Of a stretch of 64,000 bases of DNA, positions 1 to 64,000 are shown piece after piece (position 1 is the stretch's first letter; each line of letters begins with the position of its first letter). Made by a program: the position numbers and the translations under genes. The stretch comes from Bathymodiolus japonicus methanotrophic gill symbiont (GTDB lineage Bacteria; Pseudomonadota; Gammaproteobacteria; Methylococcales; Methylomonadaceae): assembly GCF_019721995.1 (NCBI RefSeq), contig NZ_BLYC01000005.1, forward strand, positions 1 to 64,000, written 5' to 3'. The notes under the pieces were generated by a model. The model was not told the origin of the DNA. It ran no database searches and saw only the letters and a list, made by a program, of their open reading frames with translations.

Positions 1-95
1 TAAAATTCTCGTTTGATAACTGTTTAGACCAGGCAATGTGAGTCTGGCAAAAATTTTCCATTTTACCTTATCTAGCGCAATCTTTATAAATGAAA

Positions 96-1262
96 TTAAT
101 CATTACCAAACAAGTCACGCGTATAAACCTTATCCTCTATATCCTTAAGCTCATCCGCAAGACGATTGGCAACCACTACGTCTGCCTTGCGCTTAAACTC
201 GGCTAAATCATTAATCACTTTAGAATTAAAAAATTCATCCTCCTCAAATACCGGCTCATAAACGATCACGTCTATGCCCTTCGCTTTAATGCGCTTCATA
301 ATTCCCTGTACAGAAGAGGCGCGAAAATTATCCGAGCCACTTTTCATAATTAAGCGGTAAATACCCACGATCTTGGGATTACACTTAATAATTGAATCGG
401 CAATAAAGTCTTTGCGCTTGCTATTTGCATCCACAATTGAGCTTATCAAACTATTTGGAACATTTTGATAATTAGCCCTCAACTGCTTGGTATCTTTAGG
501 CAGGCAATAGCCACCATAGCCAAATGAAGGGTTGTTATAATGACTGCCAATACGCGGATCCAGCCCTACGCCCTGAATGATTTTCCGGGTATTCAGGCCA
601 TGCGTTTCAGCATAACTGTCTAACTCATTAAAATAAGCAACCCGCATTGCCAAATAAGTGTTGGAGAATAATTTAACCGCCTCGGCTTCAGTAGAGTCGG
701 CAAACAATACATCGATATCTTCTTTAAGCGCGCCTTCTACTAATAAACCCGCAAACTGCTCGGCTCGCTCAGATTGCTCGCCAACGATAATGCGCGAAGG
801 GTAAAGATTATCGTATAAAGCCCGCCCTTCTCTTAGGAATTCTGGTGAAAAAATAATATTATCACAGCCTAGCTGCTGTTTAATTTGAGCACAATACCCT
901 ACCGGAACCGTTGACTTAATCACCATTACCGCATCTGGATTTATCTGCATCACATCTTTAATCACTGATTCTACAGATTGAGTATTGAAATAATTGGTTT
1001 CAATATCATAATCTGTCGGCGTGGCAATAATTACAAAATCTGCATTTTTATAAGCAGCGTGTTTATCCAGAGTCGCGCTAAAATTAAGCGGTTTATTCTG
1101 CAAAAAATCGTCAATTTCAGTATCAACGATCGGTGACTTTTTCGCATTCAGTAAGTTAATTTTCTCGGGAATAATATCTACTGCAACAACTTCATGATTT
1201 TGTGCGAGTAGCATTGCGTTTGACAAGCCTACATACCCAGTTCCTGCAATGGCGATTTTCAT
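96..1262 (-). CDS. ugd: UDP-glucose 6-dehydrogenase
   Basis: Oxidises UDP-glucose to UDP-glucuronate with two NAD+ in the cytoplasm, giving precursor for capsule, exopolysaccharide or lipid A decoration. The 388-residue product has the length of the short enterobacterial Ugd type. It opens with a Rossmann glycine motif GTGYVG at residues 7-12, and the catalytic cysteine lies in the family motif [10 protein letters not shown] near residue 250. The C-terminal UDP-binding domain is complete. The start is the only sensible ATG before the Rossmann strand. The gene stands alone: an IS (1389-3260) begins about 125 bp upstream. Family assignment is firm; the polysaccharide it serves cannot be told from this window. 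Confidence 0.96.
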
Positions 1263-1621
1263 TTTTTTATCCTGATTTTATTCACGCTAAGAGCATAGTC
1301 GAATGCGCTCTAATTATTTATAGCGCTTATTATATGAGCATCGTCTGGATAAATCACCTGATACAGCCAAACAAATTACTCTATCCATCATCAGTGTTCC
1401 CATTGAAAGAAGAAGTACCTAAACAAAGCAGCCTATAACCTACCTGAAGGTAGCACCACTCGAATATTTCCATCTTTTTGATTTTAATCACTTATAACAG
1501 CAAATAGACACTCTGTAGGCACCGTAAAAAAACAACAAATAATTTCAAATAAAGCTTGCAATTGCCGAAAGAATCTTTCTAAAAATTTCCGTTTTAATCA
1601 CCTCATAAACGGATATCACCC

Positions 1622-2841
1622 ATGCTTAAAGACCTACCGCTCTCTGAACATATTCACCAACACTGCAATGCAGGCGCGCCATGCTACCTCACGAAATTCC
1701 GGGACTCCTGTCGCCGTAATTCGTTCACCTACGCAGCGAATAGGAGATGCTCCAGCCGCCCTGCGTCCGCCACAGACTGAGTACAAAGCAGCTCAGTCAT
1801 GGCTACCACAAATGGCTCTACGGCTATTCGGGATAAAATTTTAGCCTCCCTCGCGCGCTATCGCGCACTTCGGATTGGCAAATTTCCCTGCGCCTTCTGG
1901 AGACTATCAGCCCGTCCGGGGCTGACAGCGAAAGTATGGAACGTGCCCTGTTAGTAGAGCGTCATCCTTTGTGGGCTCGTTCATGCCCAGAGTTGAAGGA
2001 TATCGACTTTATTCGCCTTGGGTTATTACGCTGTATCAGTGTAGTCGATAGTGGTCGCCATTTCCTCCAAACCAATGAACAGATTTATGGCCAGCTGCTT
2101 CCCCACTCAACGTATTTTAAATCACTGAAGTCGCATAGACGAACAAGTATGCTTGAGGCATTTGAACAGCAGGGCTATCATCTTCACGCTGAAACACTGC
2201 TATCGCAAGGCATTGATTATCTTAAAGCATTCCCGGAACTTGACGAATACACCATAGAAGCAGCGGATGGACATTTTATTGATCATGCCTGCCATACTGA
2301 AAAAAACAGCAAGGGGAAAGTTTATGCGGCCGGGGGGATTTACGCGTTGAATCTCAGAAGTGGGTTGCTCAGATTTCTTTGTCTGGTGACAAACGGAACT
2401 CAGAGGCATCAAGAAATACCTGTGTTACGAGATCATATTGAAAAGCAAAACAAGGGAAATAACAGCTCTCAGAAACATCTCTATGTCTACGATAAAGCCG
2501 TCACCGACTTTGTCTGGTGGGATCGGCAGAAACGACATGCTAATTACATGATTTCAATGCTAAAAGAAAATTCAATTGCGACTCTGGTTGAGTCTATCCC
2601 TTTTGACTCCCAGCATGAGATCAATACAGGAGTTGAAGCATACAGTGTGTACGAAAACAAGGGCATCAAATTTAACGTGGTGGATTACCGTGATCCAGAA
2701 ACCGGAAAACTTCACCGGTTTGTGACAACCTTGCCAATGACTATTAACCCTGGAACCATTGCCATGCTGTATTTCAAGCGATGGACGATTGAAAAGACAT
2801 TCAATAACACTAAAAGTAATTTCAAGGAAACTAAAGCTTGA
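1622..2841 (+). pseudogene. IS4-family transposase (ISa copy 1), disrupted
   Basis: The start ATG and first 16 codons lie at 1622-1670. The reading frame is then cut by an A-type element and resumes at 1931 (SMERALLVERHP...). It contains the DDE-type IS4 motif YFKRWTIEKTFNNTK near its end and is lost again at a second element at 2850. This copy lacks the 2-bp AT insertion that frameshifts copies 2 and 3, so it was probably the healthiest reading frame before the insertions. Confidence 0.85.
1671..1930 (+). repeat. CAGCG-element type A (260 bp)
   Basis: Begins CAGGCGCGCC and ends GGGCTGACAGCG. The empty site is seen in other ISa copies (caatg|aaagt), so insertion was exact with no target duplication. 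The 3' flank is AAAG. Internal hairpins include GACTGAG/CTCAGTC and CAGCCC/GGGCTG. Confidence 0.9.
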
Positions 2842-2849
2842 TCTTCCAA

Positions 2850-3109
2850 CGCTGTCAGCCCCGGACGGGCTGATAGTCTCCAGAAGGCGCAGGGAAATTT
2901 GCCAATCCGAAGTGCGCGATAGCGCGCGAGGGAGGCTAAAATTTTATCCCGAATAGCCGTAGAGCCATTTGTGGTAGCCATGACTGAGCTGCTTTGTGCT
3001 CAGTCTGTGGCGGACGCAGGGCGGCTGGAGCATCTCCTATTCGCTGCGTAGGTGAACGAATTACGGCGACAGGAGTCCCGGAATTTCGTGAGGTAGCATG
3101 GCGCGCCTG
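2850..3109 (-). repeat. CAGCG-element type A (260 bp)
   Basis: Inverted copy in ISa. Compared with the intact ISa sequence at 23460-23670, about 180 bp of transposase is missing at this site, so insertion was accompanied or followed by a deletion. The 3' flank, read on the minus strand, is TTGG. Confidence 0.88.
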
Positions 3110-3345
3110 TATTTTTCTAGGCAAGAATATCTCGTATCAGCTCGTATACCATTCGGGCAGTTCAAAACGCAATAATAACAGGAATGTCTTTACAGTGCTT
3201 TATGAACTCTCTTGTGGCAAAGTTAGTTTCACGGCCTCAATTGATAGGGGAACACTGATGCTATCCATAGCCATGTTATAATAGCCGTACCGATAAAACG
3301 ACTTTGCAAATCAATAAACGCGTATTCCTGCGCAAACAAGCTGCT

Positions 3346-3780
3346 ATGAAATTCTGGGAAACCAAAACATTATCAGAAATGACAACTGCCGAATGGGAAT
3401 CCCTATGTGATGGCTGCGCTAAATGTTGTCTAAATAAACTAGAGGATGAAGCCAGTGGGCAGATATATTTTACCAGTGTCGTCTGCGATTTAATCAACCT
3501 GGATACCTGTCGCTGCACCCGTTACTCAGAACGCACAACACGAGTGCCAGGCTGCATTGATTTAAAGCAGCATGACTTCTCTGAATACACCTGGCTCCCG
3601 GACACTTGCGCGTACCGCCTGCTAAGCGATGGCAAGCCGTTACCTAACTGGCACCCATTAATTTCAAGCACACCGGAAAGCGTTAAAGAAGCAGGTGTTT
3701 CTATTAGCAGCTACGCAATAAAAGAGTCCCAGGTTGATGACCTGGAAGAACATATTATTGAATGGCTGCCAATCGCATAA
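3346..3780 (+). CDS. ycgN: YcgN / UPF0260 family cysteine-cluster protein
   Basis: A 144-residue protein of the UPF0260 family, members of which carry an N-terminal CxxCxxCC cluster thought to bind zinc or iron-sulphur. Here the cluster is CDGCAKCC near residues 23-30, followed by further conserved cysteines (VVCDLINLDTCRC) and the family motif PDTCAYRL. The chosen ATG gives the usual MKFWETK start; a TTG 42 bp upstream is less likely. ISa copy 1 ends 85 bp upstream, and a TATAAT-like box lies around 3285, just inside host DNA. The function of the family is not established. Confidence 0.9.
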   Translation: MKFWETKTLSEMTTAEWESLCDGCAKCCLNKLEDEASGQIYFTSVVCDLINLDTCRCTRYSERTTRVPGCIDLKQHDFSEYTWLPDTCAYRLLSDGKPLPNWHPLISSTPESVKEAGVSISSYAIKESQVDDLEEHIIEWLPIA

Positions 3781-3891
3781 ACTTTTTGCTTATGCTATTC
3801 TTGTATTACATATTGAACAAGTGCTGCACTAGATCACTATTTAATTAATGCTCTCTGAATCTAAATAAACATCGAGTAATACGGCTATACG

Positions 3892-4752
3892 TTACATATA
3901 TTCCAGCACCAAACCCACAAAAATTGTAAAACCAAACCAGTTACTATTTAAAAAGGCTTTAAAGCAATCGGCCTTATCACGGCAAAAAATCAGTTTTTGC
4001 TGATAGATAAAAAAGCCACTGGCACAGAATAAGGCGACATAGTATATCCAGGATAGACCCTGCATACTGCCAACTAGTATCAATAATAGCAGGATGATTA
4101 TTTGTAATCCTGCCATGATTTCACGATCTTTATTGCCAAATAATATCGCTGTAGACTTAACCCCAATTTTCAGATCATCTTCTTTATCCACCATGGCGTA
4201 CATGGTGTCATAGACCAGCGCCCAGAGCACTACCGCCAGATACAGCACCCATGCAACTGCTGGAATCTCATTGCTTTGCGCGGCAAACGACATAGGTACC
4301 GCCCAGCCAAAGGCGATGCCAAGATAGGCCTGAGGCAGCTGGGTATAGCGCTTCATAAACGGATAACTCGCCGCCAGAAATGCGCCACCAAAAGACAGCA
4401 TGATAGTGTAAGGATTAAGCAATAACACCAATGTAAAGGCAGTTAAGCAAAGTAGCGCAAACACGACCAGCGCTTCTTTAGGCCTAACTTTACCGGCAGC
4501 AATCGGCCGTAATTTTGTGCGCTCTACATGTGGGTCAAAGTCCCGGTCAGCATAATCATTAATCACACAGCCTGCGGCACGCATTAATACCACACCGCAG
4601 CAAATAACTGTCAATACCAGCATATCCGGCTGACCTGAACTTGCTATCCATAGCGCCCATAAAGCAGGCCATAATAAAATCAATATCCCAATCGGCTTAT
4701 CAAAGCGCGCTAATATCCAGTATTGTTGCGCCCTGTCGATGATTTTTTCCAT
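3892..4752 (-). CDS. ubiA: 4-hydroxybenzoate octaprenyltransferase
   Basis: Inner-membrane prenyltransferase of ubiquinone synthesis, joining a polyprenyl chain to 4-hydroxybenzoate. The 286-residue product has about eight membrane segments and both Asp-rich Mg-diphosphate motifs: NDYADRDFD in the first half and DTMYAMVDKEDD in the second. The following RPIAAGKV is typical of bacterial UbiA. The start at 4752 (MEKIIDRAQQYW) matches the family better than the ATG 33 bp upstream, which adds a poorly conserved leader. It is convergent with ycgN. Confidence 0.95.
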   Translation of the reverse strand: MEKIIDRAQQYWILARFDKPIGILILLWPALWALWIASSGQPDMLVLTVICCGVVLMRAAGCVINDYADRDFDPHVERTKLRPIAAGKVRPKEALVVFALLCLTAFTLVLLLNPYTIMLSFGGAFLAASYPFMKRYTQLPQAYLGIAFGWAVPMSFAAQSNEIPAVAWVLYLAVVLWALVYDTMYAMVDKEDDLKIGVKSTAILFGNKDREIMAGLQIIILLLLILVGSMQGLSWIYYVALFCASGFFIYQQKLIFCRDKADCFKAFLNSNWFGFTIFVGLVLEYM

Positions 4753-4930
4753 ATTCACAGCAATATCTATTCTTAATAAATTCAATTACTTAACCATATT
4801 AACCTAATAAATTACATTAAATTTTAATAAACTATTTGGGAAGTCAATTAAAGTGTACTATTATTAATTTTAACCTTTATATTTTATAAGCTTATCACAA
4901 CTATTTAATGTGAAATTTCTACCTTAACAA

Positions 4931-5210
4931 CAGGCGCGCCATGCTACCTCACGAAATTCCGGGACTCCTGTCGCCATAATTCGTTCACCTACGCAGCGGA
5001 TGGGAGATGCCCTGAATGCCCTGCGTCCGCAACGACTACGCACAAAAGCCGCTTCGTCATTACTACCTCACTGGCTGGACGGCTATTCGGAATGCAATTC
5101 TTGCTCCTCTCGCGTGCTGCTAGCACACGTCGAATCAGCGAATTGCCCTGTCGCCTATCAGGGACTAAAAATCACCACTTCGCTAAGCTCCGTTTCCATG
5201 ATTTTCAGCG
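4931..5210 (+). repeat. CAGCG-element type B (280 bp)
   Basis: Begins CAGGCGCGCC and ends ATGATTTTCAGCG. The 3' flank is AATG, whose ATG is the apparent start codon of the small gene at 5212. The 5' flank is ...TTAACAA; there is no target duplication. Confidence 0.9.
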
Positions 5211-5211
5211 A

Positions 5212-5454
5212 ATGCACTCAGGCGACACAATTATCTTAAAAGATAATGCTGTCTATGCTGCTAAACAAGAAAATATCAAGTCATCGCTGACCAAGAGGGC
5301 TCTTGCCCACCTCAACCTGTGCGTTAGCAAAACCGATTTATCACTACGCAACATCTCAAACCGTGAACTAATCCGCGGCGTAGCCATTATTGATAGTGCA
5401 GACGAATATCAAGAATATCTTGCCCAAAACATTGCCATGCGATCGTGTAATTAA
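5212..5454 (+). CDS. Hypothetical 80-residue protein, 5' region cut by element B
   Basis: An 80-codon frame (MHSGDTIILKDNAV...) ending at a TAA. I do not recognise the family. The sequence is soluble-looking, has no signal peptide or membrane segment, and contains one internal cysteine (LNLCVSK). A type B element abuts the start codon exactly, so any original promoter and ribosome-binding site are now 280 bp away. The gene may equally be the tail of a longer frame that began upstream of the element, but the region 4800-4930 shows stops. It could be a relic. Confidence 0.45.
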   Translation: MHSGDTIILKDNAVYAAKQENIKSSLTKRALAHLNLCVSKTDLSLRNISNRELIRGVAIIDSADEYQEYLAQNIAMRSCN

Positions 5455-5486
5455 TCTAAAGCCTGATGAGAATGACCGTGTCAGAG

Positions 5487-6476
5487 TTATTTTGTTCTCA
5501 ATAAAGCAATCAGCTTTTCTATAAAGTTACTATCCACTGTTGCCTTTACTGGGACATACCAGTGTTGTGCAGATGCAAATGAGCGGCACTTAACAGCATC
5601 CTTTTCGGTCATAAAAATAGCTTGTGCTGATTTAAAGCTAATATCTTTTGCGGCAAATGCATAGTGGTCTGGAAAAGCATGCGTTTGGCACTTGCCCCCC
5701 TGCTTTTCCAGTAAATCAAAAAAGCGCTCCGGATTACCAATACCCGCAATAGCATGACACTTCATCGCGCTAAATTCAGCCAGGGGTTTACGCTCCTGAG
5801 TTTTCAGATTAATGGCATCCATCCCGTCTAATTGCATCAGAATTTCATTTTCTTCCGGCTCGCAGCCATTGCATACAACAAAATCAACTTCCTGAGTGCG
5901 CTCCTGAGGTTCGCGTAAAGGTCCCGAGGGTAAGCAAAAGTTATTACCAAAGCGGCGCACGCCATCAATTACAATGATTTCTATATCTCTATGCAATGCA
6001 TAATGCTGCAGGCCATCATCGGAAATAATCACATCTATCGCACCCTCTTCCAGTAATAAGCTGGCTGAGTCTGCTCGAACAGGTCCTACTGCTACCGGGC
6101 AATCTGCCTGCTGAGCAATCAACAAGGGTTCATCGCCAATAAGTGCGGCATCACTCTCTGCGGTGACTCTAAGCGGCCAGGTTTCAGATTTCCCGCCATA
6201 GCCACGACTAATCACTCCAGGCTTAAATCCCGCCGCCTTTAACTTTTCAACCAGATATATGACCAGCGGTGTCTTGCCCGTGCCCCCCAGGGTAATATTG
6301 CCCACAATAATAACGGGTACTGGCAGTTTTTCTACCGACTTATAGCCTTTTTTATACATCCAGCGCCGGAACTTTGCCACATCTGTAAATATAAAAGAAA
6401 AAGGCATAAGCCAGGTGCCAATAAAATGATCTTTATACCAGACTTCATTGACAAATTTAGCAATTAATTCCTTCAT
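5487..6476 (-). CDS. lpxK: Tetraacyldisaccharide 4'-kinase
   Basis: Phosphorylates the 4' position of the lipid A disaccharide at the inner face of the cytoplasmic membrane. The 329-residue product has a Walker A loop GNITLGGTGKTP near residues 55-66 and the LpxK motifs SRGYGGKS, GDEP and SDDGLQHYAL. The start at 6476 (MKELIAKFVNEVWY) is preferred to an upstream ATG that adds 13 unusual residues. An ABC transporter gene (msbA), often next to lpxK, is absent; instead a dead IS4-type element lies immediately upstream. Confidence 0.95.
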   Translation of the reverse strand: MKELIAKFVNEVWYKDHFIGTWLMPFSFIFTDVAKFRRWMYKKGYKSVEKLPVPVIIVGNITLGGTGKTPLVIYLVEKLKAAGFKPGVISRGYGGKSETWPLRVTAESDAALIGDEPLLIAQQADCPVAVGPVRADSASLLLEEGAIDVIISDDGLQHYALHRDIEIIVIDGVRRFGNNFCLPSGPLREPQERTQEVDFVVCNGCEPEENEILMQLDGMDAINLKTQERKPLAEFSAMKCHAIAGIGNPERFFDLLEKQGGKCQTHAFPDHYAFAAKDISFKSAQAIFMTEKDAVKCRSFASAQHWYVPVKATVDSNFIEKLIALLRTK

Positions 6477-7525
6477 ATTATTCCTGCTGAAGTTTCTTAG
6501 AAATTCATCAAGCAACCATTCGCAATAAAACGGCTACCACCGAATTTACAGAGGAGCTGCTGTATTTGGGGCAAACCCTTTCAAAATCCGGATCCAAAGC
6601 CGCTTCGGCAATGATGCGGCGGATATCTGAAAAGGCGAAACTGGCTCGCCCCTTCACTTTGTGCCGACGTTCCGGATCGGTTTTTAAACGATCCGGAACG
6701 TCAGCGTTGTTGCCATCATACAGAAGTTCAAATGGTTGGTCACTGCCTGCGCATTTCGACACTGACTTTTCTGACTCCCTATGTCTTGCTTGAGCTCTTT
6801 GAACCCGGATTCGATTTTCCATCGCGCACCATAATACTCAATAATCTGTGTGACGGATAAACTTAGATCGGTCGTAAACAAAGCAATCCACTGTGTGCGA
6901 CGAAACACCCAGACAACCTGAACGGGTCGTTTCAATGTTTTCAGCATGACAACGCGACTATAAGCCCTGACTTCACGCTGTTTTCCATAGAGATTCACGG
7001 CATACGATCAGGCCTTTTGTTGTACTGTTTTTGCCATGTCTGTGGCTGACCCTAGACGCTGCCCGTACTTTTTATTCCGCCCCCTTTGCTTGGGTTTTCT
7101 TTTTTCTGGACGATCGTACAGTACATTATTGCACCTTAACCTAGAGAGAATATTAAACCGGCTTCCGATAGCTTTGTAAACAGGCTTCCATAGGCCATTG
7201 TTGCCAAACCAGCTATCAGTGACTGTCAATATCGGAGCGGTGGAAAAATGTTCTGCAATTGCAATCAGCATTTGAGCCGCCTGAGCCATCTTGGTCTGGA
7301 AAGGAACGACATCACCTCTTATCGTGGCGGTTTCTTTTTTGCCTGAATTGTTTTTAAGGGGAGATAAAATCGGAAATCTAAAAATAAGCACGCCCAGCGA
7401 CCTTTGACCTGTTTCAGCAACCCTACCGATACAATATTTTGTGCCCATGGATATTTGCTTTGATTCGATTTGGCCGCGTGGTCAAAAATGGCTTCACAGC
7501 CGATGACGTAAAAGGAACGATAATG

Positions 7526-8379
7526 GGTAGTGGGTTAAATCTGTGTTTTTGCATGAATATCCCTGCCAAATTCCACCTTATTTATTAACAGACCAATCAC
7601 AATATCATGCATTTTCTCTAACTTAGAGAAGCAGATTGTTCGACGAGTTAATCGTTTTATCCATGCTCTAAAATTCAAGTTTTTACGTTCAATTTTTTGG
7701 GTGTTTTTCTTACCTATTTCATGTTTCTCAGCATCGAGATGACGTTCATAAGCGCCCCAGTCATCGGTGTAATAACGACTGATATTTAAAGGCAAAAGTA
7801 ACGCTTTTAATTCTTTGAAAACAATGTCCTTACGCTTGCCAAAAACATAAGCGAGTACCGTGTTGGTTTTATGATCAACAGCATGCCATAGCCAGCGTTG
7901 ATTGCTTTTATTTCCTACAAAAGACCACTGTTCATCCATTTCGGCTTCATCACAGCAGACCTGTTCTAGTCTGACTTCCAATGGTTTCCCTTGATCAAAG
8001 GTCTGAAAAAGAGGGTTCACTTGAACAAGACTGTTTTCTTTGTTTTTTAAAGTACGAGTCACCGTATTTTTATTGATTTTAAGAACCCTAGCCGTGTCTC
8101 GAGTGCCACTACTATTGATAGCCATTTCGACAACGTGTTCTTTGGTTCCAAATTCACATGCTTTATAACAATATTCCAACATGAAGGTGTTGGTTGAGCA
8201 AGCTGTGGTCTGGCAACGATATCGCTGCACACCACGATCGCTACTACCTGATTTCATCAGGTTGGAATTAGTACAGTTAGGGCAGGTGATTTCTTGATAA
8301 TATTTCATGAGGGAATTATGCAATAAATCACTTTCTTATTCTATTGCTCTCATGCTAAACACAGGTTTAACCCACTACC
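7526..8379 (-). mobile_element. IS1-family insertion sequence
   Basis: The terminal inverted repeats begin GGTAGTGGGTTAAA and are flanked by the 8-bp direct repeat CGATAATG (7518-7525 and 8380-8387). The element is 854 bp and inserted in the dead IS4-type transposase; removing it and one repeat rejoins that sequence exactly. Apart from the RAYT gene it carries the only intact transposase frame in the window. Confidence 0.93.
7535..8323 (-). CDS. IS1-family transposase, single-frame InsAB
   Basis: A DDE transposase of the IS1 family that reads as one 262-residue frame rather than the frameshifted InsA/InsB pair of classical IS1. It has an N-terminal zinc-binding motif CPNC...C, a helix-turn-helix region (GTRDTARVLKINKNTVTR) and the IS1 catalytic region: DEAEMDEQWSFVGNKSNQRW, YYTDDWGAYERHL and NTQKIERKNLNFR. 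A second ATG five codons in (8308) is an alternative start. No lesion is visible, so it may be active. Confidence 0.93.
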   Translation of the reverse strand: MHNSLMKYYQEITCPNCTNSNLMKSGSSDRGVQRYRCQTTACSTNTFMLEYCYKACEFGTKEHVVEMAINSSGTRDTARVLKINKNTVTRTLKNKENSLVQVNPLFQTFDQGKPLEVRLEQVCCDEAEMDEQWSFVGNKSNQRWLWHAVDHKTNTVLAYVFGKRKDIVFKELKALLLPLNISRYYTDDWGAYERHLDAEKHEIGKKNTQKIERKNLNFRAWIKRLTRRTICFSKLEKMHDIVIGLLINKVEFGRDIHAKTQI

Positions 8380-8489
8380 CGATAATGGACAGGATCGTGT
8401 AAACGAACAGAGAGGCTCGTTCGCGGCCTAAAGTGGTTTCGGAAAAATGATCTTGAAGCGGAAGTAAAGTATCGCGTAAAATGAACATG

Positions 8490-8561
8490 AATGAGGCCGG
8501 TTTGTTTGTATAATCAATGTGTTAGAAACTTTCATTATACACTAAAAATAGGCCTCATTCA
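8490..8561. repeat. Inverted repeat GAATGAGGCC / GGCCTCATTC
   Basis: Two 10-bp arms about 50 bp apart directly upstream of the dead IS4-type transposase start. They may be one end of that element or a hairpin. The following 8562-8690 contains only a decayed reading frame (ETLDITNINGIPLTKSLEF on the minus strand) that I cannot assign. Confidence 0.45.
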
Positions 8562-8691
8562 CGATTAACCTGTTGTTTTTAAAAAGAATTCAAGGCTTTT
8601 AGTCAACGGAATGCCATTAATATTAGTAATATCTAATGTTTCAGAAAAATAAGCATTAGCTGATATTCTTATGCTTTAAAAACCAGGAAAC

Positions 8692-8722
8692 TTCAGATAT
8701 AAAATATATCTGAGATTTTTTG
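8692..8722 (+). terminator. Terminator-like hairpin
   Basis: TCAGATATA followed after a few A/T bases by its complement TATATCTGA, then GATTTTTT. The stem is AT-rich, so this is a weak call; it lies just before the target duplication of ISb copy 1. Confidence 0.35.
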
Positions 8723-8728
8723 CTTAAA

Positions 8729-10553
8729 CTCGATGTTCAAGTTTTTGATATTGAGAAGGTAAAATCAGGTATTCTGAGGTTGTTGTAATTTTATCGGTGT
8801 AAGCCCATGTTAATGAATGCCCCAGCCACCTTTATCCAAAGCTATATTGACGATTTAAATGATGCGCTCAATCAGCTAAAACCCGGAGCCGCTTTGACAC
8901 GGATTCAAGCCGCTTGGTTGGGCACTTGTTTAACGGGCATACTGCTAATGAACTCTGTTTGCTGGGCTAAGTTTGAGCGAGCAAGCCTTGGAGATTGCAA
9001 AGTAGCCGCATTATCCTGGGTGTTTCGTAAAGCAAGTATACCCTGGGACTGGTTGCTACGGGTGAGTGTGGTCTTAATTTTAAAACGTTATGGCATTACT
9101 GAAGGTGTGTTGGCCTTTGATGAATCAGACCGAGCACGATCTAAGTCTACAAAACGTATTTATTCGGGGAGTCGCTATTTTTGCGAAAGCTTGTTTTGGG
9201 CATCCCAGCCCAAGCAAGCAGCAAAAACTTAACGCGACCACTTATGCCTCCGGCGGCCCCGATTCGTCCTCGTCACCTTGTCCCGACCCAACAAGGGGTC
9301 GGAACATAGGCTCCAAATGACTTGACGCCGTGTCGGATGGCCTTTTATTTTGTCTCCACCTTCGCTAACGCTCAGACTCCGACAAAACAACGGCCCTACG
9401 GCTATCGCGGACTAAAAATCTTCACTTCGCTAAAGCTCCGTTTCCAGGATTTTCAGCGAAGGTTTACAAGCAGAAACACAAAGGCTCCGACGGGTATGTT
9501 AATGGACAAACGATAGTATTATTGCTGCTAGTTACCTCATCCATTACAGTGCCTGTCGGTTTTTTCTTTTATATGCCGGATCCAGCCTTAAAGCAGTGGG
9601 ATAAAGAAGATAAACGGTTGAAAAAGAGCGGTATAGCAAAAAAAGATCGGCCTATTAAGCCTGAACGTGACAGTGCCTACCCGACCAAAACAGAGATTGC
9701 ATTAGGCTTATTAAAAGAGTTTAAAGTTGCGCATAGCCTGATTAAAATTAAAGGCGTACTGGCTGATGCGCTTTATGGTGAAAAAGCCTTTATGGACGAA
9801 GCCGCTAAAGAATCTGGAGGCTCGCAGGTGATTAGCCAATTACGTAAAAACCAAAATATTGAATATAGAGGTAGAATAAGGTCAGTCGAGAGCTACTTTA
9901 ATTCGATTAACAAAGGCATTGATCAGATAATACGTGTACGTGGCGGCAAAGAGATTAAAGTGACTGTCAGCAGTGCACGATTAAAGGTGAGTTCTCACAG
10001 TAAAAAACGCTTTGTCATTGCCTTAAAATATGACGGTGAAAACGACTATCGCTATTTAGTGGCGACAGACCTGACTTGGCGCACACAAGATATTATTCAA
10101 GCCTATACGTTGAGATGGCTGATTGAGGTTTTCTTTGAGGACTGGAAGCTTTATGAAGGATGGGGGCGTGAGGCCAAACAATTAGATGAAGAGGGATCAA
10201 GCCGTGGCCTGATTCTGAGTCTTTTGTTTGACCATTGCCTTCTCCTTCACCCAGAGCAAATAGCCCGCATTGAAAGCAAACTACCTGCGTATACCCTAGG
10301 AAGCTTACAGCGCAAGTCTCAAATGGATGTACTGCTTGAGTTCATCACGTCATTGCTAGAGTTTCCAGATCCTGGTGATAAGCTGAAAGAGTTAGGTGAA
10401 TTAATAAAGGATGTGTTTCAACTGATGCCATCAGGAAAACATATGATTGGCAGAGATTTAGGGCGCTTAGGGCCAACAGCATCATTAAAGTATTGTTCTG
10501 CTGGGGAAGGTAAGAGTTTGATGGCAATGGGATGGAAAAACTTGAACATCGAG
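8729..10553 (+). mobile_element. ISb copy 1: IS4-like insertion sequence, dead
   Basis: The ends are perfect inverted repeats CTCGATGTTCAAGTTTTT / AAAAACTTGAACATCGAG, flanked by the 5-bp duplication TTAAA (8724-8728 and 10554-10558). The transposase has the IS4-type motif YTLRWLIEVFFEDWK. A type C element (9164-9458) interrupts it, and the 3' end of the gene has lost a T relative to other copies, so its stop is missed. Native size is about 1530 bp. Confidence 0.9.
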
Positions 10554-10646
10554 TTAAATAAAGCAGGAGATATGAAATCGGCACAGGATTGCGCCAGAGT
10601 AGACACTGGAAGCAGTGCCTACGGTTTGTGCAGCACTGTTGGATAG
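8807..10646 (+). pseudogene. ISb transposase, interrupted by element C
   Basis: The frame begins MLMNAPATFIQSYIDDL and runs to a type C element at 9164, which introduces stops. It resumes at 9459 with VYKQKHKGSDG and contains the DDE-type YTLRWLIEVFFEDWK motif. Relative to the copy at 53715 one T is lost near 10504, so the frame reads through the right IS end into host DNA up to 10646. Confidence 0.85.
9164..9458 (+). repeat. CAGCG-element type C (295 bp)
   Basis: Begins TCGGGGAGTCGC and ends ATTTTCAGCG. Comparison with uninterrupted ISb shows exact insertion at cgtatttat|aaggtttac without duplication; the 3' flank is AAGG. Strong internal hairpins include CCGACCC/GGGTCGG and TTATTTTGTC/GACAAAATAA. 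Confidence 0.9.
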
Positions 10647-10742
10647 ATCAATAAATAGTTATATTTTTAAAATTCATTATCAATGTCATACAAATATTTC
10701 CATCCAGCAAATCTAAATAGCTGCTGCAGCAGACCAAGAATA

Positions 10743-11375
10743 TTAGGATAAATTTGCTAACGCCGCTTTTGCTTTTGCTTTTTGCTTAGTCTTGATTTTA
10801 AAAGATGTATGTTTTGGGTCTAATGTTGCACCAATGGCCTTGTTAAGATAACTGACAGCCTGATCGTCTTTACCCTGCTCTAACAAGAATTCGGCATAAA
10901 AGTAATTGCTGGTCACACCATCTGGGTTAACTTCTAGCGCTTGCAATAAATAAGCTTCCGCCTGCTTATCGTCACCAAAAGCAATGGGCCATCCGGGAAC
11001 TTTATAATAAAGTATACCCATAGTCACCAGAGCGGAACCTTCACGCGCACTTGGATCAATAACAATTGCTTTGGCTAATAATTCTTTTGCCTGCTTGACC
11101 AAGCCTAGCGCGACAAAACTGGAAGCATCTTCAGCCATGGTTAATAAAATAGCTGACTTTAAAATAAGTGGCTCAGCATGCCTTGGAAAGGCCGTCACTA
11201 CATTGCTAATATCATCTGCCAGCTGTAAAAACATATTTTTCCGCTCTGGCGCAGGCGCTGCTACACTAGTATTAACCCAGCTTGCTTCAATTTTTGCCAC
11301 ACTCTCTTGCATGGGGTCAGCATAAGCACACTGGGTATAAAATAGCAAAAAAACAACAAAAATTAATTTTTTCAT
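10743..11375 (-). CDS. Secreted TPR-like protein of unknown role
   Basis: A 210-residue protein with a clear signal peptide (MKKLIFVVFLLFYTQCAYA, cleavage expected after AYA near residue 19). The mature part consists of alpha-helical repeats resembling tetratricopeptide units (AKELLAKAIVIDPSAREG, AEAYLLQALEVNPDGVTSNY, DQAVSYLNKAIGATLDP). It is probably periplasmic and acts through protein-protein contacts. It is divergent from the sterol genes with 232 bp between the starts. No specific partner is evident. Confidence 0.8.
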   Translation of the reverse strand: MKKLIFVVFLLFYTQCAYADPMQESVAKIEASWVNTSVAAPAPERKNMFLQLADDISNVVTAFPRHAEPLILKSAILLTMAEDASSFVALGLVKQAKELLAKAIVIDPSAREGSALVTMGILYYKVPGWPIAFGDDKQAEAYLLQALEVNPDGVTSNYFYAEFLLEQGKDDQAVSYLNKAIGATLDPKHTSFKIKTKQKAKAKAALANLS

Positions 11376-11548
11376 ACTTTGAGTATAGTGGTCTTAACCC
11401 GACAATTCAAGTTTACACCATAAACCAATGGTATTTTTTTCTTTAAAAAAACCACATCTTATTGATAAATAAATATTTATCATCATATACAACAATTAAA
11501 CTATTGTTTTTTTTGTGTTAATTACATCACATTTTGTTGCGCTTGTTG

Positions 11549-11554
11549 TATAAT
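11549..11554 (+). promoter_or_regulatory. Possible -10 box of the sterol operon
   Basis: A TATAAT match 54 bp before the cyclase start in an AT-rich divergent intergenic region (11376-11607). No convincing -35 box lies at the usual spacing, so an activator-dependent promoter or chance match are both possible. Confidence 0.3.
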
Positions 11555-11607
11555 TAAAACGACTATTATTGCTACCACTATAAATCAAGGTCTCAAACAA
11601 AACTGCT

Positions 11608-13842
11608 ATGCCACAAAATAAATCTAGCTGGGATCATTGGAAACTACTCACCAAAAATGGCCGCCAAGTATGGGCATTTAAGGCTGACTCGCAAAACATT
11701 GATGATCACTTAAAACATGCGGATAATTTTTCCGAGCAGGAATTGCACGCGTTTAGTGACGACTTTGCATACAACCGTCAACTAAACCCTACATCCGCTG
11801 ATCAGGTTTTCAGAGATCACGCTATAAAAAAGAACGGACATCATTATAGTGGCGACATACCTAAAGTGGAAACGGCAGAAGAACAGACGTTAATCGACAG
11901 CCTGATCAAAGGCATGCACTACTTTAGTCAGTTACAATCCGATGAAGGGCACTGGCCTGGCGACTATGGCGGTCCTTTATTTTTACTCCCTGGTCTATTG
12001 ATTACCGCCTATATTTCAGACACGCCATTTCCTAAACCACACCAGGAAATGATGCAGGTATACCTATTCAGCCATCAACATAGCGATGGCGGCTGGGGTA
12101 TGCACGTCGAAGGACAGCCGACCATGTTTAGCACGGTTATGCAATATGTCTCACTGCGCCTATTAGGCATTGATAAAGATGATGCACGATTGCGCAAGGC
12201 AAGCGCCTGGATTAAAGAAAATGGTGGTGCCGCCAGCATTCCATCCTGGGGTAAGTTTTACCTTTCTATACTTAATTTATACCACTGGGATGGCTTTAAT
12301 AGCTTATTCCCGGAAATGTGGCTACTGCCTACCTGGCTACCGGTACACCCGTCAAGATACTGGTGCCACAGCCGTATGGTCTATTTGCCTATGGCCTATT
12401 GTCAGTCACACCGCATTCAGGCAGTTGAAGATGACTTAATTCTATCTTTAAGAAAGGAAATCTATAATGAAGACTATGACACTATAGACTGGGAGAAACA
12501 GAGAAACAGAGTCTGTGAAAAGGATTGCTATACTAAGCAATCGCCAATTTTAAAATGGATGAACCTGTTTACTAATACTTTTGAAAAATTTAATCCTGCC
12601 TGGTTACGAGCCAAAACCAGTGCTTATCTAATACGGTATATTAATGCTGAAGATGCGCAGACTGACTATCTGGACATAGGTCCGGTTAGTCAAGCGATTA
12701 ACTCCATCTGCACCTGGCATGCCTACGGCAAAGACTCTGAGCAATTCAAAAAGCACGTCGCCCGCTGGTATGACTATTTATGGGTAGCTGAAGATGGCAT
12801 GAAGATGAGCGGTTATAATGGCTCACAATTATGGGATGTTGCTTTTACCACGCGGGCGATGCTGGAAAGTGATTTAGGCCTATTATTCCCAGAAACCATC
12901 AAGAAGAGCTATCAATTTATTGATAACATGCAGATTCTGGCCGAACACGAAACCCATCAGGAATTTTTCCGTCACCCGATGATCGGTAGCTGGCCATTTT
13001 CTACCGCAGAACAGGGCTGGCCAGTTGCGGATTGCACCGCAGAAGGAATCAGTGCGACCTTAGCCGTGCATAAAACCGGCTTAATTAAATCCGGTATTAG
13101 CGATCATCGCATACAACAAGCTGTCGATGTGATCCTGTCGTTTCAAAACAAGGATGGCGGCTGGCCTACTTATGAATTAAGCCGTTCACCAAAATGGCTA
13201 GAAAAACTCAATCCATCGGAAATTTTTGCCGACATCATGATTGATTACTCGTGGACTGAGTGTAGTTCAGCTTGCGTAATTGCTTTGCTTGAAATACTAG
13301 AGCACTACCCTGAGTATAAAACCCGGGAGATACCGCAGGCCATCAGCAGAGGATTGCAATTTGTAGTTAAGCAGCAAAATGCCGATGGTTCATGGTATGG
13401 TGGCTGGGCTGTATGCTTTACCTATGCAAGCTGGTTTGCAGTAGAAGCTTTAGTGCAGGGTAAGGATTTTATCGACCCTGAGCTAAGATTAAACTGCATT
13501 AATAAAGCCTGCGATTTTTTGCTTAACAAACAAATGTCAGACGGCGGCTGGGGAGAAACCTATGAATCGTGTTCGGATATGGTGTACACGCAGGCGAAAA
13601 CGTCACAAGTTGTTAATACAGCCTGGGCGTTGCTTGCTCTACAAGCTGCAACCCAAAACAATAAAGAAGCGATTCAACGCGGTATAAATTTACTGTTAGA
13701 GAGACAGCTAGACAATGGCGATTGGCCGCAGGAAAACATATCAGGTGTTTTTAACTATAATTGCATGATTACTTATAGCTCATACCGAAATATTTTCCCT
13801 ATCTGGGCCTTAAATCGCTTTTATCAACATAAAGGCTATTAA
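11608..13842 (+). CDS. Oxidosqualene cyclase (lanosterol/cycloartenol-type)
   Basis: Cyclises 2,3-oxidosqualene to a sterol skeleton at the membrane. The 744-residue length and repeated QW motifs (QNKDGGW, QNADGSWYGGW, QMSDGGWGE) place it in the squalene/oxidosqualene cyclase superfamily. The catalytic motif reads DCTAE, with Asp at about residue 475. This is the oxidosqualene cyclase signature; hopene cyclases have DxDDTA. The long N-terminal extension (WDHWKLLTKNGRQVWAF) is also typical of oxidosqualene cyclases. The next gene makes the epoxide substrate, so the two form a sterol operon. Whether the product is lanosterol, parkeol or cycloartenol cannot be read from the motif. Confidence 0.95.
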   Translation: MPQNKSSWDHWKLLTKNGRQVWAFKADSQNIDDHLKHADNFSEQELHAFSDDFAYNRQLNPTSADQVFRDHAIKKNGHHYSGDIPKVETAEEQTLIDSLIKGMHYFSQLQSDEGHWPGDYGGPLFLLPGLLITAYISDTPFPKPHQEMMQVYLFSHQHSDGGWGMHVEGQPTMFSTVMQYVSLRLLGIDKDDARLRKASAWIKENGGAASIPSWGKFYLSILNLYHWDGFNSLFPEMWLLPTWLPVHPSRYWCHSRMVYLPMAYCQSHRIQAVEDDLILSLRKEIYNEDYDTIDWEKQRNRVCEKDCYTKQSPILKWMNLFTNTFEKFNPAWLRAKTSAYLIRYINAEDAQTDYLDIGPVSQAINSICTWHAYGKDSEQFKKHVARWYDYLWVAEDGMKMSGYNGSQLWDVAFTTRAMLESDLGLLFPETIKKSYQFIDNMQILAEHETHQEFFRHPMIGSWPFSTAEQGWPVADCTAEGISATLAVHKTGLIKSGISDHRIQQAVDVILSFQNKDGGWPTYELSRSPKWLEKLNPSEIFADIMIDYSWTECSSACVIALLEILEHYPEYKTREIPQAISRGLQFVVKQQNADGSWYGGWAVCFTYASWFAVEALVQGKDFIDPELRLNCINKACDFLLNKQMSDGGWGETYESCSDMVYTQAKTSQVVNTAWALLALQAATQNNKEAIQRGINLLLERQLDNGDWPQENISGVFNYNCMITYSSYRNIFPIWALNRFYQHKGY

Positions 13843-13896
13843 AGTTTAGTTATTCGTATTAAAATTAAATGGTTAAAGCCATAAAAAAGATTGCTT

Positions 13897-15273
13897 ATGA
13901 ACACTCTTGCTGAAGATAATGATATTTTTGATATTTGTATAGTCGGTGCCGGTATGGCTGGCGCTACAATTGGCGCATATCTCGCACCTAAAGGCATTAA
14001 AATTGCACTTATAGATAGAGAATATACTGAAAAAAGGCGCATCGTGGGCGAGCTTTTACAGCCTGGAGCAGTGGAAACTCTGAAAAAAATGAATCTAGAG
14101 CATTTGCTCGAAGGCTTTGATGCGCAACCCGTTTATGGTTACGCACTATTTAATAATGGTAAGCAGTTTTCTATTTCATATAATCCAGATGACAGCACTA
14201 ACTATCATGGTGTCGGATCACATAACGGCCGTTTTTTACAAAAGATTCGTGCAGATGTACTAAACAACGAGAGTGTTACTCAGATTCACGGTACCGTTTC
14301 TGAGCTTGTGGAAGATAGCAAAGGCGTGGTCACAGGTGTCAAATATCGCGAAAAACACACCAGGGAATTCAAAACCGTCAAGGCAAAACTGACTATTACC
14401 AGCGATGGTTTCTTTTCCAGCTTTCGTAAAGATCTGAGCAATAATGTTAAAACGGTGACTTCGTTTTTTATTGGCCTGATATTGAAAGACTGCGAACTCC
14501 CTTTTCCTAATCATGGCCACGTTTTTTTATCTGCCCCGACCCCCTTTATCTGTTATCCGATTTCCAGCACTGAGACACGCTTACTGATTGACTTTCCCGG
14601 GGAAAAAGCACCTAAAAAAGATGATATACGGAAGCACGTCCTGACTAAAGTCGCGCCATTCTTACCGGCAGAGTTTAAAGAATGCTTTACCAACGCGATG
14701 GCTGAAAATGATTTTAAAGTCATGCCTAACCACTATATGCCCGCAAAACCGGTACTGAGAGAAGGCGCGGTACTCTTAGGCGACGCCCTAAACATGCGCC
14801 ATCCTATTACCGGCGGGGGCTTGACTGCTGTTTTTAGTGATGTCTATCTACTGAGCACCCATTTGCTGGCAATGCCTGATTTTAATGACCCTAAACTGTT
14901 ACATGAAAAACTGGAATCATACTATCAGGATCGATACCACGCCAATACCAATGTCAATATTATGGCCAATGCACTCTACGGAGTAATGTCCAACGACCTG
15001 CTTAAACAAGGAGTATTTGAATACTTGCGTAAAGGTGGCGATAATTCAGGTGGCCCTATCTCCTTGCTAGCGGGTCTTAACAAAAACCCTACTTCGCTAA
15101 TCAAGCATTTTTTCAGTGTCGCATGGCTGTGCATTATCAATCTGACCGAGAAAAACAAAATGAACCTAGCTAATGTTTTTCATATTATTAAAGATGCTTT
15201 TTGCATCATCAAGCCATTAGCCGTTCATGAACTTCGCCCTAGCTCATTTTACAAGAAAAATATCCAGCACTAA
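13897..15273 (+). CDS. Squalene monooxygenase (squalene epoxidase)
   Basis: An FAD monooxygenase that uses O2 to convert squalene to 2,3-oxidosqualene, the committed step to sterols. The 458-residue protein has an N-terminal dinucleotide fold (VGAGMAG, residues 16-22), the epoxidase-specific GELLQPGAV motif and the FAD-binding GDALNMRHPITGGG near residue 295. The C-terminal third is hydrophobic and probably membrane-associated. The ATG at 13897 is preferred to an in-frame TTG six bases upstream. It lies 54 bp after the cyclase gene, and its stop codon overlaps the apt start. Confidence 0.94.
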   Translation: MNTLAEDNDIFDICIVGAGMAGATIGAYLAPKGIKIALIDREYTEKRRIVGELLQPGAVETLKKMNLEHLLEGFDAQPVYGYALFNNGKQFSISYNPDDSTNYHGVGSHNGRFLQKIRADVLNNESVTQIHGTVSELVEDSKGVVTGVKYREKHTREFKTVKAKLTITSDGFFSSFRKDLSNNVKTVTSFFIGLILKDCELPFPNHGHVFLSAPTPFICYPISSTETRLLIDFPGEKAPKKDDIRKHVLTKVAPFLPAEFKECFTNAMAENDFKVMPNHYMPAKPVLREGAVLLGDALNMRHPITGGGLTAVFSDVYLLSTHLLAMPDFNDPKLLHEKLESYYQDRYHANTNVNIMANALYGVMSNDLLKQGVFEYLRKGGDNSGGPISLLAGLNKNPTSLIKHFFSVAWLCIINLTEKNKMNLANVFHIIKDAFCIIKPLAVHELRPSSFYKKNIQH

Positions 15274-15788
15274 TGCAACGAATAAAAGACCGAATTCGCG
15301 ACATTCCTGACTTTCCGAAGCCTGGAATTATATTTAAAGACATCACACCATTAGTAAAAGACCCTTCCACCCTAAGCTTCGCCGTAGCACAACTAACCCA
15401 GCCTTTTCGTGAGCGTAACATCACTGCCGTTGCCGGCATGGAAGCACGAGGCTTTATTTTCGGCTCACTGGTTGCCTGGGAACTTAAACTTCCATTTATT
15501 CCTCTAAGAAAACCAGGGAAACTGCCTTATGATGCGCAAAGTGTTTCATATGACCTGGAATATGGCACTGCCAGCCTGGAAATTCATGCCGATGCCCTCG
15601 ATAAAGATGATCGGGTTCTATTAATCGATGACCTACTCGCAACAGGCGGTACGGCAAAGGCAAGCTGCGAGTTGGTGGAGCGACTAGGCGCGACTGTGGA
15701 AGCACTGGCCTTTATTATCGAATTAGATTTTATCAATGGCCGGGAAAAGCTGGAAAATTACGAAATACATAGTTTATTACATTACTAA
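15273..15788 (+). CDS. apt: Adenine phosphoribosyltransferase
   Basis: Salvages adenine to AMP using PRPP in the cytoplasm. The 171-residue product has the type I phosphoribosyltransferase PRPP loop VLLIDDLLATGGTA at about residues 112-125 and the family's AGMEARGFIFG and KPGKLPYD motifs. Its ATG overlaps the squalene monooxygenase TAA by one base (TAATG), so translation is probably coupled. The link of purine salvage to sterol synthesis is likely positional rather than functional. Confidence 0.97.
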   Translation: MQRIKDRIRDIPDFPKPGIIFKDITPLVKDPSTLSFAVAQLTQPFRERNITAVAGMEARGFIFGSLVAWELKLPFIPLRKPGKLPYDAQSVSYDLEYGTASLEIHADALDKDDRVLLIDDLLATGGTAKASCELVERLGATVEALAFIIELDFINGREKLENYEIHSLLHY

Positions 15789-15805
15789 CACATCGCAACA
15801 TAGTA

Positions 15806-16621
15806 ATGCCCGAATTACCTGAAGTTGAAACGACCTTACGTGGCATCAGCCCACATATTAAAAATCAGCTCGTTAGCAAAGTGATTATACGTCAGCCTAA
15901 ACTGCGCTGGCCTATACCTGCCGAACTCCCCGATTTAATAGAACAGCACACTCTTCTAGATCTTAGCCGCAGAGCAAAATACCTGTTACTCCATTTTGAC
16001 ACAGGTACTTTATTAATCCACTTGGGCATGTCTGGTAGCCTGCGAGTAATCACTGAAAAAACGCCAGTAGCCAAACATGATCATTTCGAAATCGTGTTTG
16101 CACATAATAAGAGTATCCGCCTAACCGATCCACGACGCTTTGGCGCAGTCTTATGGCTAGGCATAGAACCCTTTCAACATCGTTTACTCAGCAAATTAGG
16201 CCCCGAACCATTAAATGAGCAATTAACCGGATTGTACCTCTACGAGCAGTCCCGACAGAAAAAAGTTAGCATCAAGCAGTTTTTAATGAACCAGAATATT
16301 GTTACCGGTGTGGGCAATATCTATTGCACAGAAGTGCTGTTTTACGCAAGAATAAGCCCTGTGCGTGCGGCTGGCAATATCTCCTTAAAGCGCTACAATA
16401 TTCTGGTTGCGCAGATAAAAAACACGCTTAACCAGGCAATTGAACAAGGTGGCACCACATTACGTAATTTTGTAGGGGGCGATGGCAAACCGGGATATTT
16501 TAAACTGCAGCTTAGCGCCTATGGCCGCTCGGGACAACCCTGCAAACAATGCGCACGACCACTCATAGAAATCAAACAGGCACAAAGAAGCACAGTTTAT
16601 TGCACCCACTGTCAAACCTGA
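15806..16621 (+). CDS. mutM: Formamidopyrimidine-DNA glycosylase
   Basis: Removes 8-oxoguanine and formamidopyrimidines from DNA and cuts the backbone. The 271-residue product starts MPELPEVET, giving the catalytic N-terminal Pro and Glu after Met removal. It has the expected lysine in SRRAKYLL, the helix-two-turn-helix region and NIYCTEVLF, and a C-terminal zinc finger CKQC...CTHC. It lies 17 bp after apt and is probably co-transcribed with it. Confidence 0.97.
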   Translation: MPELPEVETTLRGISPHIKNQLVSKVIIRQPKLRWPIPAELPDLIEQHTLLDLSRRAKYLLLHFDTGTLLIHLGMSGSLRVITEKTPVAKHDHFEIVFAHNKSIRLTDPRRFGAVLWLGIEPFQHRLLSKLGPEPLNEQLTGLYLYEQSRQKKVSIKQFLMNQNIVTGVGNIYCTEVLFYARISPVRAAGNISLKRYNILVAQIKNTLNQAIEQGGTTLRNFVGGDGKPGYFKLQLSAYGRSGQPCKQCARPLIEIKQAQRSTVYCTHCQT

Positions 16622-16643
16622 AACACACACTCACTACACGACA

Positions 16644-16937
16644 ATGACTGAAGTAGATTTAAGTAAACAAAAAGTAAATCAGGAAACATCCAAAATTCCC
16701 TGGTCTGAACTGCAGCGCTTTTTTGCCCAAGGCCTAGCCGTTAGTGTAGAGCCGGAACTCGATCTAGTAGACGTAGCAGATGCTTTTTCCAAAGATGATA
16801 AAACCCAGGTAGAGTTATGGATGCAAAACCAGCAAGTACATCTTGTAACTGACCAGCAGGCTGCATTATGGATAGAAAATGATGCGCTGATTTGGGCTGT
16901 GGTTATTAAGACCTGGGTATTGGTTCAAGCGTTTTAA
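16644..16937 (+). CDS. DUF2288 family protein
   Basis: A 97-residue soluble protein with the DUF2288 pattern: an early IPWSELQRFFAQG, a central DLVDVADAFSKDD and a terminal WAVVIKTWVLVQ. The family is small, widespread in Gammaproteobacteria and cyanobacteria, and of unknown function. It lies 22 bp after mutM at the end of the operon; hairpins that could end transcription follow at 16983-17070. Confidence 0.85.
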   Translation: MTEVDLSKQKVNQETSKIPWSELQRFFAQGLAVSVEPELDLVDVADAFSKDDKTQVELWMQNQQVHLVTDQQAALWIENDALIWAVVIKTWVLVQAF

Positions 16938-16985
16938 CACAAAATAGAGTATCCCCCCCTCCTAGACGATAAGAGAATCAATAGG

Positions 16986-17024
16986 TTCAGATCTTTACTT
17001 TTGCCGCAAAAATAAAGATCTGAC
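16986..17024 (+). terminator. Long hairpin after the sterol-apt-mutM operon
   Basis: CAGATCTTTA and TAAAGATCTG pair around a TTTTGCCGCAAAAA loop region, giving a stem of ten or more base pairs. No long T-tract follows immediately. A second palindrome, TTAGCGCG/CGCGCTAA, lies at 17050-17070. Together they probably separate this operon from the convergent VWA gene. Confidence 0.5.
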
Positions 17025-17084
17025 ACTATTGTGATGTCCTTTTATATTTTTAGCGCGCTACGCGCTAATAGCAACTAACGCGGT

Positions 17085-17365
17085 CAGGCGCGCCATGCTA
17101 CCTCACGAAATTCCGGGACTCCTGTCGCCATAGTTCGTTCACCTACGCAGCGGATGGGAGATGCCCTGAACGCCCTGCGTCCGCAACGACTACGCACAAA
17201 AGCAGCTTCGTCATTACTACCTCACTGGCTGGACGGCTTATTCGGAATGCAATTCTTGCTCCTCTCGCGTGCTGCTAGCACACGTCGAATCAGCGAATTG
17301 CCCTGTCGCCTATCAGGGACTAAAAATCACCACTTCGCTAAGCTCCGTTTCCATGATTTTCAGCG
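17085..17365 (+). repeat. CAGCG-element type B (281 bp)
   Basis: Inserted eight bases before the end of the VWA gene's stop codon; excision gives QQQTTLPR and a TAG at 17075-17077. The 3' flank is AATG. One extra base relative to other B copies lies in the central region (ggacggcttattcgg). Confidence 0.88.
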
Positions 17366-18242
17366 AATGTAGTCTGCTGCTGTTTTATTTTGGAACGTTT
17401 ATACCAACTAAACCACAAGCTCAGTAAAAGTATAGCAATCATTATCCACCAGTACACTGCTGGGTCACTGGGTTTTCCATCGGGTGTTTTCCCGATTTAC
17501 GAGTGCTGCTGAACAACCTTACCCAACACCTGTTCACGTACAAACTCCCCTTCCACGGGCACTTTGTCCATACGCATGATAAGCAAAAGAATAACCTCCC
17601 GATTGGGTCGTTTGTGTAAACACGCCACCATAATCACCGTCATTTTCTGCACCATCGTGATGATTACCATCGTCCTTTAAAGTAACGATATTTGCCATAC
17701 TACCGTTCGGATAGGTTGGCGTTACGTCGATAGAAGTACCATGAACCGGGGCACCTTCCTCTACCAAAGTCACATTAAGTTGAATCGGATCCCCCACATA
17801 GATTGGTTGCGGTGCAACATAAGCAAACATCCGTAAGTTACTACCCGCTGAAACAGCTATGGCATAATTAATGGGTTTACTACTTTTTTCATGGGTGAAG
17901 GAGTCGTTTTTTCTATTGTAACTCAAGTAGTAACCATCGTGCCGCACGCGCACATGCCAGGTGCCACTATAGCGTTCAGGGTGATCCGATGGTAAAGTCA
18001 GTTTAAAAATCCGAGTGGTGGGTAAATCTTCCACCAATTGCCCAAAACCCGCTGGAGGAGCCTCGTTTGGATAGACTGTGCCATCTGGCGCAATGACTCC
18101 ATAAAGTAACACACCTCGCATGAAGATGAGTACGATGGTAACCTCTTTGTCGGCTGGAATCAGTGGGAATAGGGTTTCAAATGTCTCTCCAGGATGGATT
18201 GTATATAAGGGGGCAAGTACGGTTTGATTACCCAGAATAGTA

Positions 18243-18848
18243 CAGGCGCGCCATGCTACCTCACGAAATTCTGGGACTCCTGTCACCAACATTCATTCGC
18301 CTACGCAGCGAATGGGAGATGCCCTGGTCGCCCTGCGTCCGTCTCAACTACGCACAAAACCCTGCTCAGTTAAGACTACCTCAAATGGCTGGACGACTAT
18401 TCGGAATGCAATTCTTGCCTCCCTCGCGCGCTACTAGCGCACTTCGGATCAGCGAATTGCCCTGTCGCCTACCAGGGACTAAAAATCATCACTCCGCTTA
18501 GGCTCCGTTTCCCTGATTTTAACCCATCTTCGTCACTTTCATCTTTCTAAGCCATTGATTCATCGGTTTAAGCGATTTTTTGTCGAAAAATTCTCTTTAA
18601 AATCAATGGTGTTTTTTTTGAAAGTTTTGTAGTGCCATTTATATTATTTTTGTCGATAAATTCATTGACTTTTGTCAAAAAAATCATCATTATTTGAGTG
18701 TAATTTACATGCGACAAAAATACTCTAAAAAATCCAACGTTTTATACAAAAACACAAAATCTGTAGTGCCAACTGGCTACTTTTTAAAATTTCAACCAAT
18801 TGATTTATAACAACTACATCATCAATAGTGACGAAGATGGGTTAAGCG
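18243..18848 (+). repeat. CAGCG-element type D, carrying a 319-bp MITE
   Basis: Begins CAGGCGCGCC and ends ATTTTAAGCG. It differs from B in its middle (GGTCGCCCTGCGTCCG, CCTCCCTCGCGCGCTAC). A TIR-bearing MITE occupies 18523-18841. With both removed, the host reads FLQAATTILGNQTVLAP in frame. The 3' flank is GTTG. Native length is 283 bp. Confidence 0.87.
18523..18841. mobile_element. MITE-F (319 bp), copy 1
   Basis: The ends are inverted repeats CCCATCTTCGTCACT / AGTGACGAAGATGGG, flanked by TTAA (18519-18522 and 18842-18845). It has no coding capacity and a very AT-rich interior. The same 319-bp length and TTAR-type duplication recur at 54962-55280. A YTAR target and 4-bp duplication resemble the IS5 group, but no parent element is in the window. 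Confidence 0.9.
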
Positions 18849-19765
18849 GTTGCCGCCTGGAGAAAAAATTTCTCTAAATCAAATTGGCTTAATCCCGTAA
18901 GATTTCCTGTATTAACGCTACTGCCACCCGAAGTATTAGCAATATTCGTTAACCTAACAAAATCTACATCCTCTGCCCTTCCCAAAGCCACGGAATGCAC
19001 ACCAATACCAGCAGGCACTTGAACTGTATCTAAATCAACCGACCCATTGGCTGTTTGAGCAGAAACATTGTCTTTACCATCAGTGACGAGCAATACCGCT
19101 CTCACATCACGGGCACCATCATTCAGCTCGTTAAACCCTGTCAATAGGCCAGCGGCAATGGAGGTTTCTCCAGACGGATTTAGATCTGGTGTTTGATTGA
19201 CAAGATCAAGCAAGGTTTGTCTATTTTGAATATTCAACTCTATTCGCGGCTGGATCAATGTACTCTCTGTGTTATAAGAGACAAGCGCTATACGGTCATT
19301 GACATCTGGTCGCATCAATTTAATAAACAATTCGCTAGCGTTTCTTAGTGAACTACTCTTAGTGCCGCCTGTCACTGGATCATTCATACTGAATGAACGA
19401 TCAAGCACCATAGCCACATCAAGCGTTTTTCCCTGAATAACATCTCCGGACAAAGCAACATCTCGATTTCCTGCAGTAGGATCATTAATATTAGTAATCT
19501 CCAAGTCACCTGTATAGGAGCCGCCAAGCGGTGCTGTACCAGTAAAGCTTACTCTGTAAATATGCTCAGAAGAGGGAGGAATGGTAAAATTTCTCGCCCC
19601 CCCCTTTGCCCTACTCCAGGCTGATCGGTTTGATCGGTAAAACCGTAACGTTCATTACCTGTAACCTCCAGCGTAAATGTCAGGTCTGCATCACCATCGT
19701 TGGTAATACGCACTCCCTTACCAAAACGATAACCCTGCTCAACTTCACCATATTCCAATGGACTC

Positions 19766-20340
19766 CAGGCGCGCCATGCTACCTCACGAAATTCCGGGAC
19801 TCCTGTCGCCATAATTCGTTCACCTACGCAGCGGATGGGAGATGCCCTGAACGCCCTGCGTCCGCCGCTGAAAATCCTGGAAACGGAGCTTTAGCGAAGT
19901 GAAGATTTTTAGTCCGCGATAGCCGTAGGGCCGTTATTTTGTCGGAGTCTGAGCGTTAGCGAAGGTGGAGACAAAATAAAAGGCCATCCGACACGGCGTC
20001 AAGTCATTTGGAGCCTATGTTCCGACCCCTTGTTGGGTCGGGACGAGGTGACGAGGACGAATCGGGGCCGCCGGAGGCATAAGTGGTCGCGTTAAGTTTT
20101 TGCTGCTTGCTTGGGCTGGGATGCCCAAAACAAGCTTTCGCAAAAATAGCGACTCCCCGAAACGACTACGCACAAAAGACGCTTCGTCATTACTACCTCA
20201 CTGGCTGGACGGCTATTCGGAATGCAATTCTTGCTCCTCTCGCGTGCTACTAGCACACGTCGAATCAGCGAATTGCCCTGTCGCCTATCAGGGACTAAAA
20301 ATCACCACTTCGCTAAGCTCCGTTTCCATGATTTTCAGCG
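19766..20340 (+). repeat. CAGCG-element type B, carrying an inverted type C
   Basis: The outer B is 280 bp once the 295-bp type C (19866-20160) is removed. It sits in the VWA gene; excision joins LDPTL to SPLEYGEVEQG in frame. The 3' flank of B is AGTG. Confidence 0.88.
19866..20160 (-). repeat. CAGCG-element type C (295 bp), inside a type B
   Basis: Inverted copy inserted in ctgcgtccgc|aacgactacg of the B element with no duplication. Read on the minus strand it starts TCGGGGAGTCGC, ends TTTTCAGCG and has the 3' flank GCGG. Confidence 0.88.
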
Positions 20341-20452
20341 AGTGTGGGATCTAAACCAAATTGTGGTCTCGGAATATGCCCCTCGCCACCTAATGTGATC
20401 AGTTGATTACTATTGTTTGGGTCATTGGTGGTTATTGTTAATTGGTCGGGAA

Positions 20453-20712
20453 CAGGCGCGCCATGCTACCTCACGAAATTTCGGGACTCCTGTCGCCGTA
20501 ATTCGTTCACCTACGCAGCGAATAGGAGATGCTCCAGCTGCCCTGCGTCCGCCACAGACTGAGCACAAAGCAGCTCAGTCATGGCTACCTCAAATGGCTC
20601 TACGGCTATTCGGGATAAAATTTTAGCCTCCCTCGCGCGCTATCGCGCACTTCGGATTGGCAAATTTCCCTGCGCCTTCTGGAGACTATCAGCCCTTCCG
20701 GGGCTGACAGCG
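20453..20712 (+). repeat. CAGCG-element type A (260 bp)
   Basis: Inserted in the VWA gene between FQVSFSPTMEAQ and PDQLTITTNDP; one host base appears lost at the junction, so the frame shifts here. The 3' flank is ATTG. Confidence 0.88.
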
Positions 20713-22347
20713 ATTGAGCCTCCATAGTGGGCGAAAAAGAGACCTGAAAATCTTAGTCGACTATGTCGGTGCCAAGGTGACAGGAAAAGCCGCTGGTGCC
20801 AGTGTATACACCGCTAACCCAGGCGGTGTTATATTTGTGATGAGCAAGTTAGATTCGCCTTGATTAGTTACCGTAAAACTCCTACTATCTGAACCACCAA
20901 CATTAACTTGTCCAAAATTCAGTCCAGTGGCACTATATACCGCTTGAGGAACAGGATCCCTCGATTCAGCAATACAGTTAATATTATTTGGACCTACGGC
21001 AGGATTACGTGTAATCATCATATTATTAATCGTTGCTACTTGCCCAGGTAGATTGGAATGGTTTAAAGTCACAACAACCTGCGCTGAATTTCCTGGGTTC
21101 AGTGTCAATGGTGGCGTAAAACCCACCGTAGCGCAATTAACCGTATTCGCAATATTGGTAATCGTCACTGGATCATCGAAAGATTGTCCTGGATTACTGA
21201 GTATCACTGTCAATTGTGGCGACGCATTATTAGCAACCAAACCAAAATATAACGTTTGAGGTGTTACTGTCAAATTTGCTTCAGGTAAAGGACAAACTAC
21301 TACAATATCCTGAAAATTTTGGTTGTGACGAGTTAATGTTAACCCGTCTGCCATGCCATCCTGTCCCGTGACTCTTGCAATAAATTGATCACCTGAAACA
21401 CTACTTTGAGGTTGCATTTCACACAAACTGGCACCATTGTCTCCTCTGAATAAAGCGATATTAAACACATTATCATTAGCCGACGGGGCTTCTATCGTAA
21501 TTGTAAACAGAATCAGGTTATCGGCACTTTTTAAAAGTTGACTGCTCGGGGCGTTGAGGGCAAACGTGTCATGATCCAAAAGCGTTATCGTAGAATCGTC
21601 ACTGTCTAATTTTTTAAAGACTATGTTTTCCTTGGAACTAGTATTGTTAGACCATGAAAAGCTGACAATCACGCCATCAGTCATCAGTGTTCCCATTGAA
21701 AGAAGAAGTACCTAAACAAAGCAGCCTATAACCTACCTGAAGGTAGCACCACTCGAATATTTCCATCTTTTTGATTTTAATCACTTATAACAGCAAATAA
21801 ACACTCTGTAGGCACCGTAAAAAAACAACAAATAATTTCAAATAAAGCTTGCAATTGCCGAAAAAAGTTTTCTAAAAATTTCCGTTTTAATCACCTCATA
21901 AACGGATATCACCCATGCTTAAAGACCTACCACTCTCTGAACATATTCACCAACACTGCAATGAAAGTATGGAACGTGCCCTGTTAGCAGAGCGTCATCC
22001 TTTGTGGGCTCGTTCATGCCCAGAGTTGAAGGATATATCGACTTTATTCGCCTTGGGTTATTACGCTGTATCAGTGTAGTCGATAGTGGTCGCCATTTCC
22101 TCCAAACCAATGAACAGATTTATGGCCAGCTGCTTCCCCACTCAACGTATTTTAAATCACTGAAGTCGCATAGACGAACAAGTATGCTTGAGGCATTTGA
22201 ACAGCAGAGCTATCATCTTCACGCTGAAACACTGCTATCGCAAGGCATTGATTATCTTAAAGCATTCCCAGAACTTGACGAATACACCATAGAAGCAGCG
22301 GATGGACATTTTATTGATCATGCCTGCCATACTGAAAAAAACAGCAA

Positions 22348-22642
22348 TCGGGGAGTCGCTATTTTTGCGAAAGCTTGTTTTGGGCATCCCAGCCCAAGCA
22401 AGCAGCAAAAACTTAACGCGACCACTTATGCCTCCGGCGGCCCCGATTCGTCCTCGTCACCTCGTCCCGACCCAACAAGGGGTCGGAACATAGGCTCCAA
22501 ATGACTTGACGCCGTGTCGGATGGCCTTTTATTTTGTCTCCACCTTCGCTAACGCTCAGACTCCGACAAAATAACGGCCCTACGGCTATCGAGGACTAAA
22601 AATCATCACTTCGCTTAGGCTCCGTTTCCCTGATTTTCAGCG
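22348..22642 (+). repeat. CAGCG-element type C (295 bp)
   Basis: In the ISa transposase at cagcaa|ggggaaag, exact by comparison with copies 1 and 3; the 3' flank is GGGG. Confidence 0.9.
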
Positions 22643-22782
22643 GGGGAAAGTTTATGCGGCCGGGGGGATTTACGCGTTGAATCTCAGAAGTGGGTTGCTC
22701 AGATTTCTTTGTCTGGTGACAAACGGAACTCAGAGACATCAAGAAATACCTGTGTTACGAAATCATATTGAAAAGCAAAACA

Positions 22783-23077
22783 GCGGGGAGTCGCTATTTT
22801 TGCGAAAGCTTGTTTTGGGCATCCCAGCCCAAGCAAGCAGCAAAAACTTAACGCGACCACTTATGCCTCCGGCGGCCCCGATTCGTCCTCGTCACCTCGT
22901 CCCGACCCAACAAGGGGTCGGAACATAGGCTCCAAATGACTTGACGCCGTGTCGGATGGCCTTTTATTTTGTCTCCACCTTCGCTAACGCTCAGACTCCG
23001 ACAAAATAACGGCCCTACGGCTATCGCGGACTAAAAATCATCACTTCGCTTAGGCTCCGTTTCCCTGATTTTCAGCG
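22783..23077 (+). repeat. CAGCG-element type C (295 bp)
   Basis: In the ISa transposase at aaaaca|agggaaat. The first element base is G here where other copies have T; the 3' flank is AGGG. It lies only 140 bp from the preceding C copy in the same orientation. Confidence 0.9.
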
Positions 23078-23729
23078 AGGGAAATAACAGCTCTCAGAAA
23101 CATCTCTATGTCTACGATAAAGCCGTCACCGACTTTGTCTGGTGGGATCGGCAGAAACGACATGCTAATTACATGATTTCAATGCTAAAAGAAAATTCAA
23201 TTGCGACTCTGGTTGAGTCTATCCCTTTTGACTCCCGCCATGAGATCAATACAGGGGTTGAAGCATACAGTGTGTACGAAAACAAGGGCATCAAATTTAA
23301 CGTGGTGGATTACCGTGATCCAGAAACCGGAAAACTTCACCGGTTTGTGACAACCTTGCCAATGACTATTAACCCTTGAACCATTGCCATGCTGTATTTC
23401 AAGCGATGGACGATTGAAAAGACATTCAATAACACTAAAAGTAATTTCAAGGAAACTAAAGCTTGGTCTTCCAATACCCGCTCACTTGAAAATCAAATGC
23501 GCCTGACTGCAATGAGCTATAATTTAATGTGCGTGTTTGAAGAGATTTCAAAAACACAACAGCCAGAATTGATTCATCCATCGGATAAAAAATATAGCGA
23601 GGCTCTGGAGATAAGGCAGCAACAGGCTCAAAAACGAGATCGTTTTGTGAATCCATTATTTTTCCAGGCAAGAATATCTCGTATCAGCTCGTATACCATT
23701 CGGGCAGTTCAAAACGCAATAATAACAGG

Positions 23730-24284
23730 TCGGGGAGTCGCTATTTTTGCGAAAGCTTGTTTTGGGCATCCCAGCCCAAGCAAGCAGCAAAAACTTAACG
23801 CGACCACTTATGCCTCCGGCGGCCCCGATTCGTCCTCGTCACCTCGTCCCGACCCAACAAGGGGTCGGAACATAGGCTCCAAATGACTTCAGGCGCGCCA
23901 TGCTACCTCACGAAATTCCGGGACTCCTGTCGCCGTAATTCGTTCACCTACGCAGCGAATAGGAGATGCTCCAGCCGCCCTGCGTCCGCCACAGACTGAG
24001 CACAAAGCAGCTCAGTCATGGCTACCACAAATGGCTCTACGGCTATTCGGGATAAAATTTTAGCCTCCCTCGCGCGCTATCGCGCACTTCGGATTGGCAA
24101 ATTTCCCTGCGCCTTCTGGAGACTATCAGCCCGTCCGGGGCTGACAGCGGACGCCGTGTCGGATGGCCTTTTATTTTGTCTCCACCTTCGCTAACGCTCA
24201 GACTCCGACAAAACAACGACCCTACGGCTATCGCGGACTAAAAATCATCACTTCGCTTAGGCTACGTTTCCCTGATTTTCAGCG
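23730..24284 (+). repeat. CAGCG-element type C split by a type A
   Basis: The left half (23730-23889) and right half (24150-24284) rejoin to 295 bp when the A element is removed. The ISa empty site is aacagg|aatgtc; the 3' flank is AATG. Confidence 0.9.
23890..24149 (+). repeat. CAGCG-element type A (260 bp), inside a type C
   Basis: Inserted at atgactt|gacgccg of type C, matching uninterrupted C copies with no base gained or lost; the 3' flank is GACG. Confidence 0.9.
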
Positions 24285-24390
24285 AATGTCTTTACAGTGC
24301 TTTATGAGCTCTCTTGTGGCGAGGTTAGTTTCACGGCCTCAATTGATAGGGGAACACTGATGCCATCAGTACCAATAAAAGCATAAGAAG

Positions 24391-24670
24391 CAGGCGCGCC
24401 ATGCTACCTCACGAGATTCCGGGACTCCTGTCGCCATAATTCGTTCACCTACGCAGCGGATGGGAGATGCCCTGAACGCCCTGCGTCCGCAACGACTACG
24501 CACAAAAGCCGCTTCGTCATTACTAACTCACTGGCTGGACGGCTATTCGGAATGCAATTCTTGCTCCTCTCGCGTGCTGCTAGCACACGTCGGATCAGCG
24601 AATTGCCCTGTCGCCTATCAGGGACTAAGAATCACCACTTCGCTAAGCTCCGTTTCCATGATTTTCAGCG
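24391..24670 (+). repeat. CAGCG-element type B (280 bp)
   Basis: In the VWA gene; excision joins ADFEDPIQ to SSYAFIGTDG in frame. The 3' flank is ACTG. Confidence 0.9.
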
Positions 24671-24777
24671 ACTGAATGGGGTCTTCAAAGTCGGCTGGCT
24701 TAGAAATAATGACGTCTTGCATACCTGGTCGAGTAATCCTGAAACCTGCATCATGTCGGCTCAGGGCGTAATCCCCA

Positions 24778-25057
24778 CAGGCGCGCCATGCTACCTCACG
24801 AAATTCCGGGACTCCTGTCGCCATAATTCGTTCACCTACGCAGCGGATGGGAGATGCCCTGAACGCCCTGCGTCCGCAACGACTACGCACAAAAGCCGCT
24901 TCGTCATTACTACCTCACTGGCTGGACGGCTATTCGGAATGCAATTCTTGCTCCTCTCGCGTGCTGCTAGCACACGTCGAATCAGCGAATTGCCCTGTCG
25001 CCTATCAGGGACTAAAAATCACCACTTCGCTAAGCTCCGTTTCCATGATTTTCAGCG
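24778..25057 (+). repeat. CAGCG-element type B (280 bp)
   Basis: In the VWA gene; excision joins NTAAMASH to GDYALSRHDAG in frame. The 3' flank is TGAG. It lies 107 bp from the previous B copy in the same orientation. Confidence 0.9.
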
Positions 25058-25210
25058 TGAGAGGCCATCGCTGCAGTATTGAATATCACTTGTGTATTGA
25101 TCGACCCAACCACTGGACTCAATGCCAGCACCTTGCCTGCGTGTAATAAGACAATCAATACAACAAATGATATTAAGCGATTTTGAAATAAAATAACGAT
25201 TGATTTCATG

Positions 25211-25504
25211 TTGAGACCTTCCTTAATAACGCAACGCGGTTATTGTTGTTTTAGAAAAAAATCTAGGTGCAAAGTTGAGGAGATTTTTTAAAACGCTAAC
25301 ACACTTGCCGCACGAATGGCCTCCTTGTTATGAAAAAGGGACAGGAAACAATAATCCCTAGATTCAACCAATAACTGCAACTGGTGCGTTAACATCGCTA
25401 CTGCGGTGGATTGGGTCACAATAAACACAAATGAAGAAACAATATCACTGCATATTCATATGAACTATAACAAAGATAAGCATATCTGAAAGAAATTACT
25501 GATT
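25211..25504. other. Gene-free region upstream of the VWA gene
   Basis: About 290 bp with no supported gene. An AAGGTCTC Shine-Dalgarno-like stretch precedes the VWA start at 25209. The rest is unremarkable AT-rich DNA that presumably held the promoter. Confidence 0.5.
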
Positions 25505-25784
25505 CAGGCGCGCCATGCTACCTCACGAAATTCTGGGACTCCTGTCGCCATAATTCGTTCACCTACGCAGCGGATGGGAGATGCCCTGAACGCCCTGCGT
25601 CCGCAACGACTACGCACAAAAGCCGCTTCGTCATTACTACCTCACTGGCTGGACGGCTATTCGGAATGCAATTCTTGCTCCTCTCGCGTGCTGCTAGCAC
25701 ACGTCGAATCAGCGAATTGCCCTGTCGCCTATCAGGGGCTAAAAATCACCACTTCGCTAAGCTCCGTTTCCATGATTTTCAGCG
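25505..25784 (+). repeat. CAGCG-element type B (280 bp)
   Basis: An intergenic copy between the VWA gene and the tRNA cluster; the 3' flank is TACG. It shows the B variant GGGGCT in place of GGGACT near its 3' end, also present in the hybrid copy at 39879. Confidence 0.9.
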
Positions 25785-25868
25785 TACGATAGCGTGAAAT
25801 TTTGAGATATGAACTAAATTGGGAGTTTTCGAGAATGGAAAGTCAGATTACTATCACTTTGATAGAAA

Positions 25869-25912
25869 CAAAAAAGGGCTATCTAAATAAATAGATAGAT
25901 AACCCTTTCTTT
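25869..25912 (-). terminator. Terminator of the tRNA cluster
   Basis: AAAGGGCTATCTA pairs with TAGATAGATAACCCTTT. On the minus strand the stem is followed by a T-rich run, as expected for rho-independent termination after tRNA-Glu. Confidence 0.75.
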
Positions 25913-25916
25913 TGTA

Positions 25917-25992
25917 TGGCGTCCCCAGGGGGGTTCGAACCCCCGTTACCGCCGTGAAAGGGCGGTGTCCTAGGCCTCTAGACGATGGGGAC
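25917..25992 (-). tRNA. tRNA-Glu (anticodon TTC)
   Basis: A 76-nt cloverleaf starting GTCCCCATCG on the minus strand. The anticodon loop is CTTTCAC with TTC, the T-arm is GGTTCGAACC, and the 3' CCA is encoded. The sequence appears identical to the copy at 26084-26159, including several flanking bases, so the pair is a recent tandem duplication. Confidence 0.97.
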
Positions 25993-26083
25993 TAAGAACT
26001 TTTTTGTCAGCGCGTAGCGCTCTTCCTTTTTAAAATAAAATAGCTTTTACAAGCCTAAACTCAATTCCTATGAGTTTATGTAA

Positions 26084-26159
26084 TGGCGTCCCCAGGGGGG
26101 TTCGAACCCCCGTTACCGCCGTGAAAGGGCGGTGTCCTAGGCCTCTAGACGATGGGGAC
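26084..26159 (-). tRNA. tRNA-Glu (anticodon TTC), second copy
   Basis: The same 76-nt sequence and encoded CCA as the copy at 25917. The 91-bp spacer between the copies includes a duplicated ACTAAGAACTTTT tail. Confidence 0.97.
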
Positions 26160-26183
26160 TAAGAACTTTTTAAACTAAGTATT

Positions 26184-26259
26184 TGGTGGAGCCAGGCGGG
26201 ATCGAACCGCCGACCTCAACACTGCCAGTGTTGCGCTCTCCCAATTGAGCTATGACCCC
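26184..26259 (-). tRNA. tRNA-Ala (anticodon GGC)
   Basis: A 76-nt cloverleaf starting GGGGTCATAGCTCAATTGGG on the minus strand. The anticodon loop is CTGGCAG, the T-arm is GGTTCGATCC, and CCA is encoded. It is the first tRNA after gltX (41 bp), so gltX, tRNA-Ala and the two tRNA-Glu genes may share a transcript. Confidence 0.97.
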
Positions 26260-26300
26260 TTAGTTGAGTCCGACAATTATACACCATAATCATTAGCTGT

Positions 26301-27710
26301 CTAGCTTCTATTTTCTTTAATATAGTTAATTGCCTGCTGTAAACGCAGCAAGGTTTTATCCCTACCCAACAAGGCTAAAGTAACATCAATAGAAGGCGAC
26401 ATGCCTATGCCACAGACAGCTACACGTAAAGGCTGAGCCACTTTCCCCAGTTTTAATTCCAGCTGCTCTGCAATCTGCAAAACCAGTGCATGCAAGGTAT
26501 CGCCTTGCCAATCAGACAACTCACTAAATGCATCAAGTAGAGCCTGTAAAACCTCGTCCGTTCCTTGCTTGAAGTTCTTCTTTGCGGCCTTGGCATCATA
26601 TTCAGTAAAATCCTGATAAAAGTAGATACTGGCATCTGCCATTTCCACCAGGGTTTTACTCCGTTCCCGCTGCGCCTTAACAATATCAACTAATGCCGGA
26701 CCTTGTGTTGCCACATCTATTCCGCGTTGCTGCATATGCCATTCAAGATGCCCAGCAACCAGCTCTGGCTCAGCATTCATAATATATTGATGATTAAGCC
26801 ATATTAATTTTTCAGTGTTAAAGGCTGAAGCGGAAACATTCACCTTGCTTATATCAAATAACTCGATCATTTCTTCCCTGGCAAATACTTCCTGATCACC
26901 ATATGACCAGCCTAATCTCACCAAGTAGCTCAATAATGCTTCAGGCAAAAAACCATCATCCCGATACTGCATCACCCCAACCGCCCCATGACGCTTTGAT
27001 AATCTGGCACCATCATCACCTAATATCATCGGTAAATGCGCATAACGAGGTAATTCAGCGCCCAGTGCCTTTAAAATATTTATTTGTCGCGGGGTGTTAT
27101 TGACATGATCATCACCACGTATCACATCGGTAATCCCCATATCCAGATCATCCACGACGACCGTTAGATTATAAGTAGGTGTACCGTCAGTCCGCGCAAT
27201 AATCAGATCATCCAGTTCTTTATTGGCAACCACAATTTCACCCTTTACCAGATCATTCAGCACCACCTCACCCTCCTCTGGATTTCGAAAACGCACCACC
27301 CGGTTCATTCCCTCTTGCTGCTCAGTATTATCACGACATTTACCGTTATAGCGCGGCTTTTGCTTATCTGCCATCTGCTGCTCACGCAACGTATCTAATT
27401 CTTCTTTTGAGCAATAGCAGTAATATGCATCCCCTTGGTCAATTAACTGCTGAATAACCTCAGCATAACGATCAAATCGCTGCGTCTGATAATAAGGCCC
27501 TTCATCATAATCAAGGCCTAGCCATTGCATACCCTCAAGAATTGCATTTACCGACTCCGGTGTGGAGCGTTCTATATCAGTGTCTTCGATACGTAATACA
27601 AAAGTGCCATTATTTTTTCTGGCATGTAACCAGGAAAATAATGCCGTGCGTGCACCACCTAAGTGTAAGTATCCTGTTGGGCTAGGTGCAAAACGTGTTT
27701 TCATTGTCAT
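26301..27710 (-). CDS. gltX: Glutamate-tRNA ligase
   Basis: Class I aminoacyl-tRNA synthetase that charges tRNA-Glu. The 469-residue protein begins [22 protein letters not shown] with the HIGH-like signature, and the KMSKS-like loop is ARLSKRHG. The zinc-binding region contains [11 protein letters not shown], and the anticodon-binding helical domain is complete. A second ATG two codons in (27704) is an equally plausible start. Its cognate tRNAs follow immediately downstream. Confidence 0.97.
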
Positions 27711-27778
27711 AAGTCTATTGCTGTTTTAAAAATCGCTTGGAATATTCTACCGGAATTTGTTTAGAGGCCATTAGCCGC

Positions 27779-28037
27779 CGCTGTCAGCCCCGGACGGGCT
27801 GATAGTCTCCAGAAGGCGCAGGGAAATTTGCCAATCCGAAGTGCGCGATAGCGCGCGAGGGAGGCTAAAATTTTATCCCGAATAGCCGTAGAGCCATTTG
27901 TGGTAGCCATGACTGAGCTGCTTTGTGCTCAGTCTGTGGCGGACGCAGGGCGGCTGGAGCATCTCCTATTCGCTGCGTAGGTGAACGAATTACGGCGACA
28001 GGAGTCCCGGAATTTCGTGAGGTAGCATGGCGCGCCT
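27779..28037 (-). repeat. CAGCG-element type A (259-260 bp)
   Basis: An inverted copy in the Sel1 gene, in the sense orientation of that gene. The terminal C of other A copies is T here or belongs to the target. The 3' flank on the minus strand is GCGG. Confidence 0.88.
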
Positions 28038-28069
28038 AATATTTTTATAATTAAAAGCCACACTACCCT

Positions 28070-28364
28070 CGCTGAAAATCAGGGAAACGTAGCCTAAGCG
28101 AAGTGATGATTTTTAGTCCGCGATAGCCGTAGGGCCGTTGTTTTGTCGGAGTCTGAGCGTTAGCGAAGGTGGAGACAAAATAAAAGGCCATCCGACACGG
28201 CGTCAAGTCATTTGGAGCCTATGTTCCGACCCCTTGTTGGGTCGGGACGAGGTGACGAGGACGAATCGGGGCCGCCGGAGGCATAAGTGGTCGCGTTAAG
28301 TTTTTGCTGCTTGCTTGGGCTGGGATGCCCAAAACAAGCTTTCGCAAAAATAGCGACTCCCCGA
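28070..28364 (-). repeat. CAGCG-element type C (295 bp)
   Basis: In the Sel1 gene at gcgtcaa|agggtag (minus strand); the 3' flank is AGGG. Only 32 bp of host DNA separates it from the neighbouring type A. Confidence 0.9.
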
Positions 28365-28767
28365 TTGACGCATCATTTCTACCTAGAATAGCTAATGCCG
28401 TACCATGCTGTTGTGCAGCTGCTTTTTCGTACCACTGAGTCGCCGTGTTAACGTTCTGTTTCACACCTAAACCACGGTCATAGAGTGCCGCCATAAACAC
28501 TTCGGCCTCTACCATCCCCTGATTTGCCGCTTTTAACATCCATTTTGCCGATTGCGCTGCATCTTTCTTGGCTCCATTCCGGCCTAATTGGTACATAGCC
28601 CCCATCTGCGCTTGCGCCAAAGAGTCCCCCAGCTCGGCTTTTTTCTCAATATCCGAAAATGTACCTGCTATACTATTCATGCTGAACATCAATAAACAGC
28701 CCAAAACCATTGTTTGTATTATTCTCATTTATACCTCTTTTAGTAAAATAACTTGCATATCTATTAT

Positions 28768-28969
28768 CTAAAGTTTCCCAATTATTGAGTAGCTGAAATA
28801 CACAATGCTGGTGTATCGAGGTTTATTTTAGGTGGTTTTGCCATGTTTATAGCAAACCCCTACTTAATTCCCCTTAGGCAATAGCATTTGAAACGAATGA
28901 AAAGACTATTTTTCATATAGTTGTAGCATAGTTTCAATTTTACCATAAATAATTATTGGGAAACTTCAG
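28768..28969. mobile_element. MITE-E, copy 1 (about 202 bp)
   Basis: The ends are CTAAAGTTTCCCAAT and GGGAAACTTCAG, matching the inverted repeats CTGAAGTTTCCCAAT of the copies at 30331 and 62183. No clear direct repeats remain. Its right end lies 24 bp before the putative -35 box of the OmpA-like lipoprotein gene. Confidence 0.85.
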
Positions 28970-28992
28970 TTATTTCATGCTTAACTTACAAA

Positions 28993-29020
28993 TTGAAAGT
29001 GTTAAAATAACTGTTACATT
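28993..29020 (+). promoter_or_regulatory. Promoter of the OmpA/VWA lipoprotein gene
   Basis: TTGAAA at 28993-28998 and TACATT at 29015-29020, with a 16-bp spacer. A GGAGAG ribosome-binding site lies at 29031-29036, a few bases before the ATG. The boxes are fair matches to sigma-70. Confidence 0.55.
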
Positions 29021-29041
29021 CACTTTTTCCGGAGAGAACAT

Positions 29042-30232
29042 ATGCTAAAAAAAATAATCATTCCTATCGCATCCATTACAGGCCTTGCCCTGTTATCAGG
29101 TTGCGCAACTGAACCAACATCGTATCCAAATTTTACAGCTGCCCCAGTTGCACAAGCAACGTCAACAGCACAGTTTAAGCAAAAAACAAATACTGTTTTT
29201 GTTGTTTTAGACGCATCTTCATCTACTAACGTCACGTATGATGGCAACGACTCAGGCGATTCAAAGTTTGATGTTGAAAAACAGACATTGTACCGCTTAA
29301 ACAAAACCATCCCAGCAAATATTAATCTTTCTACCGGAATACAAAGCTTTGGCTCTGGACATTGTTTAGACTGGAGTTCTACCAAAGTTGATCAGGGCGT
29401 TACCAGACATTCTGCCAAAAACTTTCAGGCTGGTCTCGACCAGGTACAATGCGCAAGTGGCGGCTCTCCAATGAATAAAGCTATTGCCGAATCATCGGCG
29501 GAGCTTGAAAAAGCAAACGGTAACATTGCCTTATTAATCCTCAGTGATGGCCAGCAGATCCCTGATGGTACACTTGCTGAAGCCCAGGCGCTAGAAGATA
29601 AATTTGGTCAGCGTCTATGTATCTACTCAATCTGGGTAGGCAACAGCTACGATACATCTGGACAAGTTGTGCTACAGGAATTATCTAATATTTCCAACTG
29701 CGGAAACAGTGTAAATGTTGCTGACGTGACGTCAAGCACAGGCATGGCCGGTTTTGTAGAGGGTCTGCTATATACTAAAATGGCAGCTACTTCTCATGTA
29801 GTTACTTCAAGAGATAGCGATGGTGATGGTGTTGATGATGCTTATGATAAATGTAAAAACACTCCAGCTGGCGCAGTCGTTAATTCGCAAGGCTGCTGGT
29901 CATACAATAGTGTAGATTTCGGATTTGATTCTACAAAAATCACTCCAGCTTTTGAACCTCTTTTCAAAAATGCAGTTGAGACCTTAAAAAAGAACCCAAA
30001 CATGACTGTTCAACTTGAAGGTCATACTGACAGCACTGGCCCTGAAGCCTATAACATGGGTCTTTCAGAGCGCAGAGCGCAGGCTGTTAAAAACCACTTG
30101 GTAGAGCAAGGCATTGATGCCAGCCGCTTAACCACTAAAGGTTTTGGTGAAACAAACCCTATTGCACCAAATGATACTGCTGAAGGGCGTGCAAAAAACC
30201 GTCGCGTAGGATTTAGCATTACTGCTAGATAA
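29042..30232 (+). CDS. Lipoprotein with VWA-like, thrombospondin-3 and OmpA domains
   Basis: A 396-residue outer-membrane lipoprotein. The signal ends in lipobox LLSGC with the acylated Cys near residue 21. A von Willebrand A-like fold follows (NTVFVVLDASSST, LLILSDGQQIPDG), then a calcium-binding thrombospondin-3-type repeat (DSDGDGVDDAYDKCKNTPAGA). The C-terminal OmpA-like peptidoglycan-binding domain has VQLEGHTDSTGPEAYN, LSERRAQAV and NRRVGF. It probably ties the outer membrane to peptidoglycan and presents a VWA domain in the periplasm. The joining of VWA and OmpA modules is less common than plain Pal-type lipoproteins. It is well expressed by appearance: good promoter, strong RBS, strong terminator. 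Confidence 0.92.
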   Translation: MLKKIIIPIASITGLALLSGCATEPTSYPNFTAAPVAQATSTAQFKQKTNTVFVVLDASSSTNVTYDGNDSGDSKFDVEKQTLYRLNKTIPANINLSTGIQSFGSGHCLDWSSTKVDQGVTRHSAKNFQAGLDQVQCASGGSPMNKAIAESSAELEKANGNIALLILSDGQQIPDGTLAEAQALEDKFGQRLCIYSIWVGNSYDTSGQVVLQELSNISNCGNSVNVADVTSSTGMAGFVEGLLYTKMAATSHVVTSRDSDGDGVDDAYDKCKNTPAGAVVNSQGCWSYNSVDFGFDSTKITPAFEPLFKNAVETLKKNPNMTVQLEGHTDSTGPEAYNMGLSERRAQAVKNHLVEQGIDASRLTTKGFGETNPIAPNDTAEGRAKNRRVGFSITAR

Positions 30233-30242
30233 AAACCCCAGG

Positions 30243-30300
30243 TAATTCAAAAAGCCCCCCCCCCTAACACTGTTTATTGTTAGGGGACTTTTTTTGAATT
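30243..30300. terminator. Strong, probably bidirectional terminator
   Basis: CCCCTAAC and GTTAGGGG pair around a short loop, followed by TTTTTTT. An outer AATTCAAAAAG/CTTTTTTTGAATT layer extends the stem. It serves the lipoprotein gene and faces the broken gene at 30312-32786. Confidence 0.85.
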
Positions 30301-30415
30301 AGCACAAACAATTAAAACCCAATTCTAAACCTGAAGTTTCCCAATTATTGAGTAGCTGAAATACACAATGCTGGTGTATCGAGGTTTATTTTAGGTGGTT
30401 TTGCCATGTTTATCA

Positions 30416-31715
30416 TCAGTGTTCCCCTATCAATTGAGGCCGTGAAACTAACCTCGCCACAAGAGAGCTCATAAAGCACTGTAAAGACATTCCTGTTATT
30501 ATTGCGTTTTGAACTGCCCGAATGGTATACGAGCTGATACGAGATATTCTTGCCTGGAAAAATAATGGATTCACAAAACGATCTCGTTTTTGAGCCTGTT
30601 GCTACCTAATCTCCAGAGCCTCGCTATATTTTTTATCCGATGGATGAATCAATTCTGGCTGTTGTGTTTTTGAAATCTCTTCAAACACGCGCATTAAATT
30701 ATAGCTCATTGCAGTCAGGCGCATTTGATTTTCAAGTGAGCGGTATTGGAAGACCAAGCTTTAGTTTCCTTGAAATTACTTTTAGTGTTATTGAATGTCT
30801 TTTCAATCGTCCATCGCTTGAAATACAGCATGGCAATGGTTCCAGGGTTAATAGTCATTGGCAAGGTTGTCACAAACCGGTGAAGTTTTCCGGTTTGTGG
30901 ATCACGGTAATCCACCACGTTAAATTTGATGCCCTTGTTTTCGTACACACTGTATGCTTCAACCCCTGTATTGATCTCATGGCGGGAGTCAAAATGGATA
31001 GACTCAACCAGAGTCGCAATTGAATTTTCTTTTAGCATTGAAATCATGTAATTAGCATGTCGTTTCTGCCGATCCCACCAGACAAAGTCGGTGACGGCTT
31101 TATCGTAGACATAGAGATGTTTCTGAGAGCTGTTATTTCCCTTGTTTTGCTTTTCAATATGATTTCGTAACACAGGTATTTCTTGATGTCTCTGAGTTCC
31201 GTTTGTCACCAGACAAAGAAATCTGAGCAACCCACTTCTGAGATTCAACGCGTAAATCCCCCCGGCCGCATAAACTTTCCCCTTGCTGTTTTTTTCAGTA
31301 TGGCAGGCATGATCAATAAAATGTCCATCCGCTGCTTCTATGGTGTATTCGTCAAGTTCTGGGAATGCTTTAAGATAATCAATGCCTTGCGATAGCAGTG
31401 TTTCAGCGTGAAGATGATAGCTCTGCTGTTCAAATGCCTCAAGCATACTTGTTCGTCTATGCGACTTCAGTGATTTAAAATACGTTGAGTGGGGAAGCAG
31501 CTGGCCATAAATCTGTTCATTGGTTTGGAGGAAATGGCGACCACTATCGACTACACTGATACAGCGTAATAACCCAAGGCGAATAAAGTCGATATATCCT
31601 TCAACTCTGGGCATGAACGAGCCCACAAAGGATGACGCTCTGCTAACAGGGCACGTTCCATACTTTCATTGCAGTGTTGGTGAATATGTTCAGAGAGTGG
31701 TAGGTCTTTAAGCAT
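30416..31715 (-). pseudogene. ISa transposase (copy 3), frameshifted
   Basis: It shares with copy 2 the AT insertion (gatatatcg), which shifts the frame after CPELKD. A single-base loss in gagcggtattgg shifts it again after AWSSNT. Between these lesions a 303-residue frame (30715-31626) retains the IS4 motif YFKRWTIEKTFNNTK. Confidence 0.85.
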
Positions 31716-31862
31716 GGGTGATATCCGTTTATGAGGTGATTAAAACGGAAATTTTTAGAAAACTTTTTTCGGCAATTGCAAGCTTTATTTGAAATTATTT
31801 GTTGTTTTTTACGGTGCCTACAGAGTGTCTATTTGCTGTTATAAGTGATTAAAATCAAAAAG

Positions 31863-32122
31863 CAGGCGCGCCATGCTACCTCACGAAATTCCGGGACTCC
31901 TGTCGCCGTAATTCGTTCACCTACGCAGCGAATAGGAGATGCTCCAGCCGCCCTGCGTCCGCCACAGACTGAGCACAAAGCAGCTCAGTCATGGCTACCA
32001 CAAATGGCTCTACGGCTATTCGGGATAAAATTTTAGCCTCCCTCGCGCGCTATCGCGCACTTCGGATTGGCAAATTTCCCTGCGCCTTCTGGAGACTATC
32101 AGCCCGTCCGGGGCTGACAGCG
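31863..32122 (+). repeat. CAGCG-element type A (260 bp)
   Basis: In the non-coding leader of ISa copy 3 at caaaaag|atggaaat, exact by comparison with 44061-44090; the 3' flank is ATGG. Confidence 0.9.
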
Positions 32123-32802
32123 ATGGAAATATTCGAGTGGTGCTACCTTCAGGTAGGTCATAGGCTGCTTTGTTTAGGTACTTCTTCTTTCAATGGGAAC
32201 ACTGATGATGTTTATAGCAAACCCCTACTTAATTCCCCTTAGGCAATAGCATTTGAAACGAATGAAAAGACTATTTTTTTTCATATAGTTGTAGCATAAT
32301 TTCAATTTTACCATAAATAATTATTGGGAAACTTCAGTTCTAAACTTTACCCCCGCACCATCAGGTGACGTTTCCATTTCTGTATTTTCATTATGAGGCC
32401 TTTCGAAATGCGCCTCAAGCTCTATCCTAGAAGCCTCTTCTTCTGAAGCAAAAATACCTCGTAAAGGTTCTTTGCTCTGTTTAGCAAAGTTATTAGAAAA
32501 ACGATTCAGTTCCAGCAGATCAAAATTAAGTGAAAATCCAGCTCTGGGCGCACTTCCCAGTCGCCTCCATCATTAACCGGCTGCTCCACTGATTCACCAG
32601 TAAGCTGCGGTTCTTTATCCAACTTTTACTGCTTTTTCTTGGCGGCGCCTACATCTTCCACTGGCGAATCGATAGCATGATTAACAATGCTGTTTCTTTT
32701 TCCTGCCTCAACACCTTCTTCACAAGCACTCAGGCAAAGAACGCTGCTAACAATCAAGCCACTACCTATTAAGCTGGGCCTCTTCATCCTTAGCAACCAC
32801 CA

Positions 32803-34086
32803 TTAATTTTTAACATCAATAACTTTCAGGCCGCCCATATAAGGCTGCAATACTTCAGGAATAACAATATCTCCTGCGGCTGTCTGATAATTTTCCATAA
32901 TGGCAACTAAAGTTCGCCCGGCAGCCAGGCCAGAGCCGTTGATGGTATGCACTAACTCCGGCTTTCCAGTTTCCGGGTTACGCCACCGCGCTTTAAGGCG
33001 TCGTGCCTGAAAATCGTTGAAATTACTGCATGATGAAATTTCTCTATACGTATCTTGCCCAGGCAACCAGACTTCCAGGTCATAAGTTTTAGTCGAGGAA
33101 AAGCCGGTATCACCGGAGCATAACAAGACTTTACGATACGGCAGTTTTAATTTCTTCAGGATATTTTCAGCATGATTAGTCAGCTCTTCATGCGCCTGCT
33201 CAGATTCGCTAGCTTTAACAATCTGTACTAGTTCAACTTTTTCAAATTGATGCTGGCGAATCAAACCACGTACATCCTTTCCATAAGCACCCGCCTCACT
33301 ACGAAAACACGGTGTATGACAAACCATTTTGACTGGCATTTCAGCATTATCAACAATTTCATTACGCACGATATTGGTAACCGGCACTTCTGCCGTCGGA
33401 ATTAAATATAAATCCGGATCGCTACTGACTTTAAACAAGTCATCAGCAAATTTTGGTAACTGCCCAGTACCATACAAACTATCGGCATTAACAATATAAG
33501 GCACATAGGTCTCTGAATAACCGTGCTCATTCGCATGGGTATCTAGCATAAATTGTATAATCGCCCGTTGCAGGCGAGCAATATTGCCTTTTAATACAAC
33601 AAATCGGGCACTCGTAATTTTTGCAGCTACTTCAAAATCCATCCCTTTATGCAAAGCACCCAGAACAACGTGATCTTTGATCTTAAAGTCAAATACTGGT
33701 AATTCACCCCAGCGGCTGATTTCCACATTATCATCCTCATCATTACCCGCTGGTACTGATGCATCTAGAATATTAGGCAAACCTTCCATCAGGTTTTTCA
33801 TTTGCGCCTGAATATCAGAAAGTTCTGTTTCTGCAGCTTTTAATTGCTCACCTAAGCCTTGGACTTGGTCTAGCAATGGCTGTACATCCTCTCCTTTTGC
33901 TTTGGCTTTTCCGATGGATTTAGAGCGCAAATTACGTTCATTCTGTAGCTCCTGAGTTTTAACCTGAACTGCCTTACGCCTATTTTCCAAACCCGTATAA
34001 AAATCTACATCAAAGTCAATCGCACGCCTTTTTAATTGCGCCTGTACGAACTCAAGCTCTGATCTAAATAAATGAGGATCTAACAT
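32803..34086 (-). CDS. serS: Serine-tRNA ligase
   Basis: Class II aminoacyl-tRNA synthetase that charges tRNA-Ser and tRNA-Sec. The 427-residue protein has the N-terminal coiled-coil arm (about residues 30-105), motif 2 [20 protein letters not shown] and motif 3 [19 protein letters not shown]. The serine-site [13 protein letters not shown] is also present. The length and start ([10 protein letters not shown]) are standard. Confidence 0.97.
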
Positions 34087-34142
34087 AATTCTTTGTAACC
34101 TTTAAACATATAAGTACTATTACTAGCAATGATTATCCTGAA

Positions 34143-34275
34143 AACCGCAGTTGACCGCTATATAACATTGTAAACCGCTGAATATTAAAAATAATGATCG
34201 TAAAAACCTGTCACCTACTGGGTGAGCATCCTCCGCTGCACAGTTTTGTGAATAAATCTGTGCTCAACTGCGGTT
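34143..34275. repeat. 133-bp segment bounded by 12-bp inverted repeats
   Basis: AACCGCAGTTGA at the left and TCAACTGCGGTT at the right, upstream of serS and with no coding capacity. It could be a small MITE; no second copy is in the window and no flanking duplication is clear. Confidence 0.45.
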
Positions 34276-34336
34276 TCTAGGATTATAGAGGAAATCCAGT
34301 AGAGGCTATACTATTACCTACGTAAATACCAGACAA

Positions 34337-34366
34337 TAAAAAAGGACTACGAATAGTCCTTTTATT
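34337..34366. terminator. Terminator-like hairpin
   Basis: AAAAAAGGACTA and TAGTCCTTTT pair around CGAA. T-runs lie on both strands. It probably ends the minus-strand small membrane gene at 34390-34850. Confidence 0.7.
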
Positions 34367-34389
34367 TATCGCCTGAATGGGTGGATTAT

Positions 34390-34850
34390 TTAAGAGAGTA
34401 GTGACATTAATAACTTCATTAGCAAGGCGGTTAATGAAATACTGGCAACCACCAACCAGAACCCTTTTTGCCACCACCAATGCTTTTCGCGTTGAGCGCA
34501 TTCTGCATACTTTTATTCAAACTCGTCAGGCGCGCCATGCTACCTCACGAAATTCCGGGACTCCTGTCGCCGTAATTCGTTCACCTACGCAGCGAATAGG
34601 AGATGCTCCAGCCGCCCTGCGTCCGCCACAGACTGAGCACAAAGCAGCTCAGTCATGGCTACCACAAATGGCTCTACGGCTATTCGGGATAAAATTTTAG
34701 CCTCCCTCGCGCGCTATCGCGCACTTCGGATTGGCAAATTTCCCTGCGCCTTCTGGAGACTATCAGCCCGTCCGGGGCTGACAGCGCATGCCATAGCTGC
34801 TGCTGGGTCAGCATCTTGTTTAATTCTAATTTTATATTTTGATCTGTCAT
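34390..34850 (-). pseudogene. Small membrane protein gene, interrupted by element A
   Basis: The start at 34850 (MTDQNIKLELNKMLTQQQLWH) runs into a type A element. Excision gives HDEFE, an in-frame TAA, then KYAECAQREKHWWWQKGFW and one membrane segment (LVVASISLTALLMKLLMSLL). The intact form would be about 66 residues with a single C-terminal membrane anchor. The extra stop suggests it was already decaying. Family not recognised. Confidence 0.55.
34527..34786 (+). repeat. CAGCG-element type A (260 bp)
   Basis: Inserted in the small membrane protein gene at aactcgt|catgcc; the 3' flank is CATG. Confidence 0.9.
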
Positions 34851-34946
34851 CGGTCTACCGCCCACCTTTCCTGGATAATTCTATCATATTTGATGTTAGC
34901 GTACCGCAGTAATCTACCAGCTATATTTCCTAACTAACAAACCCAG

Positions 34947-35307
34947 CTAGACTGCAAATACACAGGCACAGACACTGACACTGACACTGATTAATATATT
35001 TAGTGCGGCCTTAAGCAAATTGCCCTGTTCAATCAAATACAGGGTTTCCAATGAAAATGTAGAGAACGTTGTAAACGAGCCGAACAAGCCAACTAGAATT
35101 GCCGAGCGGTATTCCATAGCAATTGCAATACGCTGCAAAACTAAAACTTCGGTTAACAAGCCGATTAAAAAAGAACCCAGTACATTAACGGTTAAGGTGC
35201 CATAGGGGAAACCTCGCCCTAAGCATTGATAAACTTCCGCTTGAAACTAAAAAAAGCAATACAGTGCCACAAGCACCGCCTAATGCAATTGCAATGAATG
35301 GATTCAT
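34947..35307 (-). pseudogene. crcB: Fluoride exporter CrcB, single-base frameshift
   Basis: The N-terminal part MNPFIAIALGGACGTVLLFLVSSG and the C-terminal part NVLGSFLIGLLTEV...GLFGSFTTFSTFSLETLYL lie in different frames. The break is in a CCCC run (rc of 35209-35212): three Cs would give RFPYGTLTVNVLGSF, which is the family consensus. All family motifs, including GFCGSFTTFSTF-like residues, are otherwise present. This could be a real inactivation, a phase-variable tract or a sequencing error. Confidence 0.8.
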
Positions 35308-35317
35308 TTAACTTGCT

Positions 35318-35863
35318 CTAGATTTTAATAAAATGCTCGCGATAATGCTTGAGTTCTTCTATCGATTCGAGCACATCATCCAGCGCTTGATGGGTTTCTT
35401 TTTTCTGCACCTTGGCAAACACATCAGGTGCCCAGCGCTGGGCAAGTTCCTTAATTGTCGACACATCGATATTACGATAATGAAAGTATTTTTCCAGTGC
35501 TGGCATATAATGGTACAAGAACCGCCTATCCTGGCCTATGCTATTACCACACATAGGCGATTCACCCACACCAACCCACTGCTGAATAAATGCCAGTGTT
35601 TGCCGCATTGCATCTGCTTCATTTACGTCTGACGCTTTAACTCGCCCAATTAGACCCGATTTGCCATGATGCTGCTGGTTCCAGTCGTCCATCGCAGCAA
35701 GTGCCTGATCGGTCTGATGTATCGCCAGCACGGGGCCATTTGCTAGAACGTTTAAATATTGATCAGTAACTACCGTTGCTATCTCGATAATCAGGTCATT
35801 ATCCGGATCCAGTCCGGTCATTTCCAAGTCGAGCCAAACCAGATTTTCTTGCTGTTGTGCCAT
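35318..35863 (-). CDS. orn: Oligoribonuclease
   Basis: A DEDDh 3'-5' exoribonuclease that degrades 2-5-nt RNAs and pGpG. The 181-residue protein has DLEMTGLD (ExoI, residues 12-19), [16 protein letters not shown] (ExoII) and the Exo[17 protein letters not shown]. The start is standard. It lies 10 bp downstream of the crcB start on the same strand. Confidence 0.97.
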
Positions 35864-36138
35864 TTAGCTATCCATAATTGATATTTTGTTGCGCTGAATT
35901 GTAGCATTGGCTATGGTGTATAGCCATAGCATATCCGCTATTGAGACCCTTCGCTACTGCACAGAATTTCCTGCGTAACTGTGTAAATTCAGTTGCAATT
36001 TTGTCATCCGCTTTGTCGATCAGCATTTATTCACAGCAATTTTAACAAAATAATGCATAATAATTTAAAATACACGTTTATCTATATAAATGCAGACTAT
36101 TTGTATTAACCCCCTTCTTTTTATCAAGCATACAAGCA

Positions 36139-37380
36139 ATGAATACTTTTACATATATCTTCTTAATCGCATTGGTATTATCCTATTCCGTGCAATTCTG
36201 GCTATCCAGACGTCAATCAACCTACGTGCTTAAACACCGCGCTGAAGTACCCGCCGCTTTTACCGAGTCGATTAACCTGGAAGCGCATCAGAAAGCTGCT
36301 GACTACACCATAGCAAAAGGCAAGCTGGGTGATATAGACAGCGTCGTTGGCATTATCTTTCTCCTGGCCTTAAGCCTGGGTGGAGGAATAAACCTGGTGT
36401 TTAACTTTTGGGCGGGGTTTGAATTATCCCCTATCATGACCGGCATCGCTGCATTAGGGTCTGTTTTCTTTATAATGTCCGTGTTTGAATTACCAACTAA
36501 CCTGTACCTCACTTTTGTGATCGAAGAAAAATTTGGCTTTAACAAAAGCACTGTAAGCCAGTTTATTAAGGATCAGCTTATGCAACTAGCACTAGTTGCC
36601 ATCATTGGGCTACCGCTTTTGGCACTTATACTCTGGGTTATGGAAGCACTAGGAAATACATGGTGGATCTGGACCTGGGCTATATTAATCAGTTTTTCAC
36701 TATTGCTCAGCTGGCTTTATCCTACATTGATTGCACCATTATTTAATAAATTCACACCTCTAGAAGATGGTGCATTAAAAGACCGCATCAACCAGCTTCT
36801 GGAACGCTGCGGCTTTAGTAGCAATGGTATTTTTATTATGGATGGCTCAAAGCGCTCTGGCCACGGTAATGCCTATTTTACTGGCATGGGCAGTAACAAA
36901 CGTATCGTCTTCTTTGATACCCTGGCTGAGTCTCTAGATGATGATGAAATGGAAGCTGTATTAGCGCATGAACTGGGACATTTTAAGCGCAAACATGTCA
37001 TTAAGATGTTAGTCGCAAGCTCGATTATGAGCCTGGTCAGCTTAGATGTGTTAGGTTGGCTGATTACTGAAAACTGGTTTTTTACCGGACTAGGCGTTGA
37101 TGTACCATCTAATGCAGCTGCTCTATTGCTGTTTATGCTGGTCTCCCCCGTGTTCACTACATTTATGACGCCTATAAGTGCCTATTTTCAGCGTAAATTT
37201 GAATTTGAAGCGGATGACTTTGCTGCAGAGCATGCACAGGCCAGCAAATTAATCAGCGGCCTGGTCAAGCTATACAAGGAAAATGCCAGCACCTTAACAC
37301 CTGATCCTTTATTTTCAGCATTCCATTATAGCCACCCACCTGCCGCGATCCGTATCGCACATCTGGAGCCAAAACTATAA
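36139..37380 (+). CDS. M48-family integral membrane zinc metalloprotease (Ste24-like)
   Basis: A 413-residue membrane protease related to Ste24/CAAX protease 1. The zinc motif HELGH lies near residue 277 (LAHELGHFKRKHV), with the third ligand in EFEADDFAAEH. About six membrane segments surround it, and the N-terminal Peptidase_M48_N region is present. In bacteria such proteins act in envelope quality control; CAAX prenylation is not expected. It lies 46 bp upstream of rsgA and is probably in the same operon. Confidence 0.92.
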   Translation: MNTFTYIFLIALVLSYSVQFWLSRRQSTYVLKHRAEVPAAFTESINLEAHQKAADYTIAKGKLGDIDSVVGIIFLLALSLGGGINLVFNFWAGFELSPIMTGIAALGSVFFIMSVFELPTNLYLTFVIEEKFGFNKSTVSQFIKDQLMQLALVAIIGLPLLALILWVMEALGNTWWIWTWAILISFSLLLSWLYPTLIAPLFNKFTPLEDGALKDRINQLLERCGFSSNGIFIMDGSKRSGHGNAYFTGMGSNKRIVFFDTLAESLDDDEMEAVLAHELGHFKRKHVIKMLVASSIMSLVSLDVLGWLITENWFFTGLGVDVPSNAAALLLFMLVSPVFTTFMTPISAYFQRKFEFEADDFAAEHAQASKLISGLVKLYKENASTLTPDPLFSAFHYSHPPAAIRIAHLEPKL

Positions 37381-37426
37381 TGCTTTATACTCTATGTAAT
37401 AAAGACAATTTTTTGAGCTTGTCTGT

Positions 37427-38308
37427 ATGACAGAATTACATGCCGGTCTAGTTATTTCCCACTTAGGTAAAGGGGTTGCGGTTGAAGTTGACGGTAATAT
37501 TATACTTTGCCAGACCCGGCGCAAGTTAGAGACGGTTGCTGCAGGCGATCAGGTGATGATAACTATCGTCGCTAAAGATCAGGGACGCATTGAACAGCTT
37601 CTACCTCGCCATTCACTACTGGAACGACCCAATAAAGGGCGAAAAACCCGACCGGTTGCAGCGAATATTGACCAGATTTTTGTGGCCTTTGCCACCGAGC
37701 CTTATTGTGATTTTCTATTAATAGATCAATATCTGGCTATTTGTGAAAATCGTAATATCAATGCACTTTTAATCTACAATAAATCAGACTTAGCCACGGT
37801 AGACAGTATTGAGCAGGAACTGGCTACTTATCAAAACCTTGGCTATACGCTGTTTCGCGTGAGTGCCATAAAAAACCAGGGGATCGCTGAATTACAGCAG
37901 GCCTTATGTAAGAAAATCAGTATTTTTACTGGTCAATCAGGTGTAGGCAAGTCCTCATTAACCAACGCCCTAATTCCGGATAAAGAATTAAAAACCAATA
38001 CTGTCTCAGCAACCACCAAACATGGCAGGCACACGACCACCGCCGCTACACTTTATCATTTGCCTGCAGGCGGGGATTTAATCGATAGCCCCGGGGTCGC
38101 AATTTTTGGCCTGGCTGGCCTCTCAGAAAATCAATTAGCCTATGGCTACCGAGAATTCCAGGCATTTATAGAAAAGTGTAAATTCAATGATTGCAGGCAT
38201 TTGCTTGATAAAGGCTGTGCGGTCAGAGTCGCTGTAGAAAATGGTACTATTTCACTGGCTCGCTATCAGCGTTTTTTAAAACTACGCGAGAAAATGCCTA
38301 CACGTTAG
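37427..38308 (+). CDS. rsgA: Ribosome small subunit-dependent GTPase A
   Basis: A circularly permuted GTPase that assists late 30S assembly. The 293-residue protein has an N-terminal OB-fold, G4 YNKSD, then G1 GQSGVGKSSL, G3 DSPG, and a C-terminal zinc site with C and H residues (FIEKCKFNDCRHLLDKGCAV). The motif order G4-G1-G3 shows the permutation. In many Gammaproteobacteria rsgA neighbours orn, as here. Confidence 0.96.
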   Translation: MTELHAGLVISHLGKGVAVEVDGNIILCQTRRKLETVAAGDQVMITIVAKDQGRIEQLLPRHSLLERPNKGRKTRPVAANIDQIFVAFATEPYCDFLLIDQYLAICENRNINALLIYNKSDLATVDSIEQELATYQNLGYTLFRVSAIKNQGIAELQQALCKKISIFTGQSGVGKSSLTNALIPDKELKTNTVSATTKHGRHTTTAATLYHLPAGGDLIDSPGVAIFGLAGLSENQLAYGYREFQAFIEKCKFNDCRHLLDKGCAVRVAVENGTISLARYQRFLKLREKMPTR

Positions 38309-38388
38309 ATTCGCATGCGTGATGCCGTTTGCTTAATTTTCACCATGAAGGGCATGAAAATACTGAGAGCCAGATTATCTTCAATTTA

Positions 38389-38557
38389 TTAAATAATAGG
38401 GAGTCTCAATCTGCCCCCTATTGTCCCAGAATTTATTCTCTCGAGCACAAAAATGATGCGCCCTTTTTGATCTTGAATATCCACCTAATCACCTTCTTTT
38501 AAATTCAGTTTCTTTAGAATTTCTACCGGGATAATGGTACCACCTGAATTTTTCTAT
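38389..38557 (-). pseudogene. AbrB/MazE-type antitoxin relic
   Basis: The minus-strand reading gives NSGGTIIPVEILKKLNLKEGD, a TAG, then VDIQDQKGRIIFVLERIN. This is the swapped-hairpin AbrB pattern (IP..IL..L.L..GD.V.I). It has no start codon in frame and one internal stop, and no toxin gene is adjacent, so it is a fragment of a former toxin-antitoxin or AbrB regulator. Confidence 0.6.
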
Positions 38558-38576
38558 TTATCATTTGCCTATCAAT

Positions 38577-38621
38577 AAACTGAGTATATACAAGCTTATA
38601 AAGCTTGTATATACTCAGTTT
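38577..38621. repeat. Perfect palindrome with 21-bp arms
   Basis: Two 21-base arms are exact reverse complements around a 3-base ATA loop; each contains GAGTATATACAAGCTT or its complement. It lies upstream of the AbrB relic. It could be that gene's operator, a terminator for rsgA, or a cruciform; no T-tract follows. Confidence 0.7.
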
Positions 38622-38658
38622 AAGGGAGCTGGAAATAAATAATTGTCCAATATTGGAC

Positions 38659-38783
38659 AGGATTTTTGTTCGTATTCAAGGCGTAGTAACAGGCGCATAG
38701 CAGGCTACGTAAAGTTACTACAACACAGAAGACGGACAAAAAGACCAGCAGTTTTGGATGATGCGTGTTTCCATCTCCCTAAG
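38659..38783 (+). repeat. Intergenic hairpin repeat G, copy 1
   Basis: About 125 bp from AGGATTTTTGTTCGT to TCCATCTCCCTAAG, similar to 47109-47235. Its ends pair (TTTTTGT...ACAAAAA), and a conserved block AGCAGTTTTGGATGAT lies near the 3' side. Both copies follow the 3' end of a plus-strand gene. Confidence 0.7.
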
Positions 38784-39277
38784 TGCCAGCTTAGTTATAA
38801 CATTCCGCCTGCAATTTGACATTTAATCATCAGTGTTCCCCTATCAATTGAGGCCGTGAAACTAACCTCGCCACAAGAGAGCTCATAAAGCACTGTAAAG
38901 ACATTCCTGTTATTATTGCGTTTTGAACTGCTCGAATGGTATACGAGCTGATACGAGATATTCTTGCCTGGAAAAATAATGGATTCACAAAACGATCTCG
39001 TTTTTGGGTCTGTTGCTGCCTTATCTCCAGAGCCTCGCTATATTTTTTATCCGATGGATGAATCAATTCTGGCTGTTGTGTTTTTGAAATCTCTTCAAAC
39101 ACGCGCATTAAATTATAGCTCATTGCAGTCAGGCGCATTTGATTTTCAAGTGAGCGGGTATTGGAAGACCAAGCTTTAGTTTCCTTGAAATTACTTTTAC
39201 TCGATGTTCAAGTTTTTGATATTGAGAAGGTAAAATCAGGTATTCTGAGGTTGTTGTAATTTTATCGGTGTAAGCCC

Positions 39278-40586
39278 ATGTTAATGAATGCCCCAGCCAC
39301 CTTTATCCAAAGCTATATTGACGATTTAAATGATGCGCTCAATCAGCTAAAACCCGGAGCCGCTTTGACACGGATTCAAGCCGCTTGGTTGGGCACTTGT
39401 TTAACGGGCATACTGCTAATGAACTCTGTTTGCTGGGCTAAGTTTGAGCGAGCAAGCCTTGGAGATTGCAAAGTAGCCGCATTATCCTGGGTGCTTCGTA
39501 AAGCAAGTATACCCTGGGACTGTTTGCTACGGGTGAGTGTGGTCTTAATTTTAAAACGTTATGGCATTACTGAAAGTGTGTTGGCCTTTGATGAATCAGA
39601 CCGAGCACGATCTAAGTCTACAAAACGTATTTATAAAGTTTACAAGCAGAAACACAAAGGCTCCGGCGGGTATGTTAATGGACAAACGATAGTATTATTG
39701 CTGCTAGTTACCTCATCCATTACAGTGCCTGTCGGTTTTTTCTTTTATATGCCGGATCCAGCCTTAAAGCAGTGGGATAAAGAAGATAAACGGTTGAAAA
39801 AGAGCGGTATAGCAAAAAAAGATCGGCCTATTAAGCCTGAACGTGACAGTGCCTACCCGACCAAAACAGAGATTGCATCAGGCGCGCCATGCTACCTCAC
39901 GAAATTCTGGGACTCCTGTCGCCATAATTCGTTCACCTACGCAGCGGATGGGAGATGCCCTGAACGCCCTGCGTCCGCAACGACTACGCACAAAAGCCGC
40001 TTCGTCATTACTACCTCACTGGCTGGACGGCTATTCGGAATGCAATTCTTGCTCCTCTCGCGTGCTGCTAGCACACGTCGAATCAGCGAACTGCCCTGTC
40101 GCCTATCAGGGGCTGACAGCGGAGGCTCGCAGGTGATTAGCCAATTACGTAAAAACCAAAATATTGAATATAGAGGTAGAATAAGGTCAGTCGAGAGCTA
40201 CTTTAATTCGATTAACAAAGGCATTGATCAGATAATACGTGTACGTGGCGGCAAAGAGATTAAAGTGAATGTCAGCAGTGCACGATTAAAGGTGAGTTCT
40301 CACAGTAAAAAACGCTTTGTCATTGCCTTAAAATATGACGGTGAAAACTACTATCGCTATTTAGTGGCGACAGACCTGACTTGGCGCACACAATATATTA
40401 TTCAAGCCTATACGTTGAGATGGCTGATTGAGGTTTTCTTTGAGGACTGGAAGCTTTATGAAGGATGGGGGCGTGAGGCCAAACAATTAGATGAAGAGGG
40501 ATCAAGCCGTGGCCTGATTCTGAGTCTTTTGTTTGACCATTGCCTTCTCCTTCACACAGAGCAAATAGCCCGCATTGAAAGCAAAC
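39278..40586 (+). pseudogene. ISb transposase N-terminal and central part, disrupted
   Basis: Reads MLMNAPATFIQSYIDDL through KPERDSAYPTKTEIAS, then through the inserted hybrid element, and resumes with GGSQVISQLRKNQ. About 120 bp of transposase is missing at the element. The frame with motif YTLRWLIEVFFEDWK runs to the IS66-type insertion at 40587; the C-terminal codons continue at 43304-43530. Confidence 0.85.
39879..40121 (+). repeat. CAGCG-element, B/A hybrid (243 bp)
   Basis: The first part matches type B through CCTGTCGCCTATCAGG; the 3' end is the type A GGGGCTGACAGCG. The 3' flank is GAGG. About 120 bp of ISb is missing between its flanks. Confidence 0.85.
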
Positions 40587-40621
40587 GTAACTACTCAGCG
40601 AAGCTGAGTAGTTCAATGAAA

Positions 40622-42326
40622 TTATAAAGCAAATTCAGGTAACTTTCCCTCAAAGACCAAGGTCATTGCCTGAGTTGCACTTAGACCTTGTTTACGGCAC
40701 GTTGATAAATACCCTCTGACACGACAAAATATCTCTGCACCCTTGGTACTACGAAAGCAGCCGGATATTTTCTGTTGAACCTTGGTCATCCGAATCGAAT
40801 TTTCTGCGGCATTATTGGTAAATGGCACCCAGGTATTTGTCATGAAGCGCAAGACATCCTCTTCATAATTAATCAGCCTTTCCAGTAAGTTTCTAGCTTT
40901 ACTGCGTTTTATTCGCTCCCGTTTTACTTCTTTAGGCTTATCGGGTGGTGGGCATTCGATCTCCGCTTTGCCAAGTAATTCTCTGTATTGTACCTTCCAT
41001 TTTTCTGCTTCTTTATGTAGTAGCATGCCACCTGCTTCATTGACGGCATCATTCATTTTTTCAAGTAGTCGTTTCATTTCAAGCGCCCACTCCTGTTTAT
41101 CCTGCTCCTAGGCGCGCGTTAATTCCCTCAAATGATGTGCATTACAAAGCGAATGAGTACAATCATATTTATAGTAGGGCTTCCAATGATCATGACATAA
41201 AATCCCATGAAAATGGGGTAAAATACCAATGTCATTCATTGCCTCTGTGCCACGTTTGGCATGGGGAAAGAAGTGTGTCCACTGAACATTGGAGGCCCCA
41301 TGTAGCCAATGGCGCTTACCATTAATATTAATGCCTGTTTCATCCGCATGAATGCACGCTGATTCGACTAAGTGTTCTTTACTGATAGTTTCAAACCCAG
41401 CCAACTTCTCATCGGGGAGTCGCTATTTTTGCGAAAGCTTGTTTTGGGCATCCCAGCCCAAGCAAGCAGCAAAAACTTAACGCGACCACTTATGCCTCCG
41501 GCGGCCCCGATTCGTCCTCGTCACCTCGTCCCGACCCAACAAGGGGTCGGAACATAGGCTCCAAATGACTTGACGCCGTGTCGGATGGCCTTTTATTTTG
41601 TCTCCACCTTCGCTAACGCTCAGACTCCGACAAAATAACGGCCCTACGGCTATCGCGGACTAAAAATCATCACTTCGCTTAGGCTCCGTTTCCCTGATTT
41701 TCAGCGTAGGCCAGTTCATTGAAATTATAGATAGAGCCTTCACTAATCGGCATACCTAATTGATCAGCGAAATACTCCTGTATTCGGTTGTAGGGCAATA
41801 ACTGATATTGCGAAAGATAAACCACATGGGCTTTTATCCCATTACCATATTGCGCAGCCTTAGTAACCTCATCTGGAAAAGGAGCGATAAAACACTGACC
41901 TTTTCCATTTATCAACCGTTGCGCCTGGTATTCTGTCACTACCCTTGAGATATCAATATCGAATACCTGGCGTGTTTCAAAGCCATCTGCCGTGTATCGC
42001 CCTTTTGGCAAGGTACGGCGATCAATGGTAATGATCTCGATTTCATCCGGGTCATCTATTTTTTGAAGTGTCGTGCCGACATGCGATTTTTGTCCGCCAG
42101 AAGGCTTATCTGATTTTTTTCGATTCCCTTTTTTACGGTTGGGATCACTTGCAGGTGGTTTACTGCTATTTTTGCTGTTCAGTGTCACTCCATTGAGTAA
42201 TACCGTGACTAATAATAGAATCACTTCCAGTGCTGATTTTAGCGCAGGCGATATATCACGCTCAGTTTCAAGTAACTGTTTGGCATGACTGATTGCGGAA
42301 TCAACATCGATGAAGTCTATTTTCAA
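40622..42326 (-). pseudogene. IS66-family transposase, one stop and one insertion
   Basis: The start at 42326 (MKIDFIDVDSAISHAKQLL) runs through a basic NSKNSSKPPASDPNRKK region to FNELAY. There a type C element is inserted; excision continues EKLAGFETISKEHLVESACIHADETG in frame. Catalytic-region motifs are HADETG, CHDHWKPYY and TNNAAENSIRMTKVQQKISGC. An in-frame TAG lies after LRELTRA near 41110. Without C the frame is 470 codons including the terminal stop. No tnpA/tnpB partners are present, as in single-gene IS66 relatives. Confidence 0.88.
41412..41706 (+). repeat. CAGCG-element type C (295 bp)
   Basis: In the IS66-type transposase, antisense to it; the 3' flank is TAGG. Confidence 0.9.
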
Positions 42327-42553
42327 AGGGTAACCTGTATTGCTTTAAGGACGGGCTTATTATCTCATGGGTTTTAAATCCCGAATTTTCCTTGTTCTAA
42401 GCGATTGTAAGGCGAATAAAAAAGCTCTTCGAGGTCGTAGATGTTTAAGGGGACATTTTGTGATGACTATAGCGATAGAAGCAATAAAGCGTGGATTAAT
42501 CGACTGTTGGGCAGTTTACTAAAAATCACAAAAACCAGACTAAAACCCTGTCA

Positions 42554-42705
42554 CTCGATGTTCAAGTTTTCAGCTATAACTGGGCTAAGAAAAGTAAATT
42601 TTTACGACTTTGTTTTATAAGTGATTGATTTACAATGATGTTGATGCTTTCTTTGTCAGTAAAATTATCAATAAAATCAATCAGTTAAAAAACTTGAACA
42701 TCGAG
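42554..42705. mobile_element. MITE-b, copy 1 (152 bp, ISb-derived)
   Basis: It has the ISb inverted repeats CTCGATGTTCAAGTTTT at both ends and the 5-bp duplication TGTCA (42549-42553 and 42706-42710), but an unrelated non-coding interior. It would be mobilised in trans by the ISb transposase. It is inserted in the upstream part of the IS66-type element. Confidence 0.92.
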
Positions 42706-42728
42706 TGTCAAGAACTTTTTTAATTATT

Positions 42729-43279
42729 CAGGCGCGCCATGCTACCTCACAACATTCTGGGACTCCTGTCACCAACATTCATTCGCCTACGCAGCGAATG
42801 GGAGATGCCCTGGTCGCCCTGCGTCCGTCTCAACTACTCAACTACGCACAAAACCCTGCTCAGTTAAGTCTACCTCAACAGGCGCGCCATGCTACCTCAC
42901 GAAATTCCGGGACTCCTGTCGCCGTAATTCGTTCACCTACGCAGCGAATAGGAGATGCTCCAGCCGCCCTGCGTCCGCCACAGACTGAGCACAAAGCAGC
43001 TCAGTCATGGCTACCTCAAATGGCTCTACGGCTATTCGGGATAAAATTTTAGCCTCCCTCGCGCGCTATCGCGCACTTCGGATTGGCAAATTTCCCTGCG
43101 CCTTCTGGAGACTATCAGCCCGTCCGGGGCTGACAGCGATGGCTGGACGGCTATTCGGAATGCAATTCTTGCCTCCCTCGCGCGCTACTAGCGCACTTCG
43201 GATCAGCGAATTGCCCTGTCGCCTACCAGAGACTAAAAATCATCACTCCGCTTAGGCTCCGTTTCCCTGATTTTAAGCG
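42729..43279 (+). repeat. CAGCG-element type D split by a type A
   Basis: The left part is 42729-42879 and the right part 43139-43279. It carries a 9-bp internal duplication (caactactcaactac) absent from the copy at 18243. The 3' flank is TACG. Confidence 0.87.
42880..43138 (+). repeat. CAGCG-element type A, inside a type D
   Basis: Inserted at acctcaa|atggctgg of type D with no duplication; the 3' flank is ATGG. It is the innermost layer of the nest. Confidence 0.9.
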
Positions 43280-44163
43280 TACGCTGAGTAGTTACAAGCA
43301 AACTACCTGCGTATACCGTAGGAAGCTTACAGCGCAAGTCTCAAATGGATGTACTGCTTGAGTTCATCACGTCATTGCTAGAGTTTCCAGATCCTGGTGA
43401 TAAGCTGAAAGAGTTAGGTGAATTAATAAAGGATGTGTTTCAACTGATGCCATCAGGAAAACATATGATTGGCAGAGATTTAGGGCGCTTAGGGCCAACA
43501 GCATCATTAAAGTATTGTTCTGCTGGGTGAAGGTAAGAGTTTGATGGCAATGGGATGGAAAAACTTGAACATCGAGTTTAAGATAATCAATGCCTTGCGA
43601 TAGCAGTGTTTCAGCGTGAAGATGATAGCTCTGCTGTTCAAATGCCTCAAGCATACTTGTTCGTCTATGCGACTTCAGTGATTTAAAATACGTTGAGTGG
43701 GGAAGCAGCTGGCCATAAATCTGTTCATTGGTTTGGAGGAAATGGCGACCACTATCGACTACACTGATACAGCGTAATAACCCAAGGCGAATAAAGTCGA
43801 TATCCTTCAGCTCTGGGCATGAACGAGCCCACAAAGGATGACGCTCTGCTAACAGGGCACGTTCCATACTTTCATTGCAGTGTTGGTGAATATGTTCAGA
43901 GAGCGGTAGGTCTTTAAGCATGGGTGATATCCGTTTATGAGGTGATTAAAACGGAAATTTTTAGAAAAATTCTTTCGGCAATTGCAAGCTTTATTTGAAA
44001 TTATTTGTTGTTTTTTTACGGTGCCTACAGAGTGTCTATTTGCTGTTATAAGTGATTAAAATCAAAAAGATGGAAATATTCGAGTGGTGCTACCTTCAGG
44101 TAGGTTATAGGCTGCTTTGTTTAGGTACTTCTTCTTTCAATGGGAACACTGATACATTTAATA

Positions 44164-44315
44164 CTCGATGTTCAAGTTTTTTAACCGATTGATTTTATTG
44201 ATAATTTTACTGACAAAGAAAGCATCAACATCATTGTAAATCAATCACTTATAAAACAAAGCCGGAAAAATTTACTTTTCTTAGCCCAGTTATAGCTGAA
44301 AACTTGAACATCGAG
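44164..44315. mobile_element. MITE-b, copy 2 (152 bp)
   Basis: The same length and interior as copy 1 in opposite orientation; it forms the left end of the composite unit. The right flank TAAAA is ISa sequence. Confidence 0.9.
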
Positions 44316-44389
44316 TAAAAGAAAATTCAATTGCGACTCTGGTTGAGTCTATCCCTTTTGACTCCCGCCATGAGATCAATACAGGGGTT

Positions 44390-44649
44390 CAGGCGCGCCA
44401 TGCTACCTCACGAAATTCCGGGACTCCTGTCGCCGTAATTCGTTCACCTACGCAGCGAATAGGAGATGCTCCAGCCGCCCTGCGTCCGCCACAGACTGAG
44501 CACAAAGCAGCTCAGTCATGGCTACCTCAAATGGCTCTACGGCTATTCGGGATAAAATTTTAGCCTCCCTCGCGCGCTATCGCGCACTTCGGATTGGCAA
44601 ATTTCCCTGCGCCTTCTGGAGACTATCAGCCCGTCCGGGGCTGACAGCG
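44390..44649 (+). repeat. CAGCG-element type A (260 bp)
   Basis: In the ISa fragment at caggggtt|gaagcata, exact by comparison with 23249; the 3' flank is GAAG. Confidence 0.9.
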
Positions 44650-44830
44650 GAAGCATACAGTGTGTACGAAAACAAGGGCATCAAATTTAACGTGGTGGAT
44701 TACCGTGATCCAGAAACCGGAAAACTTCACCGGTTTGTGACAACCTTGCCAATGACTATTAACCCTGGAACCATTGCCATGCTGTATTTCAAGCGATGGA
44801 CGATTGAAAAGACATTCAATAACACTAAAA

Positions 44831-45991
44831 CTCGATGTTCAAGTTTTTCCATCCCATTGCCATCAAACTCTTACCTTCACCCAGCAGAACAATACTTTAA
44901 TGATGCTGTTGGCCCTAAGCGCCCTAAATCTCTGCCAATCATATGTTTTCCTGATGGCATCAGTTGAAACACATCCTTTATTAATTCACCTAACTCTTTC
45001 AGCTTATCACCAGGATCTGGAAACTCTAGCAATGACGTGATGAACTCAAGCAGTACATCCATTTGAGACTTGCGCTGTAAGCTTCCTACGGTATACGCAG
45101 TCTGATCAATGCCTTTGTTAATCGAATTAAAGTAGCTCTCGACTGACCTTATTCTACCTCTATATTCAATATTTTGGTTTTTACGTAATTGGCTAATCAC
45201 CTGCGAGCCTCCAGATTCTTTAGCGGCTTCGTCCATAAAGGCTTTTTCACCATACAGCGCATCAGCCAGTACGCCTTTAATTTTAATCAGGCTATGCGCA
45301 ACTTTAAACTCTTTTAATAAGCCTAATGCAATCTCTGTTTTGGTCGGGTAGGCACTGTCACGTTCAGGCTTAATAGGCCGATCTTTTTTTGCTATACCGC
45401 TCTTTTTCAACCGTTTATCTTCTTTATCCCACTGCTTTAAGGCTGGATCCGGCATATAAAAGAAAAAACCGACAGGCACTGTAATGGATGAGGTAACTAG
45501 CAGCAATAATACTATCGTTTGTCCATTAACATACCCGCCGGAGCCTTTGTGTTTCTGCTTGTAAACCTTATAAATACGTTTTGTAGACTTAGATCGTGCT
45601 CGGTCTGATTCATCAAAGGCCAACACACCTTCAGTAATGCCATAACGTTTTAAAATTAAGACCACACTCACCCGTAGCAACCAGTCCCAGGGTATACTTG
45701 CTAGGATAATGCGGCTACTTTGCAATCTCCAAGGCTTGCTCGCTCAAACTTAGCCCAGCAAACAGAGTTCATTAGCAGTATGCACGTTAAACAAGCGCCC
45801 AACCAAGCGGCTTGAATACGTGTCAAAGCCGCTCCGGGTTTTAGCTGATTGAGCGCATCATTTAAATCGTCAATATAGCTTTGGATAAAGGTGGCTGGGG
45901 CATTCATTAACATGGGCTTACACCGATAAAATTACAACAACCTCAGAATACCTGATTTTACCTTCTCAATATCAAAAACTTGAACATCGAG
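44831..45991 (-). mobile_element. ISb copy 3, internally deleted
   Basis: Both ISb ends are present but the element is only 1,161 bp. The transposase lacks the segment between FNSINKGIDQ and the C-terminal VGSLQRKSQMD, including the YTLRWLIEVFFEDWK motif, and is frameshifted before ASIPWDWLLR. It is inactive. Confidence 0.87.
44877..45913 (-). pseudogene. ISb transposase (copy 3), deleted and frameshifted
   Basis: The N-terminal part starts at 45913 (MLMNAPATFIQSY). A small deletion near 45715 changes frame before SIPWDWLLRVSVV, and the catalytic C-terminal region is missing. It ends KYCSAG at 44877. Confidence 0.82.
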
Positions 45992-46427
45992 TATAAGGTT
46001 TACAAGCAGAAACACAAAGGCTCCGGCGGGTATGTTAATGGACAAACGATAGTATTATTGCTGCTAGTTACCTCATCCATTACAGTGCCTGTCGGTTTTT
46101 TCTTTTATATGCCGGATCCAGCCTTAAAGCAGTGGGATAAAGAAGATAAACGGTTGAAAAAGAGCGGTATAGCAAAAAAAGAAGCGCAAGTCTCAAATGG
46201 ATGTACTGCTTGAGTTCATCACGTCATTGCTAGAGTTTCCAGATCCTGGTGATAAGCTGAAAGAGTTAGGTGAATTAATAAAGGATGTGTTTCAACTGAT
46301 GCATCAGGAAAACATATGATTGGCAGAGATTTAGGGCGCTTAGGGCCAACAGCATCATTAAAGTATTGTTCTGCTGGGTGAAGGTAAGAGTTTGATGGCA
46401 GTGGGATGGAAAAACTTGAACATCGAG
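45992..46427 (+). mobile_element. ISb fragment with right end only
   Basis: Starts inside the transposase (KVYKQKHKGSGGYV), jumps from AKK to the C-terminal region by an internal deletion, and ends with a normal right inverted repeat. It lacks a left end of its own. Confidence 0.85.
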
Positions 46428-46483
46428 TAATAGGAAGTTTTATTTTGTAAGCAACACAAGCCATGAAGCTATAACTAGAAAAT

Positions 46484-46500
46484 TATGGGTAACCCATAAC
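46484..46500. repeat. Short palindrome TTATGGGT/ACCCATAA
   Basis: Eight-base arms around one central base in the leader of the TM2 gene, about 125 bp before its start. It may be an operator; there is no further support. Confidence 0.35.
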
Positions 46501-46624
46501 CACAAAAACTGAACACTACTGATATTTCTTCACTACAAAACAAACGATAAAAAAACCCGACTAAAGTCCGCTATTCAGGCTTAAGTATAGTAAAATTGCT
46601 GGATATTATTAAAAGGCTTATATC

Positions 46625-47044
46625 ATGATTGGAAAAATTAAAAGTTACGATGAAGACACTCAAACGGGTGTGATTAAAAGCGATGAGGAGTTTTACGAAT
46701 TTCACGTTGATGACTGGAGTGAACCTGTATTACCGATTATTGACTCTGATGTGTTATTTGAAGCCGAAGGTGAGACTGCCACTATGGTTACCCTGATCGG
46801 TAACTATCTGGATCATCGAGAACCAGTAAAGTCACGCCGCACAGCAATGCTGTTAGCACTTTTCCCCTTAACCGGTTTTTTTGCCGGGCATCGCTGGTAT
46901 CTGGGATTTTATAAACTGGCCGTGCTGCAAACTATTTTTTGCATGGTTACAGTTGGCATAGGCATAATCTGGCCACTGGTTGATGGCTTTTTAATATACG
47001 CAGGCAAAATACACCTCGATTCGCAGCGCCGACCTTTAAAATAA
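46625..47044 (+). CDS. TM2-domain protein with an N-terminal OB-like domain
   Basis: A 139-residue protein. Residues 1-60 (MIGKIKSYDEDTQTGVIKSDEEFYEFHVDDW) resemble the cold-shock/OB beta-barrel pattern of a nucleic-acid-binding fold. The C-terminal half is a TM2 domain with two membrane segments around FFAGHRWYLGFYKLAVLQ and WPLVDGFLIY. The TM2 family function is unknown. The arrangement would tether a small OB domain to the inner membrane. It is followed by intergenic hairpin repeat G. Confidence 0.82.
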   Translation: MIGKIKSYDEDTQTGVIKSDEEFYEFHVDDWSEPVLPIIDSDVLFEAEGETATMVTLIGNYLDHREPVKSRRTAMLLALFPLTGFFAGHRWYLGFYKLAVLQTIFCMVTVGIGIIWPLVDGFLIYAGKIHLDSQRRPLK

Positions 47045-47108
47045 TCCTTAGCGTACCTGGCGATTTTTCAATAAGGTGATTGTTGAAAAAGAATATACCA
47101 GATTGTGC

Positions 47109-47235
47109 AGGATTTTTGTTTGTCTTCAAGGCGCAATAACAGACACATAGTCACTCTATGTAACTACTGTCGCAACGCAGAAGACAGACAAAAAGACTAG
47201 CAGTTTTGGATGATATGTGTTTCCATCTCCCTAAG
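47109..47235 (+). repeat. Intergenic hairpin repeat G, copy 2
   Basis: About 127 bp, sharing most positions with 38659-38783. It folds into TTTTTGT...GTCTTC / GAAGAC...ACAAAAA with an inner CATAGT/ACTCTATG-like arm. It lies between the TM2 gene and cobS. Confidence 0.7.
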
Positions 47236-47279
47236 TTTCATCATGCTCGTACAGCAGCTTTGAATAGATACCCTCTTTA

Positions 47280-48068
47280 ATGTTAAACCCGCAATTTAAA
47301 AGCCCCACAATACTGCATAAGAAAATAGCTACTGCACTTACTTCTTTTGCGCTTGCCGTGCAGTTTCTTACGCGTATTCCATTAAATATAGGGCTCACTG
47401 TTTCTGATCAGCGCCTCGGGCTCTCGGTGCTATTTTACCCTTTGGTAGGATTATTGATTGGTACTATGCTAGTATTGCTTTCCCAGCTATTACCTGATCA
47501 ATCGCTTGCTCTAAATGCTGGCATCATTTTATCTACCTGGGTACTTTTAACCGGCGGCCTGCATCTGGACGGGCTGGCGGATTGTAGTGATGCCTGGGCG
47601 GGCGGCTTAGGCAAGCCGGAGCGCAGCCTAGAGATCATGAAAGACCCGGCAGCCGGGCCGATCGCAGTGATTATTCTGGTGCTGATTTTGCTATTAAAAT
47701 GGACAGCAATTCAAAGCCTGCTGCGTGTTGATTCTGGACTGGGGTTTCTCTTACTTGCGCCTTTTATAGGCCGGCTAAGTATTTTGATGCTGATGCTCAG
47801 CACGCCTTATGTTCGAAAAAATGGGCTGGGTTGTGCTATGCAGAAACACCTGCCCAAATTTGCTGCCATGTTAATAGTGTGCGTGTCATTACTAATATAT
47901 TTCTGGCTAACAAATATCTACTCTCTGCTTATAGTGCTAATGCTGATCGTCGGAATACGACACCTTTCTATACAACGTATACAAGGCGTAACGGGGGATG
48001 TGTATGGTGCCTGCGTTGAACTGGTAGAAACGCTTGTTTTAATTAACCTGGCGCTGGCTTATGGATAA
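47280..48068 (+). CDS. cobS: Adenosylcobinamide-GDP ribazoletransferase
   Basis: Cobalamin synthase of the inner membrane, joining alpha-ribazole (phosphate) to adenosylcobinamide-GDP. The 262-residue protein has multiple membrane segments and the family motifs FLTRIP, LHLDGLADCSDAW and IMKDPAAGPIAV. It overlaps bluB, which makes the lower ligand base used in this step, so the pair is functionally linked. Confidence 0.95.
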   Translation: MLNPQFKSPTILHKKIATALTSFALAVQFLTRIPLNIGLTVSDQRLGLSVLFYPLVGLLIGTMLVLLSQLLPDQSLALNAGIILSTWVLLTGGLHLDGLADCSDAWAGGLGKPERSLEIMKDPAAGPIAVIILVLILLLKWTAIQSLLRVDSGLGFLLLAPFIGRLSILMLMLSTPYVRKNGLGCAMQKHLPKFAAMLIVCVSLLIYFWLTNIYSLLIVLMLIVGIRHLSIQRIQGVTGDVYGACVELVETLVLINLALAYG

Positions 48069-48705
48069 ACATAAATTTTCTGATGCTGAAATAGCGGGTG
48101 TGTATCGCGCCATTGCGGAGCGCCGTGATATGCGTCATTTTATTGATAAAGCGGTACCTGCTGACATCCTGGCGAAATTATTACAGGCAGCTCACCAGGC
48201 CGGCAGTGTCGGCTTAATGCAACCCTGGCGCTTTATCCGCATCAGTGATAACACATTACGCCATGCTATACATCAATTAGTAGACCAGGAGCGACGACTC
48301 ACCGCAAAAGCGCTTGGCGAGCGTGAGAGTGATTTTATGCAGCTTAAAGTTGAGGGGATTCTGGAGTGTGCCGAATTATTAATTGCTGCACTGCCTGATC
48401 AGCGTGAGCAACATATTTTTGGTCGGCGAACCTTACCTGAAATGGATATTGCCTCAACTGCCTGTGCGATTCAAAATATCTGGTTAGCGGCCCGGGCTGA
48501 AGGACTAGGTATGGGCTGGGTATCCTTGTTTGATCCGCAAAAATTGACTACTCTTTTAAAAATGCCGGAAGGCAGTCAGCCAATTGCGATTTTATGTCTT
48601 GGCCATGTCGAAGAGTTTTATTCCAGGCCGATGCTGGAACTGGAAAACTGGGCTAAAGGCCGCACCTTGGAAGAATTTATCAGTGAGAATTACTGGTCAG
48701 CCTAG
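48061..48705 (+). CDS. bluB: 5,6-dimethylbenzimidazole synthase
   Basis: An O2-dependent flavin destructase that makes dimethylbenzimidazole, the lower base of vitamin B12, from FMNH2. The 214-residue nitroreductase-like protein has AERRDMRHF at its N-terminus, the PWRFIRI segment and the C-terminal GMGWVSLFDPQKL of BluB. It overlaps cobS by eight bases. Its presence implies aerobic growth and B12 assembly or remodelling. Confidence 0.94.
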   Translation: MDKHKFSDAEIAGVYRAIAERRDMRHFIDKAVPADILAKLLQAAHQAGSVGLMQPWRFIRISDNTLRHAIHQLVDQERRLTAKALGERESDFMQLKVEGILECAELLIAALPDQREQHIFGRRTLPEMDIASTACAIQNIWLAARAEGLGMGWVSLFDPQKLTTLLKMPEGSQPIAILCLGHVEEFYSRPMLELENWAKGRTLEEFISENYWSA

Positions 48706-48794
48706 AGGACAGGTCTTAGGCATATCTGATAACAAATATTCATCCAATATTTATTCCAGGCATCTTACGTCAACCTGCCCCCTTAAACTTTCTG

Positions 48795-49178
48795 TTATCT
48801 TTTGAAAAACAGGTAAACAAATGGGCATTTCATGATCATCTCTCTGCCTTCCATCTTCACCACTGAACAAGTATCCATTTTTGATCGTCCTGGATTTTTT
48901 TGTTTCATAACATTGCCATTTTCAACCGAGTATTTCAAATCGATCACTAGCGTTTTTGTGCGTCCAAAACGGTCTTCAGATTCAGTGTGAATTATGCCAT
49001 CTTTTCTAAAATCCCAAACCGAAAAAAGCTCAACTTTTTCTTTATGCAGAGATGCGGCTTCAGCATAAAGATTCCATTTACCCAGTAATTTTGAATTATC
49101 TTCCAGTTCAATTTTGGCATTAGCAGTAGCTGCGAACAATAGTGTCACGGCTACAATTAAAGTTTGCATCAGTTTCAT
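48795..49178 (-). CDS. Hypothetical secreted protein
   Basis: A 127-residue protein with a signal peptide (MKLMQTLIVAVTLLFAATANA). The mature part (KLLGKWNLYAEAASLHKEKVEL...VWDFRKDGIIHTESEDR) has the look of a small lipocalin-like beta protein of the kind starting with a GKW motif. The start at 49178 has a GGAG ribosome-binding site 8 bp upstream, which rules against the longer upstream frame. Family not firmly recognised. Confidence 0.7.
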   Translation of the reverse strand: MKLMQTLIVAVTLLFAATANAKIELEDNSKLLGKWNLYAEAASLHKEKVELFSVWDFRKDGIIHTESEDRFGRTKTLVIDLKYSVENGNVMKQKNPGRSKMDTCSVVKMEGREMIMKCPFVYLFFKR

Positions 49179-49258
49179 TAAAACATCTCCAGTTATAGTT
49201 ATTATAAAATTCAAGCGTAAAGATTGTACCATGCTGCCAACATCTATATGCGCTATTA

Positions 49259-50191
49259 TTAATATGCATAACACTGCCGATGTTGCAGTAATAGATTTTT
49301 GAAAAATTGTGGATCTTTTTCCTGGGTTATCTCCCCTTCTCGTGGATTAAGCTTATGTTCTACCCGTGACAGCCAGAAGCGTAAACAGGCCCGGCGTAAG
49401 AGTGCCGGCAGGAGTTTTTGCTCTACATACGTAATCACTCTGTGCTGCTGGTAGGCCGATATAAAATCCACCTGCCGCTGATGATCGTATAAGCCGCGAG
49501 CATCAACACACCAGTCATTCAAGGTAATGGCAATATCCAGCAAATAACAATCATGACAAGCCGCATAAAAATCCAGCATGCCGGTTAAGTGCTCTTCTAC
49601 AAATAGTACATTATCCTTAAATAAATCGGCATGAATGATGCCGCGCGGCAAATGCTGAATTGAGTGTTGTAATTGATATTGCAGCTCAGCCTGCAGTAAC
49701 TGAGCATCCTCCACTGACAGATAAGGGCTTACCTGCTTTGCAACATCTTGTATCCAGGCAATATTTCTAGGGTTTTTATTGCTAAAAGCCATCTGCGCAC
49801 TATGCAAATGAAATCGTCCCAGTGCTGTTGCAACTGACTGCAACTGATGACGTGTTGCTTGCTGCACAGATTTTCCGGGTAAACATTTAAATAGTGCTGC
49901 TGGCTTTGCAGCTGTTATTTGTAAATATTCGTGCCGTGTATCGGCAAGTGGGGCTGGATAATAGCTTTCATGTAGCCCTAATTGCACCAGTAAATCCAGA
50001 TACGGCATTACTTCACTAGCCTTAAGATGTTCATATAGGGTTAATACGAAATCACCTTGCGCAGTCTGTAATAAGTAATTGGTATTTTCTATTCCGGCGC
50101 TTATTCCGCTATAGTGAATAAGTGGAGTAAGTTGATAGGCGCTTAGAATTGATTCAATCTCAGCATGGCAGAGCGAGGTATAAACGGACAA
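49259..50191 (-). CDS. thrB: Homoserine kinase (aminoglycoside-phosphotransferase-like type)
   Basis: Phosphorylates homoserine in threonine synthesis. The 310-residue protein belongs to the choline/APH kinase fold, not the GHMP kinases. It has the Brenner-type motif HADLFKDNVLF, the Mg-binding DFYAACHDCYLLDIA, and an N-terminal GIENTNYLL nucleotide region. It lies four bases after the DUF2782 gene, an arrangement common in Gammaproteobacteria. Confidence 0.93.
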   Translation of the reverse strand: MSVYTSLCHAEIESILSAYQLTPLIHYSGISAGIENTNYLLQTAQGDFVLTLYEHLKASEVMPYLDLLVQLGLHESYYPAPLADTRHEYLQITAAKPAALFKCLPGKSVQQATRHQLQSVATALGRFHLHSAQMAFSNKNPRNIAWIQDVAKQVSPYLSVEDAQLLQAELQYQLQHSIQHLPRGIIHADLFKDNVLFVEEHLTGMLDFYAACHDCYLLDIAITLNDWCVDARGLYDHQRQVDFISAYQQHRVITYVEQKLLPALLRRACLRFWLSRVEHKLNPREGEITQEKDPQFFKNLLLQHRQCYAY

Positions 50192-50195
50192 TGAT

Positions 50196-50537
50196 CTACC
50201 AGCTAAAAATAGTCCACTGGTTAATTTTTATTAAATCATCCAGGTCACTCTCACTCACCTCTTCCATCTCACCATCGCCATCAGGATCAATATAATAATA
50301 GGCTGGCCCAATATCCGGGATTACTTTGATTTTGTATAACTGACCATTCACACGGTATTCATGTATGGTTTTTTCACCGCGTCGAGTGATGGTAATATCC
50401 GCTTCCATCGTCTCGCCATCCTGAACAGGTAACGGCATCTCAGGCACTTCTTGAGAGTCGATTATTTCAGGCAGCTCTTCTTCGGCATTTACTGCACTGG
50501 AAAAAATGAATAAGCAAAACAAGAGGTAACGAAGCAT
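50196..50537 (-). CDS. DUF2782 family periplasmic protein
   Basis: A 113-residue protein with a signal peptide (MLRYLLFCLFIFSSAVNA) followed by the acidic stretch and the family core ITRRGEKTIHEYRVNGQLYKIKVIPDIGPAYYYIDPDGDG. It is usually found directly upstream of thrB and polA in Gammaproteobacteria. The function is unknown. Confidence 0.88.
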   Translation of the reverse strand: MLRYLLFCLFIFSSAVNAEEELPEIIDSQEVPEMPLPVQDGETMEADITITRRGEKTIHEYRVNGQLYKIKVIPDIGPAYYYIDPDGDGEMEEVSESDLDDLIKINQWTIFSW

Positions 50538-50789
50538 AAGACGCTATCCTGAAGAAAGGGGAAATAATTCTTAACATTATACCTGTACAAGCCATTATCT
50601 GCGGAATTTATCACGCAATAATCTTTTGCCAATAGAACGAGTCAGCACTGTGTTGGTATGATGCATAAGCTATATTTTTAAATAACTGATTTAAAAAACT
50701 TTGAGCATCAATTCCTGTGTCCAAAATAGGTGCTGCTCAAGTAAATAAGGTATCGTATCTACACCATCTATACCCCATAGGAAAGCCTC

Positions 50790-51917
50790 ATGAGCACTAC
50801 AACCCCTCTACATAAAATCCTTATCGCCGGAGGTGGTGCAGCCGGCCTGGAACTTGCAACCAGCCTTGGCAACAAACTAGGCAAGCAGGGAATCGCTGAA
50901 ATTGTCTTACTCGATGCATCCCAAACACATATCTGGAAACCCCTACTCCATGAAGTAGCGGCAGGTACTCTGGACGCTTCAGAAGAACTAGAATATATGG
51001 CTCAGGCGTACCACAATCACTTCCATTTTAGCCTAGGTAAAATGCGGGGGTTAAATAGGGAAAAGCAGGAAATCACTGTTAGCCCGACGCTTAACGATGC
51101 AGGGGAAGAGTTAATCCCACAGCGCACTTTTCATTACGACACCCTAGTGATGGCAGTGGGCAGTATCAGCAACACGTTTAATATTGATGGTGTAGAGCAG
51201 CACTGTATGTTTCTTGATAAAGTGTCCGAGGCATTTAAATTTCAAAAGCACCTAATTGAAGCATCTCCTCGATTACTCGCCGCCCTGCCCGAAAATTTAT
51301 CAACTGCGACCCAAAAACAACTGGTCAAGCTAGGAGTAGAGATAAAATTAGGTCGCCGTGTGGTCAAAATTACTGACCACACCATTGAAACCCAGGACGG
51401 TGAGATTATTTCTGCAGATTTAAAAATATGGGCTGCCGGAATTAAAGCACCCGACTGGTTTAAAGACCTTGATGGCCTGGAAATAAATCATATTAATCAA
51501 CTGGTCGTGTCTCAAGCTTTGCAGACTAGCGATGCCAATATTTTTGCACTGGGTGATTGTGCTGCCTGTCCCTGGCCCGGACATGATACAACTGTGCCAC
51601 CACGTGCCCAGGCTGCACATCAACAAGCATCGACACTGCATAAGACCCTGGTCAACCGCATGCATGACAAACCTGCGATAGACTATGTCTATCGTGATTA
51701 TGGTTCGCTAGTATCACTAGGCAAGTACACCACGGTTGGAAATATCATGGGGAACCTGATGGGCACGGTAACTATAGGCGGTTTTATTGCACGGGTGGTT
51801 TATTTATCTCTGTATACCATGCATCAGGCCGCGCTATTTGGTTATTTTAAAACCAGCCTGTTAACGCTCTCGAGTCTATTTAGAAGCACGCTTTATTCGC
51901 GGATTAAATTACATTAA
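50790..51917 (+). CDS. ndh: Type II NADH dehydrogenase-like protein lacking the NADH-binding motif
   Basis: A 375-residue FAD oxidoreductase of the NDH-2 family; full-length relatives are about 430 residues. The FAD site is intact (ILIAGGGAAGLELA, residues 11-24; IFALGDCAACPW near residue 255), as is the C-terminal amphipathic region. The second Rossmann motif GxGxxG that binds NADH, expected between about residues 160 and 210, is absent: KFQKHLIEA runs straight into SPRLLAALPENLS. In relatives LIEA-like text occurs on both sides of that domain, so an in-frame deletion between short repeats is a likely cause. It may no longer oxidise NADH. Confidence 0.85.
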   Translation: MSTTTPLHKILIAGGGAAGLELATSLGNKLGKQGIAEIVLLDASQTHIWKPLLHEVAAGTLDASEELEYMAQAYHNHFHFSLGKMRGLNREKQEITVSPTLNDAGEELIPQRTFHYDTLVMAVGSISNTFNIDGVEQHCMFLDKVSEAFKFQKHLIEASPRLLAALPENLSTATQKQLVKLGVEIKLGRRVVKITDHTIETQDGEIISADLKIWAAGIKAPDWFKDLDGLEINHINQLVVSQALQTSDANIFALGDCAACPWPGHDTTVPPRAQAAHQQASTLHKTLVNRMHDKPAIDYVYRDYGSLVSLGKYTTVGNIMGNLMGTVTIGGFIARVVYLSLYTMHQAALFGYFKTSLLTLSSLFRSTLYSRIKLH

Positions 51918-51953
51918 AAGAAATATACGCAAAGAATTCCGTACCCTACTATT

Positions 51954-51980
51954 GGAAGCGGGGGCCTCAGCCCCGCATAT
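51954..51980 (+). terminator. Hairpin after the ndh-like gene
   Basis: GCGGGGGC and GCCCCGC pair around CTCA. It is a strong GC stem without a T-tract, so termination is possible but not certain. Confidence 0.45.
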
Positions 51981-52066
51981 ATAAGTCCAGAATCGAAGCC
52001 CCCATTTACAGATAGTGAAATTATTCCGTGTGCATTCTTGCATATTATTTTTCATACCTAAAACAC

Positions 52067-52471
52067 ATGAATTTTTTTATTGAAAAAATCACCCAGTGGG
52101 TCGATAAACTGGTTTCGCTAGTCATGTTACGCCTGGTTTTATACATGCTCAGTAACCTATATGTTACTGCACAACGAATAGCTAGTGGAAATATGTGGAT
52201 AGCAGAACATGATGCCGAGATGCTGGACTGGGTGGTATTTTTTATCGTGATAGTAAAAGCCTATAAGGTGCTGGTTTCCTATACCAAGCACCAGCATATC
52301 AATATTCGCTATATTACAGAACTTGTAATCATTACCTGTTTTCTTGAGTTTATTTTTGAACAGGACTTGGACGAACAAATCCGCATTATTCTTGGTGCTG
52401 TTGGCATCGGAACCCTATTTTTATACGTTTACTTTTACCCGTCATTTAAACAGATGGATAAATATTTTTAG
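52067..52471 (+). CDS. PsiE-family membrane protein
   Basis: A 134-residue protein with four predicted membrane segments and the phosphate-starvation-inducible PsiE family layout. The family-typical ITELVIITCFLEFIF motif lies in the second half. The start at 52067 (MNFFIEKITQWVDK) is preferred to an upstream GTG. The role is unknown; no pho box was seen. Confidence 0.78.
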   Translation: MNFFIEKITQWVDKLVSLVMLRLVLYMLSNLYVTAQRIASGNMWIAEHDAEMLDWVVFFIVIVKAYKVLVSYTKHQHINIRYITELVIITCFLEFIFEQDLDEQIRIILGAVGIGTLFLYVYFYPSFKQMDKYF

Positions 52472-52683
52472 TGCAGCCCTATATACTAAGCAGTACTTCA
52501 GATTTTACGATGCATAATGTAATTATCCGATTGCGTATTTTGAATTTACATGCTTAAATCAGCGGGCATAGCCTACTCGATTTCAGGGACTACCCTAATC
52601 GTTTAGTCGCTATTTTAATATTGCAGTTTCGCCTCACTGCAACTTAACTATATTAACCGAGGTAATAATGTGGAGATAATAAT

Positions 52684-53211
52684 ATGAATGGTCTTTCAGC
52701 CCTGTCTGTCAGTATTGGCGTTTTAGCAGGACTCGCAACATTTTTGGCGGTCGGCCCTCTAAGTGGTGTGTTCTTTATCTGGGCAGCAACCATTTCCTGG
52801 GCAGCTTATTTTGCTTTAGGTGGTACCGATGAAGCCGCAAAAAATACTGCTGTGTGTAGTGTATTTGGTGTCGTTGTTGCAACCTATGCAGCGTATGAAA
52901 TTGCCACTATTTCACCTGATACTTTACTTGGTTTCCCAATGATGGCGGCAATTATCGTCACTTTCACAGTTATAGCAATGTGCCTGGCTGCAAATATCCC
53001 AGCACTTTCTGCAATTCCTGCTAGTGTACTTGGCTATTCAGCAACTTTTGGCTATCTTTTACAAACACCGGATAAACTATCTACTGATGTATTACTTAAT
53101 CTAGGCTGGGATAACCCTATCTGTGTTATATCTTTCTCACTTATTCTAGGCGTAGGCTTAGGCATCGCTTCCGCAAAGCTAGGCGCAAAATTGACCACAC
53201 TTGCTGATTAA
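52684..53211 (+). CDS. DUF1097 family membrane protein
   Basis: A 175-residue integral membrane protein with about five segments (LSVSIGVLAGLATFLAVGPLSGVFFIWAA-type start). It matches the DUF1097 pattern seen in YcdZ-like proteins. A weak GGAGAT ribosome-binding site precedes the ATG. It overlaps the end of the convergent GIY-YIG pseudogene by four bases. Confidence 0.82.
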   Translation: MNGLSALSVSIGVLAGLATFLAVGPLSGVFFIWAATISWAAYFALGGTDEAAKNTAVCSVFGVVVATYAAYEIATISPDTLLGFPMMAAIIVTFTVIAMCLAANIPALSAIPASVLGYSATFGYLLQTPDKLSTDVLLNLGWDNPICVISFSLILGVGLGIASAKLGAKLTTLAD

Positions 53212-53714
53212 TCTTCTTTACGCTCAAGTAACCCCTTGTTTATCAGTTGCTCTCTCTTTGTTCTAATTGTTTTGGCTGACTCTCTATGTTCCAAAACAGC
53301 CTGGGAGCCTGAAAAAACCACAAAACCATTCGTAGTTCTTTTCCCAGTCGCTGTCAAACCTTTTATTTTGCAATATAAAAGCTCTTCATCAGAATCCTTA
53401 TCCTCCGATAGTTTAGTAAATTCAGAAATACCCAATACAGGCAGTAACTGGAGGCATTTTTGCAGATAAACATCCATTTCGGCGGCATCTGATTCAGGAA
53501 GTCTAGCTCCACTAGCCGCAGCATTCATAACAACTGCAGAGCCAACATCTAAAGCCATTTCTATCAACTTACCCTCAAGATAGCGAATATGTGCTTTAGT
53601 CAGATTCTCATCTTTTGAAACAAAAACGGTTGCAGCATTCCAGAAATCTTTACTTACATGTCCTTTTACTCGATGTTCAAGTTTTTCCAGCCCATTGCCA
53701 TCAAACTCTTACCT

Positions 53715-55428
53715 TCACCCAGCAGAACAATACTTTAATGATGGTGTTGGCTCTAAGCGCCCTAAATCTCTGCCAATCATATGTTTTCCTGATGGCATCA
53801 GTTGAAACACATCCTTTATTAATTCACCTAACTCTTTCAGCTTATCACCAGGATCTGGAAACTCTAGCAATGACGTGATGAACTCAAGCAGTACATCCAT
53901 TTGAGACTTGCGCTGTAAGCTTCCTACGGTATACGCAGGTAGTTTGCTTTCAATGCGGGCTATTTGCTCTGGGTGAAGGAGAAGGCAATGGTCAAACAAA
54001 AGACTCAGAATCAGGCCACGGCTTGATCCCTCTTCATCTAATTGTTTGGCCTCACGCCCCCATCCTTCATAAAGCTTCCAGTCCTCAAAGAAAACCTCAA
54101 TCAGCCATCTCAACGTATAGGCTTGAATAATATCTTGTGTGCGCCAAGTCAGGTCTGTCGCCACTAAATAGCGATAGTCGTTTTCACCCTCATATTTTAA
54201 GGCAATGACAAAGCGTTTTTTACTGTGAGAACTCACCTTCAATCGTGCACTGCTGACAGTCACTTTAATCTCTTTGCCGCCACGTACACGTATTATCTGA
54301 TCAATGCCTTTGTTAATCGAATTAAAGTAGCTCTCGACTGACCTTATTCTACCTCTATATTCAATTTTTTGGTTTTTACGTAATTGGCTAATCACCTGCG
54401 AGCCTCCAGATTCTTTAGCGGCTTCGTCCATAAAGGCTTTTTCACCATACAGCGCATCAGCCAGTACGCCTTTAATTTTAATCAGGCTATGCGCAACTTT
54501 AAACTCTTTTAATAAGCCTAATGCAATCTCTGTTTTGGTCGGGTAGGCACTGTCACGTTCAGGCTTAATAGGCCGATCTTTTTTTGCTATACCGCTCTTT
54601 TTCAACCGTTTATCTTCTTTATCCCACTGCTTTAAGGCTGGATCCGGCATATAAAAGAAAAAACCGACAGGCACTGTAATGGATGAGGTAACTAGCAGCA
54701 ATAATACTATCGTTTGTCCATTAACATACCCGCCGGAGCCTTTGTGTTTCTGCTTGTAAACTTTATAAATACGTTTTGTAGACTTAGATCGTGCTCGGTC
54801 TGATTCATCAAAGGCCAACACACCTTCAGTAATGCCATAACGTTTTAAAATTAAGACCACACTCACCCGTAGCAACCAGTCCCAGGGTATACTTGCTTTA
54901 CGAAACACCCTGGATAATACGGCTACTTTGCAATCTCCAAGGCTTGCTCGCTCAAACTTAGCCCATCTTCGTCACTATTGATGATGTAGTTGTTATAAAT
55001 CAATTGGTTGAAATTTTAAAAAGTAGCCAGTTGGCACTACAGATTTTGTGTTTTTGTATAAAACGTTGGATTTTTTAGAGTATTTTTGTCGCATGTAAAT
55101 TACACTCAAATAATGATGATTTTTTTGACAAAAGTCAATGAATTTATCGACAAAAATAATATAAATGGCACTACAAAACTTTCAAAAAAAACACCATTGA
55201 TTTTAAAGAGAATTTTTCGACAAAAAATCGCTTAAACCGATGAATCAATGGCTTAGAAAGATGAAAGTGACGAAGATGGGTTAGCCCAGCAAACAGAGTT
55301 CATTAGCAGTATGCCCGTTAAACAAGTGCCCAACCAAGCGGCTCCGGGTTTTAGCTGATTGAGCGCATCATTTAAATCGTCAATATAGCTTTGGATAAAG
55401 GTGGCTGGGGCATTCATTAACATGGGCT
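53715..55428 (-). pseudogene. ISb transposase, split by MITE-F
   Basis: The N-terminal part starts at 55428 and is cut by MITE-F. The remaining 397-residue frame (53715-54908) starts at VFRKASIPWDWLLR and includes the catalytic YTLRWLIEVFFEDWK and the natural end KYCSAG. Transposases of this type also need the N-terminal region, so it is probably inactive. Confidence 0.87.
54962..55280. mobile_element. MITE-F (319 bp), copy 2
   Basis: The inverted ends are CCCATCTTCGTCACT / AGTGACGAAGATGGG with the duplication TTAG (54958-54961 and 55281-55284). It is nearly identical in length and interior to the copy at 18523 but inverted. Confidence 0.92.
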
Positions 55429-55801
55429 TACACCGATAAAATTACAACAACCTCAGAATACCTGATTTTACCTTCTCAATATCAAAAACTTGAACATCGA
55501 GTTTTAGCCTTTTGGATACATCTTCAGCTTCACCTATATAAATTGCCTTATCATCTGTATCTGGATCCACTCCAGTTAAAAAGTAAATACCCGGTCTACC
55601 TAGCTCCTCTCTCTTTAATAATTCTGGAATCTCGGTTCGTGGTGCTGCAATAGCCTTGCCTGACCAGTTGGATAACTCTGCCGTTCTTAGTCCATTCGCA
55701 CTACCATGAACCAGGAATAATTTTATTGTTGTGGCTTGTTTCAATGAGCCCTCCTAAAGTTAATTTCCAAATAATTAATACCTGTCTATCAAGATCATGC
55801 A

Positions 55802-56188
55802 CTACTCAGTATTGATCAAATGGGTCGCCAAATCGTCTATTGCCTGTTTTATATTTTTTCTTAGTTCATCCGGCATCGCTATTTCGTATAAGGCTTTATG
55901 CATACAAAGCACCCACTGATCCCGTACATGCTGGTCTACTTTAAACGGGAAATGGCGCTGCCTTAAACGTGGATGCCCGTATTGCTGAATAAATAAATCC
56001 GGACCACCCAGCCAGCCAAATAAAAATTTATACAGCTTGTCTTTAGCTACAGATAGATCAGGCGCGTGGATAGCCCTGAGTTCTTTTGCCTCAGGCAAGG
56101 TATCCATATAAAAGTAAAACCGCTCTACTAGACTTAAAATCGCTTTTTCACCACCCATTAATAGATATGGAGTCTGTTGTTCTGTCAT
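55802..56188 (-). CDS. Group II truncated haemoglobin
   Basis: A 128-residue 2-over-2 globin of the trHbII (YjbI/HbO-like) type. It has VERFYFYMDT in helix B with the family Phe-Tyr, GHPRLRQRHFPF with the proximal histidine region, and DQWVLCM with the trHbII-specific Trp at G8. It probably handles O2 or NO in the cytoplasm, which suits an aerobic microaerophile. Confidence 0.92.
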   Translation of the reverse strand: MTEQQTPYLLMGGEKAILSLVERFYFYMDTLPEAKELRAIHAPDLSVAKDKLYKFLFGWLGGPDLFIQQYGHPRLRQRHFPFKVDQHVRDQWVLCMHKALYEIAMPDELRKNIKQAIDDLATHLINTE

Positions 56189-56279
56189 CAGTTTCTAATT
56201 TCGTGTAAATTGATTGTTTAATATTAAAAATCTTGTAAGATTACAGATCTTCTTCTTTTATCACAATGGCTATACTACT

Positions 56280-56948
56280 ATGAGACTAAATGTTGCTGCT
56301 ACACCCGCCAGTGCAAGTACATTGGCAACTAATAAAGTTTTAAGAAACACCTACATGCTACTTTCTTTAACTTTACTTTTCAGCGCCGTCACAGCAGGCC
56401 TGGCCATGATGCTTAATATGCCCCCATTAGGCATTGTAGTATCTATGGTGGGCTATTTTGGTTTACTTTTTGCGACCACAAAATTTAGCAATAGTGCTTT
56501 AGGCCTGGTATTTATTTTTTCCTTAACCGGCTTTATGGGCCTGACTCTTGGACCTATTATTAATATGTACCTGAATGCATACTCTAATGGCCATGAGCTG
56601 GTCATGACTGCATTAGGCGGTACAGGTGTTATTTTTATCGCGCTATCTGGCTATGCGCTAACTACCCGTAAGGATTTCAGCTTTTTAGGCGGATTCTTAA
56701 TGGTGGGTATTTTAGTTGCATTTCTTGCAGGTATCGGCGCCATGGTATTCTCTATTCCAGCCATGTCTTTAGCTGTTTCCGGTATGTTTATCTTGTTAAT
56801 GTCCGGCATGATTTTATACCAGGCCAGTGAAATCATTCATGGCGGCGAAACCAACTATATACTTGCAACCATTTCCTTATACGTTTCTATTTACAACTTG
56901 TTCCTAAGTTTGTTGCAATTATTAGGTGTATTTGGCGGTAATGACTAA
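56280..56948 (+). CDS. Bax inhibitor-1 / YccA family membrane protein
   Basis: A 222-residue protein with seven hydrophobic segments and the BI-1 layout. In the E. coli relative YccA, the protein binds FtsH and limits its membrane proteolysis. The start at 56280 (MRLNVAATPASAS) is chosen because upstream codons are not conserved-looking. A strong terminator follows. Confidence 0.9.
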   Translation: MRLNVAATPASASTLATNKVLRNTYMLLSLTLLFSAVTAGLAMMLNMPPLGIVVSMVGYFGLLFATTKFSNSALGLVFIFSLTGFMGLTLGPIINMYLNAYSNGHELVMTALGGTGVIFIALSGYALTTRKDFSFLGGFLMVGILVAFLAGIGAMVFSIPAMSLAVSGMFILLMSGMILYQASEIIHGGETNYILATISLYVSIYNLFLSLLQLLGVFGGND

Positions 56949-56971
56949 GCTTTAGTTTTTACAACTGCTTT

Positions 56972-57000
56972 AAAGCCCGGTTCGTCCGGGCTTTTTTATA
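56972..57000 (+). terminator. Rho-independent terminator of the BI-1 gene
   Basis: AAAGCCCGG and CCGGGCTTT pair around TTCGT, followed by TTTTTAT. Confidence 0.88.
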
Positions 57001-57021
57001 TCTGGCAAAGAGCACTCTAGC

Positions 57022-58170
57022 TTACGATTCCTGCAGCATTTCCAACGCTAGCTCTGCCATATTCTCAGAGCCTCCACCCTTACCTATTTTTATTTTCACT
57101 GTTTGCAAACCTTCACGTACTGTCTGCGCGTATTGCGGGTCTTGTAAAAGCAGTAGTATTTCCTGCGCCAGGTTTTCCGGCGTTGCCTGATACTGGATAA
57201 ACTCTTTTACCACTGACTTTCCGGCAATAATATTAGGCAAACCTATAAACTCGGTATCAACTAATATTTTTGCTAACAAATAAGTAATGGTCGATAATTT
57301 ATAAGCCACCAACATCGGGATCTGTAGCAAGGCAATTTCCAGTGCCGCAGTGCCTGAAACCGTCATCACTGCATCACAACATTGCACCGTGTCATGAAAC
57401 TGGCTTTTAATGGCCTTTACCTGAATGCCCGAATGCTGAAAAGACGCCTGTAATAATTCATCTGTTACCGAATCAGCCTGTGGCAAAACAAACTGCACTC
57501 CCGGAATAGTTTTTTGTATCAGTTCAGCAGCCTGCAGCATAACCGGTAGCATACGGTTGATTTCATCGGAGCGACTGCCTGGCAAAATTCCCACCACCGG
57601 TTTGTCACGATCAAGACCGTATGCCTTAAAGTCATCCTCTCTACTGTGTTTAGCATGGGCTGTGTCCACCGAGGGATGTCCGACATAACGGACAGGCACA
57701 TTTTCATTTTCATAGAAAGGCACCTCAAACGGAAATATTACTGCCATCATATCAATAACTTTGCCATATTTAACTACTCGCCCAGGCCGCCAGGCCCAAA
57801 TTTGCGGACTGACATAAAACAGCACTTTTATACCATTTTTTCTGGCAAAGCCTGCTAATTTAAAGTTAAATTCCTTGTAATCAATACAGATCAGCAAATC
57901 AGGTTGCTGCTCTAGCAATAATTCCTGCATAGCTTTTAAGGCTCGCTTGATCTCGGCATAGCGCTTAATCACTTCGATCACTCCGATTACACCAATCCTG
58001 GATGAGTCATAACGTATCTCTATCCCGGCTGCAACCATCTTTTTGCCCCCCATACCTATGCCTTGCACTTCCGAACAACGTTTTTTTAATTCAAGAAATA
58101 AATTCGCGCCATGCTGGTCACCGGAGGACTCTCCAGACACCAACATAACTTTCTTGGGTAAATGATTCAT
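57022..58170 (-). CDS. lpxB: Lipid-A-disaccharide synthase
   Basis: A glycosyltransferase joining lipid X and UDP-diacylglucosamine at the inner membrane. The 382-residue protein starts MNHLPKKVMLVSGESSGDQHG. It has the family motifs YDSSRIGVIGVIEV, ICIDYKEFNFKLA, YVSPQIWAWRPGRV and LPGSRSDEI. The start at 58170 is chosen over a 40-codon upstream extension because SGESSGDQHGA is normally near the N-terminus. The usual lpxA/fabZ neighbours are absent. Confidence 0.95.
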   Translation of the reverse strand: MNHLPKKVMLVSGESSGDQHGANLFLELKKRCSEVQGIGMGGKKMVAAGIEIRYDSSRIGVIGVIEVIKRYAEIKRALKAMQELLLEQQPDLLICIDYKEFNFKLAGFARKNGIKVLFYVSPQIWAWRPGRVVKYGKVIDMMAVIFPFEVPFYENENVPVRYVGHPSVDTAHAKHSREDDFKAYGLDRDKPVVGILPGSRSDEINRMLPVMLQAAELIQKTIPGVQFVLPQADSVTDELLQASFQHSGIQVKAIKSQFHDTVQCCDAVMTVSGTAALEIALLQIPMLVAYKLSTITYLLAKILVDTEFIGLPNIIAGKSVVKEFIQYQATPENLAQEILLLLQDPQYAQTVREGLQTVKIKIGKGGGSENMAELALEMLQES

Positions 58171-58243
58171 ATAAGGTATGACTCCAGCACTATTTAAATA
58201 TAAAATATGCTTCAACCTATCCCGAAATCTAAAGGCAATAAGT

Positions 58244-58786
58244 ATGGCAATCTCGCTGCAAGACCAACTTTTAAACGCTGGTCTTATCAAGAAAAATAAA
58301 GCAAATCAGGTAAAAAAAGAAAAGTATAAACAATCAAAGCAACAACGCAATAGCAAAACCGAACAAACAGAAGAAGCCGTCCTTCTTGCGCAAAAAACTT
58401 TAGCTGAAAAGCAGGCAAAAGACCGCGAGTTAAATCAGCAGAAAAAAGCACAAGCCGATAAAAAAGCCATTATTGCGCAGATCAAGCAACTCATTAAACT
58501 CAATATTCAAGCTAAAGATGAGGACGGTGTAGCCTATAATTTCTCGGATAATAATGCGGTCAAGACAATTTATGTCAATACGACCACATTAAAAAACATC
58601 AGTAACGGAAAATTGGCCATTGTTAAGTACGACACTAATTATGAACTGGTTCCCGCTCAAGTGGCCGAGAAAATCAAACAGCGCGATGCTAGTTATATTC
58701 TGGTACTCAATGACAAAACCGAAGATGAAGTTGCAGCAGATGATCCCTATGCTGATTTCCAGATTCCCGATGATTTAATGTGGTAA
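58244..58786 (+). CDS. DUF2058 family protein (YaiL-like)
   Basis: A 180-residue, highly charged cytoplasmic protein. It starts MAISLQDQLLNAGLIKKNKANQVKKEK, followed by a Lys/Gln/Glu-rich helical stretch (residues 15-80). A compact C-terminal domain (YNFSDNNAVKTIYVN, IVKYDTNYELVPAQVAEKI) is typical of DUF2058. It may bind nucleic acid or ribosomes, but the function is not established. It is divergent from lpxB. Confidence 0.9.
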   Translation: MAISLQDQLLNAGLIKKNKANQVKKEKYKQSKQQRNSKTEQTEEAVLLAQKTLAEKQAKDRELNQQKKAQADKKAIIAQIKQLIKLNIQAKDEDGVAYNFSDNNAVKTIYVNTTTLKNISNGKLAIVKYDTNYELVPAQVAEKIKQRDASYILVLNDKTEDEVAADDPYADFQIPDDLMW

Positions 58787-58794
58787 ACATTAGT

Positions 58795-60351
58795 TTATTT
58801 CTCACTCAAGCGGTAGCCATTAAGCAGTAGTAACAATAAGATGCCCAATAGCAGGCTCGGCATTAAAGCAAAATTACGTTGATAAAAAGTCGTTTTAGGC
58901 TGGCTTATGTATGGCACGCTATATAACCCTGCCCACTCTTGATACATAGGCGATTGCTGCAAAATCTCGCCTGATGCAAGCACGACTGTAGAAATTCCGG
59001 TATTGGTCACGCGCACTAACGGCCTGCGGGTTTCTACCGCGCGTCCCAGGGTCATATACATATGCTGATACGGCTCTTGCCAGGTACCATACCAGGAATC
59101 ATTAGTGACATTAACTATAAACTGCGCGCCTAAATCGGCTAATGCCTTAGAAAAATCCGGATAAAGACTCTCATAACAGATTTGCGCTCCTATTTTATAA
59201 TCCTCTAAGCTAAGTAATTGAGTAGGCCCTTGACCACGACCAAAGTGCCCGACCATAGGCAACCATTCACGAAATATCGGAAATTGCTCTTCCCCAGGAA
59301 TATACTCACCAAATGCCAGCAAGATAGTTTTACTGTAATACCTTGATTCCACCTGGCCTTTTTTATCTAGCACAAATAAAGAATTAGTAATCAAGCCAGT
59401 CTCGGGGTCTTTCGCATAAGCACCTGTCAATAATGCGACTTGCCGCTTGTTAATATATTGTATTAATTGCTGTGCATAGTAAGTCTGCTGATATTCACCG
59501 TTTAACAATGATGGAAAAGCAGTCTCTGACCACATGATAAAATCGATATCAACACTCACATGCTCCTGTAAGCCTTTATCCGTGACTTGCTGATATTTAT
59601 TGATTATTTGCTCATAAAATCCACGCCCAAATTCAGCTGCCATCTTCTCAGCATTACCGATATTCGCCTGCACTAACAGGGTATTAAAGGAAGCATCCGG
59701 CTTGGGTAGCCAGGCCTTTGTACTTAAGCCAAACGCGTTCAAGCCAAGGAAAACGATAACAACACGAATCAGAATTACGCGCCCTTTTCTATCCTGCCTT
59801 TTCTGCCAGGCGAAATAAAGTGGCACATTGGCTAATATCGTTAGCATGCTGAGACCACTAAAGCCGATATATTCAGCCAAGTGATATACAGGGATTTTAG
59901 CTCCATACCAAGAGTAGCCGAAATTCCATTTAAACAGCATGGGCAACGCCCACAATGATAGAGCCGTTAATAAGGCCATAGCCAGAATAGATTGCCAGCC
60001 GGTATAGAAATTATGTTTTCGCCCTACAAACCACAACGCCCCGGCTAGCGGTACAAAAAGGTGTGCAAACAAGGCGAATAAAAGCATACCCAAGACAGCA
60101 ACAAACCAGGGTGCTTGCGCATATTCATGTAATAAATGCGTCACCCAGTTAAATCCGATTATGGTAAAAACAAAAGTGCTTAGAATACCGCCCAGAATGA
60201 CATTTTTCAGCCGCGTTTGCTGTTCCCAGAACATCCATAATGGAATAAAACCAAAAACTGCAGCCCAGGGCGGAAAAGGGATATAACTGGTGCCGATAAA
60301 TATGCCTGATAATACAGGTAGTAACCAGCTGTTTGTTAAATTTATTCTCAT
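58795..60351 (-). CDS. lnt: Apolipoprotein N-acyltransferase
   Basis: Adds the third acyl chain to the N-terminal cysteine of lipoproteins in the inner membrane. The 518-residue protein has six or more N-terminal membrane segments. The C-terminal nitrilase-type domain has the catalytic triad in MWSETAFP (Glu), KTILLAFGEYIP (Lys) and GAQICYESLYPD (Cys). The window's several lipoproteins would be its substrates. The corC/ybeX neighbour is missing from this side. Confidence 0.96.
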   Translation of the reverse strand: MRINLTNSWLLPVLSGIFIGTSYIPFPPWAAVFGFIPLWMFWEQQTRLKNVILGGILSTFVFTIIGFNWVTHLLHEYAQAPWFVAVLGMLLFALFAHLFVPLAGALWFVGRKHNFYTGWQSILAMALLTALSLWALPMLFKWNFGYSWYGAKIPVYHLAEYIGFSGLSMLTILANVPLYFAWQKRQDRKGRVILIRVVIVFLGLNAFGLSTKAWLPKPDASFNTLLVQANIGNAEKMAAEFGRGFYEQIINKYQQVTDKGLQEHVSVDIDFIMWSETAFPSLLNGEYQQTYYAQQLIQYINKRQVALLTGAYAKDPETGLITNSLFVLDKKGQVESRYYSKTILLAFGEYIPGEEQFPIFREWLPMVGHFGRGQGPTQLLSLEDYKIGAQICYESLYPDFSKALADLGAQFIVNVTNDSWYGTWQEPYQHMYMTLGRAVETRRPLVRVTNTGISTVVLASGEILQQSPMYQEWAGLYSVPYISQPKTTFYQRNFALMPSLLLGILLLLLLNGYRLSEK

Positions 60352-60377
60352 TGCATATAAATATTAAGAGGCATTTC

Positions 60378-60397
60378 TAAAGGGGACGTTACCCTTT
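60378..60397. repeat. Inverted repeat flanking the RAYT gene (left)
   Basis: AAAGGGGACGTTACCCTTT, partner of the sequence at 61088-61108. It can itself fold (AAAGGG...CCCTTT), as REP-like ends of RAYT loci do. Confidence 0.7.
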
Positions 60398-61057
60398 ATT
60401 GACAGGTCTCCCCTGCGGCTTGTAGCGAAGAGAGCGTTTTGCTAACAGCTCAAGCCTAGAGATAAAATTGTCATTGCCACAAGGTAACCCTTTCTCCACA
60501 TTTCTGCGAATAATATCCGCTGTACTTTGTCTTTCCGGCAATGCCAACCACTCAGACCAAGTCTCTTGTGAAACCCCATTCATGACATCAAGTTGAGTAA
60601 GTAACTTATCACTCTTTAGCCCACAATGTGCTGCAGCACTTGACCAATAATATTTTTCCGCCTGTTCAACCATTCCTGCCTGTACAGGATTTCGCTCAAC
60701 ATAACGAATCGTAGACCAGGTATAAGCATCATCTAAAGGTGAAGAAAAAAACCGTCCCTGCCACAAATGACCTCTCCAGCCTTTAATCTTATTAACATAC
60801 TGAGAATAACGCATATGAAGCGGTTTTAAGACTTTTTGTAAGCCATCCTCCGAATGGGGCGTTAAAACAAGATGAACATGATTCGTCATCAGGCAATAAG
60901 CCAGCACATCAACATTATGTTTTTGGCTATAAAATAACAACCACTCTAAATAAAGTTGTCGATCCTCATCAGTAAAGAAAACGTCTTCACGCCGATTACC
61001 CCGCTGGGTAATATGATGAGGGACATCAGGAAATACAGTTCTAGCTAATCTTGGCAT
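60389..61057 (-). CDS. REP-associated tyrosine transposase (RAYT)
   Basis: A 222-residue Y1 HUH single-strand endonuclease related to the IS200/IS605 TnpA family. It starts MPRLARTVFPDVPHHITQRGNRREDVFF, has the HUH metal motif HVHLVL in CLMTNHVHLVLTP, and a Tyr-containing MRYSQYVNKIKGWRGHLWQGRFFS segment. ERNPVQAGMVEQAEKYYWSSAAAH is also typical of RAYTs. It appears intact. Short inverted repeats flank the gene, and it lies between lnt and an ABC binding-protein gene. It is one candidate for mobilising hairpin-bearing elements, though the CAGCG-elements do not share its flanking repeat. Confidence 0.93.
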   Translation of the reverse strand: MPRLARTVFPDVPHHITQRGNRREDVFFTDEDRQLYLEWLLFYSQKHNVDVLAYCLMTNHVHLVLTPHSEDGLQKVLKPLHMRYSQYVNKIKGWRGHLWQGRFFSSPLDDAYTWSTIRYVERNPVQAGMVEQAEKYYWSSAAAHCGLKSDKLLTQLDVMNGVSQETWSEWLALPERQSTADIIRRNVEKGLPCGNDNFISRLELLAKRSLRYKPQGRPVNKG

Positions 61058-61087
61058 TGTGATGAATTATACGCTAAATGAAAATTA

Positions 61088-61108
61088 AAGGGTAGCGTCC
61101 CCTTTAAT
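61088..61108. repeat. Inverted repeat flanking the RAYT gene (right)
   Basis: AAAGGGTAGCGTCCCCTTTA, the reverse complement of the left repeat with one change (GYTACCC). The unit 60378-61108 resembles a complete RAYT locus. Confidence 0.7.
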
Positions 61109-61171
61109 ACCTTTAATATTAATAAAATAGCTTTATTCCTCAGTCAAATATGGCACCGAATACTAGCATCT

Positions 61172-62158
61172 TTACTTCTGAAGACCTTCTCCCTCTAACC
61201 AGAAAGTACCAACTTGAATAGATTCTGCATTTCCTGTTAAGCGCTGTGTGCTTGCTTTTCTTAAATACTGATATATCTTTTCAGCAGCCTGATGCTGAGC
61301 ATCTCCCCAACTGAGAACTCGTCCGGCACAAAATTGCTGGCGTAATAACTGGCTTACTTGCGCAGTTTTTGCGTGTATTAGTGTGCTTATGCCTTGCCAG
61401 GCAATATCATCCGCACATAAGGTATTTTTCATCTGTCGGGTGTTTGCCAGAAAAGCCAGCACTGCAGGTTTATTTTTATTCGCCCAGGCGCGGTTAAACA
61501 CGTAACCTATGCTGGGCACACTGACCTGCACCCCTAATCCCTGTAGAATATCTGTGCCGGTCATTAGCACTTTATAGCCTTCGGCTTGCATGCGTGCGGC
61601 ATAATGCCAATAGGTTAGTAAAGCGTCTATACGATGATGCTGCATTTGCTGGCTTAATAAAGGCGGCGCTCCATAAATTTTTTCGGTACTGGCAAAGACT
61701 TCGCCCTGCCCCTGCTTTTGCATTAAGGCCTGTAATAATAGGCTGTTTTTATCCAGCGCTCCACCAGCTATTGCCAGTTTTTTATTTTTTAAATCCTGTA
61801 GCTGTTTTATTGCGCTATTTTCGGCAACGACCAGCGCCCCCGTGGAATTTGAATAGGGGTAAAAAGTATAGTCTTTTCCTTGCGTACGCATTAGCGAAAC
61901 CCAGATCCAGTCTGCAACAATCATATCCACAGCTCCCGATTGCAATGCTATTTTCCCCGCCTGCGGGTTAGCCATTTTTAGCACTTGCAGGCGATAATTT
62001 TCAGTCTCCATTATTCCTGCTTGCTGCATGGCCCTTAGTTCCCAGTTAACCGTGCCAAACGCCAATACTCCCAGACGAATCAAGGTTTTCTCGCCCGCTA
62101 ACACAGACTGACTACTGAGTAATATGCAAATATAAATAATTTTCTTTGTTATGCTCAT
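61172..62158 (-). CDS. Periplasmic substrate-binding protein, NitT/TauT/SsuA-like
   Basis: A 328-residue protein with a signal peptide (MSITKKIIYICILLSSQSVLA) and the periplasmic-binding-protein type 2 fold of the nitrate/sulphonate/taurine group. Family-like text includes RLGVLAFGTVNWELRAMQQAG, LQSGAVDMIVADWIWVS and LKNKKLAIAGGALDKN. No permease or ATPase gene is adjacent, so the transporter partners lie elsewhere or it has another role. Its 5' side now faces MITE-E, which begins 25 bp upstream of the start. Confidence 0.82.
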   Translation of the reverse strand: MSITKKIIYICILLSSQSVLAGEKTLIRLGVLAFGTVNWELRAMQQAGIMETENYRLQVLKMANPQAGKIALQSGAVDMIVADWIWVSLMRTQGKDYTFYPYSNSTGALVVAENSAIKQLQDLKNKKLAIAGGALDKNSLLLQALMQKQGQGEVFASTEKIYGAPPLLSQQMQHHRIDALLTYWHYAARMQAEGYKVLMTGTDILQGLGVQVSVPSIGYVFNRAWANKNKPAVLAFLANTRQMKNTLCADDIAWQGISTLIHAKTAQVSQLLRQQFCAGRVLSWGDAQHQAAEKIYQYLRKASTQRLTGNAESIQVGTFWLEGEGLQK

Positions 62159-62182
62159 AATTTAAAAAGATTGTTTAGAAAA

Positions 62183-62386
62183 CTGAAGTTTCCCAATAAT
62201 TATTTATGGTAAAATTGAAACTATGCTACAACTATATGAAAAAAACAGTCTTTTCATTCGTTTCGAATGCTATTGCCTAAGGGGAATTAAGTAGGGGTTT
62301 GCTATAAACATGGCAAAACCACCTAAAATAAACCTCGATACACCAGCATTGTGTATTTCAGCTACTCAATAATTGGGAAACTTCAG
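62183..62386. mobile_element. MITE-E, copy 3 (204 bp, intact)
   Basis: The inverted ends are CTGAAGTTTCCCAAT / ATTGGGAAACTTCAG with the 9-bp duplication TTTAGAAAA (62174-62182 and 62387-62395). It lies in the divergent promoter region between the ABC binding-protein gene and moaA, 72 bp from the moaA start. Confidence 0.92.
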
Positions 62387-62457
62387 TTTAGAAAATTCAC
62401 TGCAATAAATGATAAAATTAGTATTCTATTATAGCCTTATCTGCACACACTAAAGTA

Positions 62458-63465
62458 ATGCGTCACCCCAAACAAGCAAAACAATTAGTTGACCGTTTCG
62501 GCAGAAGCGTGGATTACGTGCGTATTTCAATTACCGACCGCTGTGATTTCCGCTGTGTATACTGCATGTCTGAAGAGATGACTTTTCTGCCGCGCGAGCA
62601 AATCCTGAGTCTGGAAGAAATTTATAACCTTGCCATGTGCTTTAGCGAGCTTGGGGTTACAAAAATAAGAATTACCGGCGGAGAGCCACTTATTCGCCGC
62701 AATGTACTGGATTTGATGCAAAAAATTGGTAACTTGCCTTTGCTAGAAGAGTTAGTCATGACGACTAACGGCTCAAACCTTGCTGAATATGCCGAGCAAT
62801 TAAAGCAGGCACAGGTATCGCGGCTAAATATCAGCCTGGATACTCTGGATGCCGTCAAGTTTAAAGAATTAACCCGTAGCGGCGATCTGGATACTGTACT
62901 TAAAGGCATACGCACAGCTATAGCTACGGGCTTTAAGCGCATAAAGATTAATGCTGTTATCTTAAAAAACCGCAACCATGATGAAGTCATAGACCTAGTT
63001 CAATTTGCACTGGACTCGGGAATCGATATTAGCTTTATCGAAGAAATGCCATTGGGAGTTATTAGTTCACATAATCGCGCCGAGGCTTATTATTCCAGCG
63101 ATCAGATTCGCGAAGAATTAGCCACCCGGTTTACGCTGGAAAAAATAGCCGAAACCACGGCAGGGCCTTCTGATTATTATCAAATTCAGGGTACTACAAC
63201 AAAAGTCGGCTTTATCTCCCCACATAGTCATAATTTTTGCAGCACCTGCAACCGTGTACGCCTGACGGCCGAAGGCCGCTTATTGCTTTGCCTGGGCAAT
63301 GAACATTCAATAGACTTAAAAGCAGAGTTGCGCAGCCACCCCGGTGATACTGAGCATATTAAACAGGTGCTGATTGATGCGATGGATATAAAACCGGAAA
63401 AACATGAGTTCAATCTAGACGAGCAACCGATTATCATGCGCCACATGAATAGCACAGGAGGATAA
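62458..63465 (+). CDS. moaA: GTP 3',8-cyclase
   Basis: A radical SAM enzyme of molybdenum-cofactor synthesis that converts GTP to 3',8-cyclo-GTP. The 335-residue protein has the N-terminal cluster motif CDFRCVYC and the C-terminal cluster [20 protein letters not shown]. It ends in the conserved Gly-Gly tail (NSTGG). The start follows an AT-rich region and MITE-E. The next gene begins one base after its stop. Confidence 0.96.
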
Positions 63466-63849
63466 ATGAAAGTTTTCATATTAAGCTTACTCAGCATTTT
63501 TTTACAGGCATGTAGCACCTCTAGTGATACCCATATCAAACAAGCCGAGTTGCTTTCTATCCTGAATTCGGAACAAAACCATCCCATCATTATCGACGTT
63601 CGTTCTAGTGTAGAGTATAACGCTGGTCATATACCCCAGGCTCAGCATATTTCTTTCTGGCAGTCATTCACCACAGATGCCCTAAATAACAAAGATAAAC
63701 AGGAAGCCATTTTTCTTTATTGCGAACACGGACCGCGTGCAGGAATAGCTAAACTGGCCTACTCTATGGCTGGATTCAAGAACATACGTTATGTACAAGG
63801 TCATATGACAGCATGGCGCAGAGCAGGCTTACCGATGGAAACTAAATGA
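63466..63849 (+). CDS. Rhodanese-domain lipoprotein
   Basis: A 127-residue protein with a lipoprotein signal (MKVFILSLLSIFLQAC, lipobox LQAC, Cys16) and a single rhodanese domain: IIIDVRSSVEYNAGHIPQAQHI, active-site Cys in LYCEHGPRAGIA, and GHMTAWRRAGLPM. It probably acts in sulphur transfer or thiol chemistry in the periplasm. It starts right after the moaA stop and overlaps the next gene by four bases, so the three form an operon. Confidence 0.9.
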   Translation: MKVFILSLLSIFLQACSTSSDTHIKQAELLSILNSEQNHPIIIDVRSSVEYNAGHIPQAQHISFWQSFTTDALNNKDKQEAIFLYCEHGPRAGIAKLAYSMAGFKNIRYVQGHMTAWRRAGLPMETK

Positions 63850-64000
63850 GACGTTTTTTGTTATTGATACTGGCGCTCTGGCAGCAACGCTTTAAACTCT
63901 ATTTTTTTGCTGCACTAATTGGTGGATTAACCGGAATATTTATCTTCTACCCTATTTATGACTTTATTTTCTTTTATGAAAATGAAGGCACTAGCGAAGA
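63846..64000 (+). CDS. Membrane protein, N-terminal part (runs off the window)
   Basis: An ATG overlaps the rhodanese stop (ATGA). The 51 visible codons read MRRFLLLILALWQQRFKLYFF... with one long hydrophobic segment (AALIGGLTGIFIFYPIYDFIFF), then NEGTSEE. This suggests an inner-membrane protein anchored at its N-terminus, perhaps a sensor or cyclase, but the family cannot be told from this part. Confidence 0.6.
   Translation, partial: MRRFLLLILALWQQRFKLYFFAALIGGLTGIFIFYPIYDFIFFYENEGTSE

What the first reader, a model, noticed from the sequence alone, without database searches (positions are those of the whole stretch)
1671..44649. A 25-copy family of short structured elements that insert without duplicating the target
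Seen directly: nine A (259-260 bp), six B (280-281 bp), one B/A hybrid, seven C (295 bp) and two D copies. Subtypes A, B and D start CAGGCGCGCC; C starts TCGGGGAGTCGC; all end in (C/A)AGCG just after a hairpin. For at least nine copies an uninterrupted version of the same site exists in the window, and the comparison shows neither duplication nor, usually, loss of bases. There are no terminal inverted repeats and no conserved coding frame, but many hairpins. DDE elements normally make duplications and need matched inverted ends. This pattern is closer to elements moved by HUH/Y1 enzymes (IS200/IS605-derived, palindrome-associated elements). The mobilising enzyme is inferred, not seen.
Basis: partly seen in the sequence, partly recalled or inferred. 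Interest (0 to 1): 0.93.

Follow-up and report, generated by a model that had tools for sequence, protein, structure and literature searches.

The report
Folded gene-less mobile elements
A methanotroph related to deep-sea mussel symbionts carries more than 800 copies of a short gene-less DNA element that folds into an intricate shape and slips into the chromosome, almost always without a trace, beside a single preferred base on one strand of the replication fork, and the enzyme that moves it is not known.

Summary
The window carries 25 gene-less elements (243-295 bp), and the motif CAGGCGCGCC occurs 830 times in this 4.97-Mb genome. Of 215 complete copies with flanks, 95 have an uninterrupted counterpart that aligns gap-free at 95% identity or more.

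New here. (1) Target choice is one base: element|NNNG in 209 of 215 copies (2.1 bits), nothing on the other side. (2) The strand reading CGCTG... is the folded one: 40 pairs in 23 relatives, 97.7% paired, 25 covarying. (3) That strand lies on the lagging-strand template in 178 of 215 copies, whichever way the interrupted frame runs. (4) On that strand the left flank (CNNN|) and the right terminus (...CNNN|) share one cleavage pattern. (5) Relatives occur in 41 of 101 family genomes and in other gammaproteobacterial families; a genome of another family shows the same rules (47 of 48 NNNG).

This supports single-stranded-DNA cut-and-join like IS200/IS605 or REP elements. But the hairpin abuts the cut, no guide was recognised, the whole body is conserved, and no enzyme or longer parent was found.

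The parts
1671..1930 (+). A element in the start of a DDE transposase gene; flanks AATG | AAAG
   Evidence: empty site at 43922-43823
2850..3109 (-). A element; 3' flank TTGG
4931..5210 (+). B element; 3' flank AATG
9164..9458 (+). C element; 3' flank AAGG; empty site at 45619-45520
17085..17365 (+). B element; 3' flank AATG
18243..18525 (+). D element with altered 3' end (TAACCC|ATCT)
19766..20340 (+). B element split by the C element at 19866-20160; 3' flank AGTG
19866..20160 (-). C element nested in B; 3' flank GCGG
20453..20712 (+). A element; 3' flank ATTG
22348..22642 (+). C element; 3' flank GGGG
22783..23077 (+). C element with first triplet GCG; 3' flank AGGG; empty site at 31192-31093
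23730..24284 (+). C element split by the A element at 23890-24149; 3' flank AATG
23890..24149 (+). A element nested in C; 3' flank GACG
24391..24670 (+). B element; 3' flank ACTG
24778..25057 (+). B element; 3' flank TGAG
25505..25784 (+). B element; 3' flank TACG
27779..28038 (-). A element, first base T; 3' flank GCGG
28070..28364 (-). C element; 3' flank AGGG
31863..32122 (+). A element; 3' flank ATGG; empty site at 44020-44119
34527..34786 (+). A element; 3' flank CATG
39879..40121 (+). B/A hybrid (B positions 1-236, A-like 3' end), 243 bp; 3' flank GAGG
41412..41706 (+). C element; 3' flank TAGG
42729..43279 (+). D element split by the A element at 42879-43138; 3' flank TACG
42879..43138 (+). 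A element nested in D; 3' flank ATGG
44390..44649 (+). A element in a copy of the same transposase sequence as 1936-2841; 3' flank GAAG; empty site at 23210-23309

Best explanation
These are non-autonomous mobile elements that move as folded single strands. The strand reading CGCTG...(C)NNN, here called rev, folds into three domains. An enzyme supplied in trans cuts three bases after a C at both ends of that strand and joins the piece into a new CNNN| site on the single-stranded lagging-strand template; replication then makes it double-stranded. This gives scarless insertion, target preference on one side only, and orientation tied to the fork. Shown by the sequences: the scarless joins, the one-base target, the folded strand, the lagging-template bias, the matching CNNN pattern at the other end of C-type copies. 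Inferred: an excised (probably circular) single strand, and an HUH-type (Y1-like) enzyme as the strand transferase. The enzyme itself was not identified.
For: Empty sites: an alignment across the junction for 109 of 215 copies, 97 without a gap; gap-free at >=95% identity for 95 of 215. Target: G at +4 in 209 of 215, 2.11 bits over 210 distinct sites; +1 is C in 4 and +5 is G in 10 of 215; none of 20 positions on the other side exceeds 0.06 bits. Lagging-strand template: 178 of 215 complete copies (p = 3e-23), 222 of 269 matches when pieces are counted; the same in sense (32 to 8) and antisense (18 to 6) insertions. In G162, a complete genome of another family: 47 of 48 NNNG, 37 of 48 in the expected orientation (p = 2e-4). 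Terminal triplet of C copies varies (7 triplets in 86 copies) before a GGGAGTCGC that is the same in all 86, so the right end on rev is ...CNNN| like the target; triplets mix with internal haplotypes. Fold on rev: 97.7% of 903 cells paired, 25 of 40 pairs changed on both sides, 0 of 500 shuffles; G.U 121 against A.C 15 on rev, 27 against 46 on the best fwd structure. Precedent: IS608 and ISDra2 use the lagging-strand template, and TnpA(REP) cleaves at CT or CA (passages of PMC6006769 and PMC8266576). Family genomes without a Y1 match: 0 of 9 carry the element, against 41 of 92 with one. GT[AG]G, the foot of REP sequences, occurs 3 to 8 times on rev and never on fwd in the five consensus sequences; in A, B and D one GTAG stands just before the palindrome GGCGCGCC at the right end.
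Against: No enzyme with these ends was found. In IS200/IS605 a guide tetranucleotide sits 5' of the hairpin foot (PMC6006769); here the left hairpin starts one base from the cut, and I recognised no guide there. The GTAG near the right end is missing in C and E and in several relatives. A one-base target is looser than any IS200/IS605 target I recall. The interior, not only the ends, is conserved, which simple end-recognition does not need. One copy (L030:4344) has a 6-bp flanking duplication and one (L041:4554) lost a base. About one copy in six lies in the other orientation. In A and B copies the first triplet hardly varies, so the CNNN reading of that end rests on C-type copies.
Confidence: 0.5

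Rival explanations
1. A structured RNA (rev sense) is copied by a reverse transcriptase supplied in trans at the fork, priming on nascent lagging-strand ends: a bacterial SINE-like element.
For: The rev strand shows an RNA-like fold with two invariant G.U pairs. The orientation also fits extension of nascent lagging strands. G000 and G006 share a retron-like reverse transcriptase.
Against: Truncation is not one-sided: 12 breaks at the 3' and 11 at the 5' end are not explained by a neighbouring element or a stretch edge, though some of these are subtype switches (E, hybrids) rather than breaks; 48 of 48 matches in 400 kb of G162 are complete within five bases. That reverse transcriptase was seen only in G000 and G006 among the 12 loci read; in G004 and G008, which also have copies, only two loci each were read out of 4 and 13 matches. 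A fixed ...CNNN| end has no reason in this scheme.
Confidence: 0.2
2. A tyrosine recombinase of the integron type moves folded single strands of the element and integrates them into loose sites, as it does with cassettes.
For: Integron integrase is over its cut-off in 11 of 16 element-bearing genomes. It acts on folded single strands (established knowledge, recalled).
Against: None of the five consensus sequences has an RYYYAAC...GTTRRRY pair on one strand, and no such pair lies in the 12 kb around the G000 remnant. G000, with the most copies, has as its best match only a 112-aa integrase remnant; G017, G044, G109 and G116 are also below the cut-off. There was no control set of element-free genomes.
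Confidence: 0.08
3. The elements are DDE-transposon derivatives (MITEs) whose duplications were lost.
For: Three of ten window proteins scanned match DDE transposase families, and elements lie in copies of such genes.
Against: No duplications beyond chance, no terminal inverted repeats, gap-free empty sites, strand bias along replication.
Confidence: 0.02
4. An unknown class of enzyme, or a host replication/repair protein, recognises the whole folded body and inserts it.
For: Whole-body conservation, hairpin abutting the cut, one-base target, no parent seen in 864 kb of G000 and 400 kb of G162.
Against: Negative evidence only; most of the own genome was not read, and Y1 genes are present in most hosts. 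Two shortened copies that keep both ends (105 and 173 bp) sit at rule-abiding sites, which speaks against a need for the whole body unless they were shortened after insertion.
Confidence: 0.2

Closest known systems
IS200/IS605 insertion sequences and their non-autonomous derivatives (PATEs)
   Same: Scarless insertion, no inverted ends, hairpin near an end, target conserved only beside one end, same cleavage pattern at target and other terminus, lagging-strand template.
   Different: One conserved target base instead of four or five (number recalled), hairpin one base from the cut, no guide recognised, long conserved interior, no transposase or parent found.
REP / BIME / REPIN elements with TnpA(REP) (RAYT)
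   Same: Many dispersed gene-less copies, folded strand, loose cleavage specificity around a C (CT or CA in passages of PMC8266576), GT[AG]G on the folded strand only.
   Different: 260-310 nt with three domains instead of 21-65 nt hairpins (PMC6006769), left hairpin foot is CGCTG/TAGTC, exact insertion sites inside frames, not found flanking a RAYT gene.
Integron gene cassettes at attG sites
   Same: Folded single strand, replication-linked orientation, loose target (recalled).
   Different: No attC pair in the consensus sequences, integrase decayed in the host with most copies.
Group II introns and other retroelements
   Same: Structured RNA-like body, insertion into the lagging-strand template (recalled).
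   Different: No Rfam match, no multi-base target match, no one-sided truncation.

Membership tests
IS200/IS605-derived element | Insertion without target duplication or loss | tested here: met
   97 of 109 alignments gap-free, 95 of 215 copies at >=95% identity; duplications at chance level
IS200/IS605-derived element | Conserved target tetra- or pentanucleotide flanking the left end | tested here: not met
   Only one base (C at -4 on rev) is conserved, with weak exclusions at -1 and -5
IS200/IS605-derived element | Hairpin with a guide tetranucleotide 5' of its foot, apart from the cleavage site | tested here: not met
   At the left end the hairpin starts at base 2 in 23 of 23 aligned elements, leaving no room; right end judged by eye only
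IS200/IS605-derived element | Preference for the lagging-strand template | tested here: met
   178 of 215 complete copies; 37 of 48 in G162; GC skew taken as guide to fork direction
IS200/IS605-derived element | Same ends as an IS with a Y1 transposase gene | tested here: not met
   20 stretches with Y1 genes from six genomes of the genus read; repeated IS units have other ends; a search for the end motif near Y1 genes gave 19 hits, in element copies or fragments of them
[quoted passage not shown]
   Not at the left hairpin. GT[AG]G is on rev only in all five consensus sequences, and before the right-end palindrome in A, B and D, but not in C, E and several relatives
REP/RAYT element | Copies flank a RAYT gene | tested here: inconclusive
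   30 Y1 loci in 11 genomes show no flanking element, only three 23-24 bp matches; the G162 RAYT gene is interrupted by one
MITE of a DDE transposon | Terminal inverted repeats and target duplication | tested here: not met
Integron cassette | attC site (RYYYAAC...GTTRRRY) | tested here: not met
   No such pair on one strand in any of five consensus sequences
IS91-like element | Y2 transposase in the host | tested here: not met
   No match in G000 and 8 more of 16 element-bearing genomes
Known RNA family | Match to an Rfam model | tested here: not met
   Only three tRNAs over gathering scores in the window; in 1500-26000 one weak microRNA-model match below its cut-off at 25079-25177, outside the elements

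The most novel reading that the evidence does not exclude
A new class of bacterial mobile element in which the folded nucleic acid is the machine: a 260-310 nt gene-less strand, conserved over its whole length like a ribozyme or guide RNA, that enters the lagging-strand template beside a single base with the help of an enzyme of a kind not yet linked to transposition.
Probability: 0.3. Interest if true: 0.92.

Novelty: new variant of a known kind. Interest (0 to 1): 0.78.

Why it matters
It is a large mobile-DNA family, with more than 800 counted copies in one genome and relatives across families of Gammaproteobacteria, that my paper searches did not find described. Its almost base-free target choice and scarless insertion would be useful in a genome tool. 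It also makes a clear open question testable: which enzyme moves a folded single strand whose whole body, not only its ends, is conserved.

Tried and rejected
Parent with the same ends: none seen among the 269 matches in 864 kb of G000; the broken ends I looked at are nested elements, stretch edges, subtype switches or chimeras with other sequence. 48 matches in 400 kb of G162 are all short. Y1 genes: 20 stretches of G000, G004, G005, G006, G008, G013 read; IS200 units repeated in G006 and G008 have other ends. RAYT as common factor: P0001-like genes are in 66 of 101 family genomes, not diagnostic. Reverse transcriptases: 12 loci read. IS91 enzyme: no match in 9 of 16. Integron integrase: see rivals. 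Viral and plasmid collections: no phage record for the C query; four plasmid records from Methylomonas (two), Methylobacter and Methyloprofundus; seven stretches on four viral contigs, not followed further except one ORF list. Considered and dropped: a cut directly after the C with the target triplet carried along (contradicted by the empty sites); primase start sites (no CTG pattern in the flanks); pairing of the target C with a base after the hairpin (position not constant, by eye).
Full report
What is there. The window holds 25 gene-less elements of four related subtypes and one hybrid: nine A (260 bp), six B (280-281), one B/A hybrid (243), seven C (295) and two D. The start motif CAGGCGCGCC occurs 17 times in the window against 0.06 expected, and 830 times in the window's own genome, G000, with none for the reversed control. 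With up to two mismatches in 20 bases it occurs 835 times in G000, 94 in G006, 16 in G008, 11 in G004, 4 in G013 and once each in G003, G009 and G016; 8 of 41 genomes searched have it, all of one genus. In 864 kb of G000 (the window plus forty 20-kb stretches of contigs C1 to C3) there are 269 non-overlapping matches: 99 to C, 83 to B, 70 to A and 17 to D. Pieces of split copies count apart; merging six split pairs gives 263. By extrapolation the genome has about 1,500. A fifth type, E, joins a C-like 5' half to an A-like 3' end and was counted among the C matches. Copies are alike: mean pairwise identity 99.7% (63 A), 97.9% (57 B), 98.3% (86 C).

Host. Element positions in G006 contigs agree with those in records of the Bathymodiolus platifrons methanotrophic gill symbiont (for instance two places in contig 199). 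G008:C2 has the length and the element position of a Methyloprofundus plasmid record, AP023241.1. G000 is of the same genus and unnamed. Insertion sequences make up over 20% of each of two Methyloprofundus symbiont genomes in PMC8788690 (passages seen). The passages I saw there and in PMC10652631 do not describe these elements.

Insertion is scarless. I took the flanks of 215 complete copies (at most four bases missing at either end) and looked for uninterrupted versions in the same DNA. An alignment across the junction was found for 109; 97 of those have no gap. A few of the 97 are weak or paralogous, and with identity of at least 95% the number is 95 of 215. Flank identity of any length from 2 to 12 bases is at the level of shuffled flanks. 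Among the 12 gapped cases, one shows a 6-bp flanking duplication (L030:4344) and one a lost base (L041:4554); one has a 4-base difference three bases beyond the junction (L041:18132); the others I judged by eye as weak, paralogous or rearranged. Ends show no inverted repeat (2 to 6 of 20 bases) and the longest stop-free runs are 57 to 93 codons in differing frames.

The target is a single base. Over 210 distinct sites position +4 carries 2.11 bits, +1 0.31 and +5 0.17; no position on the 5' side exceeds 0.06. So choice lies on one side only. Of the six exceptions, two are D copies whose 3' end is itself altered.

The other end follows the same rule. The first three bases of C copies vary (TCG 50, TTG 18, GCG 11, ACG 3, CGG 2, ATG 1, AGC 1 of 86) while the following GGGAGTCGC is the same in all 86. 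The triplets are mixed among internal haplotypes, as recombination between copies could also bring about. Empty sites show that the triplet belongs to the element. On the other strand (rev) this reads: target DCNNH|CGCTG...C-NNN|, so both cuts fall three bases after a C. A and B copies nearly always have CAG before the G, which fits too but shows little variation.

The rev strand is the folded one. RNA folding energies are 22 to 26 kcal/mol lower for rev than for fwd in all five subtypes. In 24 elements from several genera the rev consensus structure has 121 G.U and 15 A.C cells; the best fwd structure has 27 and 46. On a 23-sequence alignment including one element from another family (G162), RNAalifold gives 40 pairs. 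Counted on that alignment, 97.7% of 903 cells pair, 25 pairs change on both sides, none of 500 shuffles reaches any of the five measures, and sliding the partner by 1 to 3 columns drops pairing to 39-45%. The structure came from this same alignment, which inflates the percentage; the double changes are the better evidence. The left-end hairpin has two invariant G.U pairs (23 of 23). There are three domains: the left hairpin, a branched middle, and a right-end stem. Whether the molecule is RNA or single-stranded DNA cannot be told from this.

Orientation follows replication. Taking GC skew as the guide to fork direction, rev lies on the lagging-strand template in 178 of 215 complete copies (p = 3e-23): A 54 of 63, B 49 of 57, C 69 of 86, D 6 of 9. 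Over all 269 matches it is 222: on C1 and C2 (positive skew) 179 on - and 41 on +, on C3 and C5 (negative skew) 43 on + and 6 on -. Among 95 copies with a gap-free empty site, the bias is the same in those inserted sense (32 to 8) and antisense (18 to 6) to the longest stop-free frame they interrupt; frame orientation itself is only weakly biased (40 to 24, p = 0.06), and 31 lie outside stop-free frames of at least 100 codons.

It is a wide family. The B query matches 41 of 101 genomes of the host's family (own included), in 17 of 29 genera; outside the genus the most conserved part is mostly the last 60 bases. Of 32 3' ends read in the loci of that search, all 32 are followed by NNNG; 30 end AGCG, one AGCA and one AGCC. 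A C query matches 13 of 369 genomes of the class (own included), in 10 of 272 genera, several only in the interior at 69-79% identity. G162, a complete genome of another family, gave 48 matches in 400 kb, all complete within five bases, 47 with NNNG, seven kinds of first triplet, and 37 of 48 in the orientation expected from GC skew. Four plasmid records carry the element, one with 10 places.

Who moves it. The best fit is a strand-transfer enzyme working on single-stranded DNA. IS608 and ISDra2 target the lagging-strand template, and IS200/IS605 enzymes use equivalent tetranucleotides at the target and at the right terminus (passages of PMC6006769). REP transposases cleave at CT or CA (passages of PMC8266576). 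The nine family genomes without a Y1 match have no element, against 41 of 92 with one, but most of the nine are small genomes. Eleven element-bearing genomes looked at have best Y1 E-values of 1.6e-14 or weaker, which I take as REP-type. Among the 20 of 22 Y1 matches of G000 that were listed, the gene in this window (60389-61057, protein P0001) is the only one that spans the domain in a full-length frame; C2:313065 has a stop near its start. P0001 matches the REP transposase model below its cut-off (65.2 against 80 bits), and its flanking repeats (GGGGACG...) resemble those reported for subclass 2.1. It has no element ends. In G162 a RAYT gene is frameshifted and interrupted by an element. So no Y1 gene is tied to the elements, and I keep the mechanism at 0.5. 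One lead towards REP systems came late: GT[AG]G, the foot of REP sequences, occurs 3 to 8 times on rev and never on fwd in the five consensus sequences. These are homologous sequences and rev is the G-richer strand, so this is weak.

Against retrotransposition: ends not explained by nesting or stretch edges are balanced, 12 at the 3' and 11 at the 5' end, some of them subtype switches, and G162 matches are complete. Against the integron: no attC pair in the consensus sequences and a decayed integrase in G000, though 11 of 16 element-bearing genomes have the integrase and I had no control set.

What is not in print. Searches of a paper library that lacks most subscription journals listed no paper whose title or abstract start names such elements; I read only passages of four papers. 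Rfam has no matching model.

Verdict. The added facts are the one-base target, the folded strand, the replication bias, the matching cut at the other end and the spread beyond methanotrophs. It works like an IS200/IS605 or REP element; it fails several tests of being one.

Noticed in passing
window 60389-61057 (-): A REP-type Y1 transposase gene (222 aa) with inverted repeats around GGGGACGYTACCC on both sides; 63% identical to one in G017.
   Followed up: partly
L021:12950-13330 and L044:16600-17000: Two B copies whose 3' end is replaced at the same point by the same other sequence, suggesting a chimeric element that moved or was copied.
   Followed up: no
L017:7255-7360 and L062:2777-2949: Internally shortened elements of about 105 and 173 bp that keep both ends; both sites obey the NNNG rule, so little of the interior may be needed for insertion, unless they were shortened afterwards.
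   Followed up: partly
L134 (G000:C85) and L135 (G006:C231): A retron-like reverse transcriptase shared by the two genomes with most copies among those searched in the genus, with a C element nearby in each case but in different arrangements.
   Followed up: partly
G075:C1: 38 scored IS200-type Y1 matches in one genome, 20 of them with an in-frame TGA at the same score, so that a stop-bearing copy seems to have spread.
   Followed up: no
window 18243-18525 and L018:3894: Two D copies end TAACCC followed by the same sequence (ATCTTCGTCAC) instead of AAGCG, probably from another insertion at the end.
   Followed up: no
window 1-64000: Many long duplicated stretches, in part DDE transposase genes, that serve as landing sites and give the empty-site comparisons.
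   Followed up: partly
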